DNA of 64,000 nucleotides from Mesostigma viride (taxonomy: Eukaryota > Streptophyta > Mesostigmatophyceae > Mesostigmatales > Mesostigmataceae): positions 300,181 to 364,180 of the forward strand of contig RPFO01000085.1 of assembly GCA_009746045.1 (NCBI GenBank), in the 5' to 3' direction. Numbering within the stretch: position 1 is the stretch's first letter; each line of letters starts with the position of its first letter. The notes below the pieces were generated by a model. The model saw nothing but the letters and a program-made list of their open reading frames with translations. It was not told the DNA's origin and ran no database searches. A program made the position numbers and the translations under genes. Shown here piece by piece: positions 1-64,000 of the stretch.

Positions 1-5
1 CGTAC

Positions 6-362
6 CTTGGTCTCAAAGTCGAAGCAGGGCTCCTCCAAAAATAGCGTCGGGTTCCGCATCGCATACTCGCACTCCCGCGCACACGCACACGTATTGGGGA
101 TCCCCACCGTGCAGGGGATGGTATAGTCGGGGTGGATGGTGCAGCTGGGAGCGGCAGGCAGCCCGCAATCCGCGCCCGCTTTGCCGGGCGGACACATGCA
201 GGTGCCTGTTGCCTCGTTGCAAGTTCCCTGACAGCCCTGCGCGCAGCGGGTGTCGCCTCCGCCGATGTTGCCCGTTGGTTGATGCGCTGGGCTTACTCGT
301 TTCCCGATTGTCGGGCAGGGCGCGAGGAGCATGCATGCTACGAAATAGCACCACAAAGCCAT
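6..362 (-). CDS. Secreted EGF-like/Cys-rich module, first coding exon of a gene running off the window
   Basis: The exon has 119 codons from the ATG at 362 and ends at an AAG|GTACG splice donor (GT at 5-4), so the rest of the gene lies left of the window. Residues 1-20 look like a signal peptide (MALWCYFVACMLLAP). Residues 40-66 are an EGF-like set of cysteines (C40, C44, C48, C55, C57, C66), followed by C74, C84, C92, C94, C98 and C113. The same cysteine spacing and the same phase-0 exon end occur in the plus-strand exon at 3295-3753, so the two are paralogues in head-to-head order. This EGF plus Cys-rich arrangement is known from the N terminus of algal exostosin-like glycosyltransferases (Golgi, type II). 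No catalytic domain is visible here, so the enzyme assignment is an inference. Confidence 0.6.
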
Positions 363-2080
363 GGTATTGACTTATGAGCCCTCGGTAACTGGTCGATTCC
401 GTAGTCCCCAACAAACTGTAAGCTTTACGTAAAATCGGCTACACCTGTTCGGCGCCTAAAAAACGATAGCCTCGATGAAGGCAAAAACGCGCCACATACT
501 CAATGGTGCTACGAAAGCGTGTTTACATCGCACGAGAGTATGTGAAAAAGCTTAAGGTCGTCGAAAAAATACTCAATGGTGCTACGAAAGCGTGTTTACA
601 TCGCACGAGAGTATGTGAAAAAGCTTAAGGTCGTCGAAAAAAAATGTAGGTTGGTGGGACTCATAATCCTTCGACCCGCACGCCCCACAGGCCTACGAAA
701 GTTGCCCCGAACGGAGCGCACGCAGCAACTGTTTGATGCTCACTATTCGAACATCGCATCGCTTCCTAGTCGGATGTTGCCATGTAAGCTTTCGCGGCAA
801 TCGGGACGCATTGCGCAGTGCAGACAACCGTCGTCACGCCCGCTACCCTAACTGGTATCCTTTCAACGTAAGTTGTGCTCAGTGCCCATGGAATTTGCGC
901 GACTCTACTAGGTCGCTGGTCGGATGAAGTTCTAGGTGAATTGTAGATTGATTGCTTTCTCTCTTTTCTTCGCTCATGGCAATGGCATCGCGCATTGGCA
1001 TGGTGGGTGAAACGTTAGGGATGGCATGCCTAACGTCAGTCACGTGACGGTCAACAATTGGCTACTTGGCCCCGAAGTAAACTGCCGGCGCGCGTGGTTG
1101 TTAGCGGTTGTTGTTGCCCACGCCGCACATGGGCAGCAGAGGTTACTGGTTAGGACTAGCTTATCTATGTAGGGCCAGTAGCGTTGTAGTGCCTAGGATC
1201 ATATTCAACTACCATAAGGCAGGCTAAGGCAGGACAAAGCTGACAGCTGTCAGCTGTGGCTCAATTCCTATTAAACCCTGTCGGAAAAAAAAAAAGAAAA
1301 AGAAAGCGCAACCCTGTCGGACAACCGGCGCGGGACTCGACGTGACGGTACAGCTATTCCACAATCCACGCGCGCAACTTCTGGCGCAACACAAAGCCAC
1401 TGTCGGACACAAAGCCACTGTGTGGCGCAACACAAAATTTCCCGGCAATAATTAGGGTCTGTCGATGCGAACAAATTAAACTCAACTTCGATCCGGCTTG
1501 CTAATCGCTAATTCGCTATATCCAACAGGGAAAAAATCGGATGCCACGACGCTGACGCATTATTAGTGTTCATTTCTCCTCACCAAGGGCTGCCATTAGA
1601 GCAAATTGTCAGTAGCATTGGCGTGCAACCGTTGGCATCATCCTGCTCCATATGCAGAAATTAAATAATCCCTTTTTTCTTCATCCACATATACCGAAAC
1701 AAGCACGACGTTACTGGAAGGCATTGGGGAATTGCCTTCAAGCTGCTTCTAGTCGATGGTAGCCCGCCACGTCCGCGCACATGCTGTGCGGAGCCTATCC
1801 TCGCCACATTTCACAAAGCGAGGAGGAATCTGCAATTAATTTTTATTTTGCGGGAGAAACGAATTTTTTGCATTCGCATTACAGACACAAGAGCGGTTAA
1901 CGGCAAGCAATTTAGCGCAATTCGGACATGATGACGCTTCATGTAAACAGTGGGTCCATGTGGTAGGATAGCCACCTTCCACATGAGGAAAGGCAGGTGC
2001 GGTTAGACCTGACAGTGCCAAATAATTGGGTAAGGCAAACCATGGGTGGAATCCCAGCAATTTTCGGCCTTCGGCAACGG
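363..2080. other. Intergenic stretch between the divergent paralogues
   Basis: Apart from the 73-bp tandem duplication near its left end, I see no gene, RNA or transposon end here. It probably holds the promoters of the two divergent genes, but no convincing TATA or initiator could be assigned. Confidence 0.4.
496..641. repeat. 73-bp tandem duplication, two copies
   Basis: The unit beginning ATACTCAATGGTGCTACG occupies 496-568 and is repeated without visible change at 569-641. It ends in an A-run that is longer in the second copy. The near-identity suggests a recent slippage or unequal exchange. Confidence 0.9.
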
Positions 2081-2332
2081 ATGGGTCTTTTCTTCTTGGT
2101 GGGACTATCCTGCCAACTGGTCATGCTTGCTCTGACGACCAATGTGTCTTCGTCACACTATGAGAGACATACGGCCGGCCGCGATTTTCGGACCCGGAAG
2201 CCCGAGTCGCATGCAGCCAGCTCTCAGCTGAGCTTTCCGAAATACCCCGTTGACGGTTTCCTCCCCGATGCTGAGCACACGACGATGGAGCGGCGCACGC
2301 CACGCGTGGCGTCGTCTGCAGCACACACCTAG
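2081..2332 (+). CDS. Possible signal-peptide exon of the plus-strand EGF gene
   Basis: The ATG at 2081 opens 83 codons that begin with a strongly hydrophobic stretch (MGLFFLVGLSCQLVMLALTT), typical of a signal peptide or signal anchor. A polar, unrecognised region follows, to the stop at 2330-2332. It lies just upstream of the 800-bp inverted-repeat element and about 1 kb before the plus-strand EGF exon, which has no signal peptide of its own. Its minus-strand paralogue does begin with one. I infer that this could be the first exon, with the 800-bp element in the first intron. No donor site could be fixed, and a chance ORF is a real alternative. Confidence 0.3.
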   Translation: MGLFFLVGLSCQLVMLALTTNVSSSHYERHTAGRDFRTRKPESHAASSQLSFPKYPVDGFLPDAEHTTMERRTPRVASSAAHT

Positions 2333-2377
2333 CTGCCTGTCGCCAATTACGCTAGCTATCCCTCCGTCGAATCCCTA

Positions 2378-3177
2378 CCCAGGCCGGATAAATATTATCT
2401 AAAGAGCATATTCCGAAGGTAGCAAAATCCTTTCAAATAGTATTTAAATACTTCCTCGAGAGGGAGGGCGAGTTTCAAATGTATTTAAATATTTCCACCA
2501 CAAAGCAGGGAGCTTCTAAATATATTTAAATACTTGGGCGCAAAAATAGGAGCACGTCAAATATATTTAAATACTTCCCCTGAAATTTTTGTCGCGGCTA
2601 AATATATTATAGTCCGGATATATATATTATATTATTTAAATACTTTAGCCAACAGTTCAGCTATAGTTTAGAGATCTTTGCTTACATTTTTTTCGGCAGG
2701 GCGCGGCTCATGGGGTGACCGCCACGACCTTCGCGTGTGCGCCATTGTGTTTTACGGCGGTAGTACTGTACTAGTGAGTGGCCGCCATGCAGGCTGGAAA
2801 GGGGGGTTGTGGCGCTGGGGGGTGTTGGAAAGGTTCCCCATTTTGCGGTTACATATACATTTACTACCCAAGATAACTAAATATACACCATGCAGGGTAT
2901 TTACAAATATATGCATTTAAATTTTCTTTAAACATATTTAAATATTTTATTCATAACACGGATCCTCGCAAAATACATTTAAATATTTTTCTATCTTGTA
3001 AGTGCCCGTGTAAATATATTTAAATATTTTTGCGCCACTCGGGATCGTCGGCAAATGTATTTAAATACTTTTGCTGGGTCCGGCAACCCTTTGCAATGTA
3101 TTTAGAGGTATAAATATTCAGTATTTATAAATCTTTCTATTATCCATAAATATCATATATATTTATCCGGCCTGTGG
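2378..3177. mobile_element. 800-bp non-autonomous DNA element with terminal inverted repeats
   Basis: The left end CAGGCCGGATAAATAT (2380-2395) is the exact reverse complement of the right end at 3159-3174. A 7-bp direct repeat ATCCCTA flanks the element (2371-2377 and 3178-3184) and looks like a target-site duplication. The interior is AT-rich and carries about ten copies of a palindromic ATTTAAAT core, often in an ATATTTAAATACTT context, spaced roughly 40-50 bp apart near both ends. There is no coding capacity (the small ORF at 2678-2920 is unremarkable). The terminal CAGG and the 7-8 bp duplication would fit a hAT-type MITE, but the superfamily is not settled. Confidence 0.65.
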
Positions 3178-3294
3178 ATCCCTATAGGAAGCAATTCGTC
3201 CCAGGAGGACGTGTGGGCCCGCTTCAATGCCACTCAATCACACAGTGACAACCCAGCATTTGTTTACCTGCATCCGGGGGCCGCTGCGAGAAGA

Positions 3295-3753
3295 ATGCTG
3301 GCCGCCAGGATGAACGCGCCCATGGAAGGCGGTGCCAGCGCGCTCATGCGTCCGCCAAGGAGGCCACTGCCACAAGGTCGGGGGCCGCTGCTGCAGGGGC
3401 GGGCGCTGGCCTCACCCGGCAACCCACAAGTTTCTTCAGTAGATGCAAACCAAGTTGTTGGCCGCCAGGTTTCTTCAAGACATGCAGACCCTTCTTCTGG
3501 CGTCAGCCAGCCGTGTGTGGCCGGATGTGCTGGCACCTGTAACCTGATCACCGGGGAGTGCCTGTGCCCTCCCAACAAGGGAGGAGCTGACTGCGGCGCC
3601 CCCGCTGCTCCCAGCTGCGTCCTCCACCAGGCTCTGGTCCTCCCTTGCACGCATGGCACGCCCAAGACGTGCGCGTGTGCGCGGGAATGCGAGGCAATCA
3701 TGCGGCACCCGACCCTGTTCGTGCACGACCTGTGCTTCGACTACCACCCGCAG
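3295..3753 (+). CDS. Secreted EGF-like/Cys-rich module, exon of a multi-exon gene
   Basis: From the first ATG (3295) the frame runs 153 codons to a CAG|GTGCGC donor at 3753/3754. The frame is also open upstream to about 3205, so the true exon may start earlier. The N-terminal half is low-complexity and basic. The C-terminal 80 residues repeat the cysteine spacing of the minus-strand exon at 6-362 (CVAGCAGTC, then CLCPP, ADC, CACARECE and LCFDYHPQ). The exon ends at the same residue and the same phase. The minus-strand paralogue has its signal peptide in the same exon; this copy does not, so an upstream exon is expected. The family is the same as for 6-362: EGF modules as in algal exostosin-like proteins. 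Confidence 0.6.
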
Positions 3754-3828
3754 GTGCGCGTGCGTGGTGTGCATGTGCGTGTGCATGTGCGTGTGTGCGT
3801 GTGTGTGTGCAGCCGGCCCTGTCTGTGC
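3754..3828. repeat. GT-rich microsatellite at the start of an intron
   Basis: Directly after the donor the sequence is an imperfect (GTGC/GT)n run, ending in GTGTGTGTGTGCAG. Reading through it gives only Val/Cys/Arg low-complexity peptides, which supports an intron. Confidence 0.7.
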
Positions 3829-4117
3829 ACGACCAGTGATTGTACCCCCACCTGCAGATATGTGCGCGTTGGATGGCAAAGTGCTGCACGTATCTGTTCG
3901 GGCCACCCATGCCCTGCGCCGCTCCTTTGTCATCACGCGGTGTCTATGCGGACAGCCCCCTTGCCTGCTGGCGCACGTCCGTGACGGGACGTACCCCGTG
4001 TCCTTGCTGGTCGTGAGCATTCATTAATCATTTCTGTGAGCTGGTCGTAATCAGGATGCCAATGCTCCTTCTGTCAGTGGGCATGGCCCACGCGCCAGCT
4101 CGCGGGCTCCATAATTT

Positions 4118-4705
4118 GTGGACATGACCCTTTTACCTCCTTGTTCCCATCACCCCTCACCAGCCCTTGTGGACATGAACCCTTTTACCTCCTTGTTCCC
4201 ATCACCCATCACCAGACCTTGTGGACATGAACCCTTTTACCTCCTTGTTCCCATCACCCATCACCAGACCTTGTGGACATGAACCCTTTTACCTCCTTGT
4301 TCCCATCACCCATCACCAGACCTTGTGGACATGAACCCTTTTACCTCCTTGTTCCCATCACCCCTCACCAGCCCTTGTGGACATGAACCCTTTTACCTCC
4401 TTGTTCCCATCACCCCTCACCAGCCCTTGTGAACATGATCCCTTGTGCCTCCTTGTTCCCATCACCCCTCACCAGCCCTTGTGGACATGACCCCTTGTGC
4501 CTCCTTCTTCCCATCACCCCTCACCAGCCCTTGTGGACATGACCCCTTGTGCCTCCTTGTTCCCATCACCCCTCACCAGCCCTTGTGGACATGACCCCTT
4601 GTGCCTCCTTCTTCCCATCACCCCTCACCAGCCCTTGTTGTGGACATGACCCCTTGTGCCTCCTTGTTCCCACCACCCCTCACCAGCCCTTGTGGACATG
4701 AACCT
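4118..4705. repeat. 52-bp minisatellite, about 12 copies
   Basis: The unit contains TTGTGGACATGAACCCTTT, then ACCTCCTTGTTCCCATCACC and CATCACCAG. It recurs with starts near 4121, 4172, 4224, 4276, 4328, 4380, 4431, 4483, 4535, 4587, 4642 and 4694. Two sequence variants (CTTTTACC and CTTGTGCC) form separate blocks, as expected from local amplification. It lies between putative exons, so it is probably intronic. Confidence 0.9.
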
Positions 4706-4828
4706 TTGTGGTTGGTTCTTGGAACGTAACCTCTTGCAGCTCCTTCCTTGTTTCCATTGGCCGCCCTTTGCGGGTGTTGGTTGCCCCCCCTCCGTCCAGG
4801 CCCCTCGACGCGGCGCCCCTCCCCCCAG

Positions 4829-5059
4829 CATGCCCGAGGTCTACCGAGACGCCTTCCTGCGCAGCAAGGTCATGAAGCGCAACCGCAAGGGGGGGGACCC
4901 TGAGCGGCGCGACGTGGCGCCCTGCCCAGTGGCCGCGGGCAACCCGAGCGATGCCAGCGCGTACGCGGTTTTCAATGAGGCTTGCGAGACGCTGGCAGAA
5001 GTCAGGGGGGTCCTCTCGGGCCGCCAGGTGGTCAATGCGCTCGCGCTTCCTTTGGAGAG
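4829..5059 (+). CDS. Putative internal exon of the plus-strand EGF gene
   Basis: A pyrimidine tract and CAG at 4826-4828 precede an open stretch that reads MPEVYRDAFLRSKVMKRNRK and continues to GAGAG|GTGGGT, a good donor at 5059/5060. The composition (charged, with a GGDPERRDVAPCP segment) looks coding, and it is GC-rich like the first exon. I do not recognise a domain. It could be an exon of the same gene or a separate small gene; neither acceptor nor donor is confirmed. Confidence 0.35.
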
Positions 5060-5391
5060 GTGGGTGGAGGAACGCTCTTGTTGGGACAGGTGCCCCAGTT
5101 TGGGTATCGATGGGGGCCGGGGGGGGAGGGCCGGTAGGGGAGGCGTGAGGGTACAAGTATGGGGACCTGCAATGTGGGACCTGCCCCATCCGTGTTCTGG
5201 CTCCTGTGCACGCTGTGGCATCACAAGGCACCGGCAACTCCTGTTGCGTTCTGCTTCTCTAGCCCAGCATGCGCCACTGACGCAACATAATGTTACAAGT
5301 CGATCATGCATGGTGTGCGAAACCTGCCACGCATGCCCCTCACGTTGCCTCTCATGCCCCGCACGGCCGCACACATTGCTGTCACGGCCAG

Positions 5392-5464
5392 GTGCGAAGA
5401 CCAGTGCAACGGCCACGGGATGTGCGTCCCCCTCAACAAGCGAACGACGGCCGCCCACCTGTAG
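5392..5464 (+). CDS. Putative exon with a second EGF-like half module
   Basis: After a CCAG acceptor (5388-5391) the frame reads CEDQCNGHGMCVPLNKR and then stops at 5462-5464, unless it is spliced before that. C-x3-C-x3-HGxC is the first half of an EGF repeat. Exostosin-like algal proteins commonly carry two such modules. This supports joining 3295-3753 and this segment in one gene, but the gene's end is not clear: no exostosin domain follows in the window. Confidence 0.4.
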
Positions 5465-6420
5465 CAGGCGGGCGCGCGGTCAGGCGCGCTGGAAAAGGCA
5501 ACAGAGGGCATGCTGGGCGCGTGCAGGTCCACGGGGTTCACCTTAGTGCACTATGGCGTGCAGCATCATGTAATGGCTATAGTACATGCTGGCGCGCAGC
5601 ATCATGTAGTGGCTATAGTTCTGTAGTACACTCTGGCACGCAGGGCAGTGTAATGGCTACAGTACACTAATACGTGCAGCGTCGCGTAAATGGCTATAGA
5701 ATCTTATTGGATCCCTTGCAAGGCCTCAGTCCATTGGAGTGAGGGTCTGCCAGAGAATACAGTTTTATTACAAGTAATAATAATAATGGTTATCTAGTAC
5801 ACTATGGCGTGCAACGTCGTGCAGTGTAAAAAAAAAAAGCGATGGAGGCCATGCGGGGCGCGTGCAGGTGGGGGGTGGATAAGGGCTGGGCGCGTGCAGG
5901 TGGTTGACCCTTAAACAGCTGTCAGCTTGTGGGTGGGTGGCGATGGCATAGGTTCCCAACCCTAAAGGCCTTAACCGTCGCTATTAAACCCGGCGCACGA
6001 ATAATAACAAGAAGAAGAAGATCGATCAGAAAGAAGAAGAATTAGAAAAAGCTCAAGGTTGGGTCCGAATATTTTGTTCTTCCAGTTGGAATGGAACATC
6101 CCCTGCCCCGCGCTTCAGCCCTCGTCGTCGCCTTGTGTTCCCTGAGTTAACGCCAAGCGCATTGGCGTGTTCCTGATTCGGCATATCTCTACGATTCTAG
6201 CGGCACCAGAACGAGTTCATTCCGACAAGTACCAAGAAAGTTATGGTGTTCCGACTTCCCGGTCGCGCGCAAGCGCAAGCCGGCTGTTCTTCTAAGTCGT
6301 GCGTGAATATGTGCCGACGGCATATGGGGTCGACAGTAATTCCTGGGCTGACAGGAATTAGATTAGGTGCTGAACCTACGACGGTATTGGATTAATACGT
6401 CGTACGCAGGAAATAGGAAC
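5465..6420. repeat. Non-coding stretch with degenerate short repeats
   Basis: Between 5548 and 5700 a unit of roughly 40 bp (GCAGCATCATGTAATGGCTA and variants) recurs about four times with drift. There is a short AAT/ATA run at 5770-5790 and a GAAGAAGAA tract at 6008-6050. I see no gene. Confidence 0.5.
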
Positions 6421-6716
6421 CTTAACCTGTGGTCTGTTGGTACCGCAGGCTTAGTCCTGGACTATTGGGTGCAGACGCAATAATCACTGTGTGGACTGTG
6501 GACTGTACTCTGTGGTCACTGTGCCTGGATGGCAGGCCTACTGTATAGGATCGATCTGGACGCTGTACAGGTTGTTAATACTGTACGGTCTGTACCGGGG
6601 GTGTTAATACTGAGCAGCCCTACGAGGCTGCTCAGGCCTAGCAAAGCCCAGTGCACAAGTATATAAAGAATATAGGCCAGTGCCAATTGGTCAGATCTCT
6701 TGCGAGCCTGCCTCAC
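6421..6716 (+). mobile_element. LTR fragment, family A (5' part)
   Basis: It begins CTTAACCTGTGGTCTGTTGG and matches 54432-54703 nearly base for base, including a TATATAAAG box (6660-6668; 54649-54657). It is cut at CCTCAC by the start of an LTR of family B. The direction follows from the 54.4-kb copy. Confidence 0.7.
6660..6668 (+). promoter_or_regulatory. TATA box in LTR A fragment
   Basis: The sequence TATATAAAG lies in the U3-like part of LTR A and is conserved at 54649-54657. Confidence 0.5.
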
Positions 6717-8828
6717 AGTTAGTCTAAGTCTCCCGCCTGTAGCCTAAGTGGACACGTGCCAGCACCGCCGGCGCCCAATTGGGTACTGGGACGGTGCTGG
6801 ACTAGAGCAGCAGTCGTGGCATGGACACGTGGCTATACTCAGTATGTGATGAGCCGGTACCTCAGTACCGGGACTGTAGTTGTCATGTTAGGACTGACTA
6901 TAGATCAGGTTGTAACTGATAGGCTAGTCCGTCCAGGATCAGTAAGTTAGGCTTAACTCGTCGTCTGTCCCAACTCAGTCCTCACAGGAGGACTGAGTTG
7001 ACAATTTTCAACCGCGTGTAGCGACTAGGTGGGGGGTCCATCCCAAATGTTTTGATGTGGATCAGGGGTGTACTAGATGTCATTTTGTTGGCAAAAATAC
7101 ATCATATGTGAAAACTTGACCCGAACACCTGAAAATTACACGGACGTTGGGCACCCCTCGCGAATTTGCATTTTTCGGGATAAGAACGAGTGGGAAAAAT
7201 TCAATCAAATCCTGGTGCATGAAGAAAAAATATAGGCATGTAAACAATATAGTTCTTGAAACGTGGCAAAAAACTGGGCTCAACTTGGCCACTGCAACTG
7301 CCTGAAACAATTCAAAAACTCTCAGTCCTCAGGAGAGGAATGGGGCTTTTGCTAACTTTGCTAGCATGTAAGTGCGGTCATACTACACAATACCGTGGCC
7401 ACCAACCATCCCAATCAACTCATTTCCCTTCAAGCATTACAGGACAACACACTTGCATCATCATACTTCAGGTATATCATACCTTATCATGTAGTGAGAG
7501 CCTATGCATGCATGTAGGGAATGGGCTTGGATACCTACCAACAAAGGGTTATGTTATAAGTGTCAACCACCAATATAATGGGTAGGTTAAGCATATTTCC
7601 ATTGTTTCTAACAACAATAGATATGGCTATAACTGTTTTGCCTTGCCATGATGTGGCCAACATAGTTGCTGGCACATGATGGCAGTGGTTTGTCACCAAG
7701 ACTTTTCACTCACCCGTAAAAGCTTGAATGCACCCTTGACGCAGCCCGTGGCCACACAATCATGCAGTATGAACGTAGCAAGAGAATAAATAACATCTAC
7801 GAAGGTGTTTAAACCTGCACAGCTCCTAAAACCCTGCACAACTACACTGGGTTAAGGCAAATGCCTGCTAACATCATCTGAAAAGGGGGTTTTAGAGAGG
7901 GGCAGGCAACGGTCAAGAAACAGCATCAAGACCTGAACCCGACAACGCCTCGCAAGCTTAAACTCATGTACGAACATCAAGGAACGAAGAGGCAACGATT
8001 ATCCGGCTTTACCTGGCACGGCTGGCGTTACCTTGGCCCAGGCGGTGCCCGCAAAAGTGGCACTCTTCGGCACATAGACCATGACGTGACAGAATGGTCG
8101 AAATCATCAAATCTATACTGTCACTCAATTCATTCTAATACAATGCATGTTAAAATGTAGAAAGAAACCTATCAGCCATTGAAATTGCGCCGGAAAGCAA
8201 GCGCAGTCATCAATTCCGTCGACCTGCCTTATGGCAGTTTTTTCCAGCAAGAACAGTGCCGACACCGGGTAAATCGCATCCCCGCGAGCTAAAAATTGAT
8301 TTTTATCATCTTTAGGGCATGTTAAATCTATTTCCTGAGTTTGGACAGCTAAATCGTCCGCAAACGTAAACTGCATGCATGGGCGCGAGCCGCCATGGCT
8401 AGGTCGTGCATTTCCGGAACTCGCGTTTCACGTGGAAAAGTACCCTTACCACCTGTACTTTGACCGTACATTTAGCCGCTCATACCAAATCCAAAAAAAT
8501 CCCAAAAATATGTCCAAGAAAGATCTTTTCACGTAGTATTTGAATAAATTTTGAGAGATTTTTTTTGACAAACATTCTGACCGGGGCGAATTTTCTACGA
8601 AACCCAAAAACTCGGTCCTCTAGAGAGGACTGAGTTCAACTCAGTCCTCCGTAGAGGACCAGGGACAGACGACGAGTTAACTTACGCAAAGTCTGGTCAG
8701 CCGCAAGTGACGGCTGACCAGCGGTATATGTGCCATTCTATCCTAATGCCAAGGTGTCTTGTCGTCTCCACACTGGCCATTTGGCATCGTTTGCGTGCAC
8801 TGAGTTTCCCAAGCTCTCAGCCTGCACT
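6717..8828 (+). mobile_element. LTR of family B, split by a TTAA-flanked element and truncated at its 3' end
   Basis: The segments 6717-6952 and 8677-8828 together match the LTR at 25000-25380: AGTTAGTCTAAGTCTCCCGC at the left, GTGCACTGAGTTTCCCAAGC near the right. The match ends at CCTGCACT; the 3' part present at 25387-25547 is missing here. It may be the 5' LTR of the old copia element 0, but a separate insertion into LTR A is as likely. Confidence 0.65.
6957..8676. mobile_element. 1720-bp piggyBac-like non-autonomous element, TTAA target duplication
   Basis: The ends are CTCGTCGTCTGTCCC (6957-6971) and its exact reverse complement (8662-8676). TTAA flanks both sides (6953-6956, 8677-8680). 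The same LTR at 25220-25245 has a single uninterrupted GGCTTAACTTACG, which is the empty site. TTAA duplication with precise ends is the hallmark of the piggyBac superfamily; the terminal bases are not the usual CCC, so the superfamily is inferred from the target site. Subterminal CTCAGTCCTC repeats form hairpins at both ends (6972-7000, 8615-8660). The only sizeable ORF (7256-7585) resembles nothing I know, so a transposase must come from elsewhere. Confidence 0.85.
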
Positions 8829-8923
8829 AACTTGCATTAAAAAACACTCCGTTGAGGTGTGCATTTTGACGACGAGCGTTCATTTCTCGAAACCCGGTTT
8901 TTCTACACCCAGTTTTCTTTAAA

Positions 8924-9162
8924 ATGTCTTCTAACCCAAACGCCAACAAGGGCAAGGCTCCGATGTATGCCAGGAGCTGGTGAACACCTCCTGGTCGCTT
9001 GACGACGACCTGACGCCAGCCCAGCAGCAGCAACGCCGCGATCAGTGGCCCGACTACATCCGCCACAAGACCAACCCCGAGAAGCCCCAAGTGTACTGGC
9101 GGGGCGGGGCCCTCTATGTCAACAAGAAACTGTGGAAGCCCCCCTGGGCCTCCCCGGGATAG
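8924..9162 (+). pseudogene. Small frameshifted ORF after the LTR B fragment
   Basis: The ATG at 8924 gives MSSNPNANKGKAPMYA and then stops. In the next frame the sequence continues through QELVNTSWSLDDDLTPAQQQ to the stop at 9160-9162. The basic, Asn/Lys-rich start ending in GKAP resembles the start of the ORF at 33618 (MASNNNNGKDNNNTGKAP). That one also sits just behind an LTR-like leader, so this may be a decayed upstream ORF of a copia element. No function is recognised. Confidence 0.35.
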
Positions 9163-9500
9163 AGCACTCCAGCTAGTTGTCTAGATGGGGGCAATCGATT
9201 ATGGGATAGCTTATTAGGCATTACAGCACTTGAAACGATATTAGCGCACAGCGTTATAGTACCTTCAATCAGCTCTGGCACCTTGTGGCCATCAGCTTGC
9301 GCCTTAATTAGCCGACGTCTTGCGCCCACCTCACATTTGTAGCATAAGCTATGCGTCAGCCTACCTATGGTATTGCACTGGTTGTATTGCACCCACAGTG
9401 TTGCGCCCCGGCACCATGCCGTACGTGGAGAGAGCGCTCTGTGGCCTGCCCACCTGCGGCAGTGAGAGAAGCTAGGGCGCCCTCCCTCCTTCTCGCTGTG

Positions 9501-9508
9501 TATAAAGG
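9501..9508 (+). promoter_or_regulatory. Candidate TATA box upstream of the element 0 ORFs
   Basis: TATAAAGG lies about 60 bp before the start of the ORF0 remnant at 9563-10802. The surrounding 9163-9560 stretch has no gene and could be the 3' part of an unrecognised LTR. Confidence 0.3.
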
Positions 9509-9562
9509 GTTGAAGGTTCCTTTACTCTGTATTGGCACCCACGTGACGCAGTCACGTGCTTA

Positions 9563-10802
9563 TTAATTAATTAATGCCAGGAGCAGGTCTAGCTCTCCGA
9601 CGTCCTCGTCTTCGGGGACGTCCGACTCTGAGCTCGCGGCTCAGAACGAGATCGAGCAGGCGGCTCGTAGTTTCAATCAGTCCATGGATCGAGGCGGATC
9701 CCTCGACGTCGGGGACGTCTTCTTCGGGCCATTGGTCTGAGGGTTCCTACAGCAGCGTTGTGCTGCGAGTGCCCCTGTATCCGCAGGGGAGGGGATCCAC
9801 GCCTATGGTCAACAGGCCGAGGGGTCCTCCTTACGCCCCGACAGCTGCAGCGGCGGGGGCGGGGCCATCGGCACCTCCTGCAGAGGAGGAGTCCATGGAG
9901 CTGTATGGGCTCCAGCCTGGTTCCTCAGCCGAGGAGCAGGACGACGCTCGCTCGCGGCAGGTGGCCACGGATGAAGGCCTAGCTCGGGCGATGGCTGAGC
10001 GCGAGGAGCGGGAGCATCGGCGCGCGGACACGCACGCTCGTGCACGCGCCCAGCAGCGGGCGGATGCCGAGAACGTGCACCGGGCGTTGTTTCGCAGTGA
10101 TGTGGTTTCTGGCGAGGAGCAGTTTGAGGTGATGCGTCGGGGGGACCTTGCCTAGCTGTTTTAAAAGCCTGCGTCGGTCACGTGAGCCGACGGTACACCT
10201 CGGTGTACACCAGGAGTCGGAGTACTCCTTGACAGGTCCGTCGGGGGCATCCGCTGAGGACGAGATCCTCATGACCCCGGCAATGGTGGCGCGGGAGCGG
10301 GAGGCGCAGAAGCGCATGGCGACATTCACAGCCGACAAGCTCCGTCGGCAAGCGCGGAGGGCCGCGGCAGAGGCGAAGAATTAAGGAGCGCGAGCAGGCG
10401 GAGCGAGAGAGGCAGGTTGCGCTGGCGGAGCGCATTAAGCTCAAGATGTCGATCACCCAGGTGCGCCGGGACCGGATGGCCCGCGAACTCAGGGTATGGA
10501 AAAAGGCGCAGGCGATGAAGCTGCAGCGTCTCGCCGAGATGGAGGCGCCTGGCAGGCAGGAGGCGGAGGAGCGTTACAGACGCTCGCTGGCACGGTGGGA
10601 AGCCAATGTGGGCAGGATGGAGGAGCGTATCCTGAAGCAGCGACGTCGCATGATCAAGCATGCACGTAAGACAGCAGTGAGGGGTCCGCTTGGTGAAGCG
10701 GTAAGAGCCGAATTCGGCCTTGGGCCGGAGGAGGATGTTTCTGCATGCAAGCCAAATGTTTTATTATCTGTCGCAACCCAAGAAGACCATCACCAACCGT
10801 GA
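9563..10802 (+). pseudogene. ORF0 remnant of copia element 0 (Arg/Glu-rich)
   Basis: The frame starts near 9574 with a Ser-rich segment (ARSRSSSPTSSSSGTSDSEL in the third frame). It changes frame near 9735, again near 10150, and again near 10380. The best-preserved parts are an Ala/Arg/Glu-rich helical region (EGLARAMAEREEREHRRA at about 9985-10040, and 10384-10690). Such stretches would form coiled coils. It stands where the other copia elements here have an ORF upstream of gag. No known domain is recognised. Confidence 0.45.
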
Positions 10803-12415
10803 TGGCACTGCTGCACGCACGCGTGCTTACCGCCAGCCCGGGGAAGCTGGACCGTCTAACCTGTCCAACAGGGAGGACATCATTGATCAGCTAATCAGCT
10901 GCATGGCGCAAGCCATGCTGGAAGCAGATCACCCGCTGTCTCCAGGCGAGCAGGGGAGGTTGGCCGACACGGTGGCCAGGCTGGTGGCATCGCTGAAGCC
11001 AGCCAAGCGCAGGGCACAGGCGGAGGCATGCGCGCCTCAGCCAAAGCGCAGGAGGGATGAGGGGGAGGATGGCGAAGAAAGGGGGGGCAACCAGGGCGGG
11101 GGAGGACACGGCACCCAAGAATCTGCACCAGCACAACGAGCGGGCGGGGAGCAGCAGCAGCAACAGCAACAGCAGCAGCAGCCACCTGCAGGAACGACCA
11201 CCACAACCACCATGGCCTTGTGTAGGCCCAGGTTTGATCCAAAGAAGAAAGAGGATAAGCTAGTTTTCCCGGGGTTGCCAGAGGGCCATACCCAGGACGA
11301 GGCTAGAGAATGGTTGTTCAAGCTCTCACATGCGTATGCTAGTGATAATGTGCGTGATTGGTTTGCATCCCTGCGTGCATCGGCCACACCCATACATCAA
11401 TCTGCCAAGCCTATCCAGCAGTTGGTACAATTGTACCAAAAGCGTGCCAGCAGCGGGGTAGATGTGGCAGAAAATGTTTTGTGGGCGCAGTTCATGGTGG
11501 ACCTTAGGGCACTTGTCACCACGGGGGAGCACTTAGAAGTACTTAAGGGCTTCCAGTGGATAGAGGCTTACAAGGTCTACAAGCGTGACTATGTGAGTGA
11601 CAACAAGAAGTATGTCATGTACATAGAGGGGGATGAGGAGCTTAAGAAGCTCAATGCCAAGTACCTAGTACACCTATGGCTACAAGAGGCAGAACTGGAC
11701 CCTACCACCCTGTCAGTCATACTGGCAGGTCTGAAGGATAAGTGGGAGGACTTCAGGAAAGCCATGGCTTATGTGCAGCAGTGCCTAGAGCCATTTGCTG
11801 CTGCAGCCAAGGATGTAAAGGTGAAGCAGGTTAAGGGGGAGGAGGCTTCAGGTACGGGGCTCTCTAAAAAGCAGTTGCAGTCGCTGGTGGCCCAGGTGAA
11901 GGCGGTAATGGGGGGGGATAAAAACAAAAACAATAAAAGTGGGGGAGGTGGAAACAAGGGGGGGGGAGAATAATAACAACAAAAACAGAAAACAAAGTGG
12001 GGGAGCTAGCAAGCCAGGGGGTGCTAAGCCAGCAGGGGGGGGCGGACAAGAGGTTTATACCTCATGACCCCACCAAACATTGTACTTGGTGCCTATATGT
12101 AAGGGGCACCTAAAAGATGATTGCTGGAAGGGCAAACCCGACTATGGTTCTGACGTGGATGTTTGTCCTGGATGTTGGAAAACACGTCACCCCATTGCAG
12201 CAGGAGCGCGCTGCACGGCTCCCAGGCACAACAAGAACACGCCAGGGCGCTACAACCGCGCGGGGGCAGCAGACCAGGGAGATTCCTGTAAGCTACCCTC
12301 ACCATTTTTCACAAATGGTTTCCTGTTACCTTCTGTCTGCCAAGTGTTGCCTGAGTGTGAGGATGTGGATTGGGATGTGGCATATGATATGACCCTGTCC
12401 GCACATGATGCGTGA
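10735..12415 (+). pseudogene. Gag of copia element 0
   Basis: An ATG at 10735 opens a long frame to 11973: a basic region, a Gln run (11150-11181), then a capsid-like region starting at LVFPGLPEGHTQDEAREWLF (11260-11320). Gag remnants at 43.3 kb share the LPEGHT motif. After a Gly/Asn-rich linker the frame shifts (about 11970 and 12060-12110) to a zinc knuckle, CTWC...GHLKDDC, at 12081-12125. The frame then runs to 12415. Gag packages the element RNA in cytoplasmic particles; this copy is broken by at least two frameshifts. Confidence 0.65.
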
Positions 12416-12451
12416 CCCCACCATATAGCTTCCCTTAGTGCATCAGCAGAA

Positions 12452-13772
12452 CGGGTTGGTCTGTACGCCGTACGAATGCGATAAAATGCGGGATAAAGCA
12501 TATTTTGGGCCTCCACGTATTTAACGCGTATTTTACGTCTGACCACGCGGTTTGGACTTTGAATTTTTCGGGGGTACCAGCGGGCAGCGGGCACTGGCGC
12601 GGTGCCCAGGTTCTGGGCGCGGCGCGCTCACTGCACATTTGAGATTTTTACTACTAGAAGTAGATGCGTACAGTTCTTTTCATTAAGCGCAAGCCTTGCA
12701 AAATGTTTGGCCGGTAGGAGACAGCTAGGACTAGGTACATAACGCATAATAACAGTGTGCCAGCAAATGCCAGCTGTGCTACTGACGGTGTAATGCAATA
12801 TAGCGACGACGAGGCCAGCGCGACTCATGTGCGACAGTGTGCAGCCATTTTCGATTTGCAGCCATGAAGAAGAAAGGGCCCGAATGGGATTTCGTTTTCG
12901 AGAAGAAAGAAGCAGTCACAGATGCTGTTAGTAACAAAACGCAGTTTGTGTCGAATAAGTTCTGCTCATTTTGCAACAAGAAGTTCTCATACGGGGCGCC
13001 GGGGGCAATCAGCGTATTCCGAGTCCGTGCACACTTTGCCGGAATCGCAGGGGAAGGGATGTTACCCTGCGACAAAATTCCACCGAATATCCGGAGCAGG
13101 TTTCTCAGGATGTATAACAACAAGTCGCAGCAGTCAGACGCCAAGAAGCAGCACAATTTGAACAGGGCAATGGCGGAGATGGGAGGGGCTGCGCCGGCTG
13201 ACTTGTCGTCGGTTCCCAGCAAATTAAAGGCCAGCTGAGCATCACCAAATGGCTGGTTCCCGTCGACGAGAAAGGTGTCCAGCTGCTGGCTGCCGAATTT
13301 TTTATTGAGAACGGCATTGCCTTCAATGCGGCTGAGAGCGCCTCTTTCAAGCAGATGGTGGCCGGCATGATCCAGTGCAAAGGAGGGCACGTCACCCCTC
13401 CTTCTCGGAAGTTTGTCTTATGTCCTCTCATGCATTATATATAGTGGATGGCTTTCCTTACAATCAATTAATTAATTGATTCCTTACTATTCCCGTTGCA
13501 GCCTGCTCCCCCCTGCATTTAACAAATCATAATCAGATAGTAGGATTCCAGGGCATAAATGGAAGATGTTAATAAATAAGCATATACACCAAATTTCAGT
13601 TGCAATAACTGCATGACCATCGTCAAGGAGCGTGCTAATTGGGTGACTGACAATTGGACCACAAAAACTGTCGCGTATTTTACCGCCGCGCATTTTATAC
13701 CCCCCACGTATAATACGCGTATTTTAAGTCCACGTATTATACCCCGCACACGTATTTGCCAACCCCGGCGGG
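12452..13772 (+). mobile_element. hAT element 1 (1.32 kb), 8-bp target duplication
   Basis: The element starts CGGGTTGGTCTGTACG and ends in TTGCCAACCCCGGCGGG, so the termini are imperfect inverted repeats around GGGTTGG. CAGCAGAA flanks it (12444-12451 and 13773-13780). Taking out the element and one CAGCAGAA joins the copia reading frame (SLSASAE to KVITYG), a clean proof of the insertion. Subterminal ACGCGTATTTTA repeats are shared with the hAT element at 26136. It carries only the N-terminal part of a transposase gene. Confidence 0.85.
12864..13444 (+). pseudogene. hAT transposase N-terminal fragment (BED-type zinc finger)
   Basis: The ATG at 12864 gives MKKKGPEWDFVFEKKEAVTD and a finger-like segment with CSFC at residues about 44-47 and a downstream H (RVRAHFAGIAGEG). 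The frame stops at 13238 and continues in another frame as LLAAEFFIENGIAFNAAES, the conserved start of the hAT transposase body. It ends at 13444. A full hAT transposase has about 600-800 residues with RNase H-like DDE and dimerisation parts; these are absent, so the element can only move with help. The BED finger normally binds the element's terminal repeats. Confidence 0.65.
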
Positions 13773-13780
13773 CAGCAGAA

Positions 13781-15816
13781 AAGGTAATCACGTATGGTGC
13801 GCTAGCAGAGCAACTGCACAAGGTTATGGGCCATGAGGCTGTGGCTGAAAGGCTAGCCAATAAAATTCAAGGCCATGATCTGGAACAGATGTGCAGGCAC
13901 GTACGTAAGCACTGTGAGCAATGTCAGCTATATGCTCCTAAGCCCAGGAAATGGCATGTGGCCACACCACCACTGGCTAGAGGCAAACTGGTTGGGGATG
14001 TTATACACGTGGTGAAGGACACGGTATACTACCTAGTCATAAAGGATGCCTGGTCAAGGTTTGTGGTAGTGGAGCCTCTGCCTGGAATGGATAAAGAGCA
14101 GCTGCACAGAGCTTTACAGATAGCCTTGGCACCTTTTCACCCCATTGAAAAAGTAATGCTGGATCAGCAGTTTCTCTGCATCCAGGACAGGAATGATCTG
14201 CCCAAGATAGAAGTGTCTGGGGCTCAAGATCATGAACGTCAGGGGTTGGTAGAACGTACCATGAGAGCCATCAGGGATGTGATAAGAAAAATGCCATCCA
14301 GGTTGGCTGACTCTGGTAGCTATGCTGACAGGGCATCTTGGGCAGCAGGGGTGACTACCCAGCTAAACGCCAAACCAATAATGTCCTCACCTTTTGGGGA
14401 AATCACCCCAACTGGCCTTCAGTCAGGCAGCTATGCTTCAGAGGTGCACACTCACTACAACACACAAAGGCAGCACTTAGCCAAGTTGCTGGCAAAGAAA
14501 GACAAAAATAATGCCAGGCCTGTGTTTGAAGTGGGGGACCATGTGTTGTTTTTCAGAGAGGGTGACAGAGGAAGAGCACACTCTGCCAGATGGCACGGTC
14601 CAGCTGTAGTCACTAAGATTCATGAAGGGACTGCAGTCACTATACAACATGACAGAGAGCGTGTGGTCAGCAAGCATAGACTCAAGCTTTATTACCCACC
14701 ACTGGCAGACGTGTCAGGGGTAGAATTCTTGGACATGGATTCAGAGCAGGAGTCTGGTGGATTGATCTCACCCAATGAATTGGCTAGGGACGCCATTGAT
14801 GCAAGCACTAGTACCACAGTAGAAGCTCCTGTATTCCTCAGTAGTGCAGCCCCACTACAACCCAATAGTCCACCTGGGCAGGAGGACGGTGCACAGGGTG
14901 AGCAGCAGGTAGCCCCTCCCTCACACCTGGAGGAGTCACAAGATAGAGCAGATCCTGTCGTTCCCAGGAAGTCATTTGCTGAGATTCTTAAGGCCTTGCA
15001 CAAGGCACACAACACTAAAGCAGTTGTGGCAACAGGTACAGCACAGGTCAATGCTGTAGGGGATGCAGGTCAAGATCCTAGTATTTTGGCTGTAGACACC
15101 GAAGCACAGGTGAGTATCATCAGTGCAGCAGCTGTATCTGGTCTGAAAATGAAGGCCTCACCATGGGCTAGAGTGTCAGATTTTTCAGGCAAAACAAAAA
15201 TGCAGGTCAAAGGTCAGGTGAGCATTCAAATCTTGGGTATGCCCACTCCATTTCAGGTGGTTGAGGGTTACTCAGGGAATGCCCTGTTAGGGGAACCTTT
15301 TGTATCTTACCCTGGTGTTGTCATCTCAGCTGGGAGGTTGAGTGTGGCAGGGGTAGGACAGGTACCTCTAGATCATTTTAAAATCCCTGTGAGCCAGATT
15401 AGCACTGGGTTGGATGCTGCCATCAATGCAGTTAAGCCCAAGTACCTCCCAGGTCAGGAACCATGTGTGGAGGACCTCATGCACTCTCAAAAGCTACACC
15501 CTTCAGCGTTTGGGCTTGGTAGATGGGATGTTGCATCCATGTCTCCCCTGTCCTATGATGATATTGTACGGGACTGCCAGACGCAGATTGGTTTTCTTAA
15601 GTGGCTGGAGGCTTTTACCAAAGCCAGGGAGGAGTGGGTTGTTCCAGATGCACGTAGTCCCACTCATACACCACCTGTGACTCCTCTTGATGCTATGCCA
15701 GCTGGAGCCAAGAAGCTAAGGTTAAAGTTTGTGTGCAAGCATAAACCTCATTCTGATGGGGGACCACCCATTTTCCATGCTAGGCCATGTGTCACTGAGT
15801 TCAGGGGCTCTACAGA
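13781..15816 (+). pseudogene. Copia element 0 pol, first part: integrase, protease-like domain, start of RT
   Basis: The frame is open throughout. The integrase zinc site is H-K-V-M-G-H (13816-13833) with CEQC about 30 residues later. The catalytic D, D, E lie at GDVIHVV (about 13996), LDQQFL (about 14161) and GLVERTMRAI (about 14250). A Pro/Ser/Gln-rich linker follows. At 15092-15118 VDTEAQVSI matches a retropepsin active site (normally DTGA), with the second hydrophobic-Gly motif at NALLGEPF (about 15280). The start of the RT (KLRLKFVCKHK) follows and breaks off at 15816, where element 1 is inserted. Copia normally has the protease before integrase. Confidence 0.75.
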
Positions 15817-16444
15817 AGTTAATATTGCCTGGCAAGCAATATTATTCTACTAAGCTACTTGGCTTGTAGAGATTCTACTTCCGGTTACTACAATCCAGAA
15901 ACGGGTTCATTCTGATGAGTATTGCTCGAGATGTGAGCAAGATACTGTTCTACTACATTCTACTTGGATTCAGTGATTCTACGGTGGTTCTTCAAGTGAC
16001 GCGTGGCATACGACGTCTTGTCACAGTGTACGATAGGACATTTAGTCTCCGACACTGCGGTCTATTCAATGCTATTGATTAGACGTAACAAATAGTGACA
16101 GGACTTGTGCGACAGGACACTGATGTGACTATTTATGGATAACGAGTCGAGATCTGCTGGTCCAGAGTGAAGGACAGCAATATTGTGAGATGATCTGTCC
16201 TATCAGTCATCTGGATGTGACTGCGTCACAATTAGTATATAACGAGCAGGACGCTGCCACTTGGTAGCACCACTTTCCCTGCACCTGTGTCCTCGCACCT
16301 TCGGCGACGGTTCTCACGTGCCTCGTGCGTTCTGTGCTGGTAGCCATAACCAGCAACGTAAACCTATTGATTAATATAACTACTTCCTCTGTAGATATTA
16401 ATCAGTGCAGGCTGAACCACAGTTCAGCCACAGTTTCGTTAACT
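15817..16444 (+). repeat. 5' LTR of element 1
   Basis: It starts AGTTAATATTGCC and ends CGTTAACT, with a TATATAAC TATA-like box at about 16237. The sequence right behind it, CGAATTACAAGCGAG, is the candidate primer-binding site. It is not the common initiator-Met type. Confidence 0.93.
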
Positions 16445-16525
16445 CGAATTACAAGCGAGTTCGTAATCTACTGATTACGGCATTGATTTCTGGTGTCGGC
16501 AATTTTTACGGTGTTTTTCCATTAT

Positions 16526-17089
16526 ATGGGAAACACGCGTGAATATCGTGAGCCATCTCCCGAGCGTGCGTCGGCTCCATCGTCTTCAGGTTTTAATTTC
16601 AACGTTCAACGTACGGCGTCAACTGCTGCGCTGCATTCGCGTGCTGTTCAACCTTCGCTGTCTCAAGCGCTCGTCAGCCGGCCGCCAGTTTCTAACGATC
16701 TGCATCAGTTCGTCGACGACCTTACTCAAGATTTGGAAATCCTGTCGGAAAATTCCCATATTTTCCGAAGGCTTGCAGCTTCGGGATCAGACGAGCAAGC
16801 TCAAGTAATTTCGGCGCTTCGCACCTACGGCTTGGGTGTTCTGGCGTTGGCGACAGCGTGGTCTGGAATTTCGGCGACTCTTCCGGCTGTCGCAGTTCCG
16901 GTTAGCAACAACGGGTGGGCGTCGTCAGTCGACGGTATCATAAACGTCGCTGCTTCGATTCAGCGGCAATCAAACGCTGAGGAGCCAGGTGAAAACAGCG
17001 AGGGGCTTCCTGATTTATATCCGAGTATTGTGCAGCAGATTTTGGATAACGTATTGCAGTTTCCGCGCGACGATATGCGGCTGGATTAA
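16526..17089 (+). CDS. ORF0 of copia element 1, upstream of gag
   Basis: This is a 187-residue protein from the ATG at 16526 (MGNTREYREPSPERA), separated from gag by about 150 bp. The N terminus is Ser/Ala-rich. A helical region follows with PPVSNDLHQFVDDLTQDLEI, and then a hydrophobic alternating segment (LGVLALATAWSGISATLPA). The QFVDD segment has a close match, RPPTDRNFAQFVDDQVEDWE, in the ORF behind LTR B at 25.7 kb. A third, diverged ORF lies in the same place in element 2 (41427-42137). Ordinary copia elements have no such ORF. The function is unknown; it may be a structural or regulatory co-factor made from a spliced or bicistronic RNA. Confidence 0.6.
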   Translation: MGNTREYREPSPERASAPSSSGFNFNVQRTASTAALHSRAVQPSLSQALVSRPPVSNDLHQFVDDLTQDLEILSENSHIFRRLAASGSDEQAQVISALRTYGLGVLALATAWSGISATLPAVAVPVSNNGWASSVDGIINVAASIQRQSNAEEPGENSEGLPDLYPSIVQQILDNVLQFPRDDMRLD

Positions 17090-17239
17090 ATTTTCTGTTA
17101 TAATTAACAGAGAATTAATTCAGGAAAATTTTTTTCTTGGTTCCAGAGCTTAAGGGATTAATTTATTAATTCCCCAGCAGTATTCTTTCTTCAGCATCGG
17201 CATCGGCATCGACAGTTGTCATCGGCATTCGCAGCGACC

Positions 17240-18315
17240 ATGCAGGGTTTGGAAGACGGCGAGATACGCGGCGAACAAATGCTGCGGGGTCAGAATTTTA
17301 ATCAGAATTTTAATCGTCCAGCAGCAGCAGAGCAGCCCCGCAGAGCCAAGGCCCAGGAGGGCTTTGCTATTCTTAACCAGCTTCCCAGTCTCAAGGAGCA
17401 CTGGACTGTTAAGGATAAGGATATTACCATTAGGCACCTTAAGGGATATAAGGGCTTGTATAATGGTAACAATCCTCTGCAGGTGCTGTGTATGTCACAG
17501 TACCTTCTTAAGTGTCCCAAGAGGGTGCAGAAGTATGTAAATGACAAGTTTGAGGATGGAGATTCCTGGGATGTTTTTATAGCTGAGTTTGAGGTGTTCC
17601 TAGATGATAAGAGGGCTAGTGATGGCTCCTTTTGGAAGAAGGAGTACATTGATTTCAAGGCTGAGGGTCTGATTCTGCAGGCATTTGAGGATTTTCAGGA
17701 GCTCAGGCACAATTGTGCTGGCAAGGGGTATGTAGTGTCAGATGAGATTGCCATGGATGATTTCCTAGGTAGCCTGGGATTGGATGAGGTCACCTTGGAT
17801 AACCTGCAGGTGCACATGCGTACATGCACCACCTGGGCTGCTATGGTGGCCAAGATCAAGGATTATTTCAGGGGCAAGTATGTGGGAGGCAAGAAGGAGG
17901 CAGACAAGGCCAGGGAGAAGCAGAAGGAGAAGGATAAGGTGGATGTGGCAGCTGCAGCAGGGGGCAGTGTTCCCAAGGTCAAGGGCAACCAATGGGGGGG
18001 GCAGCCCTCCAACGGTTATGGTCCACCAAGGTCAGGGCCTTCCAAGCGGGGGGCTTCCAGGCCAAGGGCTTCAGTGGCTTCAAGCGTCGTGGAGGTCCTT
18101 CCCAGGAGCAGCCAGCGGCTCAGCGTCCCAGATTTGATTTCAACAGGGTGGGGTCCCAGCGGGGACCACCTGGGGTGGGGACACCTCGTATCACATGTTA
18201 TTTCTGTCACCAGCAGGGCCACATCCGTAAGGACTGCCCTAGCTGGCGTAAGCAAAGGGGCCAAGGGGGTATAACAACCCAACCTGACAGGCTCAGCCTT
18301 CCCTGGGCTTGCTAG
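17240..18315 (+). CDS. Gag of copia element 1
   Basis: From the ATG at 17240 (MQGLEDGEIRGEQMLRG) the frame covers a capsid-like helical region (SLKEHWTVKDKDITIRHLKG through FRGKYVGGKK) and a Lys/Glu-rich stretch. A Gly-rich segment over G-runs at about 17990-18060 is where a -1 change is needed to reach the zinc knuckle CYFCHQQGHIRKDC (about 18197-18238) and the stop at 18313-18315. The polypurine runs could be real slippage sites or indels. Gag is the particle protein that binds the RNA through the knuckle. Pol overlaps its end in the -1 frame. Confidence 0.75.
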
Positions 18316-21300
18316 GGTCCGCCAGGGAGGGGGCTAAGAGTGACCCCCCCATTACTCTGGATGAAGTTGATTTGCTCCCTGCACAGGTTGAGAGTCTCCC
18401 GCTTAAGGTTGAGAGTCCCCCTGCACAGGTTGAGGGTGCATCCATGGAGGAAGAACACAATGGGGTAGTGACTGGGTCTTCCCACGTCACCATGGTGAAA
18501 GCAGTTACCACAAGGCAACAACGTTCCCACATGGCTCTTGGAGGTAGTTTGCGTACTCCTTCAATGTTGGAGCGTGGAAGTCCTGCCTTAGGGCAGGAAG
18601 CTCCTTTAGAGGAGGAGGATGAGGCTGATGGCCTGAATGATGCAATGGGGAGCTTGGTTGTAAGAGAGAGTGCTGTTCCAAGCACCTCACCTGTATTTAA
18701 TAAAATGTCTCTTGTGTCAAACATTGCATTGAGATTGCATCATATGTTTGGTCATGCTGCCCAGGCACTCCAGTTTGCAAGGAGGCTGGGAGGGACATCT
18801 TTGTTTAATGCAGTAAAGCAGGTTGCTGAGGCTTGTTCCTGTAGGCTGGTTGCTCCCAAGCCTAAGAAGTCTCATGTCAGACAACCTGTGTTGCAGCCTG
18901 GATATGTACAATGTGATATCCAAGAAATCAGGAAACTGATTTTGTTGGTGGGTGTTGACAGATACACCAAGTACAAGGTGCTGGAGCTGTTGCAAGACAA
19001 ATCTAAGCCATGTTTGGTGGCTGGGCTCCAGGCTATCAGATCCAGAATGAAACCAGTGATCCAGCTGCAGTGTGATTTAGAATTTGAGTGCTGCATGGGG
19101 CATGAAGACCTCCCTGAGTTATTTGTTGTACACAGGGAGTCCCATGGCAGTCAAGGCGTGGTGGAGAGGACAATCAGAGAGCTCAAGACTATTCTGCTGA
19201 CGGAGAAGAAGATTCCAAGATTGGTTCCAGCTATTATCAAGACGGCCTGGTTAAGGTCAGTTGAGGACAGATTGAATGTCAGGGCACCCATGTATGTTGG
19301 AGAGGTCCCTGTGACTCCATTATCATTGCATCTTCGGGAGCTCCCTACTGAGGTTGAGCAAGCCTGGAAAGATAGCCTTATGTTCAAGTTTGCCAAGTTG
19401 AGGCAGAAAGACAAGGGCTGGAGTGTTCTGAAACCTGTTGTTGGCCAGAGGGTAATTGTGTGGAAAGAGCCCAAGCTTGCAGGCAAGCGTGGTAGCTGGC
19501 ACCCTGGAGTAGTGACCAGGGTGGAACTAGCTGGGCACAAGTGCTGGGTGAAGATGGAGGATCCTCCCCAGAATGTGCACCGTCTGTCGTGGTCATATGT
19601 ACGTCTAAGGGGTGCTGAAGCAGAGGCAGTAACTCCTGATGTGACAACCTTGCCAGTTGGTCATGACGTCATCCCTGATCATCACGTTCCGGCTGGAAGT
19701 AATCCCCGGGTAAGTCCTGGCCAGACCCCTGGACCGGTTAACTTTCCAGATTTAGAGCAGGCAGATGTGGTCCCCTCTAGCCTCACTAAGCATAGAGGTG
19801 TGGGCCTGAAAGATGTGGTGCTGGCTATGCAAAAAGCCAAGCAAAAGCCTCGGGTGTCCAAGCTCAGCCAGTTGGGGGAGTCCGAGTGCACTGCACTAGA
19901 AGTAGATACCAATGCAGAGGTCTCAATCATGGGGTCTCAGCATACAGGGCAGCGGCAGATTGGCGAGTCTAGCTGTTCCTGGGTGTCTGACTTTAGTGGC
20001 AGGGTTCATATGAAAGTGGTAGGAGAAATCATCTTACCATTTATGGGTGTAGATGTTTCCTTCCTAGTGCTAGAAGATTACGATGGCCCTATCATTTTGG
20101 GTCAGAATTTTCTTTGCACCCCTGGAGTTGTGGTTGTATCTCATAGCCTTATTCGTAAGGGTTGGGGTAGCATTCCACTGACTAACTTCAGGGCCCTGAA
20201 TCTTAATTTTTTCTCTGTGAAAGCGATCAGGAATGTGCAGTGGCCTGAGGATCAGATTCCTGTGGCTTCCAGTCTTGTGATGCCAGCTGCTCTTCATCCT
20301 AGCAGTATTGGTATTACTAAGAGATCACTGGCTGCTCATTCTCCTCTTAGCTATGATCAGCTTGTCCAGGAAATGAGTTCTCCTCTGATGTTTGAGGCCT
20401 GGAGGCTAGCATTTGCCAAGGCCCTAGAGGAGTGGTTGCAGTTTGACTGCTGTCAGCCTGTGAATGAAGTTCCTCCATACAGTACACGGTTGAAGCTCAG
20501 ATTCGTCATCAAGCGGAAGGAGGTGGAGGGGGTGTCTGTTCCCCATGTGCGTCCAGTTCTTAATGAATACCGTGGTACTGGGGATCTTCTGGGCGAGGAG
20601 TTGTATACACCTGGGATGCTACATGATACATGGCGTATTTTATTGTGCCTGTATGTCGGTATGCTGAACCAGGGTGCTGATGTGTCTTCAGTTCTGCTAG
20701 ATTTCAAGAGAGCATTTCTGAAGGGTGATCCCAGTGTGGCTCAGCAGGTGTGGCATTGTGAAACTCCATTTCATGTGCCAGTTCCTGTAGCCTGGCAGGC
20801 AGAGCTCCAGTCTAGCTACCTGCTGATTCTGAAGGGTCTAGAAGGTCTCAGGTCCAGTCCCATCATTTGGAGGCTCACCTTGGAAGACTTCTTGACTAAA
20901 CACTGTGGGTTGAAGGTGTCATCTGTGGACCCATGTTTATTGCTGGGTAGGTGGCATGATTTACCTGTGTATGCTAGCCTGCATGGTGATGACTTGCACT
21001 TGATTGCTCCCACTAAGTGGTTGAGTCAGTTTGTGCCCATCATTAATGATGCATTTCCTTTGGGAAAAGAATTGTGGCAGAAGCCTGGAGAGGCTGTCAC
21101 GTTCTGTGGAATGCAGGCTACATTGGTTCAGGAGGGGAGTCAGTGGCTGATTAAGCTGCAGGCGGGCAATGACTACAAGAGTACCATTCTTCAATCTGTT
21201 CCAGAGGTCATGACGTCATCCATTGCACCTGAGCTGAAAGGCAAGTTGGCCTGGTATGGCAGCATTTGTGGGCCTGACATGATGGTCCATAGCAGATCCC

Positions 21301-21881
21301 CTGATGATGTGCTAATTCTGGAGGAGCCTTCCCAGATTATTGCACATGTTAACAAGTCTCCTGGTATTACTTTAGCTGGGATAGATTTGTCTTTGCCATT
21401 TTCCTTGGATATCTATGTTGATAGCTCCATGGATAGCAGGCAAGTTTCTAAGGTCAGAGGCAGGTCAGCTGGCTTGTTTGTGCTTCAGCAACATAGGCCT
21501 AGTCTTGTGGCCTGGTACAGTCGTCTTCAAAGAAGGGTTGCTGTGAGTTCAGATGTCTCTGAGTGCAGAGCCATTTGTGAAGGGATTCAGTCTAGTTTGT
21601 ACATCAAGGAGCTGTTGCTAGCTATGGCTTCAGTGACTCCTCATACTCTTCAGCTGGAAACCTTGATCCTTTCAGATAACATGGGTATGGTCCAGTTTGT
21701 GCACAAGCAGTTGGCCAGAAGCAGAGATCTGGATTATCTCCTGTTGAAGGAGTTGGCAGGTCTGGTGGATATTCAACATCTTCCAGGTTCTGAGAATCCT
21801 GCTGATGCCTTGACCAAGTTGCCTCACAAGTCTGCTGAGCAATATAAGCTTCTTTACAAGCTGATGAGCTCCTCTGTGTGA
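18284..21881 (+). CDS. Pol of copia element 1: integrase, protease-like, RT, RNase H
   Basis: The frame is intact for about 1190 residues and open from 18284, overlapping gag by about 30 bp in the -1 frame, so it is probably made by frameshifting. Domains (residues counted from 18309): integrase zinc site HHMFGH at 144 with CSC at 176; catalytic D at about 203, D at about 257 (QCDLEFE), E at about 286 (VVERTIREL); protease-like VDTNAEVSIM at about 532 with ILGQNFL at about 596; RT with LLDFKRAFLKGD at about 797 and HGDD at 892-895; RNase H with YVDSSMDSRQ (about 1035), SSDVSECRA and ADALTK (about 1165). Two features are unusual: the protease lies after integrase, and HGDD replaces YVDD. Confidence 0.9.
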
Positions 21882-22657
21882 GTTGAGCAATTCCAGTTGG
21901 AGCTTTGAGCTTGATGACTGATTGGGTGAGAAGAGCTAACATAGAGCTGGGCTCTGTTATGCTGAGAGCTGTGTTGCTCTGAGGGCAGTAATGCTCTGTG
22001 TACATATGTGTATAATACTGTATTCTATGTAATGCTCAGTCATGGAGCATGATGTTGGTTGGGGGTTTGTCCTCAGTTTGAGGTTTGTCTCAACCAAAGG
22101 GATTTTATAGGGCAGGGTTCGATTCCCTGGGGCTGCTTAGGCGGATTTTCCCGGATTGGCTGACCCATCAACCTTGCTGGTGAGGTGGCGACAGGTCCCC
22201 CTAGTTTTGTCCCAGACAGAGGAAGGTAGTTTGTCATGTGCTTAATATATTTTGTGATGTGCTATTTCTCAGTCCATGGTGGGCGCCAGTTCTGATAACT
22301 ATCAATGTCTACCTGATAAGGTCTTGTGGGTAACTTGTGGGGTTCCAATCAGGAGCCATTATGGTGGTGATTCCATTTTGGTCATTATTCTGGTTAGCCA
22401 CAAGCTGCTACTCCAAACACTTGGCTTTCTACTTCCAGTGGATAGGGAATTCATTGTAATTCGTCATGGCTGAGATGTGTTGTGATCTGGTGCTTGATTA
22501 ATCCCGAGCAGAGACTACAGAGAGCTGGGAGGGATGTCAAGTGCTATGCATGTTGTTTCTATATATGTGTTGCCAAGCCTAACAGCTCTAAAAGAAAGAA
22601 AGGGCTGGAGTTAATATGGCTGTTATGTCCAAGCTCTAAAAGAGAAGAAAGGGCTGG
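21882..22657 (+). other. 3' untranslated region of element 1
   Basis: This stretch of about 775 bp has no ORF of note. It contains the T-arm-like hairpin at 22113-22129 and, just before the LTR, a duplicated polypurine tract (AAAGAAAGGGCTGGAGTTAAT at about 22590 and 22645). Confidence 0.7.
22104..22130 (+). ncRNA. Conserved tRNA T-arm-like hairpin in the element 1 3' region
   Basis: CAGGG-TTCGATT-CCCTG (22113-22129) is a 5-bp stem with the canonical 7-nt T loop, preceded by TTTATAGGGC. The block recurs in element 2 (minus strand, 36256-36231) with one change, although the surrounding 3' regions differ. No acceptor, D or anticodon arm is visible, so it is not a tRNA gene. It could be a Pol III B box, a structural RNA signal or a SINE remnant. 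Confidence 0.55.
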
Positions 22658-23285
22658 AGTTAATATTGCCTGGCAAGCAATATTATTCTACTAAGCTACT
22701 TGGCTTGTAGAGATTCTACTTCCGGTTACTACAATCCAGAAACGGGTTCATTCTGATGAGTATTGCTCGAGATGTGAGCAAGATACTGTTCTACTACATT
22801 CTACTTGGATTCAGTGATTCTACGGTGGTTCTTCAAGTGACGCGTGGCATACGACGTCTTGTCACAGTGTACGATAGGACATTTAGTCTCCGACACTGCG
22901 GTCTATTCAATGCTATTGATTAGACGTAACAAATAGTGACAGGACTTGTGCGACAGGACACTGATGTGACTATTTATGGATAACGAGTCGAGATCTGCTG
23001 GTCCAGAGTGAAGGACAGCAATATTGTGAGATGATCTGTCCTATCAGTCATCTGGATGTGACTGCGTCACAATTAGTATATAACGAGCAGGACGCTGCCA
23101 CTTGGTAGCACCACTTTCCCTGCACCTGTGTCCTCGCACCTTCGGCGACGGTTCTCACGTGCCTCGTGCGTTCTGTGCTGGTAGCCATAACCAGCAACGT
23201 AAACCTATTGATTAATATAACTACTTCCTCTGTAGATATTAATCAGTGCAGGCTGAACCACAGTTCAGCCACAGTTACGTTAACT
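22658..23285 (+). repeat. 3' LTR of element 1
   Basis: It is colinear and almost identical with 15817-16444, and is preceded by the polypurine tract GAAGAAAGGGCTGG. The target duplication ACAGA follows at 23286-23290. Confidence 0.93.
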
Positions 23286-24759
23286 ACAGAGCTGACAGAG
23301 GCTGAGCTTTATACTCCTGGTATTCAGCAAACGTCTCTCAAGGTGTTGCTTTCCTTGTTTTTGCATCAGCTTAATACAGGGAAGGATTATGTGTGTAAAG
23401 CCACAGATATCAAAAGAGCCTTTCTAAAGGGGGACCCTGCCATAGCACAGCAGGTCTGGAGAGGTCAGGTATACGTGGTGAATACTCCTAAGGTGTGGCA
23501 CAGGGATATTGTACAACCCTTGTTGAGGCCAAACCTGGGGGTTGAAGGGTTGCAGTCAGCTCCAAAAATTTTTAGGCTGTCTGCACAGGAGGTATTCATG
23601 AAGCTAGCCTGGGGCCACCTATGATGACATTGACCCTTGCTTGTTTGTCATCCCACCCCCTGATGGAATGATGATGTTTGTCTGGCATGGGGATGATCAG
23701 TTAATCTCAGGTCCTAGAGCTGCAGCGGATGCTTTCATAGCTCAGGTGTCTGCTAGTTTTGACTGAGATTGGCAAGCAGCTAGAGCTGGGCAAGGAGCCA
23801 GTCAAGTTCTGTGGCATGATGCTTGAGTTGCTGCAGCATGCAGCAGGGCAGCTGGGTTTGTTCCATGCAGGCCTCTGCTGAGTACATTAAGTCTTGTCTG
23901 GATGTCCTGCCTGTTCACATCACCCCTGACATGTGCCCTACCATTAGAGGCAAGCTTGGTTGGCTATGTGCTACATGTGCACCCCACCTGTCTTTTGTGA
24001 GCAGGGTAGATGATGAGGTACTAGAGGAGGTAGGAGCACGGGCAATCAAGCAGTTATTGCATGATGCTCCACCTTTGATGCTTCACTCACTGGATCTGTT
24101 TACTCCCATTCACATCACGTGCATGATGGATAGTTCAATGGAGTCCAGGGTAGTTACCAAGGTTTAAGCCAGAGAGGCTGGATTGTTTTTCCTGCATAAC
24201 CAATTAAGGTGGGAAGAAGTCACTAGTCTCCTGGTTCAGTAGATTGCACAAGAGGAAAGCTGTGAGTAGCAATGTTGCTGAATGCAGGGCTGTGGTATCT
24301 TCTGTTTCGCATGCAAGGTATCTCAATCACTTGCTGGTCTGGCTTCAACACCAGGCTGGTAGCTCTGCAGGAGTGAAAGCACATTTGCTGACTGACTCTC
24401 AATCTATCATCTCTTTCCTTGCCAATCCTTTGGCTGTTCACTCGGACCTGGATTGGATTGTGCTGAAACAGGAATGCAAGTACCTGGAGTCTAAAGCCCA
24501 CGTCAGGGACAAAGACAATGCTGCAGATGCACTGACCAAGGTGCCACAAGCAGCAGGACCACAATTATTACCAGGTCTTGTATGGGTTGATGAACCCTGG
24601 TTACAGTCTGAAGTGACTGGCACATTGTACATGTTAGCCCATGACCCCCTGCCTCATACTGCAGCTGAAAGGCTGCAGTGGCAGCTGGGTAGTTTTCTGA
24701 CAGTGAGAAGCACTGGTCTAGAAAGTTGGGACATGATGAATGTGTTATTTATTGAATAA
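23286..24759 (+). pseudogene. Copia element 0 pol, second part: RT and RNase H
   Basis: It resumes exactly where 15816 stopped: ACAGA, then GCTGACAGAGGCTGAG, reading LTEAELYTPGIQQTSLKVLL. The RT core IKRAFLKGDPAIAQQVW lies at about 23410-23460. After a frameshift near 23615, FVWHGDDQLISGP carries HGDD at 23686-23697. Further frameshifts lie near 23765 and 23850. RNase H follows, with KAVSSNVAECRA at about 24255, LLTDSQSIISF at about 24390 and ADALTK near 24530, and the frame ends at 24759. The element is inactive. Confidence 0.8.
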
Positions 24760-24999
24760 ATTTTTTGAGACACCTGTTTGGATGACCATGACATGCTGGG
24801 GCCTTGAGCACCCATCTCACTCAGTTAAGACACCATGCTTGAGACATGGGGCCTTTTTAATGCATCTCTTGTACATGTGTGAGGTGACCTTGGGGTCCTA
24901 GTAGGTTGTCTGACAGTTTTTCTAAGGCATTGGGAATGGCTGCGTCCATTTGATGGCTATGTGTGTTTCTGTTGAAACCCAAAGAAAACTTAAAGTGGG
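24760..24999 (+). other. 3' untranslated region of element 0
   Basis: This short 3' region ends in the purine-rich AAGAAAACTTAAAGTGGG just before the LTR. No T-arm hairpin like that of elements 1 and 2 was found here. Confidence 0.5.
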
Positions 25000-25547
25000 A
25001 GTTAGTCTAAGTCTCCCGCCTGTAGCCTAAGTGGACACGTGCCAGCACCGCCGGCACCCAATGGGTACTGGGACGGTGCTGGACTAGAGCAGTCGTGGCA
25101 TGGACACGTGGCTATACTCAGTATGTGATGAGCCGGTACCTCAGTACCGGGACTGTAGTTGTCATGTTAGGACTGACTATAGATCAGGTTGTAACTGATA
25201 GGCTAGTCCGTCCAGGATCAGTAAGTTAGGCTTAACTTACGCAAAGTCTGGTAAGCCGCAAGTGACGGCTGACCAGCGGTATATGTGCCATTCTATCCTA
25301 ATGCCAAGGTGTCTCGTCGTCTCCACACTGGCCATTTGGCATCGTTTGCGTGCACTGAGTTTCCCAAGCTCTCAGCCTGCACTTACTCTCACGTGTGTTG
25401 CCTTGACTTGGCAAACTCGTGTCTAAGCCTCTAATGTCTGAGTGCTGTAACATTATCCAATTTTAACAAAGCTCCGTTCCGACGGCACATTCACACATTG
25501 CTGCATTGCAACCATATCCTTATACATTGCGTTTAAAAACGTTAACT
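25000..25547 (+). repeat. LTR of family B, 3' LTR of element 0 and probable 5' LTR of a following element
   Basis: It starts AGTTAGTCTAAG after a polypurine tract and ends CGTTAACT. The following bases CAAATTACAATGAGT resemble the primer-site region behind the element 1 LTR. An ORF0-like frame follows, so the LTR seems shared by two elements in tandem. The U3 part matches 6717-8828. The last 160 bp start CTCACGTGTGTTGCCTTGAC and match LTR A at 54700-54741. Confidence 0.75.
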
Positions 25548-25556
25548 CAAATTACA

Positions 25557-26135
25557 ATGAGTCTCGACGGAACGACCAGGAGGGTTGTTGCTGTGTGCTG
25601 CGTGCAGCGTTGACGACGTGGTGAAACTCGTCGGGTGTCGAATGGTGCAGGAAGAACAACGGCAGCAGGATTTCCGGTTTCTTCGGCAGTCTTCTGGTGG
25701 TTCTACATCCCCTGAATTGCGTCGTGTTGTTCGAGATTTATCCTTATTGCTTGCAGATCGGCCACCCACTGATCGCAACTTTGCGCAATTCGTCGACGAC
25801 CAGGTCGAGGATTGGGAGCGCATTTTGCAACACGTCCGAACCATCGTCGTTCCGCGGCACACCGGAGCGCCGACGACATTGAGCAAGAGCTGCACGGTCT
25901 GGTCGGAATACAGATTGTGATCACAGCATTAGTCGACTGGGTGCTTGCGGAGTTGGTGGCCAGGCGAGAAGGAGCTGCGGAGCCAGCTGGTGCGGTGCGA
26001 CGAGAGTTCGTGCGGGCAGCGGCAGGCCGGGTGTGGGCGCGCAACGTGCGTTCGCAGGCGCAATTGGCGACGAGGGATTTGCAGCGGGACCAGTTCGACG
26101 TGAGCGACGAGGAGCGGAGCGCTACAGGCGGCTAG
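25557..26135 (+). pseudogene. ORF0 remnant behind LTR B
   Basis: The ATG at 25557 opens a frame that must shift near 25585 and again near 25860. Together they read through RFLRQSSGGSTSPELRR, RPPTDRNFAQFVDDQVEDWE and, in the last frame, IQIVITALVDWVLAELVARR, and stop at 26133-26135. The QFVDD segment and the overall make-up match ORF0 of element 1 (16526-17089). The stop codon lies inside the target duplication of the hAT element that follows. No gag is seen beyond it. Confidence 0.55.
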
Positions 26136-27450
26136 CCCAGGTTGGCAAATACGTGCGTATTGTCAAAATAAATACGGCAATACGCGTTTTTTTGGCCCCG
26201 ACGTACTATACGCGTATTTTGTCAGGAATACGTGATTTGGACTTGGAAATTTTTTAGGTTCGAGCTGGGGCAGCGCTTGGCGCCAGGCCAACCGGACCGT
26301 GGCGCGGCGCCTACCTTTACCAAGATTTTCTACTACGAACTAGGCAGCTTTTCGCAAGTCCAGTAATGACTTGGCAGTTGGCAAGCTAGCTGAAGCCTGA
26401 AATTACACGGAGTGAGTGCCAGCACGATGAAAATGCCAGCTGTGCTAGGAACGTGGTACTTGTAACACAGCCTGTATCACTAATATTGCATGGCGGTGTG
26501 CCATTGGATTTTGTCGCAAAGGGCAATCGCGTTTTTGCAGCCATGCCAGAAAAAGGGCCAGAGCATAATCTTGTAACGAAAAGAACCAGTTGTCTTGGTG
26601 AAGGATGCTCTGGGGGAAACGGTTTCGCAGCTGAAGTTTAGCTGCTCATTTTGCGGCCACAATTTTACCAGTGGCGATGGCAAGCAGATTAGTGCGACCC
26701 GGATGCACGCACATTTAGCGGGCATCGCAGGGCAGGGCATAGATGCTTGCCCTGACGCAAAGAGTGGGGAGAAACGGAGGTCAGAATTCCAGGAGTTGTT
26801 GAGCAAGAAGGCCGGGCTGAAGGCGAGGGAGCAGCAGCACATTAGCTTCAGGACAATGGCGGAGAGCGGCCACGGCCTTGCTTCGGCCGGGGTCGGCAGG
26901 TGCAGGAGATCCTCGCCATGCATGCAGCAGACAATCACGAGGTTTGTGAGCCCCATAAACGAAGAGGAATGCCATCTCCTGGTGGTGAATTTCTTTGTTG
27001 AGAATGCTATTTCCTTTCACGCGGCTCAGAGCCGCTCTTTCAAGGCGATGATTGCCGGCCTTAGTCAGTACAAAGGGCTGATCACTGCTCCCGGACTTGG
27101 CATGCACAATAAATCCTTGCAAGGAATGCGCACATGCAGTAATGGGTAAATTATGGTGGCAGGTTGGTAGGGAATAAGTGCAAGGAATGTGCACATATTG
27201 CATTAAAAATTTATGGCAGGCTCAGGTGGGGAATAAGTGCAAGGAATGGTGCAGATTAAATTATGCCTTCCACCATAATTTACTGATCTCCATGCATAAC
27301 TATGCCCCCTAAGGCCTAAACCCGAAAGGCCCATTCATAACCATGCTGCACACTGCCACGTATTCTGGTGACGTATTCTGCCATGCTCCACGTATAATAC
27401 TCGTATTTTGAGGCCGACGTATTTGACGTACCGACGTATTGGCCAACCTG
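26136..27450 (+). mobile_element. hAT element 2 (1.31 kb), 8-bp target duplication
   Basis: The left end CAGGTTGGCAAATACG (26138 on) is mirrored by the right end CGTATTGGCCAACCTG (27435-27450). GCGGCTAG flanks both sides (26128-26135, 27451-27458). Subterminal ACGCGTATTTT repeats and the internal transposase fragment link it to the element at 12452. Confidence 0.88.
26543..27149 (+). pseudogene. hAT transposase N-terminal fragment
   Basis: The ATG at 26543 gives MPEKGPEHNLVTKR, parallel to MKKKGPEWDFVFEKK in the first hAT element. A frameshift near 26590 leads to VSQLKFSCSFCGHNFTSGDG with finger residues C-x2-C and RMHAHLAGIAGQG. After a Lys/Glu-rich stretch come FVSPINEEECHLLVVNFFVE and SRSFKAMIAGLSQYKG, the start of the hAT transposase body, and then a stop. 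As in the other two copies, everything downstream is missing. Confidence 0.65.
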
Positions 27451-27458
27451 GCGGCTAG

Positions 27459-27888
27459 CAGATATCGAGGCGGCTGAAGGAGCCATCGCTGGAAGTCAGA
27501 GTTGGTGGCCAGGAGTTTGCTCAGTTGGCCAAGAGTTTGCTCATTGGACAGCCAGTATTCCAACTTTGTGTGAAATCAATGGAATAATACCACGTACCTC
27601 CCCTCAAGTGTTCCCCAAAGCGCAAGTGTCGCCCCCCCCCCCCCCCCTCCCCCCTCCCCCCTCCTGCCCCCCACGCTGCCTCCCCCTAGCCAGGTATGGT
27701 TTCTAGCCACTTGTGCACGAAGCTTTGACATGTTTAGTTTCCACAGAAAAACGATGCAAATTGTGGTCATGACATGCACCATAATAATAAATCGTTAAGA
27801 CGACAGTTCCACTAAAAATCATGAAAGTTCAATAAGACGGCAGCTCCACTACGTTACTTTTTAGTCGTTACAATACCAATGTCACAAT
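27459..27888. repeat. Non-coding stretch with a poly-C tract
   Basis: A run of C with few T interruptions covers about 27626-27665 (CCCCCTCCCCCCTCCCCCCT type). The rest is unremarkable and the region separates the hAT copy from the low-complexity gene. Confidence 0.6.
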
Positions 27889-29483
27889 CTAACGAAGAAC
27901 GCCCATGAGATGAAGCCCAACAAGGCGATTAAGGTTCAAGCTAGGCTCGGCTGTGCCTCCCATTCCGCCTATGCCCATGCCCATGCCCATGCCCATGCCA
28001 CCACCCATGCCAGCCGGCCATGCCCATGCCGCCGCCCATGCCCATGCCACCACCGCCCATGCCCATATGCCACCACCGCCCATGCCCATGCCGCCGGTCA
28101 TGCCCATCCCACCGCCGCCCATGCCAGCCATGCCCATGCCCATGCCCATGCCACCGCCCATGCCCATGCCACCGCCCATGCCCATGCCACCGCCCATGCC
28201 CATGGCACCGCCCATGCCCATGCCCATGGCACCACCCATGCCCATGCCACCACCCACGCCCATGCCCATGCCCATGGCACCGCCCATGCCAATGGCACCG
28301 CCCATGCCCATGGCTCCGCCCATGCCCATGGCACCGCCCATGCCCATGGCACCGCCCATGCCCATGGCACCGCGCCCATGTCCATGGCACCGCCCATGCC
28401 CATGGCACCGCCCATGCCCATGCTAGTGCCGCCCATGCAAGCGCCGCCCATGCCACCGTCCATGCACATGCCACCGCCGCCCGTGCCAGCGTCACCCATG
28501 CCAGCGTCGCCCATGCCAGCGGCACCCATGCCAGCGCCACCCATGCCACCGCCGCCTTTGCCAGCGCCACCCATGCCAGCGCCACCCATGCCAGCGCCAC
28601 CCATGCCAGCGCCGCCCATGCCAGCACCACCCATGCCAGCGCCGCCCATGCCACCGCCGCCCATGCCAGCGCCACCCATGCCCCCGTTGCCCATGCCAGC
28701 GCCACCCGTGCCCCCGCTGCCCATGCCAGCGCCGCCCATGCCACCGCCCATGCCTGTGGTGCATCCCTTGCCAGTGCCGTCTGTGTCACTGCTGGTGCCC
28801 ATCCCATCGGCAACCATGTCTGCCGTGCCCATGTCCTTATCGTTCCCATGCTCGACCTTGGGGGCACTTGCACTCTTCAAGGCTAGTGCCGCCACAACTT
28901 GCTGGGCGACTTGCTGGGCTTGGTCTTTAACCCAAAAGCTATACAGATAGATTCTCAAGCGCGTCCAGAACCTTGCTGCTAACCATGTCCTCACATCATT
29001 GGGGCGTGATTTCTCTGAACCGGGCGAACTTCCACTTTGGGTTTCTTTGCATGGCGCGGGCTTGACTTCTGGCACATCCTTTGGCACATTCGTGAGGTTT
29101 GCTAAGGCTGCCCTGGTTGATCTCTTGGAGGGAGTCTTCCCGCTAGACGTGGGCGAGGGCCCCGCCAGCTGTGCAGTCTTCCGGGTCGACGTGGGCGTGG
29201 GCGGTGCCATCTTTTCAGGCAACAAGCTCGCCGTGGGCGAGGCCTTCCCGAAACGCGCCGACCCGCGCCTGGGTTGCTTGTCCTCCTCCTCGTCGTAAGG
29301 AAATGGAAGAAAATCTGATCCCACCCGGCAGTAGGTCGCTGGGTACGTGGCGAAGGCATCCACCTGCAGTGGTGCCAAAAGTGGCGTTGCCACCGCCATC
29401 GTGGCCTGCCAGGATGGCCCACGCAAGGTGTACGGGGAACCATTAGGCTCCATGAGTTGGTTGAACGGTTTGCCGATTGGCAA
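27889..29483 (-). CDS. Gly/Met-rich repeat protein (GMGGA repeats), possibly frameshifted
   Basis: From the ATG at 29483 (MPIGKPFNQLMEPNGSPYTL) the protein has about 220 residues of normal complexity, with a Ser/Thr/Pro-rich part and a segment RTWLAARFWTRLRIYLYSFW. Dozens of GMGGAGMGG-type pentapeptide repeats follow. At about 28365 the frame changes to Trp/Ala repeats (VPWAWA); a frame of the same repeat type (MGMGGAM) continues to a stop near 27889 with a unique tail (EPSLNLNRLVGLHLMGVLR). The shift is probably an indel in the repeat. Complementary frames give HAHAHA and PMPMPP peptides, but the non-repeat ends favour the minus strand. The function is unknown. Confidence 0.4.
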
Positions 29484-29607
29484 TTTGGCAAAGTTACACT
29501 ACCTGAGCAGAGCCATCGATGATAGGCTTATCGCTCCTGCGGACTCTGATGTTCTTGGCATGCAAGGGCAAGGACAGTTTTAGCCATAAAGGCGCCCTTG
29601 CTTGGAA

Positions 29608-30243
29608 TCAGTGACCGATCGAGATTGCCACGAAGGTTGCGCGGGGCTTGCTCGTTGAAAAGATGCAGCCCGGCTGCGAGGTCGGCGTTGACCCGGATGG
29701 AAGCGGCGGCTGGTTGATATTAGCCGGACGCCGTGCATTCCCCATCCCACTGCCGTGACTGCTGCGGCTGCTATCCTTGCCTTCCGTGCCACCGTCGCCC
29801 CCGCTGTCCCCCCCGCCGCCCTCCCCGCCGTCGCCCCCGCCGTCGCCCCGGCCCTCCTCCCCGCCGTCGCCCCCGCCGTCGCCGCGGCCGGCCTCCCCCC
29901 GCTGTCGCCCCCACCGTCGCCCCCGCCGTCGCCCCTGCCCTCCCCCCGCCGTCACCCACGCCGTCGCCCCCGCTGCCGCGCCCACCGCCGACCCCACCAT
30001 CGCCATCGCCGTCGCCCCCGCCGTCGGTGTCGCTATCGCCATCGCCATCGCCATCGCCATCGCCATCGCCATCGCCATCGCCATCGCCATCACCGTCGCT
30101 ATAACCATGGCGATGGCGATCAGCTGGCGCCCCCCCAGGGCCCTCCTGCATAAACATGTCGCGAAGTAGCAGCAAAATATACCATGACGTGCTGTTAAAC
30201 CACCAACCCTAATTTTGAGGGGTTTTATACAAACGCCGGACAA
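29608..30243 (-). CDS. Low-complexity Asp/Gly (or Met/Ala) repeat ORF, possible 5' part of the same gene
   Basis: Two overlapping minus frames are open through a (GGCGAT)n hexanucleotide tract (about 30035-30092) and a CCGTCGCCCCC-type G/C repeat (29800-29960). One reads MLLLRDMFMQEGPGG...DGDGDG; the other reads MAMAMA and ends in a normal-looking tail (ARRPANINQPPLPSGSTPTS). Which frame is used cannot be decided by eye. It lies upstream of the GMGGA gene on the same strand and could be its first exon or a separate gene. Confidence that it is translated is low. Confidence 0.25.
   Translation of the reverse strand: MSGVCIKPLKIRVGGLTARHGIFCCYFATCLCRRALGGRQLIAIAMVIATVMAMAMAMAMAMAMAMAMAIATPTAGATAMAMVGSAVGAAAGATAWVTAGGGQGRRRGRRWGRQRGEAGRGDGGGDGGEEGRGDGGGDGGEGGGGDSGGDGGTEGKDSSRSSHGSGMGNARRPANINQPPLPSGSTPTSQPGCIFSTSKPRATFVAISIGH
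30035..30092. repeat. (ATCGCC)n hexanucleotide microsatellite
   Basis: About nine near-perfect GCCATC units lie in tandem inside the ORF region above. Confidence 0.85.
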
Positions 30244-30289
30244 CCCATGACACCCTAACTCCTTTTAGTAATGAAATGACAATAACTGT

Positions 30290-30436
30290 GCCTGGCAAGC
30301 CAAAAAAAAAAATTCCCCTCGCGGGGGGCGCTGGAAAGCGGCAAAGGCAAAGCGGAGCCCGCCGCCTTTGGGCGGGCGTAGCGGAGCGTTTTCCAGCGCC
30401 CCCCGCGAGGGGAATTTTTTTTTTGGCTTGCCAGGC
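30290..30436. mobile_element. 147-bp near-perfect hairpin element
   Basis: The left arm GCCTGGCAAGCC, A11, TTCCCCTCGCGGGGGGCGCT, GGAAA is mirrored exactly by the right arm ending GGCTTGCCAGGC (arms about 47 bp). The loop of about 50 bp is itself partly palindromic (GCGGAGCCCGCCGCC and GGGCGGGCGTAGCGGAGC). The GC-rich loop resembles the short palindromes known from volvocine organelle genomes. A CTGT lies beside each end but is too short to prove a target duplication. Confidence 0.75.
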
Positions 30437-30462
30437 GCTGTAGCGTTTTTCATACAGAATTA

Positions 30463-30998
30463 TCAGAACTGGGCAGCAATAACATGATTTGCATCACAAG
30501 GAGGAATTAAGGGAAGAACAAGAGCATGTCTTACAGTACTCCGTCCGCTTACCGATCGACCTGCTTTTTGCCCGTGGCATCCATCACGTGCTTGCCGGTT
30601 CAGACTGCACGTCTTGCCTAACAAGTAGGCGTCTACATCGCCCAGGCCAGACCCTTCTAGTCTGGCCTGCTCGCCGGCTAGGAGGGCCATGTCCTCAGCT
30701 TCCTCTTTGTCATCGTCTTTATCCTCATCACAGGCGGCTTCAGTGGGGCCCGCCGGCTGTGGCTTGTCCTGTTTGTTAGTCTCGCCCCCCTGTTGGCATT
30801 TCGTGCAGATCCTGACTTGGCCATACCCCTTCTCCCTGGGGTATGCCACAAATCCCGTGCAATGATCCACACGCCGCATGTGCACTTATGGGCAGCTCCT
30901 GTCAACCGAGGGCAACCCCCACATAATTGCAGGGGAATGTCCTCCATGGAAGCTAGCGTCCGCGATGCCTGTCGTGTGTGCGCCTGTGCAGTGCCCAT
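30463..30998 (-). pseudogene. Cys/His-rich zinc-binding ORF, frameshifted
   Basis: One minus frame reads MEDIPLQLCGGCPRLTGAAH and KCTCG; after a 1-nt shift near 30870 the other continues HCTGFVAYPREKGYGQVRIC-TKC, then an acidic stretch (ACDEDKDDDKEEAEDMALLA) to the stop near 30463. The C-x2-C ... H-x-C-x-C ... HC ... C-x2-C pattern looks like a compact zinc-binding fold; I cannot name the family. The shift could also be a missed intron. The position next to a hairpin element suggests a transposon remnant. Confidence 0.35.
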
Positions 30999-32540
30999 TG
31001 CTGTCTATAGCCGTGTCGAAATTTAACCCATAGTCCGGGAATGGGTTTTTGGCATTTTTTGACCCCTGAAAATGAAAAAAATCATAGCTCATAGACCACA
31101 ACTCCAAATACCCCCAACCAAGGTGCTAGGAATATCTACACTTCAAGGGCTTTCAGAATATGCAATAATATTATGAGTTTATATAGTAGTTTGCAAGATA
31201 TTTAATGTCAAACTTCGCCAAAAGACGATCATTTTCAGGCAAGGGAAATCCCCTTAGTAGTTTACCCCTGCAGGGAGGGTTCTAAAAAATTATTCTGGGG
31301 TTGGACAATGTCAATAGATAGTGCCACCATGCTTTCCTTGGGTCAGACCGCACGGATAGCCCATCTGACCTATATAATGCGCTCACTTACGTGTGTGGGT
31401 TACGCGCGCGTAAGCAGCCATCCATGAAATGCCACACAGTTATGCATTGTATACAGCCACATAGGACTGTCAAAAGTGCTGGGAAACAAAGAAGTGCTAA
31501 ACCAGCACTAACGGAATGGCATCCTCCAAAGAAACACCACAAACTGAGCAGATTTGGGGCTAATAGCACTCATACAGCAGGCATGGAAACCTGCTGCAAG
31601 AGGCACTGATGGCACTCGTGTAAAATCGATGCATAAACGACAGATTCGGCCGTGCAAACGACATGCAAACACGTCGCCGTACCTGGCTTGGTCACGACCT
31701 TTCCGGGTTCTGCTGGCCGGGACCCTCATATCTCACACTGGCTAATGCTTTCCAGGCATAGGCCGCCATAGCCGCATAGTGAATGCATCGGACATGATTA
31801 CCAGGTTGATGTTCTGTGCAAAGATTACCTATAAACGCATCCGAATTCACAGGGACGCTGCTGCGGATGTCCCGTACCAAAACTGGGTGCTCGGGCTGGC
31901 GCAGACTGCCGGGCCATAAGAAGAAAATCGAAATATGGCATCATTGCCATTACTCATCTGGTACTGACGACCAAGAAAGCAGTAATTTCCTACCTGTATT
32001 TTACCAATGCCATCCCATCTGGCCAGCCCTGACCTACGAAAATCACGCATCATCATTCTGAGCAACATTCTGAACCATTGCAAGCCTCGAGACGCAAAAT
32101 TTCCTTGATAACGGCACGCTAGCAGCCATATCTCGTTACGCACGCGCGCGAGTGAAAATTTCCCGCCAAAGTCACGTGATACTGTCTCAATACACGTTGT
32201 ATTTACCAGGCTATGGCGAATATTACCCCCAAACCTATGCATCACCTTCGTCCTTAAGTGTTCCCAGACCCACCGGACCACTGACATCCGTCACAGGTGG
32301 CGCGGCGCTCCGGGAATTGAGCGCCGCGCCACCGCCGGGGGGTCAAACATATCGAACTGTTTCCGGACTAAGGGTTAAATGACGCGCGCGTCTCTGGCTG
32401 TGTGCGCCTGGTAGCCGGTAGGGCTTGCAGACACGGTGCAGTGGCGCCGCGCTGCGTACTTTATGGCTTGGGCCAACGCTAGCCGTGGCTATAGCCAGGT
32501 CGTAGCCCAGCCATTTTCTGTATAGCGCCAATGTCCAAGT
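30999..32540. other. Intergenic stretch without recognised features
   Basis: No ORF above background, no transposon end and no RNA gene was seen. There is a small hairpin, GCGGCGCTCCGGGAATTGAGCGCCGC, at about 32300-32325. Confidence 0.4.
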
Positions 32541-32559
32541 CCAGGTCGATCATCTATGC

Positions 32560-33085
32560 TACAGAGAGGCTACCGGTATGCGCTATAGCCAGTCTACCGA
32601 CCAGGCTCAGTAGCCTGCTGTTGCCCAAGCCATTTTCCCTGGTTATTGTACGGTGCTGAGCTATGATTGGGCTACGAACGGTTACAAAAGAGGTGGCAGC
32701 TTAGCTATACGATATATTGGGCTACGAACGGTTACAATGTTCAGGTCTCTAGTGTAACCGTTCGTAGCCCAATCATAGCTCAGCACCTCTTTTGTAACCG
32801 CTCGTAGCCGGGCTATAGCCAGGCTACCGACCAGGCTATAGTCTGCTCTTGCCCAAGCCATTTTCCCTGGTTATTGTACGGTGCTGAGCTACGATTGGGC
32901 TACGAACGCTTACACTAGAGACCTGAACATTGTAACCGTTCGTAGCCCAATCGTAGCTAAGCACCTCTTTTGTAACCGTTCGTAGCCCAATCCTACAGTG
33001 TAGCTCAGCACCGTACAATAACCAGGGAAATGGCTTGGGCAACAGCAGGCTATAGCCTGGTCGGTAGCCTGGTTCTCTTGCGGCT
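32560..33085. mobile_element. Inverted-repeat mosaic element (MITE-like)
   Basis: A long arm (about 32608-32665: GCTGTTGCCCAAGCC, CCCTGGTTATTGTACGGTGC, TGAGCT) is repeated in reverse complement at about 33001-33050, and a third copy lies in the middle (32843-32890). Between them GGGCTACGAACGGTTACA occurs about eight times in both orientations. Flanking ACCGACCAGGCT motifs are also inverted. No ORF is present. It looks like a MITE that has been rearranged or has inserted into itself. Confidence 0.65.
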
Positions 33086-33099
33086 ACAGAATGGGCTAC

Positions 33100-33617
33100 G
33101 AGCCTGCAACCTGGAGTTAGATGAGATGCTTAGGCTGACACACGGATTTCCGGCCTGCGCGCCGCGTATTGCCTACCGCGGCTGAGCGGGACACCTCAGT
33201 ACTGTACGGCAGGGCGTACGGTACTGAGGCGTCAGGTGGACTGACGTGCAGTTAGTGCCATGCAGACTGTTCCTAGGCGCTAGTTCGACCCGCCAGATCC
33301 GGTGTAGCCGGGTCTGACGGGCCGAGTGTTAGCTGGTTGCTAGTGACGTGGTCGCATGGCATTGCAGTGTCCAGTTGTCCACTGGCAGGTGCTGCAGTGA
33401 GCACTGCCATAGGCATATAGGCGTATAGCACTGCATGGGGAGTGCCGCAGCACACGAGTTTGCCCAGTTCCATTCTGAGCCCTCAAGCTTTCACTACATT
33501 CCTTGTATTATTGCTAATACAATCGTCATTCTCATTTCCAGCTTTCGTCAGTTGTCCTTCGTCTCTAGACGCATTCCAACTTGGACTGAAACAGGTTTTT
33601 TTTCCTTTTTGAAAAAA
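33100..33617 (+). other. Leader or LTR-like region before element 3
   Basis: The stretch contains a hairpin, CCTCAGTACTGTACG / CGTACGGTACTGAGG (33193-33230), and a C/T-rich, A-rich leader up to the ATG at 33618. It could be the truncated LTR of element 3, but no second copy lies in the window to test this. Confidence 0.35.
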
Positions 33618-34951
33618 ATGGCTTCAAACAACAACAACGGAAAGGACAACAACAACACGGGGAAGGCGCCTATCAGGCGCACATCCCCCCGCCTCTCGCC
33701 GGAGGGCTCGCCCTCCGCCACCGTGCCCCCGAGGGTGACGCCCAACGTCACCTTCAGCACGGTGGTCGCCGATCACCCACGGCGTCGGACCCCGCAGGTG
33801 GGGGCCGGCGCCTGGGGGCTGGTGAGAGGACGCTCGTTTGCCACTGGCGGCTCGGCCGCCATGGCACCCGGGGGGCAGGACCCCCGGGCATGTGACACCC
33901 CCATCGCAGGTGATGGGGGTCGTGAACGCAGCGATTCCTCGGAAGAGGACGGGGAGGTGCCGCCCGCAAGGCCGCGGCCCTCGATAGAGCTTTCTTCCCA
34001 GACGCCGGCGACGTCTGGCAACTTATCGGTGGGCCGCCAAATGGCCATCCTGGACATTGATCGATATGGTGCGCATCTTCCGCCGCCCGTCGAGTTCGGG
34101 CGCCAGCCGTATCTTCTCCCCATCGGGGAAGATGACATTCCAGCGTTCATCTCCGTGAATGGCTGGATCATTCGTCAGCGGTTTCAGTTGACCGTCGACG
34201 AGCAGACGCACGCGATCGATGTTCATCGGGTTCAAGCAATGATCGAGCATCGCTTGCGGATGCAGTTCAAACTGATCCAGGTGGCGGTCTGGATGTGGTG
34301 CTTTGCCAACCAGCCGAGGCACAATCCGGGCACGGTGGATCAGTGGGCCTCCATGCAGGCAGCGTCAACGAGATGCGCTGCGCGTGGTGGCCAAGCAGGA
34401 GATCGAGCTGACCCCGTTGCCAGCGTGGCCCCCAGTCACGCCAGTTGGCTGGGGCGATGAGAGGCGCGAGGCGGCTGCGATGCCGCCTGCGACGGAGCGC
34501 GGGGCGGCAGTCGCCCCTATCACACCAATGGGTGGTGTAACCACCCAGGACCCTCTGGCATGCAGGGCAGAGGGTCCAGCCTCCGCAGCCTGCTCCCCCG
34601 CCCAGCGCGGGGGGCCAGGTGGCTGAGGAGGCCACCGGGGTTGCAGGGACCCCGGCGGCGACGCCAGCTCCCGGGGTTGCAGGGACCCCGGCAGCGCCCC
34701 CGGCGCCTCCGGCGCCAGCGGGGGAGGAAACTCCTATGGAGGGTGTCACTGGCACCTCCAGCGGCTCTGGGGGGCAGGCCCCCGCCAGACGCCCCAGGGA
34801 CAAGGCCTTGGCAGGGCCGGGCGGACCCGAGGGTCCCACCATGGCGGGGCAGCAGCCGGCAGTGCTGGAGGGTGATCTGGAAGGTCGTGACTTCATCACC
34901 CTGGGGGATGAGCTTGTGTGGCGCGGGGCCATTCAGGCTGCCACAGCCTCC
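33618..34951 (+). pseudogene. ORF0 of copia element 3, split by element 2
   Basis: From the ATG at 33618 (MASNNNNGKDNNNTGKAPIR) the frame covers a long disordered Pro/Arg/Ser-rich part and a compact segment (YGAHLPPPVEFGRQPYLLP ... GWIIRQRFQLTVDEQ ... MQFKLIQVAVWMWCFANQPR). A frameshift near 34365 moves it to EIELTPLPAWPPVTPVGWGD. A further shift near 34620 leads to the Pro/Ala repeats and GRDFITLGDELVWRGAIQ, which stops being readable at 34951, where element 2 is inserted. It continues at 42784. No known domain is recognised. Its place upstream of gag fits the ORF0 seen in the other elements. Confidence 0.5.
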
Positions 34952-35580
34952 AGTTGTAATACGAGTTGTGAGGGTAAGAATGCCACGAATTCCGCCATGG
35001 TTCTTGCAGGAAGTTGCCTTTATTAACAATCAGGAAACACAGACGTAAGTCACGTCACTTCCAAGACTGCACGCAGCACAGACGACAGGGTCGCAGTGCC
35101 AAGAGAACGTGCACGCAAGAACTAGCGTCCCGGTGTGACCAAGTCACTCATATAGCTTACTAGGGACGCGTCCAAGTATTCAGCTGCACTGTCACAGCTG
35201 AACTGTCAATCAATTGATTACACAGACTCTGGCACGCCTTTGGCGCGCAGATCTATCAATTGTCCATACGGCTAGTCCTGTGGACCTATCCGTACACTAG
35301 TCAGCATCAATTGTCTCATAGGTCCTGGCGCGCTACAGTGCGCCTACCTATCAATTGACCATCAAGTCCTGTACAAGTCCTGTCAACGTCCTGCGGACTA
35401 TCAAAGTGACACTTGTACATCCTGTGTCCGTACGCGCCCACAGTGGCGCGCCGGGTACTGTCGGCACAGCCTAGGAAACGTCATAACTTTTACGTTCCTT
35501 AACCAAATGAGGCGTTCAAGGTGCCGTTGGAAAGAGCGTAACAATCTCTATCCATCTAACGTAAATCCTTTACGTTAACT
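34952..35580 (-). repeat. 3' LTR of element 2
   Basis: Read on the minus strand it starts AGTTAACGTAAAGG and ends CTCGTATTACAACT. It matches the 5' LTR at about 42151-42778. The outermost bases differ from the 5' copy (ATTACAACT here, ATTACACGCT there). Confidence 0.92.
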
Positions 35581-36529
35581 CCAATCCCTTCTTTTCTTTA
35601 GGGGTCACATCCCCTGCCAGGGACCCTTGAAGTAGCTTGAAATGTCCTTCACTCCAGCTTGAAGCTTGAACAGATGTCTTTAATGGCCAATGCCATTCCC
35701 CCAGCCCTTTCTTTTAAGGAACTGGAAAAGAAACAGATCTGCCACAGGGAAAACCATTTCATGAGAAATGGAGAAAACCTATGGAAGTGGCATTACAGAG
35801 TACCACCAGATATTAGAAGCACACAAAATTAAATACATACAGGTTAATTCTATGAGGTCTTCTCCAGGAATTAATCCCATCACCTCGGTAGAGCCTCCAG
35901 TACAATGACCTTCTGGCGGTGAGTTACATTAATCCCAGATACTAATCCCATAAAACCCAGTACATATTCAATATAAGTACAATAAATCCATGACAATTAA
36001 AATACCACTTGACAAAGTAAGGCGTATTACAATAGTTTGCCTGTCATTCTCTCAACAGGGGTCTATTGGCGCCCGTCTTACGGCGCCCGTCTACTTGCCA
36101 GATGGTAAACTGCCACAGCAAACAAATGACAAAATGAAACACATAGGCAACAATTAAATCCTGCCCTGGGGAACTAGGGAAGTCTGAACAGGCAAACACC
36201 TGAACAGGCCAGCTTGTAGAAACATAATACCAGGGAATCGAACCCCGCCCTATAAACCCCAGAATAAAGGTTCCCAGACCATTGTGAGAAGTATGTACAA
36301 ATATACATTTCTTTTAAAATAGAATACATGGTCTGTAATGGACCTGTCAACCTTGTGTAGTCAACAGCATGAACCCCAGCCAAAACCTGGCTGTATCCTG
36401 ATTAAAATCAGAGTGAGTGTACCATGGTCCATGAGCCTTAGTACAGACTAAAATACAGGTATTATGCCAGTCACAATGCTGACACTACCACACAATCTGC
36501 TCTCCAATGCCCTATAACCATGCACCAGC
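35581..36529 (-). other. 3' untranslated region of element 2
   Basis: About 950 bp lie between the pol stop and the 3' LTR. It contains the conserved T-arm-like block at 36231-36256 and ends in the polypurine tract (36-nt region next to 35581). No ORF is present. Confidence 0.7.
36231..36256 (-). ncRNA. Conserved tRNA T-arm-like hairpin in the element 2 3' region
   Basis: On the minus strand TTTATAGGGC is followed by CGGGG-TTCGATT-CCCTG (36247-36231), a T-arm stem with one G-T pair and the canonical loop. It is the counterpart of 22104-22130 in element 1, with the same distance order: pol, hairpin, polypurine tract, LTR. Confidence 0.55.
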
Positions 36530-39500
36530 TTAGACAGCTTGCTGAGATGGGTCCATCAGAGACTGAAGAACCTTGTATTGCACTGCTGCCTTCTGCACTA
36601 GCTTGGTCAAAGCATCAGCAGGATTGTCAACCCCAGGGATATGCTCAATATTGGCCAAGGAGGACAACTCCTTAAGAAGGAGATAATCCAAGTCCCTACT
36701 TCTGGCCATCTGCCTGTGCACAAACTGCACCATCCCCATGGAGTCTGTTTTTAGAAGAGTGGTAACCTGAAGTGGCCAAGGAGTGTTAGAAGTCATCTGA
36801 TGAAGCAACTCCTTCAGATAAAGGCTTGTGTGAATGCCTTCACAAATAGCCCTGCATTCTGCCACATCACTGCTGACAGCCACCCGTTTGTGCAGGCGAC
36901 TAAACCAGCTCACCAAACTCCCCAGGCCTTCCTGTCTGAGCACAAAGAGCCCTGCAGCCCTGCCCCTGACCTTGGAGACCTGCCTGCTGTCCATTGAGCT
37001 ATCCACATACAGCTCCATGCAAATGGGTTGTGATAAATCCACTGCAGACAACAGAATGCCAGATGAAGCCCTGACCTGATCAGCCACCTTGGCAGACCCT
37101 AGCTCCACCAGCATGTCATCAGGCAACCTGGCTATGACCATAAGGTCTGGCCTGGAAATGCCTGCCACCCAAGCAACCATGCCCCTCACCATGGGACACA
37201 GTGCCTGTGTGATGGTTGGAGGAAGCTTGCTAATGAGGGTCTCTTGATAGTCATTGCCCCCCACCAGCAGCATACGCCACTCCCCTCCCTTCTTCACCAG
37301 TGTGGCCTCCATGCCCACAAACAGCAGAGGCTCATTCTCCACCTGCCATTGCTCCCTACCCAGAGGAAACTTGGACTTAATGATGGTGATCAGCTCCTTA
37401 AGCCACGACGTGGGAGCTATCAGATGTAGGTCATCCCCGTGCAGCGAAGCATACACTGGCAGGCCTTCCCATTGCCCCAGAAACAGACAGGGGTCTACAG
37501 GAGAGACCTTCAAGTTGCAATGCTCCTTCAGGAAACGGTTGAGAGTCTCCCTCCAGATTATTGGACTTGACCTCAGGCCCTCCAGGCCCTTGAGGATTTT
37601 AAGGAACTCCGTGTGGATGTCCCTTTTCCATACAGCAGGCACCCTAACATAGAAAGGCGTCTTGCCCTCCCACTTTTCCTGTGCCACATCTGCATCACCC
37701 TCCAGAAATGCCCTCTTGAAGTCTATCACCACTGAGCCATAGTCCAAGCCCTTGTTGAGAAGGCCTAGAAAGACACACAGCAGCAGCCTCCAAGTATCAT
37801 GCAGCATGCCAGGGGTATACAACTCCTCAGCAGTGCACTCACCAGTACCCTTGAACTCATTCAGCACTGGCCTGACATGTGGTACCTTGACCCCGTCCAC
37901 CTCCTTCATCTTGATGACAAACTTGAGCTTGAGTAGACGTCGTGCAGGAGGCAGGTCATTGACAGGTTCCACGCATTTCTTGGAGATCCAGTCCTCCCCA
38001 GATTTAATCAGACCCAGTGTGACCTGGGGACACATAATGGGAGAGGACATGAGCTTCACCAGGCCTTGGTAGTTGATAGGGCTGTGTCCAGCAAGTGAGT
38101 GAGGACCAATGCCCAAACTGCTTGGATGACTAGCAGCTGGCAGTATGAGGTCATCAACCAAGGGCTCCTGCCCCTGGCACACTTGCACACGCTTAACCGT
38201 CCTGGTTACTGCACGTGATAGGTGAGTGGTCCTGAAATTAATCAGTGGGACCTGACCAGCCCCTTCCTTAGTCAGGAGAGAGGACGTGATCACTACCCCA
38301 TCCTGGCATAGGAAATTCTGCCCCAGAAGAGCAGGTCCTTGATAGCCCTCCAAGACACAAAAAGCAGTGTCCTGTCCAAGGATAGGAATGAATACCTCAC
38401 CCAGTACCTTCACGTGTACCCCGCCACTGAAGTCAGACACAAACTGATAGCTGGGTTCAGACATGCTGTACCCTGCTGCAGCCCTGGTCCCAATAATGGA
38501 GACCTGAGAATTAGTGTCTACCTCTAAGGCAGTGTCCAGCCCCAGATTGCCATGCCACCTGAGCTTGGCTACCTTGGGCTGCTTCTTGGCCCTTTGTAGA
38601 GCCCCAATCAATCCAGCCAAACTTGTCCCCCTGGGCTTGGTTAGTGCCTTGGGCTTGACAGTTGACTCCCCAGCTGTTGACCTTGCAGCCTGTTCAACAA
38701 GTACCTCTGCAACCTGGCCAGGGCTGACAGATTCCCCTGCAACAGATGTGGTCGTTGCGTCAGTGATGTCACCTGGGACCTGAAAATCCTGCAGATCCTG
38801 TGAGCCTTGTGCCTGACTGCCCTCATTCATCAGGTTAGGCTTGACATATGACCAACTCAGCCGGTGTACATGCTTTGGTTCGTCCTCCATGCTGACCAAG
38901 CATGCGTGGCTAGCTTCATCAACCTGGGTAACCACCCCAGGACTCCAGCTACCACGTTTGCCATAAAGGCTAGGTTCCTTCCAAGCTAGGACCTTCTGAC
39001 CCACTTGTGGCTCCAGCATCTTCCAACCCCGGTCCTTCTCCCTCAGCTTGGCAAAGGTGACATGTGCAGCATGTTTCCAGCCCTCCAGCACATGTGGTGG
39101 GCACAGGCCATGATATAGACCCATTGGGCTGACAGCAACTCCATCATAGTAGAAGTTAACCCTGCTGTTCAGCTGCTGCTCCACGTTCCTCAGCCATGCA
39201 CTCCTGACAAGTGCAGGTGCAGACAAGGGTACCCAGTCTTCAGAGATGATCAATTTCTTGACCTCCTGGATTGCCCTCTCGATAGCACCCTGCTGCCCAT
39301 GAGCCTCCCTAGGTGTAACCAGCAACTCAGGAAGGGTAGGATCACCCTTGAGATGCTGAAACTGCATGTCCACCTGGATCCTTGTGGTAGGAAACTTGGC
39401 TCTTACATTCTGCAGGGCAGCCAGCAAGTACCTGTTCTTCATAGAAGGTAAATGCTCCAGCACCTTGTATTTCGTGTACCTGTCCACGCACACCAACAGT

Positions 39501-40015
39501 TGCATGCCCCTGATGTGTTGGATATCACACTGCAGATCACCAATGCTCTGAGGTAGAGCTTTGGCATGTGATTTCCTGGGCTTGTTGGAGGACAACTGGC
39601 ACTTACACCGTGAGGCAGCTTGCTGACACGCCTTAAGAAGGGGTGCCCTGCCCATACGGAAGGCAAAGTTGTTTGACAGAGAAGTGGCATGCCCAAACAT
39701 GTTGTGGATTCGGGCACCCAACTCCTGGTACACAGAGGAAGCAGTCCCTGGCACAGTCAGGACTGTGCTGTCAGGTTGTCCAGCATCACCATGCTGACTT
39801 CCATCCTGTTCTGACTCAGAGCCTGAGTCACCCTGCTCATGCCCAACACCTGGACCGCCAGCAGGGACCACATGCATACCACCAGAGGCCTTCACACCCC
39901 TCTGTGGTTGTACATTGGTTTCTCTCAAAATGAGAGGTCCACCCTCGTGCCCAGCACGAGGATGCATAGGGTCAGACATACTTACAGCTGCATCAGCTGT
40001 CAAGGACGTCTTCAT
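36530..40015 (-). CDS. Pol of copia element 2: integrase, protease-like, RT, RNase H
   Basis: This is an intact frame of 1161 residues from the ATG at 40015. Integrase: HNMFGH at about residue 103 with CKC at about 136; D at about 163 (LQCDIQH), D at about 216 (VDMQFQH), E at about 246 (GAIERAIQEV). Protease-like: LEVDTNSQVSIIG with its Asp at residue 500 (38516-38518) and ALLGQNFL at about 563. RT: IDFKRAFLEGDADVAQ, then YASLHGDDLHLIAP with HGDD at residue 859 (37430-37441). RNase H: LYVDSSMDSRQ at about 1003, AVSSDVAECRAI, NPADALTKL near the end. The domain order and HGDD agree with element 1. No protease motif precedes integrase. Confidence 0.9.
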   Translation of the reverse strand: MKTSLTADAAVSMSDPMHPRAGHEGGPLILRETNVQPQRGVKASGGMHVVPAGGPGVGHEQGDSGSESEQDGSQHGDAGQPDSTVLTVPGTASSVYQELGARIHNMFGHATSLSNNFAFRMGRAPLLKACQQAASRCKCQLSSNKPRKSHAKALPQSIGDLQCDIQHIRGMQLLVCVDRYTKYKVLEHLPSMKNRYLLAALQNVRAKFPTTRIQVDMQFQHLKGDPTLPELLVTPREAHGQQGAIERAIQEVKKLIISEDWVPLSAPALVRSAWLRNVEQQLNSRVNFYYDGVAVSPMGLYHGLCPPHVLEGWKHAAHVTFAKLREKDRGWKMLEPQVGQKVLAWKEPSLYGKRGSWSPGVVTQVDEASHACLVSMEDEPKHVHRLSWSYVKPNLMNEGSQAQGSQDLQDFQVPGDITDATTTSVAGESVSPGQVAEVLVEQAARSTAGESTVKPKALTKPRGTSLAGLIGALQRAKKQPKVAKLRWHGNLGLDTALEVDTNSQVSIIGTRAAAGYSMSEPSYQFVSDFSGGVHVKVLGEVFIPILGQDTAFCVLEGYQGPALLGQNFLCQDGVVITSSLLTKEGAGQVPLINFRTTHLSRAVTRTVKRVQVCQGQEPLVDDLILPAASHPSSLGIGPHSLAGHSPINYQGLVKLMSSPIMCPQVTLGLIKSGEDWISKKCVEPVNDLPPARRLLKLKFVIKMKEVDGVKVPHVRPVLNEFKGTGECTAEELYTPGMLHDTWRLLLCVFLGLLNKGLDYGSVVIDFKRAFLEGDADVAQEKWEGKTPFYVRVPAVWKRDIHTEFLKILKGLEGLRSSPIIWRETLNRFLKEHCNLKVSPVDPCLFLGQWEGLPVYASLHGDDLHLIAPTSWLKELITIIKSKFPLGREQWQVENEPLLFVGMEATLVKKGGEWRMLLVGGNDYQETLISKLPPTITQALCPMVRGMVAWVAGISRPDLMVIARLPDDMLVELGSAKVADQVRASSGILLSAVDLSQPICMELYVDSSMDSRQVSKVRGRAAGLFVLRQEGLGSLVSWFSRLHKRVAVSSDVAECRAICEGIHTSLYLKELLHQMTSNTPWPLQVTTLLKTDSMGMVQFVHRQMARSRDLDYLLLKELSSLANIEHIPGVDNPADALTKLVQKAAVQYKVLQSLMDPSQQAV

Positions 40016-40156
40016 AGGAACCTGTACCTCTCCAGGTGACCTGGGGCCACACTGAACCTGGAGATCACCCTCTTGTTGCCCAGATATAAAATCTGCATTG
40101 GAGCACCTGGCCTCCCCCTTGGGTGAATTAAGGTGTGTAGGGGTTGCCTCAGACAG

Positions 40157-41256
40157 TCACTGCTCCTTGTTGTCTTCTTGCTGACTGCCCTTTGAAGGCT
40201 GGCCTGCCTGGGACTTGTTGTTGTTGTTATTCTTGTTGCTGCCCTGGCCCTGGGACTTCTTGAAGCTGGGACACTCCTTCTTGATGTGCCCCCACCCCTT
40301 GCACAGGTAGCATTGTATCTTGGACTTGCCCTGGCCACTGCCCCCGTTGTCAGACGCGTTGCCCTGCCTGGGCTGACCACCCACCCGCCTGAACACCGAC
40401 TTGGAGTGTGACCTCCTGTCAGAATCAGGTGAATGATCTCCCTTGCGCTTGTGATGGTTGCCCCTACGCCCTCCTTGGCTTCGGTCAGCCTCAGACGTCT
40501 TGGAGCCACCCTGGGTACGCCCGCCTGCCTGGGTAGCCTTCACTGCTGGCACTCCACCCTCAAACAGCTCCTCTGCCTCGAGTGCTTGTTTGATGATGAC
40601 CTTGTAGGCCTTCAGGGTAGAGTGTGGGGCACACATGACTTTTAAGGAGCCACGTGTCGCCTTATCCAGCCCAGAAACCTTGAGCCAGTTGGTTAGGGCT
40701 ATGTTATCAGCGACATTAAAGCCGTGAGCCCTGCCCTCCTCAACCATCTTACAATAGTTGAGAAAGTTCTGGATCAGGTCCCCCTTGACCTCCCACCCTT
40801 GGTATTTGTCCTGCCAATGGATGCCCACTTCTTCCTCTGATCCTCCAGCAGCTCCTTCAGCTCAGCCACGTACAGTGCCCAGGCCTTATTGGCCTTTTTG
40901 CACTCCCTGGTTAGGTCCTTAATCTGGTCAGTACACTTGCCAAAAGTGCTACTGCCTATCCAGATTTGATAGTAATTTGTACCACCGTACAAGCTAGGGA
41001 ACCCTTCCAATCCCTCCACAAACTCTTCAGCCTGCTTAGGCTTGGAGTCTGAGGTTACAGGCTGCAACTGATTGACAATTAAAAGACCCTGTGTGGTAAG
41101 ATCAAAGCCATGAATAGCTTGTGCATTATTATTATTGTGAGGAAGGTTGGTAATCTCTCCGGTAAGCCCCACGTCATCTACGTGAGCGGTTCCACTACCA
41201 GCACCCCCATTATTATTCCCACTGGCTGGACCCTTGCTACGGCGTCCCTCAGCCAT
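40157..41256 (-). CDS. Gag of copia element 2 (one frameshift)
   Basis: From the ATG at 41256 (MAEGRRSKGPASGNNNGG) the frame reads a capsid-like region (LLIVNQLQPVTSDSKPKQAE ... LYVAELKELLEDQRKKW). Near 40800 a 1-nt change is needed to pass to GIHWQDKYQGWEVKGDLIQN, which continues through a Lys/Arg/Gly-rich part to a zinc knuckle CYLCKGWGHIKKEC (about 40277-40318) and a stop at 40157. Alignment by eye with gag of element 1 (WKKEYIDFKAEGLILQAF) supports the joined reading. Pol starts in another frame about 140 bp downstream. Confidence 0.72.
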
Positions 41257-41426
41257 CCTGCACTACCAGCTATTCAAAGAACACCTTAACGAAGCAGCAG
41301 AAAATATGTACAAAATTTTTGTGTCGCCTCTGCCGCCTGCGCCGGTGTCGCTGCCGCCCCCGCGAATTGCCGCCGAAATTCGACAAAAAAAATGTCGACA
41401 AGTACTGCAGAAGAAAATTAGGCCGA

Positions 41427-42137
41427 CTAGTAGTCAAGGCCCCTGAAGTCGCAGTACGTGTATACGAACTCACGATCCTCCATATCCAGCTCCGGACCTG
41501 CACCGGTATGAATTAAAACCGGCGTGCTCCCCGCCGCGTAAGTTGCGACGCGCCGACGCGCGACGAGGCGCAGAGGATGTGTAAAGATCGTCAATAATTC
41601 CCACCCCGCGGGAATCCACTCTCGCACAGAGGCGAGAAATGCCACCAGGTTAATTAAAACCTGGCGCTCGCGACTGCGTACGCCGCGAGTGAGCAGCGAT
41701 AACAGCGCGAGATCCTGAAACAAATTTGTTGACACCGCCGGCGCGCCCCCCGTGCGAAGCGATGCCCAGTTTTGCAGGTTTCTCTGGTAACCGGTGAGTG
41801 AAGAGAGGACGTTGTCCAACTCCTCAATGGCAGTCGTGACTTCGGTCACCGACCGCAAACCTCCCCGCACCTGGACCGTAAATGTCGATAAAATGTTTCG
41901 AATCTGGTCCAACAGGTTGCGGATTGCCGGCACCAGTGCTGGCAAATCGGGGTCCTCGGGGTTATCCCCGAGCAATGCGTGAGCTGCACGCTGCTGACGA
42001 TGAAGCTCGTCGAGCGAAACTGTAACTTCGTCGAGCAATTGTTGCCACGACGGCACAGTTGGTCTTGACGAAGAACCAGCCGGCGGAGCGGCTATTTCCT
42101 CATCGTCCGGAATCCGAAATTCTTCCGAATTTGGCAT
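41427..42137 (-). CDS. ORF0 of copia element 2, upstream of gag
   Basis: The ATG at 42137 gives a protein of 236 residues (MPNSEEFRIPDDEEIAAPPA). It is mostly helical, with VPSWQQLLDEVTVSLDELHR, a Leu-rich middle and a hydrophobic segment (LINLVAFLASVREWIPAGWE), and ends HTGAGPELDMEDREFVYTYC-DFRG. It lies in the same place as ORF0 of element 1, between 5' LTR and gag, and is similar in size and layout (acidic/polar start, helical middle, hydrophobic part), although the sequences have drifted far apart. The intact frame in an otherwise young element argues that it is used. Function unknown. Confidence 0.65.
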   Translation of the reverse strand: MPNSEEFRIPDDEEIAAPPAGSSSRPTVPSWQQLLDEVTVSLDELHRQQRAAHALLGDNPEDPDLPALVPAIRNLLDQIRNILSTFTVQVRGGLRSVTEVTTAIEELDNVLSSLTGYQRNLQNWASLRTGGAPAVSTNLFQDLALLSLLTRGVRSRERQVLINLVAFLASVREWIPAGWELLTIFTHPLRLVARRRVATYAAGSTPVLIHTGAGPELDMEDREFVYTYCDFRGLDY

Positions 42138-42150
42138 CTTTTTGACAGAG

Positions 42151-42778
42151 CGTGTAATACGAGTTGTGAGGGTAAGAATGCCACGAATTCCGCCATGGTT
42201 CTTGCAGGAAGTTGCCTTTATTAACAATCAGGAAACACAGACGTAAGTCACGTCACTTCCAAGACTGCACGCAGCACAGACGACAGGGTCGCAGTGCCAA
42301 GAGAACGTGCACGCAAGAACTAGCGTCCCGGTGTGACCAAGTCACTCATATAGCTTACTAGGGACGCGTCCAAGTATTCAGCTGCACTGTCACAGCTGAA
42401 CTGTCAATCAATTGATTACACAGACTCTGGCACGCCTTTGGCGCGCAGATCTATCAATTGTCCATACGGCTAGTCCTGTGGACCTATCCGTACACTAGTC
42501 AGCATCAATTGTCTCATAGGTCCTGGCGCGCTACAGTGCGCCTACCTATCAATTGACCATCAAGTCCTGTACAAGTCCTGTCAACGTCCTGCGGACTATC
42601 AAAGTGACACTTGTACATCCTGTGTCCGTACGCGCCCACAGTGGCGCGCCGGGTACTGTCGGCACAGCCTAGGAAACGTCATAACTTTTACGTTCCTTAA
42701 CCAAATGAGGCGTTCAAGGTGCCGTTGGAAAGAGCGTAACAATCTCTATCCATCTAACGTAAATCCTTTACGTTAACT
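42151..42778 (-). repeat. 5' LTR of element 2
   Basis: It is colinear with the 3' LTR at 34952-35580. Minus-strand reading starts AGTTAACGTAAAGG at 42778. The internal side reads CTCGTATTACACGCTCTGTC, similar to the sequence behind the element 1 LTR (ACTCGAATTACAAGCGAG). Confidence 0.92.
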
Positions 42779-42783
42779 CCTCC

Positions 42784-43712
42784 TTCCGCGGGCTGGCTGA
42801 CAGGAGTCAGCAGCTGCACATCGCGGAGGCGGGCAGTCTGGTTTGTGCGATTATCACGCACTTACTGGGCTTGCCCAACCTCCACGTGGACACACGTAGG
42901 GTGTGTGACGCCTTAATTGCTGCCTGCCCTGCAGGCCCTCCTCTCAGGGAGGAGGGTGCAGGGTGACAGGCTTCGCCTGGTGCGACGCCTGGAGCTCCTG
43001 CACAATGCCATCATGACCGGGGCGGGTAGGTGGTTGCCTACCTGGCTGCATCATGACTTTACTAACCCTACTGACGATGACGTGTCTCTCTCTCCCACCT
43101 TCCATGCATGACTGGGAGGAGGCCCGCAGCAGGAGGCGGGAAGTCACACATACTCACACCGGCCCCACCCAGCCCACCCCTATGTTGCCTACCCATCCTA
43201 CGCAGCCCATGCTTGCTCCTCCTGCTCAGCTCACTCAAGTAGCACCTCCCTCTCAGCATGTCTCTCCTGTGAATGCTGCAGCAGCAACCCCATCTTCTCC
43301 CTCTCCCCCTGCATCCCCCTCCAGGTGGCCCACATACAATGAAAACCGTCCTGTGGATAGGATCAATGTCAGGGGGTTGCCTGAGGGGCATACTAGGGAG
43401 CAGGGGAATCATGTACTTCTCTCTCTCCAGCTGGCTAGGGAGGAACTGAATGTCAAGAACTGGTTTGGATCCCTCATGCAGGGGGATTTTTACCATCAGT
43501 CCTCCTCTCAGATTCAGAATCTCATCCTTGTCTTCCAGCGTAGGTATCCCAGGTGGCAGGACACACAGGCTAGGGCAGTCTGGGAGGCCTTCATGAAGGA
43601 GCTAACTGACCTCCTCTCCACCCCCTCATCTGTGGATCTCCTGGGCCACCTGGCCTCACTGTTCAGTGGCAGTAAAGGCATGGGTGCGGTCATGTTGTCT
43701 AGTACAATGTGA
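42784..43712 (+). pseudogene. Copia element 3, end of ORF0 and gag
   Basis: It continues the frame broken at 34951 (FRGLADRSQQLHIAEAGSLV) to a stop near 42967. Frameshifts near 42960 and 43090 join RLRLVRRLELLHNAIMTGAG and HDWEEARSRRREVTHTHTGP. The Pro-rich segment is followed by a gag region with INVRGLPEGHTREQGNHVLL and NVKNWFGSLMQGDFYHQSSS, homologous to gag of element 0 (FPGLPEGHT ... VRDWFASLRASATPIHQSAK). No zinc knuckle or pol follows, so the element is truncated. Confidence 0.6.
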
Positions 43713-43728
43713 TCAGCACAGGTGCAGG

Positions 43729-43922
43729 ATGCAATATTCCTGTCACCTGTCACCAGGACTTCAGCCACCACTGTGCAGGGCAGAGGTGGCTGGTCCACAC
43801 ACGTTGTGCAGGTGCAACGTGGACAGGCCCAGGATGTCATATTCCTGTCACCTGTCACTAGGGCTCCAGCCACCACTGTGCAGGGCAGGGGTGGCTGGTC
43901 CTCACATGTTGTGCAGGTGCAA
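43729..43922. repeat. Tandem duplication of about 100 bp, two diverged copies
   Basis: AGGATG(C/T)(A/C)ATATTCCTGTCACC, followed by CAGCCACCACTGTGCAGGGC and GTTGTGCAGGTGCAA, occurs twice. It lies between the gag remnant and the next LTR. Confidence 0.85.
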
Positions 43923-44510
43923 TGTTACGTCCCGGCCCAAGTTTTGGTCGGACGTAACAATGGAATAAATTACTAAGGCCTTGTGGCCGTTGTACTGAGT
44001 TTTATGGATATTGGCTATTGTGAGAATTGGACTAGTTATTTTGGTCCTAGGCTGGCCTTATAGGGGCCGGTGCCGTGGCGCCGCGCCAGTTCTGGGTCTG
44101 ACGATGGTTCTAGGCGTGGATCCTGTAGTTGGGGGTCGATGTCGGCCCGGATCCTACGTGGAATGCGTGAATTGGATTGGCCAGTAGGAATTGGTGTGTA
44201 TCTGCGCCGCCACCAACCTAGGTTAAATTAGTCCGAGGACGAGAGTCTCGTCCTCTTGGTTTGATGAATGATAAGTGCGAATACGCCTACACATTGAGCC
44301 CGGGGCAATTATCCATTTGTAATTGGTATTGCTAGCCATTATAAGTGTGTATTAATTAGCTTGGCATCAAGCCGTGATGCCAGATATCTCACGACTCACG
44401 TCGTGAAGCGCAACCTACTTTAGGCTATACCTTGAATTATTCCTAATTCCGGCAGGAAGGGTCTTTCGCTACGTAGCTCAGGCTAGGTGTGTCTGGGCTG
44501 GGACGTAACA
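43923..44510 (+). repeat. LTR with TGTTACGTCC...GGACGTAACA ends
   Basis: The 588-bp segment has 10-bp perfect terminal inverted repeats beginning TG and ending CA, as is usual for LTRs. The start contains its own hairpin (TGTTACGTCC / GGACGTAACA at 43923-43958). CTGGCTATCGGAGG follows, in the position of a primer-binding site. No second copy lies in the window, so this rests on end structure alone. Confidence 0.55.
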
Positions 44511-45253
44511 CTGGCTATCGGAGGAAATGTGCTGGAAAGGTTAGCTAACTCTCGCGGAGAGGGTTAGTGAGCCAATTAGGATACCAAGGCTGAGTTTGAC
44601 GTAGGTAGAGGTTCCGGAATTCAACGACTGCTGACTGGTCGGCGGCCAGCCCGTAAAGGGATTCAACGACGACCTAGCCAGCAAGCGGCCAGTCTGGGAT
44701 ACTCGGCGGGGCTAGCAATAGTCCTGTGGTGAGGTGCTGTAAACGATAGCGTTCAGCTCTCCTGTTTTCAACGACACCTAGTGGCGGCCAGGGCTTGCCT
44801 TCAACGACACCGGGTGGCGGCCAGCTCAGGAGGGTTTAACGTCATCGAATATGGTTCGTCCCCTAGATAGGATTCTTTCTTTGCAAGCGATGCCTGTGGA
44901 AGGCTAGCTGGCGTGCTCGCTTTCTCTCCGGGTTCGCACGCCTAGGGGTTCTTGTTATACGTTGTGCCTCTATAGGGTGTGAATGTCGTTGGTGCGAATG
45001 GAAGTTGCGGATGACGACCATTCGTTGTTTTACCTGTTGTGGGGGTGAATACCGTCTGGCTGTTGCCGACTGTGTTGACGGTGTTTACCTCCGTGTAATT
45101 GTTGTATAGCCCCTTTGCCGCGGAAGGCTGGGGGCGTGTGCTGTGCTACACTCCGTGCTCTCTCCTCGTTCGTTTAAGGTCACTGCACTTAGAGGTAGCC
45201 TGGGATTCCCCTTTCTCTCCTGCTTGCAAGCCGCTGCCAGACTATGATGTAAC
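44511..45253 (+). other. Leader between LTR and ORF, with a repeated motif
   Basis: Four copies of TTCAACGAC, each followed by a GCGGCCAG (44618, 44661, 44766, 44800), suggest a structured or packaging-like leader. No ORF is present. Confidence 0.45.
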
Positions 45254-45601
45254 ATGCCTCGACGTAACAGAATAAATAAGGGTGTACAGTCTGGATTTCC
45301 TTACTACGCAGTAGCTCATGACGGGGATAAGGGTAGACCTGCTATATTCTACAGTTGGAAGACTTGTGAGGAGCACATTAAAGATAAGATATTGTCTCTA
45401 GGCTCTAGTAGTGCTAAGTGGAAAGGGTTTGACAACATTACAGAAGCAGATAGGTTTGTTAGGGAACACATGCCATTGCCTGCTGAGGGGATGCACACCA
45501 CACGTGAATGCTCCAAGCCACCCACGCTCAGCAGTCAGGGGGAGGGGACAGCAGTTACAGTTACCTTCTCTCAGCTGACCATTGGCCCTAGCAAACAGTA
45601 G
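45254..45601 (+). CDS. RNase H1-type RNA-DNA hybrid-binding domain protein
   Basis: This is an intact ORF of 115 residues from the ATG at 45254 (MPRRNRINKGVQSGFPYYAV). Residues 16-68 fit the small N-terminal domain of eukaryotic RNase H1 (also called Cauli_VI): YYAVAHDGDKGRPAIFYSWK, then CEEH, then KWKGFDNITEADRFV. That domain binds RNA-DNA hybrids or dsRNA. Here it stands alone without an RNase H part, about 740 bp behind an LTR. The rest is a Ser/Thr-rich tail. It may help reverse transcription of the element whose LTR precedes it, an inference. No pol follows before the next repeat region. Confidence 0.7.
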   Translation: MPRRNRINKGVQSGFPYYAVAHDGDKGRPAIFYSWKTCEEHIKDKILSLGSSSAKWKGFDNITEADRFVREHMPLPAEGMHTTRECSKPPTLSSQGEGTAVTVTFSQLTIGPSKQ

Positions 45602-45746
45602 AGGATACTATTACTAGGTAGTAATACTAGGTTCTATATCTATAGATCCATAGCACGGGGTTGCTCTTTCTCTCTCTCTTCTTCCTGGGGATCGAGGTGA
45701 TGCCTGCTGTGTAAGGTACCGGTACGAGCACCATCACTAGGAACTC

Positions 45747-46105
45747 GCTACTGAGAAAACTGAGATTTCCTGAGATTTCCTGAGATTTCCTGAGAAAAAA
45801 ACTGAGATTTCCTGAGATTTCCTGAGATGTCCTGAGATGTCCTGAGATTTCCTGAGATTTTCCTGAGATTTCCTGAGATTTCCTGAGAAAGTGACCTGAG
45901 ATTTCCTGAGATTGGCCTGAGAAAATTGGCTTTTTCTCAGGAAATCTCAGGAAATCTCAGGGCTAAGTGGAAACTGAGATTTTACGTGGACACTGAGATT
46001 TTTTTTTCTCAGGCTGAAAATCTCAGGGCATTTTCTCAGGTGCTGAAAATCTCAGGGCATTTTCTCAGGCGCTTAAAATCTCAGGGCATTTTCTCAGGCA
46101 TGCCA
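45747..46105. repeat. CTGAGATTTCC repeat array, left arm
   Basis: About 15 units of CTGAGATTTCC and variants (GATGTCC, GAAAAAAA) lie in the first half. They then appear reversed as TCTCAGGAAATCTCAGG and as a 31-bp unit GCTGAAAATCTCAGGGCATT-TTCTCAGG repeated three times. Confidence 0.85.
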
Positions 46106-46580
46106 TTGCCAGAATTAAATGTGTATTCTAACAAGCATAACACCATCATGCAATAAATCCAGCAATTCATTAATGAATTAAATACGTTATTAGCACATCT
46201 TGTGGTATTAGGCGTGGCATTCATGGCATCACGCTGTTTGATAGTAATGAACTTATGTTTCATTGTGGCATTCTGTGACTCATCATTTCAATACCATCAA
46301 AATATAAAACATCGACTCAAAACTGCTCTCATCCTATTTCTGGATTGCTAGCTGATGGCTCATGGCCATATAACAGCTGGCATGCCAGAGCCCAGCAACG
46401 GTGGTTTCACTCAATATTGATGTGTACGTCTTCTCGTCGAGCTTGTATGCTCCACGATCTGCATCAAGTCATCCCCCAAAGAAAGAAAGCATACAGAAAG
46501 CAAGGAGTTAAATTTACAAACATGATAATAATGCCATATGCAACATGATATTCCAAGAATGATATAGAAGGCGGGCATGC
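46106..46580. other. AT-richer stretch without recognised features
   Basis: Only short ORFs of no recognisable content are present. Confidence 0.35.
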
Positions 46581-46599
46581 TGCCATGCATTGCGTGACT

Positions 46600-46885
46600 G
46601 CGTGCAGGCGTGCAGCTAGGTGTGCGTGCGTGGGCGAGTGCGTGCAGTTGTGCATGAGTGCGTTTGTGCAGGCGTGCCTTGGCGGGTGGGTTGATGGCTG
46701 TGTGCAGGCGTGCGTGCGTGAGTGGGTGCGTGAGAGTGTGCAGCTATGTGTGCGTGTGCGTGCACTTGTGCATGTGCGCGTTTGTGCAGGCGTGCCTTGG
46801 TGGGTGGGTTGATGGCTGCGTGCATGCGTGCGTGCGAGGGTAGGTGCGTGGGAGTGTGCAGCTAGGTGTGCGTGCGTGCAGTCGG
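46600..46885. repeat. GT/GC-rich minisatellite, unit about 120-130 bp
   Basis: TGCAGCTA(G/T)GTGTGCGTG starts at about 46612, 46739 and 46857. Between them, GTTTGTGCAGGCGTGCCTTGG and GGTGGGTTGATGGCTG recur at the same distance. The minus-strand HAHTHTR peptides are artefacts of the repeat. Confidence 0.8.
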
Positions 46886-48960
46886 TGGGCGTGGTGAAGT
46901 CTCCGGGGTGTCGCTGTGGACATGGGTGGGGCACTGGACTCGTGGGTGATACCGTTGTGGGAGGTGAATTGGGTGGGTACTCGTGGTCCTGGGTATTGTA
47001 GAGTGTGTGTGTGTGTGTGTGTTGGACTATTGGGGGGACCCCCCCCTTTGGCGGGGGTCATGGGGGACATTGTTATGGGTTGATTATGTAGTAGTTGTGA
47101 GTCGCAGTTGTAGGTAGCTCGTGCGTAGGTCACAGGTTCGTGTGAGGGTTGGGGATGCTTGGGTTGCGTGGGTGGCTTGGGTATGGTACGTAGGCGGGCT
47201 TGCCGGTGGTCGGTGCAGCAGTGTCAGTTATGGTTGAGTGGACAGCTGATTGGTTGCCCCGGAGGCCGGGGTGGATGGTTATGCTTCACGTGGATGGTGG
47301 GGTGGAGTCATCGTATGTTGGGGCAGCGGGGGGCGGGGTGGGCGGGGTGCAGTGGTGTAGGGGAACCTCGTTGTGGGGCGGTAGGTTTGTTTAGTAGGTG
47401 GTTTGTTATGTTGGTGTGGAAGGTGGTGTATGTAATACGGAAGGGTGGTAGTCAGATAGGTTGGTTTGGGGGGACTCAAGGTGGATGGTCGGGTGGGTCA
47501 TCGGATGGTTTGGGGGAGGAGGGCGGTGTTACGGTGTTGTGGGGGACCTCAGCGTGGGGGCGAGAGTAGTCCGTAGTCAGGTGGGGATGGATAACGGCAT
47601 GTGGATGTCTGTGACGTATATTTGTGGGTGGGGCGGGTATGGAACAGGCAGGGGAGTGGGGCGAGTGGGAGTTAGCGGGGTGGAGGGTGCTGGCATTGTG
47701 GCGGGATGGTTGGAGGCACACGGACACACGTAATGGCAAGAGTAACTGCATGCATAGCAACATTGGACCAGCTGTTCCTAGAACATCTGCAACCCTCAGC
47801 ATGCAACAACCAACAGCAACTGACAACTGCCGACAGTGACAACGTTAGCAAGATGTGACGCCAAGTCCACTGGAGACCCCGATGTAATTTCAGGTGGTTC
47901 CCAGTCCTGCCGTGTACTTCACTTAATTCGGGGCCGCACACTTCGTTTGGTGCAGCAAGGGCTCGTGGCCGGTATGGTGGTAGCCGGTAGGCTTGATTGC
48001 CATGGATATCCGGCGTGGCGGAGGGGCCGCAGGGAGCGAGGCACCATGGAGGAGGCGATGGAGCGATTGAAGAAATGTAGGCAGTAGCCCGGTGCCCAGC
48101 AGCAGCGGAAGTGGAAATATTGCTTGACGCGGTGCGTGCGGTGGGATGGGTAGGCACTGCCTGCCATCACCCGGACATTTCCTGTTACGGCACAGCCCGC
48201 AGTCGGCCATATTGGAGCAGACGGGCCTTGCTGCGAATCGAGGGCGTGATATTGCACGGGAAAAATCATGCCGAGAGTCTCAGGGCGTCTCGCATGGCGA
48301 CAGCTGCAGCGTGAGGGCCGACAAGCTCGAGATGCAGGTCTCGTCGGTACATGTGGGCCACTGGTGAGGTCGCCAATGTGATGGAGCCCTCTCCATCGTG
48401 CCAGTCGGACATCACTCAACAGCCAACAACGATCTTTTGTGCGACCAGCAGCCTCCGAATTCCCAAGTCCGGACTCCGGACGCAGCGCCCCTCTCCAACG
48501 GACTGCACGCGGAAATTTGAAATTCAGCCCGAAGGGCACGCGCCGCGCCAGAGCTGGCACAGGAAGTGGACGTTGCACGTGAATTGGAGAACGCCACCGT
48601 GACAAAGACCAAGGCGATAACGGCAGGTACGCAGCCTTGGCAGCGCCATAATTTTACTTGGACACCATGCGCGGTGCTGTAGGCAGCCATATATATATCA
48701 TTCACAGTGACTCGATGTAAAGTCGGGTGGTGTAATAGCGACATCACCGGGCCCGCTACGTTTTTTGTAGCGGGCCCGGCACCAACCAAGTGACGTGACT
48801 CTGCCAGATGATGATTTGATAACGCAGATGATTTGATAACGCAGTTCAGCATTATCAAACGTGAACGTCAAGCACTCAATCGGCGAGTTTTTCGTGAGCC
48901 AGGAAGCGCTCTTCTCTAGGTATTCCTGTGGTTTCGCAGTTCCCTACATCTTGTGAGGTA
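46886..48960. other. GT/GG-rich intergenic stretch
   Basis: It holds a (GT)9 run at 47005-47025 and G-rich, strand-biased sequence to about 47720. A palindrome, TAGCGGGCCCG, with its complement lies at 48750-48778. Several ORFs overlap on both strands, none with a recognisable domain, so none is called. Confidence 0.35.
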
Positions 48961-48990
48961 CATAGGGACAGTTTAGGTGAGAATACCAGG

Positions 48991-49092
<102 letters not shown>

Positions 49093-49739
49093 CACTATCT
49101 CACTTTCTCGGTCCAAAAATCAAGCCATCACTCACAAACAGCCACGCGACTGCTGTGCTCTCACGCCGTCTCATTACACACAACTGATTTAGGTAATGCA
49201 ACGTTGTTGGCGCGTCAAGGCGTCGGGTTTCATCTCACTTAAATCGTTGTGTGTTCCCTTTGCTGCTTTGCTGGATAACGCATGTTTCCCTTGCATGCAG
49301 GCAATCTACCTAACACAACCATGGCGCACACATCGGCCAGCCCAGCATGGCGGGGAGGGCACCTGCGGACACAGATTTTGTAGGCTCTGAGCCCTCATCA
49401 CATCGCTGTAGCACTGGACAGTCTCCTGCGGTAAATTTCTAGAAAGTCGTCCATTAATTTCAGCAATGATCGCTGGGACAGCCCTACGCGGATGTTATAC
49501 TGCATTTGTAAGATGCTTGTGGCTGTGCATCTTGCCCGCCACCCTCGGACTGTGATTGAGTGCACTTCTCCTTCATGTGTTTTGTCAGTACAGTTTGTCA
49601 TGCTAATGTAATGCAGAAAACCGCAATTCAGGCAGCAAGGTAGCAGCCATGTTGATTTTGATGATGATGATGATGATGATGACTTGGTTTAGGTGGTCTT
49701 TTGAACTTGTTGATTTTAATGAAATAAGTTTACCTGTGC

Positions 49740-50090
49740 GTGGTGTTGATTTGTCAGTTTGCTACGCCTTTGGTTGTCATGTTGACGTTTGTCATGTTAA
49801 CATTTGTGGACATTTTGTCATGTTAACAATTTTTTTGGCCTTCGTTTGTTAACGTCTTGACATTTCTTGACACATCACCTTGGTTTGTCAGTGTATTGAC
49901 ATTTTTTTCCGTGTTGATATGTTGATATTTCAAAGATTGTCAAGGTTTTGTCAACCTTTCAACATTCTGTCAAGGTTTGTCAAGCCTTTGATGTTATCAT
50001 GTCAAGCTTTTGTCAAGTTCTGTCAAGGTTTGTCAAGGTCATGTCAGTTGATATGTCAAGAATCTATATTACTAATTTGGCAATGTAAGG
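49740..50090. repeat. TGTCAAG motif array
   Basis: TGTCA with AAG or ATG following (and TTGACA in reverse) occurs more than twenty times in 350 bp, with irregular spacing, for example GTCAAGGTTTGTCAAG. A smaller cluster lies at 50440-50490. It looks like a subterminal repeat array of a DNA element, but no termini were identified. Confidence 0.6.
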
Positions 50091-50516
50091 TAATCCGACA
50101 CTATTCAGGGCATCACCGAGTACGCGGCCAATCCAGAAGGGGCGGACTGACTGACCACCAATCCGCGCCAAGCGCACGGAAGAACTGCCAACCAATCCGC
50201 GCAAAGCTCCCAGCGAGCGAAGCGAGCGGCCGCTTTAGCGGCCTCCTCTCTGGAGGGCAGCGAAGGAGACCGTCAGTCCGTCACGATTCCTCTCCGGAGT
50301 GCAGCGAAGGAGTACGCTTCTACGAACTACAGTATGCGTCTACAGCGGGCAGCGGGCAGTCCCTCCATGGTCTCTCTACCGCCAAAAATTGATTAATTTT
50401 TTTTTTTTTTTGGCTGTGTGAAGCCAGCGGGTCACACTAGAACTATTTGACAATTCTTGACAAACAATTGTCAAAGTTTGTCAACACTCCGTTCCTAGTG
50501 TGGCAGCGAGGATGGC
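50091..50516. other. Non-coding stretch with GC palindromes
   Basis: It contains GCGAGCGAAGCGAGCGGCC next to GCTTTAGCGGCC (about 50213-50243) and a repeated GGAGxGCAGCGAAGGAG (50250, 50298). A T run lies at 50397-50411. Confidence 0.4.
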
Positions 50517-50933
50517 ATGCCTGCACCAAGGAAGAGGAGGGGTAAGCAGCCTGCAGCAGAAACTGATTCCTCCATCTGCAGCGGCAGTGATAATGGTAGC
50601 CAAGAGGATGTGGCTCCACCTAGCAGCGACAGTGATGACCCATGCAGCTACAATGCGTCTGAACCTGCACGGGGAAGCGTGGACGGAGGGGGAGAGGAAG
50701 GAGGCAGCCTGCAGCAGAAAATGCTGCTGATTCTGCCCGTGGTGGCGATGGCCGCGAGTATGCGGCTGAACCTACGCGGGGGAATCGTGGGCAGAGGGGG
50801 AGAGGGGGTAGGCAGCACAAGAATGTGGCTGAACCTAGCCGGGGCGACCTTGCACCAACGAGGAGAAGTGCAAGGGCGTATGGAAAAGTGAGCTACGCTG
50901 AAGCAGATTGTAGCAACTCGTCTAGTGACTGAA
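50517..50933 (+). pseudogene. Arg/Gly/Ser-rich ORF with one frameshift
   Basis: From the ATG at 50517 (MPAPRKRRGKQPAAETDSSI) the protein is polar and acidic, then Gly-rich. At a G-rich run (about 50690-50700) the frame must change by one base to continue QPAAENAADSARGGDGREYA, a second version of the QPAAE repeat. It then runs to the end ...TRRSARAYGKVSYAEADCSN at 50931-50933. The repeated QPAAE segment supports the joined reading. The composition suggests a nucleic-acid-binding or disordered protein; I do not recognise a family. It lies inside the putative foldback element. Confidence 0.4.
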
Positions 50934-51057
50934 ATTGATGTTCTTATTAAACTTGAAGAGCTGTACTCCAACTGCACAAGAAATTATTATAATTTGTAAT
51001 CAAAGTGATTTCTGGTTGCGTGGTATGAATGCGATTTCTCTGTGTGCATGAGGTTTC

Positions 51058-51394
51058 TCAGTTTTTCTCAGGCCTTAAGTTTCCCAGATATTCTCAGTCT
51101 CAGATTTTCTCAGGCAGCAACCTGAGAAAAAACCGGGCGCCTGAGAAATTTCGTTCCTGAAAAAAAAAAATCTCAGGCGAGGCGACTTTCTCAGGCTGAT
51201 CTCAGTTTTTTCTCAGTTTTCTCAGTTTTCTCAGGTGATTTTCTCAGTTTTCCTGAGAAAACTGAGATTTTTCTCAGTTGATCTCAGGAAATCTCAGGAA
51301 ATCTCAGGACATCTCAGGAAATCTCAGGAAATCTCAGGCAGCCTTCCTGAGAAAACTGAGAAAACTGAGAAAAACTGAGAAAAATCTCAGATCT
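51058..51394. repeat. CTGAGATTTCC repeat array, right arm
   Basis: TCTCAGGAAAT units in inverse orientation to the left arm, mixed with CTCAGTTTT palindromes such as TCTCAGTTTTCCTGAGAAAA (about 51242-51262). Confidence 0.85.
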
Positions 51395-51406
51395 GAGTTC
51401 CTAGTG

Positions 51407-51694
51407 ATGCCAACACGGTACCAAACAAGGAACGCCAGAGAGACAGAAGACGAGCTTAGTGAGAGAGATTCAGATAATAGAGAGATAGAACCTGTAGACA
51501 ACCACGAGCACGGTACAGAAGGGCTAGAGGTACCACCGCACGTCCAAGCAGGGACAGGTACAGGTGAGGTCATGGAGAGACCTGTGGAAGGCTCCCTACG
51601 ATCCAGCTCTAGTTCCCCCGCGGATGGGGACAATCTAGACGCCTTAACCAGGCAGGAAGATGACAGAAGTGACCAAGAGATACTACAGGGGGAC

Positions 51695-51729
<35 letters not shown>

Positions 51730-53626
51730 GCAGCAACCGCAGCAGCAGCAGCAGCAGCAACGACAGCAACAGCAGCAGCAGCAGCAACGACAGCAGCAGC
51801 AGCAGCAGCAACCACAGCAGCAGCAGCAGCAGCAGCAACCCCAGCAACAACGGCAACCCCGGTTGCAGCAACAACAACCCCAGACGAGACCACAATGGCT
51901 ACCATCGGATCATGAGCAGCAGGGAGACGAGAATGAAGATACCCTGCACTACCGCTATCAGCAGTCAGTCACCGGGCGGCCATCGCATCCTTGGGCAGGG
52001 CGGGGGCGGCCCCAGGGACCTCCACCGGGCCCCACACACCGGGGCAGACGCAGAGTGTCCTTCGGCAGCACGTCCCTGTTACCCACGGCGCTCTGGTATT
52101 CGGATGAGGAAGGGGAGATTCCGGGGGCAGATGGCGAGTTCGATGACCTGGAAGGGACTGGCGAGGTTGACGAGGAACCAGTTACGCAGGGCCCGCCCGT
52201 CGGTACTCATAGACCACGGACCAGGCCAGGGGAGGCCAGGAGCAGTGTCACAGCCCGAGACGAGGAGACTCATACGCCCGTCCAGCGCCCGGCACCTCAA
52301 CCGCAGCGCCCACGCCGGGTGCTTGACCGAAGCGTGGTCCCATCGCCTGCGCCTGCTGGCAACCTTAACTTCAGCAGGGTGGCCTTGGATGACCCGGGGT
52401 ACGAACACCCCTCATCCGTACAGGTGTGGCGGACTCATGGTACGCCGCCCAGATCCGGATCTCTCCCCCGGTCGCAGCCCCCCACCTTCGGCGATATCCC
52501 CCACGTAGACGTCGGTGGGCCCATCACCGCCGCGGTAAAGGCCCCACCGATGCCCAATTTCAAGAATGTACCCAAGCTGCACGCGGACATGAAACCGCGC
52601 GAGGTAGAGGAATGGGGACGCATGTGGCAACAGCAGTATACCATCTGGCGCAATCACCACAACTGGCAGCTGGCCACCAGTGATCTGATTCCGCTAGTGG
52701 TTAACTCCTGTATGGACCCCTCGGTGGTGAGCATCTTGAACTGTGAGAGCATCGCGTCCCAGTCATACCCGCAAACCTTGCATGGCGGAGCTGATGGACC
52801 GGGTGCGCCGCAAGCTGGTGCCCCCAGATGCTACACTCCACGAGCGGATCGCCTTCGGCAAGCTGCGCCAGGGGACCACCCCATATCGCGAGTTTCTGTC
52901 TAAATTTGAGTCCAGCGCCGCCTATCTGGCCGACATGACCTGGTATGAGTACAAGATCCGGTTCATCGAGGCACTCTGTCCTGAGCTGCAGGACGAGGTA
53001 TTCAAGCACTACGCTGAGGTCCCTTGGGAGGAGTGGGACATCTTGAATATCCACAGGGATCTCCTACAGGTGGCCGACGTAGTGGCTCGCGGGCCGGTGC
53101 ACCCTCAGTGCGCCGTTTCTTCAGACCAGCTCCCCCGCGACGGGTGAATCAGATGTACTCCACTGAGTTCGCTGGAGAGGAGGAGGACGAGTACCTCGAC
53201 GACCCTGATGAGGGCTACACTGACCAGGGCGTCAACGCGATCGACGCTAGCAAGGCGCGATGCTTCATGTGCAGTGAGGTGGGGCACCTCAAGCGCGACT
53301 GCCCCAAGCTCCGGGGCAAGCACGCCAGTCGTGGGGCAGGAGACGGGGAACCCAGTGTTCGCTTCTCTGGCCCAGCCTTCGGCAGCCGCCCCGACTCCTC
53401 CGGTCCTCGGGACCGACCCCGCAACGCGGGTGAGCGTGCGGCTCGCCTGCAGCACGCCAGACAGGTCCCGACGCAGTACCAGCAGCCGCGACCACCCGCG
53501 ACCAGCTCTACCAAGGGCGTGTTGCGTGCGGTCAACGAGATTGAGGCGCGGCGACAGTCGTCCTCTTCCGACCATACGCATGCAGTGGCGGGCTACGAGT
53601 ATGCCGGACGAGGAGGAGGGGGCTGA
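51407..53626 (+). pseudogene. Ty3/gypsy-type gag, frameshifted
   Basis: From the ATG at 51407 (MPTRYQTRNARETEDELSER) come an acidic region, a long Gln run (about 51697-51870, CAG/CAA repeats) and a Pro/Arg-rich region. The capsid core follows, with PMPNFKNVPKLHADMKPREV and WRNHHNWQLATSDLIPLVVN. A 1-nt shift near 52785 leads to AELMDRVRRKLVPPDATLHE and EFLSKFESSAAYLADMTWYE. Another shift near 53140 leads to an acidic linker, the zinc knuckle CFMCSEVGHLKRDC (about 53260-53304) and a stop near 53624. The order and knuckle fit a gypsy/chromovirus-like Gag. The protein would coat the element RNA; this copy is broken at least twice. Confidence 0.7.
51697..51870 (+). repeat. CAG/CAA polyglutamine tract
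   Basis: It encodes nearly pure Gln with scattered Arg and Pro inside the gypsy gag. In other frames the same bases give poly-Ser and poly-Ala. Confidence 0.9.
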
Positions 53627-53713
53627 CGAAGAGGAGGAGGGGGGGGAAAAGGGCGGGCGGTCGGGCGAGGCGGCCTCCCGTCCCACCGCTCCTCGGGAGT
53701 AGTAGCCCTGCCC

Positions 53714-54431
53714 GTGGGCTTGGGTCCCGGGGTAGGGGATAGGGTAGAAAAATCAGATGGTAGCCCAGACGCGGAGTCAACTAGAGTAGAGGTAGACGTC
53801 AATAACGTGGCCTCAGACGCGTCCACTCAACCGGCGGCGCGTGCATCTCAAGGAGGTTCGCGACATTTGTTTCTTTTCAGCGGAGGGTTACTGGTCCCTC
53901 CCACCGTCCTTGATCCGTATTTGAAGGAGAAAACGATCATGGACGTGAAGTTCCTGGTCGACACCGGCGCCTCCACGTCCTTCATCAACGAGGCCCTGGT
54001 GCGTCGGCTGGGCCTGGTACCACGACCTCACACCACGGCAGTGTATGTCACCTACTCGGACGGCCGGCGGCACCAATTGCCGGGCCTAGCAGACATCAAG
54101 GGTGTGCTGCAGGGCACTGGACCTGGTGGCGACTATTGCGCCGTTGGGCGCTGCCGACATCATCATTGGAGTGGACTGGCTGGACAAGCAGGATGTGGAC
54201 ATCAGTGTGCGCCGGCGGGTAGTTTGGTTTCCGGACGGTTCATTCTGGTGCCCAGACAGCGAGTACAGGGCACAGGCCGCTGAGGTCCATAACATTACAC
54301 ACGAGCGCTCGGCGGACGGGCCTCGACCAGCGTCCCAGATCCTGATGAGTAGCAAGACGCTGGCGCGCCAGCTCCGGAAGGGCAAGGAGTACGCGATGTA
54401 CCGGATAGACCTGGACAGCACTCAGGTCATG
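53714..54431 (+). pseudogene. Ty3/gypsy-type aspartic protease, truncated before RT
   Basis: The frame reads MDVKFLVDTGASTSFINEAL, with the catalytic Asp at 53960-53962 in the canonical DTGAS. After a 1-nt shift near 54130 it continues PLGAADIIIGVDWLDKQDVD, the second conserved protease motif (IIGxDWL). It then runs through RRRVVWFPDGSFWCPDSEYR into RKGKEYAMYRIDLDSTQVM, where it passes into LTR A at 54432. RT, RNase H and integrase are missing, so the element has a large internal deletion. The protease would cut the Gag-Pol polyprotein. Confidence 0.7.
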
Positions 54432-54859
54432 CTTAACCTGTGGTCTGTTGGTACCGCAGGCTTAGTCCTGGACTACTGGGTGCAGACGCAATAATGACTG
54501 TGGACTGTACTCTGTGGTCACTGCGCCTGTATGGCAGACCTACTGTATAGGATCTGGACGCTGTACAGGTTGTTAATACTGTACCGGGGGTGTTAATACT
54601 GAGCAGGCCTACGAGGCTGCTCAGGCCTAGCAAAGCACAGTGCACAAGTATATAAAGAATAGGCCAGTGCCAACTGGTTAGATCTCTTGCGAGCCCGCCT
54701 CACGTGTGTTGCCTTGACTTGGCAAACTCGTGTCTAAGCACTCCCGTGCACGAGTGCTGTAAGCCTATATTTTTAACCAAGCTCCATTCCAACCATTCTC
54801 ATGATGAATCTATCCGCGCGCATTGGAATCTATCTATCCCTACACATTGCGCTTTAACT
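54432..54859 (+). mobile_element. LTR of family A, solo or terminal
   Basis: It starts CTTAACCTGTGGTCTG and ends GCGCTTTAACT. A TATATAAAG box lies at 54649-54657. The first 270 bp match 6421-6716. From CTCACGTGTGTTGCCTTGAC on, it matches the 3' part of LTR B at 25387-25428. So A and B share their 3' module but not their U3. Confidence 0.6.
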
Positions 54860-55522
54860 CGCTGGTCCACTACATCTACACAAAGGATATAAGGACCACT
54901 ACTAAAGTATGCTGTCACGGCCCAACAGCACCGAACTACAGTACTACACGATTTCCACGCCACAGGCCCGGGTAACCACCGGCCAAATGTACTAACTACA
55001 CGTAAGCGTAGGAAAGCCCACAGTCGTAACAACTGACTGTTACGGAATAACTGAGGCCACTGAAACGTAAGATGACTACATTCACGGCGCAACTAGTACA
55101 GATTGTTACTACGTGCCGTAACACATGGGGGCCCTAGGCCTCTCCGCGATTTGGAAAAAGATGATGGACAAGGCCAAGTGGGCCCAGGTGATAGAGGACA
55201 ACAACCCTCCTGCAGTGGGGAAGCCGCGCGTTTGCACACGTGGGCGGCATGCTAGACAAGACCCCTCATGTCGCGAGCACCATAGATATATAGAATAGGA
55301 TTGTTTTGTAGATAGCCTGTACATACATAGCTTAGACCGATAGGATTGCGTGTACCCATCCATCCATCCATCGGGGTTCATGCTCCGTGACTCCCCAACG
55401 GGAGCACGAGTTTAAACAATTAATTAATAAATTGCGCCGCAGGGCCTGGTATTGGCGTAAAGCGTGCCAGGCGAGGGAGATACAGTGGTCCACATCAGCC
55501 TCGCAGCTGGGGATCGAGTAAG
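54860..55522. other. Stretch without a clear gene
   Basis: A short plus frame at about 55123-55296 (MGALGLSAIWKKMMDKAKWA) could be a remnant of a retroelement or a chance ORF. There is a CATC repeat at 55357-55372. Nothing else was recognised. Confidence 0.3.
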
Positions 55523-55786
55523 CTACCCAGCTAGCAACTTGACGCGGTCCCGGCCCTGGACTCCAGAGTCATCGAGGAGAAAGAGGTCCGGCGGTGGCTG
55601 AGTGAGCCCAACCGCCAGGGCCTCGGTCTTCTTGCTGACCTCGAGCCCCACCACACGGGCCTCGATTGCGAGGCAGTCAAGCCGTGTCTGCACGTGCTCA
55701 GTGTCCTCGAAGAGGGTGGTGTCGTCTGCATAGATGATGTCCGCTAGCCGAATCTCCGTGTCCGCTCCGCCATGCCAGAAATGGTT
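55523..55786 (-). pseudogene. Non-LTR reverse transcriptase fragment with YADD
   Basis: The minus frame reads IRLADIIYADDTTLFEDTEH and LEVSKKTEALAVGL and stops at 55523-55525. YADD with the following KK motif is RT motif C and D of LINE-type elements. This fragment differs from the RT at 60-61 kb (which has YLDD), so it belongs to another family. It is cut upstream by the TA-rich target of a later LINE insertion. Confidence 0.65.
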
Positions 55787-55799
55787 GGCGTATATATTG

Positions 55800-56342
55800 G
55801 CGTATATATATTAAAAATATAATTACTTACAGCAGAGTGAAATCACTCAAACCAAAGCAAACGCCCAGCTATAAACCTATATACAGAGCCATGTCAAAGC
55901 TCTATACTACGAAGTACGATAAGACCAATGGAAACGCCTAACGGGAGGAACCTAATAGCCCTGCTGCACCGCAAAATCAGCCCGCGTACGGCGGAGCATG
56001 ATGTCCGCCATGGCCCGAGTCAGCGCCACCGACAAGCGCTGACGCCAATATGACGTCCAGGTCCGCGCCGACCATGGGGCCCGCTGGCCCTCCAGGTCCA
56101 GCCGGTCCTCCCGGAGCCGGCAACACTCCTTGAAGAAGGCGGAGGTCAGGGGCCCCATGGCCCCAAACTCCTCCAGGACAAAGGGCACCACACGATGGTG
56201 CCCGACGTCGCCGTAGGCCAGGAGCTTGGCCCGCTCCGCCCGGTCCGCCGTGTAACCTGCCGTGAGGGAGGCCCCAGCCACGTGGCTAAGAGCCAAGGGC
56301 CGCGCCACCGAAACGTCAATAAGCAGATGCCGGCCACCCCCC
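55800..56342 (-). mobile_element. LINE copy 1, 5'-truncated, with 13-bp target duplication
   Basis: The copy covers the last 115 or so codons (GGGRHLLIDVSVARPLALSH to ADFAVQQGY) and a 3' tail that ends TTTAATATATATACGC. GGCGTATATATTG stands on both sides (55787-55799, 56343-56355). The 3' end is identical in copies 2 and 3 and has no poly-A tail. Confidence 0.85.
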
Positions 56343-56509
56343 GGCGTATATATTGTCATGGGCCCCCCTTTTGTCCTGGCGCCCAGTCACTATCCGGTGG
56401 AACTGCGACACCAGTTGTTTGCCCCTCAACCTCTTGTTCCCGCTGGGCGGCCCTGTGGTAGCTGCGGGTAGGCCTTGGACCCCACTGGGACCCACTACTA
56501 CCTGTCATC

Positions 56510-58061
56510 CATGTTGGTCTGTACGGCAGTACGGGGTACTCGGTAAAACCCTTGCGTACTGTAAAAATACAGGTATTTTTGCGAGGGGTCAAAAATACGC
56601 GAAAAAACACGCAGTACGGCATACGGGGTATTTTTGAAATTGTGCTAAAAAAGTACGGGGTATTATTGAGGCCAAGGCTGAAAGTACGGGGTATTCTAAG
56701 GATGTGTGGCCCTGCATCCAACAAATGTTACTATGTACTATGCTCTCTGCTATTCATTAATGAGCATAATGGCAGTGACTTGCCACCTGCCACACTTAGA
56801 TCGACATTTGAATACATCCTTCAAGTACATTTGTATATTGTGGACACGCAAACTATTGACCATCTAACACCGGTCTCTTTTATTACAATGCATTATTGAA
56901 AACATAATACATGATTGAATGGTATAATGCACCCAGAGCTCTGGCAGCCTCGATGCAGAGGATGTCATAGCACTATAGATGGCAGCTTCGCTGCACAATG
57001 ACAACAAGTGCATGCCACGAATCCCTAAGAAATAAAATAATTGGCAATGAACCCAGAATTGACCTTCACTGCTGCGGCAGGTCCATACTTTGCCACTGCC
57101 GCGATCATGTTCTTGTACGAGGCGCTGGCGGCGACGTGAAACGGAATGCCATTCTCGTAAAAGAAAGAGGCCTGGGCAAGGCGGACTTCCTGGAGCTGCG
57201 CATTGGAAAAGCACTGTGGAATCGTCTTCTGCACTGCCTTGCCAGAGCCACAAGGGCCAGCACCCGGGGCAGCGGCAGGCAGAAGGGCCTTGGCAATGCG
57301 GGCACCGAGCACTGCCTTTTGCTCCTTCTTTTCCAACCGGGCTGCCTCAGCCGCCTGAAGCCTCCCGATCAGGCCTTCTAGATTCCTAGACTGCTGGCAA
57401 AATGTGGCTTCCTTGTTGGGGATGTGGCCGAGATGGCCGACAGCGCAATCCTTGCTAAAGTTGCCAGGCCTGCCGAACTTGTAATCGCACAGCTTGCACG
57501 CCTGGCCACCTCTGGCCGACTACCACGTCTTCCCCACTCACGGTCTTTTCCACCTCGTCAATCAGGTGGAGGTATTGATACTCCTCTCCCCTTTTGACGA
57601 CTGGAACTCTAGGCATGGTCGCCTCTTTTAGGATTGCCTAGCGCACAATACATGAACCGGCGCACCCGGCACCCTCTATTTGCTTTAATTGCGTCTTCAC
57701 TCTTCTGCGTCTTTCTGGAAGTGCACCCGTCCCTAAACCTTATGATTCTGCCATGCATATGCTCTGTCCACTCGCAGCTTTTCTCCCGTGCAATAAAAAA
57801 TCCTGTCAAACAATGTAGAAAGGCACACCGTCACGCGTGTACTAGCAAGTAGCTATGCACTCGCTGCAATTTCAGCAATTTCAGTACCACTGACAGGTCT
57901 GGGCCTCTCCCCACCGCGTGACACGTCCGCGACCTCCAAAATCGGCTAAGTCGGCCAAAGTGAAAAACAGTGAAAATCGTACGGCGTACGCGGTCGAAAG
58001 CGTCAGTACTGTGGAATACGGCGTATTTTCATACCAGAGGTGCCGTACGAACCAACACGGC
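56510..58061 (-). mobile_element. hAT element 3 (1.55 kb)
   Basis: The left end CATGTTGGTCTGTACGGC and the right end GCCGTACGAACCAACACGGC are imperfect inverted repeats. CTGTCATC (56502-56509) and CTGTCATG (58062-58069) form a 7/8 target duplication. GTACGGGGTATT repeats lie near the left end. Removing the element joins the LINE frame at the conserved C-M-G-G-Q-Q. The family is related to hAT 1 and 2 (shared GTTGGT(C/T) and GTACGGC termini with hAT 1). Confidence 0.75.
57025..57615 (-). pseudogene. hAT transposase N-terminal fragment, third copy
   Basis: From the ATG at 57615 (MPRVPVVKRGEEYQYLHLID) a 1-nt shift near 57515 leads to CKLCDYKFGRPGNFSKDCAV, with HLGH as the finger's histidines. 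The frame then covers a Lys/Ala-rich stretch and LAQASFFYENGIPFHVAASA to the stop near 57025. As in the other two hAT elements, only the BED finger and the first part of the transposase body remain. Confidence 0.6.
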
Positions 58062-58631
58062 CTGTCATGCATGGGTGGCCAGCAGATTATCAGAATTGGT
58101 ACTTGTACTTGCACACTGTTCTCCTGAAGGTGGTGCTCGCCATGGTCCGGTCCGTTTTCCCCCTCGCGAACATCCGGTCTGAGGATACGGACGGCGCGGC
58201 TTTCTACTCCCCAAACCACCGACCTGACATCGTGCATGGTTCTGGACTTTGAGGGAGGCGGCCGGCACTTGCTCATTGATGTTTCTGTGGCTCGCCCCTT
58301 GGCTCTTAGCCATGGGGTTGGTGCATCCCAGGCGGCGGGCTACACGGAGAATCGGGCTGAGCGGGCCAAGCTCACAGCCAATGGGGACGTCGGGCACCAC
58401 CGTGTGGTGCCCTTTGTCTTGGAGGAGTTCGGGGCCATGGGGACCCTGACCGCCGGCTTCTTTAAGGAGTGCTGCCGGCTCCGGGAGGACCGCCTGGACC
58501 TGGAGGGCCAGCGGGCCCTTTGGTCAGCGCGGACCTGGACATCGTATTGGCGTCAATGCCTTTCGGTAGCGATTACCCGGGCTACGGCTGACATCTTGCT
58601 CCGCCATGTGAACACGAGCTGACTTTGCGGC

Positions 58632-61363
58632 GCGTATATATATTAAAAATATAATTACTTACAGCAGAGTGAAATCACTCAAACCAAAGCAAACGCCCAG
58701 CTATAAACCTATATACAGAGCCATGTCAAAGCTCTATACTACGATAAGACCAATGCAAACGCCTATAACGGGAGGAACCTAATAGCCCTGCTGCACCGCA
58801 AAATCAGCCCGCGTACGGCGGAGCATGATGTCAGCCATGGCCCGAGTCAGCGCCACCGACAAGCGCTGACGCCAATATGACGTCCAGGTCCGCGCCGACC
58901 ATGGGGCCCGCTGGCCCTCCAGGTCCAGCCGGTCCTCCCGGAGCCGGCAACACTCCTTGAAGAAGGCGGAGGTCAGGGGCCCCATGGCCCCAAACTCCTC
59001 CAGGACAAAGGGCACCACACGATGGTGCCCGACGTCGCCGTAGGCCAGGAGCTTGGCCCGCTCCGCCCGGTCCGCCGTGTAACCTGCCGTGAGGGAGGCC
59101 CCAGCCACGTGGCTAAGAGCCAAGGGCCGCGCCACCGAAACGTCAATAAGCAGATGCCGGCCACCCCCCTCAAAGTCCAGCACCACGATGTCAGGCCGGT
59201 GGTTGGGGGAATAGAAGGCAGCGCCATCCGCATCCTCGGACCGGATGTTCGCGTGGGGGAAAACCGACCGAATCATGGCGAGCACCACCGTCAGGAGGAC
59301 AGTGTGCAAATACAAATACCAATTCTGATTCTGTTGGCCCCCCATGCAGGCAAGGTAGTGAGTCCCCGTGGGATCCAGCGGCTGCCCACAGCTACCACAA
59401 GGCCGCCCGGCCGGAACACGGAGGCTGCGGGGCAAATAGCTGGTGCCGGAGCGCCACCGAGTAGTGGCTGGGAGCCAAGGCGAATGGGGGGGCCATGGGA
59501 AGAGCACGAAGGTACGCCGAGCCCACACTCCGCAAGGAAAGCGAGAACAGCCACGCACGTCCCTGGGCGTTGAGGTCCGCGAAAAGAGCAATCCAATCAG
59601 CCGTGTGCAGAATACCCGCGTAGGTTTTCTGGTGTTTATCGATGACGCGAGCAGGGAATGCGGCGGGAGATTGAACGGAGGCGACCGAGGGAGTGCCGCG
59701 AGGGAGGTGGCGCTGTACCGCCTGAGCGGCACGGACGGGAGAACAGGCCTGCTGGATCTCAGCATAGGCCTCCTGGATGGCGGTGACGAAGGGCAAAGGG
59801 CTGCTGGGGTCCAGGAGGTCAGGCGCTGCCGGTTGCCAAAAGGGGCAGGAGCCGGCAGCTTTCCGCCCACGACTGAGCGACGGAGCCCAAAAATGCTGCC
59901 GGGGCCAGCCGGGCGGCACGAGTCAGACCGCAGCCACCCATCCGTGCAGGCAGGGAGGCAATGCGAATAGCATGTGGCGGGAGGTCGGGGCCCGGGACCA
60001 GCTGCGCCAAGGCCGACTGGATGCGTTCGTCGTGGCCCTCGGCAGCCAGCCGGACCTGAGCCGGAAGAGCGCCCCGGAGCCAGTGAACGACGCGAGGGTG
60101 AGCGCAAAACCACAGAAGCAGACCCTTGGTCTGCGAATCATGAAGGCGCGCAATCAAGGGCAGTACCTCAGTGCGTGCCTCGAGGGCGGCCCGCAGAGCA
60201 TCGATGACAAACGCGGGGTCGCCAACCGGAACGCCGAGGACATCCAACCCATGGAGGCGCTCGTCCCGGCCCAAGAGCTGGGGCGGAAAGCCGGAGCAAT
60301 CACCTTGGGGCGAGTACACCGCGCACTTGGCCAGGGTCAACTGGAGGTTGATGTCGGCCACCGCGGTCTGCAGTGCCAGCAGAGCCGCGGTGGTGTCCGG
60401 CACAGGGCCCAGAAGGTAGATATCATCCAAGTAGGCCTGAATAGCGACCGCCGGGTGGGCAGCATGGACCGCTTGGAGGCAACCCTGGAGGGGGGCGGCA
60501 AAGTACAGGGGTCCCAGGGGGTCCCCTTGCTGGGTGCCCGACCGCGACAGCAGGCCGCCGCGAGTGCCGTCATCCATGATGTGAACAAGTTGGCCGGGCT
60601 GGCCGTAGCACACGGCTGTCCAAGCGTACAAGTCCTCGAAGGACTCCATGACGGCCGCAAACATGCTGGCGCGGGACAGACTGTTGAACGCGTTGTGGCA
60701 GTCGACCTTGACGACAGCGTGGGTGGGGTGGGCCTCGAGGTAGGCCTGCACCGAATGGATGAGGATATCCGCCCCGCCTGGAGTCGTCACCCCCAGCTGG
60801 GCCGCCACCGAGGTCTCACCCGCTGCGAGGGGCGGGCAGAAAAAGGCACGGAGCTCGGGCGCCTTTTGGCGGCAGATCACTTTGCCCACGAGCTTGCGGA
60901 GCACCTCACCGCAGGCGATCGGGCGCACCTTGCCCTCGGGGGGGGCAAGACACCCTTGAGCAGAGCGAGGAGGCGAGCGCCCGCTAACCACTCGCGCGCA
61001 GCGGGAGGAACGCGACCAGCCGCCAGGTCAATGAGGGTGTCAAAGAGAATGTCCTCGCCCCCATGCCCCATGCACCAGGACCTCCAAGTGCTCGTAGCGC
61101 CAGCCCGACGGCTCGGTAGAGGAAGCCCGCGGGACCGCACGCATCACCTCCAGGAAGCAGTCGCGGTCCAGCCGGAGGGGGGCCGGCAGGGGGTCCGGCA
61201 CGGGCAGCTGGAATCCGGGCTCCGCAGGGTGAAGAGCCTCCAAGGCCGCCAGGGTAGCCGCATTGGCGGCCGGGGCCAGCTTGGCCATTTCCAAGCGGGT
61301 CATGGCCCGGCTGAGCTGCCCCTCGCGGACGAGGCGGATGACGTCGGCGGCCACCCGCTCGAA
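58632..61363 (-). mobile_element. LINE copy 2, 5'-truncated, 2.7 kb
   Basis: Its 3' end is the TA-rich TTTAATATATATACGC shared by all copies. It extends upstream through endonuclease and RT to FERVAADVIRLVREG (61363), where it is truncated in a TA run. Compared with copy 3 it has two extra single bases (near 59418 and 59832). Confidence 0.85.
58779..61363 (-). pseudogene. LINE ORF: reverse transcriptase plus restriction-like endonuclease (copy 2)
   Basis: RT part (about 60991-59830): VRPIACGEVLRKLVGKVI, motif A VKVDCHNAFNSLSR, motif B GTQQGDPLGPLYFA, motif C AYLDDIYLLGP, motif D LTLAKCAVYSP. A SGWRYEHLEVLV motif lies upstream (about 61085). C-terminal part: a CCHC zinc motif CGSCGQPLDPTGTHYLAC, then RPDIVVLDFEGGG and LLIDVSVARPL. 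These fit the PD-(D/E)xK endonuclease of R2/R4-type LINEs. No N-terminal AP endonuclease is seen. The ORF is broken by frameshifts near 60945 (a C8 run), 59832 and 59418. Confidence 0.75.
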
Positions 61364-61371
61364 TATATATC

Positions 61372-62514
61372 ACCCGCGCCGCCCGCCTCGCCCCCGCCGC
61401 CTTCCTTGGCTCTGTTGCTCAGGCCTGGGCGGAGATCCGCCGGTTGGTCCCCAGCGCCGTCAGCGCCATTCCCGACTTGGTCACCCCATCCCCCTTCCCC
61501 TTTGTGCAGGCTGTGCAGGATTCTTACCTCGGGATCCAGCAGGCTTGCGACCTCGTCCGCCCCGCTCAGGCCGTCCACCGTCGCCTGCCCCGGGGCACGC
61601 CCGGCGTGTCCACTGTCGTCAGTCCTAGTGTCTTCCCTGCCTGCGTTCATGAAAAACAACAAAAGACCTACGCGGGTATACTACACTGTGCCGACTGGAT
61701 GGGTCTGCATGCGAGCTTGAACGATCAGGGGAAGGCTTGGCTTCACTCCGTTTCCCTTGAGGGGAGCGTGGGGTCCGCATTCCTGCGCGCCCTCCCCATG
61801 AGCCCTTTGTTCACACTGGTTCCGGCCCTTTACGCCATCGCTCTCCGCCACCAGCTCTTTGCCCCGCAACCTCTCATCACGGCGGGTGCGTCCTGCGGCA
61901 GCTGCGGGCTTGCTCTGGATACTACTGGGACGCACTACATCGCGTGCATGGGTGGCCAGCAGAACCAGAACTGGTTCCTCTATCTCCATACCGCTCTCCT
62001 CCGGGTGGTGTGTGCCATGGTTCGGTCGGTCTTTCCCCACTCCACCATCAAGTGCGAGGACGCGGATGGGGCCGCCCTCTACTCACCCAACCATCGCCCC
62101 GACATTACCGTGCTTGACTACGACGGGCAGGGTTGCCACCTGCTCATCGATGTCTCCGTGGCTCGGCCGCTTTCCGGTCGCCACATCCTCCGGGCGGCTG
62201 TGGATGCCGGCGCTGCTGCCGCTGTGGCTGAGCGCGACAAGTTTGCCTCCTACGGCAATGTGGGGCCCCACCGGGTCATCCCCTTTGTCCTTGAGGAGTT
62301 CGGGGCCATGGGCCCCAAGACAGCGGAGTTTTTCCACGAGTGCTGCCAGCGCCGTGAAGACCGCCTCGACCTCGAGGGTCAGACCGCCCCGTGGTCGGCC
62401 CGCACGTGGTCCTCGTATTGGCGGCAGCGTCTGTCACTCGCCCTCACTCGCACCGTGGCTGATGTGTTATTCCGCCGCACCCGGGCCGACTTTGTCGCGA
62501 CCCATGCGGTCTAG
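61372..62514 (+). CDS. C-terminal part of a LINE ORF with endonuclease domain (sister family)
   Basis: The frame is open from the truncation point (TRAARLAPAAFLGSVAQAWA) to the stop at 62512-62514, 380 codons without break. It has the same domain layout as copies 2 and 3: a connection region, zinc motif CGSCGLALDTTGTHYIAC, NHRPDITVLDYDGQGCHLLI-DVSVARPL, and a conserved end (WSARTWSSYWRQRLSLALTR). The many silent-looking differences with a conserved frame suggest that the family was selected for function. RT is missing in this copy. Confidence 0.75.
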   Translation, partial: TRAARLAPAAFLGSVAQAWAEIRRLVPSAVSAIPDLVTPSPFPFVQAVQDSYLGIQQACDLVRPAQAVHRRLPRGTPGVSTVVSPSVFPACVHEKQQKTYAGILHCADWMGLHASLNDQGKAWLHSVSLEGSVGSAFLRALPMSPLFTLVPALYAIALRHQLFAPQPLITAGASCGSCGLALDTTGTHYIACMGGQQNQNWFLYLHTALLRVVCAMVRSVFPHSTIKCEDADGAALYSPNHRPDITVLDYDGQGCHLLIDVSVARPLSGRHILRAAVDAGAAAAVAERDKFASYGNVGPHRVIPFVLEEFGAMGPKTAEFFHECCQRREDRLDLEGQTAPWSARTWSSYWRQRLSLALTRTVADVLFRRTRADFVATHAV

Positions 62515-62721
62515 ATCCCTTCCAGGCCTGCATGGTGGGCCGGCAGCGCTGTTGCTGCGTGTAGTTTTGTGATGTATAGTTAGTTGTACCTTGTGCCGCT
62601 GGCGTGATCCTTGGATGTCTGTGTCAGATTACTATTAATTTCTTCAGGGTTATTCTCCCAGTTATCGGGTTTTTCCTTATGTTGCATGCCTATCTCACCT
62701 CCGTAATCTATCATTCTCAAT
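61372..62721 (+). mobile_element. Plus-strand LINE of a sister family, 11-bp target duplication
   Basis: GAATATATATC stands at both ends (61361-61371 and 62722-62732). The element is 5'-truncated in the ORF and has a 200-bp 3' tail unlike that of copies 1-3. Before it came in, copies 2 and 3 lay next to each other across a palindrome, GCTCGAATATATATCGAGC. Confidence 0.85.
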
Positions 62722-62736
62722 GAATATATATCGAGC

Positions 62737-64000
62737 GCGTATATATATTAAAAATATAATTACTTACAGCAGAGTGAAATCACTCAAACCAAAGCAAACG
62801 CCCAGCTATAAACCTATATACAGAGCCATGTCAAAGCTCTATACTACGATAAGACCAATGGAAACGCCTAACGGGAGGAACCTAATAGCCCTGCTGCACC
62901 GCAAAATCAGCCCGCGTACGGCGGAGCATGATGTCAGCCATGGCCCGAGTCAGCGCCACCGACAAGCGCTGACGCCAATATGACGTCCAGGTCCGCGCCG
63001 ACCATGGGGCCCGCTGGCCCTCCAGGTCCAGCCGGTCCTCCCGGAGCCGGCAACACTCCTTGAAGAAGGCGGAGGTCAGGGGCCCCATGGCCCCAAACTC
63101 CTCCAGGACAAAGGGCACCACACGATGGTGCCCGACGTCGCCGTAGGCCAGGAGCTTGGCCCGCTCCGCCCGGTCCGCCGTGTAACCTGCCGTGAGGGAG
63201 GCCCCAGCCACGTGGCTAAGAGCCAAGGGCCGCGCCACCGAAACGTCAATAAGCAGATGCCGGCCACCCCCCTCAAAGTCCAGCACCACGATGTCAGGCC
63301 GGTGGTTGGGGGAATAGAAGGCAGCGCCATCCGCATCCTCGGACCGGATGTTCGCGTGGGGGAAAACCGACCGAATCATGGCGAGCACCACCGTCAGGAG
63401 GACAGTGTGCAAATACAAATACCAATTCTGATTCTGTTGGCCCCCCATGCAGGCAAGGTAGTGAGTCCCCGTGGGATCCAGCGGCTGCCCACAGCTACCA
63501 CAAGGCCGCCCGGCCGGAACAAGAGGCTGCGGGGCAAATAGCTGGTGCCGGAGCGCCACCGAGTAGTGGCTGGGAGCCAAGGCGAATGGGGGGGCCATGG
63601 GAAGAGCACGAAGGTACGCCGAGCCCACACTCCGCAAGGAAAGCGAGAACAGCCACGCACGTCCCTGGGCGTTGAGGTCCGCGAAAAGAGCAATCCAATC
63701 AGCCGTGTGCAGAATACCCGCGTAGGTTTTCTGGTGTTTATCGATGACGCGAGCAGGGAATGCGGCGGGAGATTGAACGGAGGCGACCGAGGGAGTGCCG
63801 CGAGGGAGGTGGCGCTGTACCGCCTGAGCGGCACGGACGGGAGAACAGGCCTGCTGGATCTCAGCATAGGCCTCCTGGATGGCGGTGACGAAGGGCAAAG
63901 GGCTGCTGGGGTCCAGGAGGTCAGGCGCTGCCGTTGCCAAAAGGGGCAGGAGCCGGCAGCTTTCCGCCCACGACTGAGCGACGGAGCCCAAAAATGCTGC
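62737..64000 (-). mobile_element. LINE copy 3, runs off the window
   Basis: The 3' end and tail are as in copies 1 and 2. Nucleotide identity with copy 2 is very high over the whole shared length, and copy 3 lacks copy 2's two frameshifts. Confidence 0.85.
62882..64000 (-). CDS. LINE ORF, C-terminal part with restriction-like endonuclease (copy 3)
   Basis: The frame is unbroken for at least 369 codons and open at the window edge. Residues before the endonuclease (FLGSVAQSWAESCRLLPLLA ... KHQKTYAGILHTADWIALFA) correspond to the connection after the RT. The zinc motif CGSCGQPLDPTGTHYLAC and RPDIVVLDFEGGG/LLIDVSVARPL follow, and the protein ends ADFAVQQGY. Endonuclease nicks the target so that the RT can prime on it. 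The intact frame makes this the copy most likely to come from an active element. Confidence 0.8.
   Translation of the reverse strand, partial: AAFLGSVAQSWAESCRLLPLLATAAPDLLDPSSPLPFVTAIQEAYAEIQQACSPVRAAQAVQRHLPRGTPSVASVQSPAAFPARVIDKHQKTYAGILHTADWIALFADLNAQGRAWLFSLSLRSVGSAYLRALPMAPPFALAPSHYSVALRHQLFAPQPLVPAGRPCGSCGQPLDPTGTHYLACMGGQQNQNWYLYLHTVLLTVVLAMIRSVFPHANIRSEDADGAAFYSPNHRPDIVVLDFEGGGRHLLIDVSVARPLALSHVAGASLTAGYTADRAERAKLLAYGDVGHHRVVPFVLEEFGAMGPLTSAFFKECCRLREDRLDLEGQRAPWSARTWTSYWRQRLSVALTRAMADIMLRRTRADFAVQQGY

What the first reader, a model, noticed from the sequence alone, without database searches (positions are those of the whole stretch)
13781..40015. Copia elements with protease between integrase and reverse transcriptase
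Seen: elements 0 (15092-15300), 1 (about 19860-20130) and 2 (about 38560-38310) each have VDT(N/E)(A/S)(E/Q)VSI followed 60-65 residues later by (I/L)LG(Q/E)xF, the two retropepsin signatures. In all three they lie after the integrase D,D,E and before the RT. Between the gag zinc knuckle and the integrase zinc site I find no DTG/DSG. Known: copia order is gag-PR-INT-RT-RH and gypsy is gag-PR-RT-RH-INT. Inference: a distinct lineage with order gag-INT-PR-RT-RH. The Gly of DTGA is replaced by Asn or Glu, so the domain may act differently or may no longer be a protease.
Basis: partly seen in the sequence, partly recalled or inferred. Interest (0 to 1): 0.88.

Follow-up and report, generated by a model that had tools for sequence, protein, structure and literature searches.

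The report
Retrotransposons with relocated, altered protease
Young jumping genes in the genome of a green alga (most likely Mesostigma viride) carry their protein-cutting domain in an unusual place, between integrase and reverse transcriptase, and lack a glycine at its active site that such proteases normally have, so either the cutting chemistry differs or the domain has taken on another job.

Summary

It is not simple decay. Between the deepest members the core is about as conserved as the RT. The element-2 family has 40 of 40 scored genomic places with pol open at about 100% identity; a distant family whose reference protein has DTQ has 11 nearly full-length, stop-free places among 45 matches. 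Host: almost certainly Mesostigma viride.

I found no paper describing the order gag-IN-PR-RT-RH in eight searches. Whether the Gly-less protease cuts or is now structural is undecided, about 50:40.

The parts
15817..16444 (+). Element 1, 5' LTR (AGTTAA...TTAACT ends); target-site duplication ACAGA on both sides; inserted in element 0's RT
   Evidence: 627 of 628 identical to the 3' LTR; flanks
22658..23285 (+). Element 1, 3' LTR
16526..17089 (+). Element 1, ORF0 of unknown function before gag
   Evidence: open frame 16487-17089; no Pfam match at E <= 0.05
17240..18274 (+). Element 1, gag; its zinc knuckle CYFCHQQGHIRKDC (18196-18237) is in another frame
18288..21881 (+). Element 1, pol open frame: IN - PR - RT - RH
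18738..19166 (+). Element 1, integrase zinc site to catalytic Glu (D 18915, D 19074, E 19164)
19866..20195 (+). Element 1, retropepsin-like core, D-T-N at 19905
   Evidence: fold of the aligned element-2 core
20700..20993 (+). Element 1, RT catalytic boxes (DFKRAF ... HGDD at 20982)
42153..42780 (-). Element 2, 5' LTR
   Evidence: 628 of 628 identical to the 3' LTR
34955..35582 (-). Element 2, 3' LTR
41427..42137 (-). Element 2, ORF0 of unknown function before gag
40157..41256 (-). Element 2, gag with zinc knuckle at 40312; frame broken in this copy; ends with an in-frame UGA directly before pol
   Evidence: (zf-CCHC E 0.0016, below cut-off)
36530..40156 (-). Element 2, pol open frame: IN - PR - RT - RH
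   Evidence: 40 of 40 scored genomic places open
39278..39706 (-). Element 2, integrase zinc site to catalytic Glu (D 39526, D 39370, E 39280)
38228..38557 (-). Element 2, retropepsin-like core, D-T-N at 38518; the sequence modelled
   Evidence: pLDDT 87.4, pTM 0.80; fold matches
36619..37723 (-). Element 2, RT and RNase H motifs (DFKRAF 37723, HGDD 37441, RH D 37003, RH E 36859)
13580..15816 (+). Element 0, older and interrupted: IN (13997/14162/14252), PR core D-T-E at 15095, start of RT
23286..24759 (+). Element 0, remainder of RT and RNase H in broken frames after element 1

Best explanation
These are LTR retrotransposons of a deep, divergent copia-RT lineage whose polyprotein order is gag - IN - PR - RT - RH. 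The PR is a retropepsin-fold domain of the ILG (gypsy/Ddi) type, lying before the RT, and no copia-type protease was found before the integrase. (Anatomy: about 0.9; shown by sequence and by predicted fold.) Its active-site loop reads D-T-[N/Q/E] instead of D-[T/S]-G. Most likely mechanism (inference, about 0.5): the domain still pairs into a homodimer with two catalytic aspartates and cuts a few sites in its own Pol, chiefly releasing the integrase, while PR-RT-RH stays joined, much as in foamy viruses. The polar residue at the Gly position and an invariant Asp-Phe in what I take to be the flap would belong to an altered substrate cleft. Gag is made apart from Pol: in the element-2 family an in-frame UGA separates them and Pol would need readthrough (sequence shown, readthrough inferred).
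Against: The canonical Gly is lost in 8 of 8; in HIV-1 protease Gly27 is listed among the residues of the active-site cavity (PMC3185505, passage), so a side chain there may block substrate. No cleavage site, dimer or activity was tested. Sequence support for the protease is weak: P0002's own core matches no Pfam family, P0001's best Pfam match there is DUF6898, and the two top-ranked tethered-dimer entries match only outside the triad with no stretch passing alone. RVT_2 stays below its cut-off and is absent from P0008. Between nearer pairs the core is less conserved than the RT (P0001-P0002 53 against 63%, P0006-P0007 44 against 60%). Copies could be mobilised in trans: a canonical DTGA protease exists in the gypsy-like remnant at 53957. 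The foamy-virus comparison rests on the start of an abstract (PMC8402755).
Confidence: 0.6

Rival explanations
1. Pseudoprotease: the domain keeps the retropepsin fold but no longer cuts. It serves as a dimerisation or spacer module between IN and RT, and Gag and Pol are left uncut or are cut by a host or foreign protease.
For: Gly replaced in 8 of 8 members by three different residues, N, Q or E. A separate Gag, ended by a stop codon before Pol, lowers the need for Gag-Pol cleavage. A canonical DTGA protease remains in the same genome.
Against: Asp and Thr of the triad are 8 of 8 although only 14 columns of the 110-residue core are invariant; a dead protease need not keep the Asp.
Confidence: 0.4
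3. A normal copia protease sits between gag and integrase and the domain after the integrase is an unrelated beta-barrel.
For: One DSG in that linker in element 2.
Against: That DSG is in a low-complexity stretch, absent from element 1. No protease model was reported there, and the post-integrase domain matches retropepsins by fold.
Confidence: 0.03

Closest known systems
Ty1/copia LTR retrotransposons (Pseudoviridae)
   Same: RT and RNase H colinear with a copia pol; IN before RT; LTRs; CCHC gag
   Different: Protease after, not before, the integrase; [I/L]LG instead of the ILS said to be usual in copia proteases (PMC2642776, passage); HxDD instead of the YVDD of the copia pol compared; RVT_2 below cut-off
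Ty3/gypsy elements, and the gypsy-like group with copia-like pol order (Goodwin and Poulter 2002; only its title seen, in a reference list)
   Same: Protease before RT; ILG-type protease
   Different: Integrase upstream of the protease; RT is copia-like. The 2002 group has, as I recall it, PR-IN-RT, not IN-PR-RT
Ddi1 / SASPase retropepsin-like proteases (clan AA)
   Different: Canonical Gly absent; part of a retroelement polyprotein
Foamy virus PR-RT
   Same: Protease joined to RT, Pol made apart from Gag (PMC8402755, start of abstract in a listing)
   Different: RT family, place of the integrase and protease triad differ (recalled, not compared here)

Membership tests
Ty1/copia | copia-type RT (RVT_2) | tested here: met
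   P0002 E 3.8e-6, P0009 2.3e-4, P0006 3.1e-4, P0007 0.0027, P0005 0.014, P0001 0.063, all below Pfam's cut-off; P0008 none; no RVT_1 listed; hhalign 5.4e-9 with a copia pol
Ty1/copia | Order gag-PR-IN-RT-RH | tested here: not met
   IN-PR-RT-RH in one frame in P0001, P0002, P0005, P0006; L029 and element 0 agree in part; P0007 and L015 do not reach into IN
Ty1/copia | Copia-type protease (ILS in place of ILG) | tested here: not met
   [I/L]LG in 8 of 8; trait from PMC2642776, which says 'usually'
Ty1/copia | LTRs with target-site duplication | tested here: met
   Element 1: LTRs 627/628, ACAGA on both sides; element 2's duplication is uncertain
Ty3/gypsy | Order PR-RT-RH-IN | tested here: not met
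   IN upstream of PR
Clan AA retropepsin | Retropepsin fold | tested here: met
   predicted fold
Clan AA retropepsin | D-[T/S]-G catalytic triad | tested here: not met
   D-T-[N4/Q3/E1], 8 of 8 without Gly
Clan AA retropepsin | Hydrophobic-hydrophobic-Gly motif | tested here: met
   LLG/ILG 8 of 8
Clan AA retropepsin | Proteolytic activity as a dimer | not testable with these tools
   no assay, no dimer prediction available

The most novel reading that the evidence does not exclude
An old retroelement lineage swapped its copia protease for an ILG-type retropepsin placed between integrase and RT, and rebuilt the active site: D-T-[N/Q/E] plus an invariant Asp-Phe in the flap form a working aspartic protease without the canonical Gly, together with an RT that uses HxDD. 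It is a new retropepsin subclass in a recently mobile element.
Probability: 0.35. Interest if true: 0.88.

Novelty: new variant of a known kind. Interest (0 to 1): 0.74.

Why it matters
Textbook classification of LTR elements rests on pol order (copia: PR-IN-RT; gypsy: PR-RT-IN). A third order, in elements that look recently mobile, shows that the protease can be moved or exchanged independently. Loss of the canonical active-site Gly in at least two families with near-identical copies makes a long-held rule of aspartic protease chemistry directly testable. It may also explain why annotation tools miss these elements: the RVT_2, rve, gag-asp_proteas and zf-CCHC scores shown for these elements all lie below Pfam's cut-offs.

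Tried and rejected
Decay and a hidden second protease were considered and rejected (see rivals). Scans of IMG/VR and of prokaryote genomes found no relative. A profile of PR-RT-RH against the PDB found nothing at E <= 1. The six-frame profile scan is circular for its five hits. The trees are not used: the RT tree has 8 rows with a very long copia branch; in the PR tree three rows with the same name merged, leaving six, and the merged row was mislabelled. An RT phylogeny with algal copia elements was not done: no reference set was at hand. Genome-wide counts of DTG against DT[NQE] were planned, but the tool did not complete, so 'never Gly' rests on 8 members, not on the genome. Paper searches for this order or such an element: (20 of 42 listed); nothing in the listings or passages seen describes it, which is not proof of absence.

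Full report
What was checked. The pol frames named in the finding are real: 18288-21881 (+) and 40156-36530 (-), both open from stop to stop, and element 0 is open from 13580 past the point where element 1 is inserted. Element 1 has LTRs 15817-16444 and 22658-23285 (627 of 628 identical) and a 5-base target duplication, ACAGA; it sits in the RT of element 0, whose coding continues after it. Element 2 has LTRs 42780-42153 and 35582-34955 (628 of 628). Its 5-base duplication (GGAGG) holds only if the 3' LTR ends in AACT, which the inner end of the 5' LTR lacks, so I count it as uncertain.

The domain. In P0001, P0002 and P0003 the motif V-D-T-[N/E]-[A/S]-[E/Q]-V-S-I is followed by [I/L]LG, 63 residues after the Asp. 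Relatives came from two sources: proteins P0005 (ENA, 1214 aa), P0006 and P0007 (Mesostigma viride gene models), with P0008 and P0009 (RT/RH pieces); and two loci of a 200-kb sample of the window's own genome taken at even steps on one contig (L015, L029). In the alignment of the 8 that hold the core, D and T are 8 of 8, LG is 8 of 8, and the position after D-T is N in 4, Q in 3, E in 1, G in none. The expression that found L015 and L029 left that position free; in window plus sample it returned six places, five of this lineage without Gly and one DTG, the gypsy-like remnant at 53957. That remnant lies behind a CCHC gag as in ordinary gypsy elements and serves as an internal contrast.

Order. 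IN, PR, RT and RH lie in one open frame in P0001, P0002, P0005 and P0006. L029 is open from within IN through PR to the start of RT, after which its RT continues in another frame. Element 0 shows IN, PR and the start of RT. P0007 and L015 do not extend into IN. The integrase D,D,E is present in elements 0, 1 and 2; the RT Asp and DD and the RNase H D and E in elements 1 and 2. No protease was found between gag and integrase: no protease family reported there (E <= 10), no profile hit, and a D[STV]G[ACSFT] scan finds only one such motif there in the pol frame, in a low-complexity linker of element 2.

Affiliation. RT and RNase H align with a copia pol from Lasius niger (hhalign probability 95.9, E 5.4e-9, 439 columns). 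RVT_2 is found in P0001, P0002, P0005, P0006, P0007 and P0009 at E 0.063 to 3.8e-6, never above the cut-off, and not in P0008. RVT_1 was not listed. By contrast the protease is ILG-type: a survey of clan AA states that copia proteases usually have ILS (PMC2642776, passage). So the protease may have been exchanged, not merely moved; this is inference.

Not decay. Identity in the PR core between the six deep pairs (P0001, P0002, P0005 against P0006, P0007) is 34-45%, in RT 33-39%, in the linker before the core 11-16%. Between nearer pairs the core is less conserved than RT (P0002-P0001 53 against 63, P0006-P0007 44 against 60). In the own genome 40 of 40 scored places (of 10071 first-look candidates; one is the window's own copy) hold the element-2 pol open over all 1161 residues at about 100%. 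In the 8 of these loci that were read, one being the window's, no base differs within the PR core. P0006 gives 45 matches, of which 10 cover residues 1-1157 and one 1-1150 without a stop at 100% (rounded); I did not read the triad in those copies. Thus two families 38% alike in RT, one with DTN and one whose reference protein has DTQ, look recently mobile. Mobility in trans is not excluded.

Gag. In element 2 an in-frame UGA (CAG UGA CUG) separates gag's last open frame from pol; the same context is in 8 of the 9 fetched loci L001-L009, of which L008 and L009 are one copy and L002 is the window's; L007 did not match the search string. The gag frame is broken in the window's copy; L009 shows gag open up to the UGA. 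Readthrough is inferred. In element 1 gag, zinc knuckle and pol lie in three different frames with overlaps; whether that is programmed or mutational I cannot say.

Host. P0006, a Mesostigma viride gene model, is found at 100% in the window's genome, as is 146 residues of P0009. That genome has 439.9 Mb against 441.8 Mb published for M. viride, in which LTR elements make up 27.9% (PMC6947507, passages). So the host is almost certainly M. viride.

Mechanism. Shown: place, conservation of the aspartate, absence of the Gly, near-identical copies; predicted: the fold. Inferred: dimer, cleavage, readthrough. In HIV-1 protease Gly27 is listed as lining the active-site cavity (PMC3185505, passage), and in Ddi1 proteins DT/SG is conserved with one exception at the S/T position (PMC6120238, passage). 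A side chain at that Gly might therefore narrow the cleft. Two readings remain: an altered but working protease (about 0.5) or a pseudoprotease kept for pairing or spacing (about 0.4). Foamy viruses, where PR stays joined to RT and Pol is made apart from Gag (PMC8402755, start of the abstract in the listing), are the nearest working analogy.

Limits. No activity test, no dimer model, no genome-wide count of the triad (tool down), no RT tree with algal references. The statement that the order is undescribed rests only on eight searches of one open-access library.

Noticed in passing
20982 (+), 37441 (-); P0005-P0009: The RT catalytic box is HxDD (HGDD, HADD, HVDD) instead of YxDD in 7 of 7 members that hold the region; the copia comparison protein has YVDD.
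   Followed up: partly
16526-17089 (+) and 42137-41427 (-): Both elements carry an extra open frame (ORF0) between the 5' LTR and gag, with no Pfam match at E <= 0.05.
   Followed up: partly
40157-40159 (-): A single in-frame UGA followed by C separates gag and pol in the element-2 family, the same in 8 of 9 fetched loci, two of which are one copy: possible stop-codon readthrough.
   Followed up: partly
LTR ends at 15817, 16444, 42780, 34955: LTRs start AGTTAA; element 1's end TTAACT, not TG...CA; the 3' end of element 2's LTR is uncertain. A primer binding site was not searched for.
   Followed up: no
51266-54491 (+): Gypsy-like remnant: CCHC gag, then a canonical VDTGA protease at 53957 with IIIGVDWL in a shifted frame.
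   Followed up: partly
58630-59899 and 62735-64000: Direct repeat of about 1.27 kb, 99.5% identical, with a part-copy at 55800-56342 (98%) and inverted relatives at 61533-62494 (about 71%).
   Followed up: no
integrase zinc site, about 39600 (-) and 18830 (+): The integrase zinc motif has C-x-C in P0001, P0002, P0005 but C-x2-C in P0003 and P0006.
   Followed up: no
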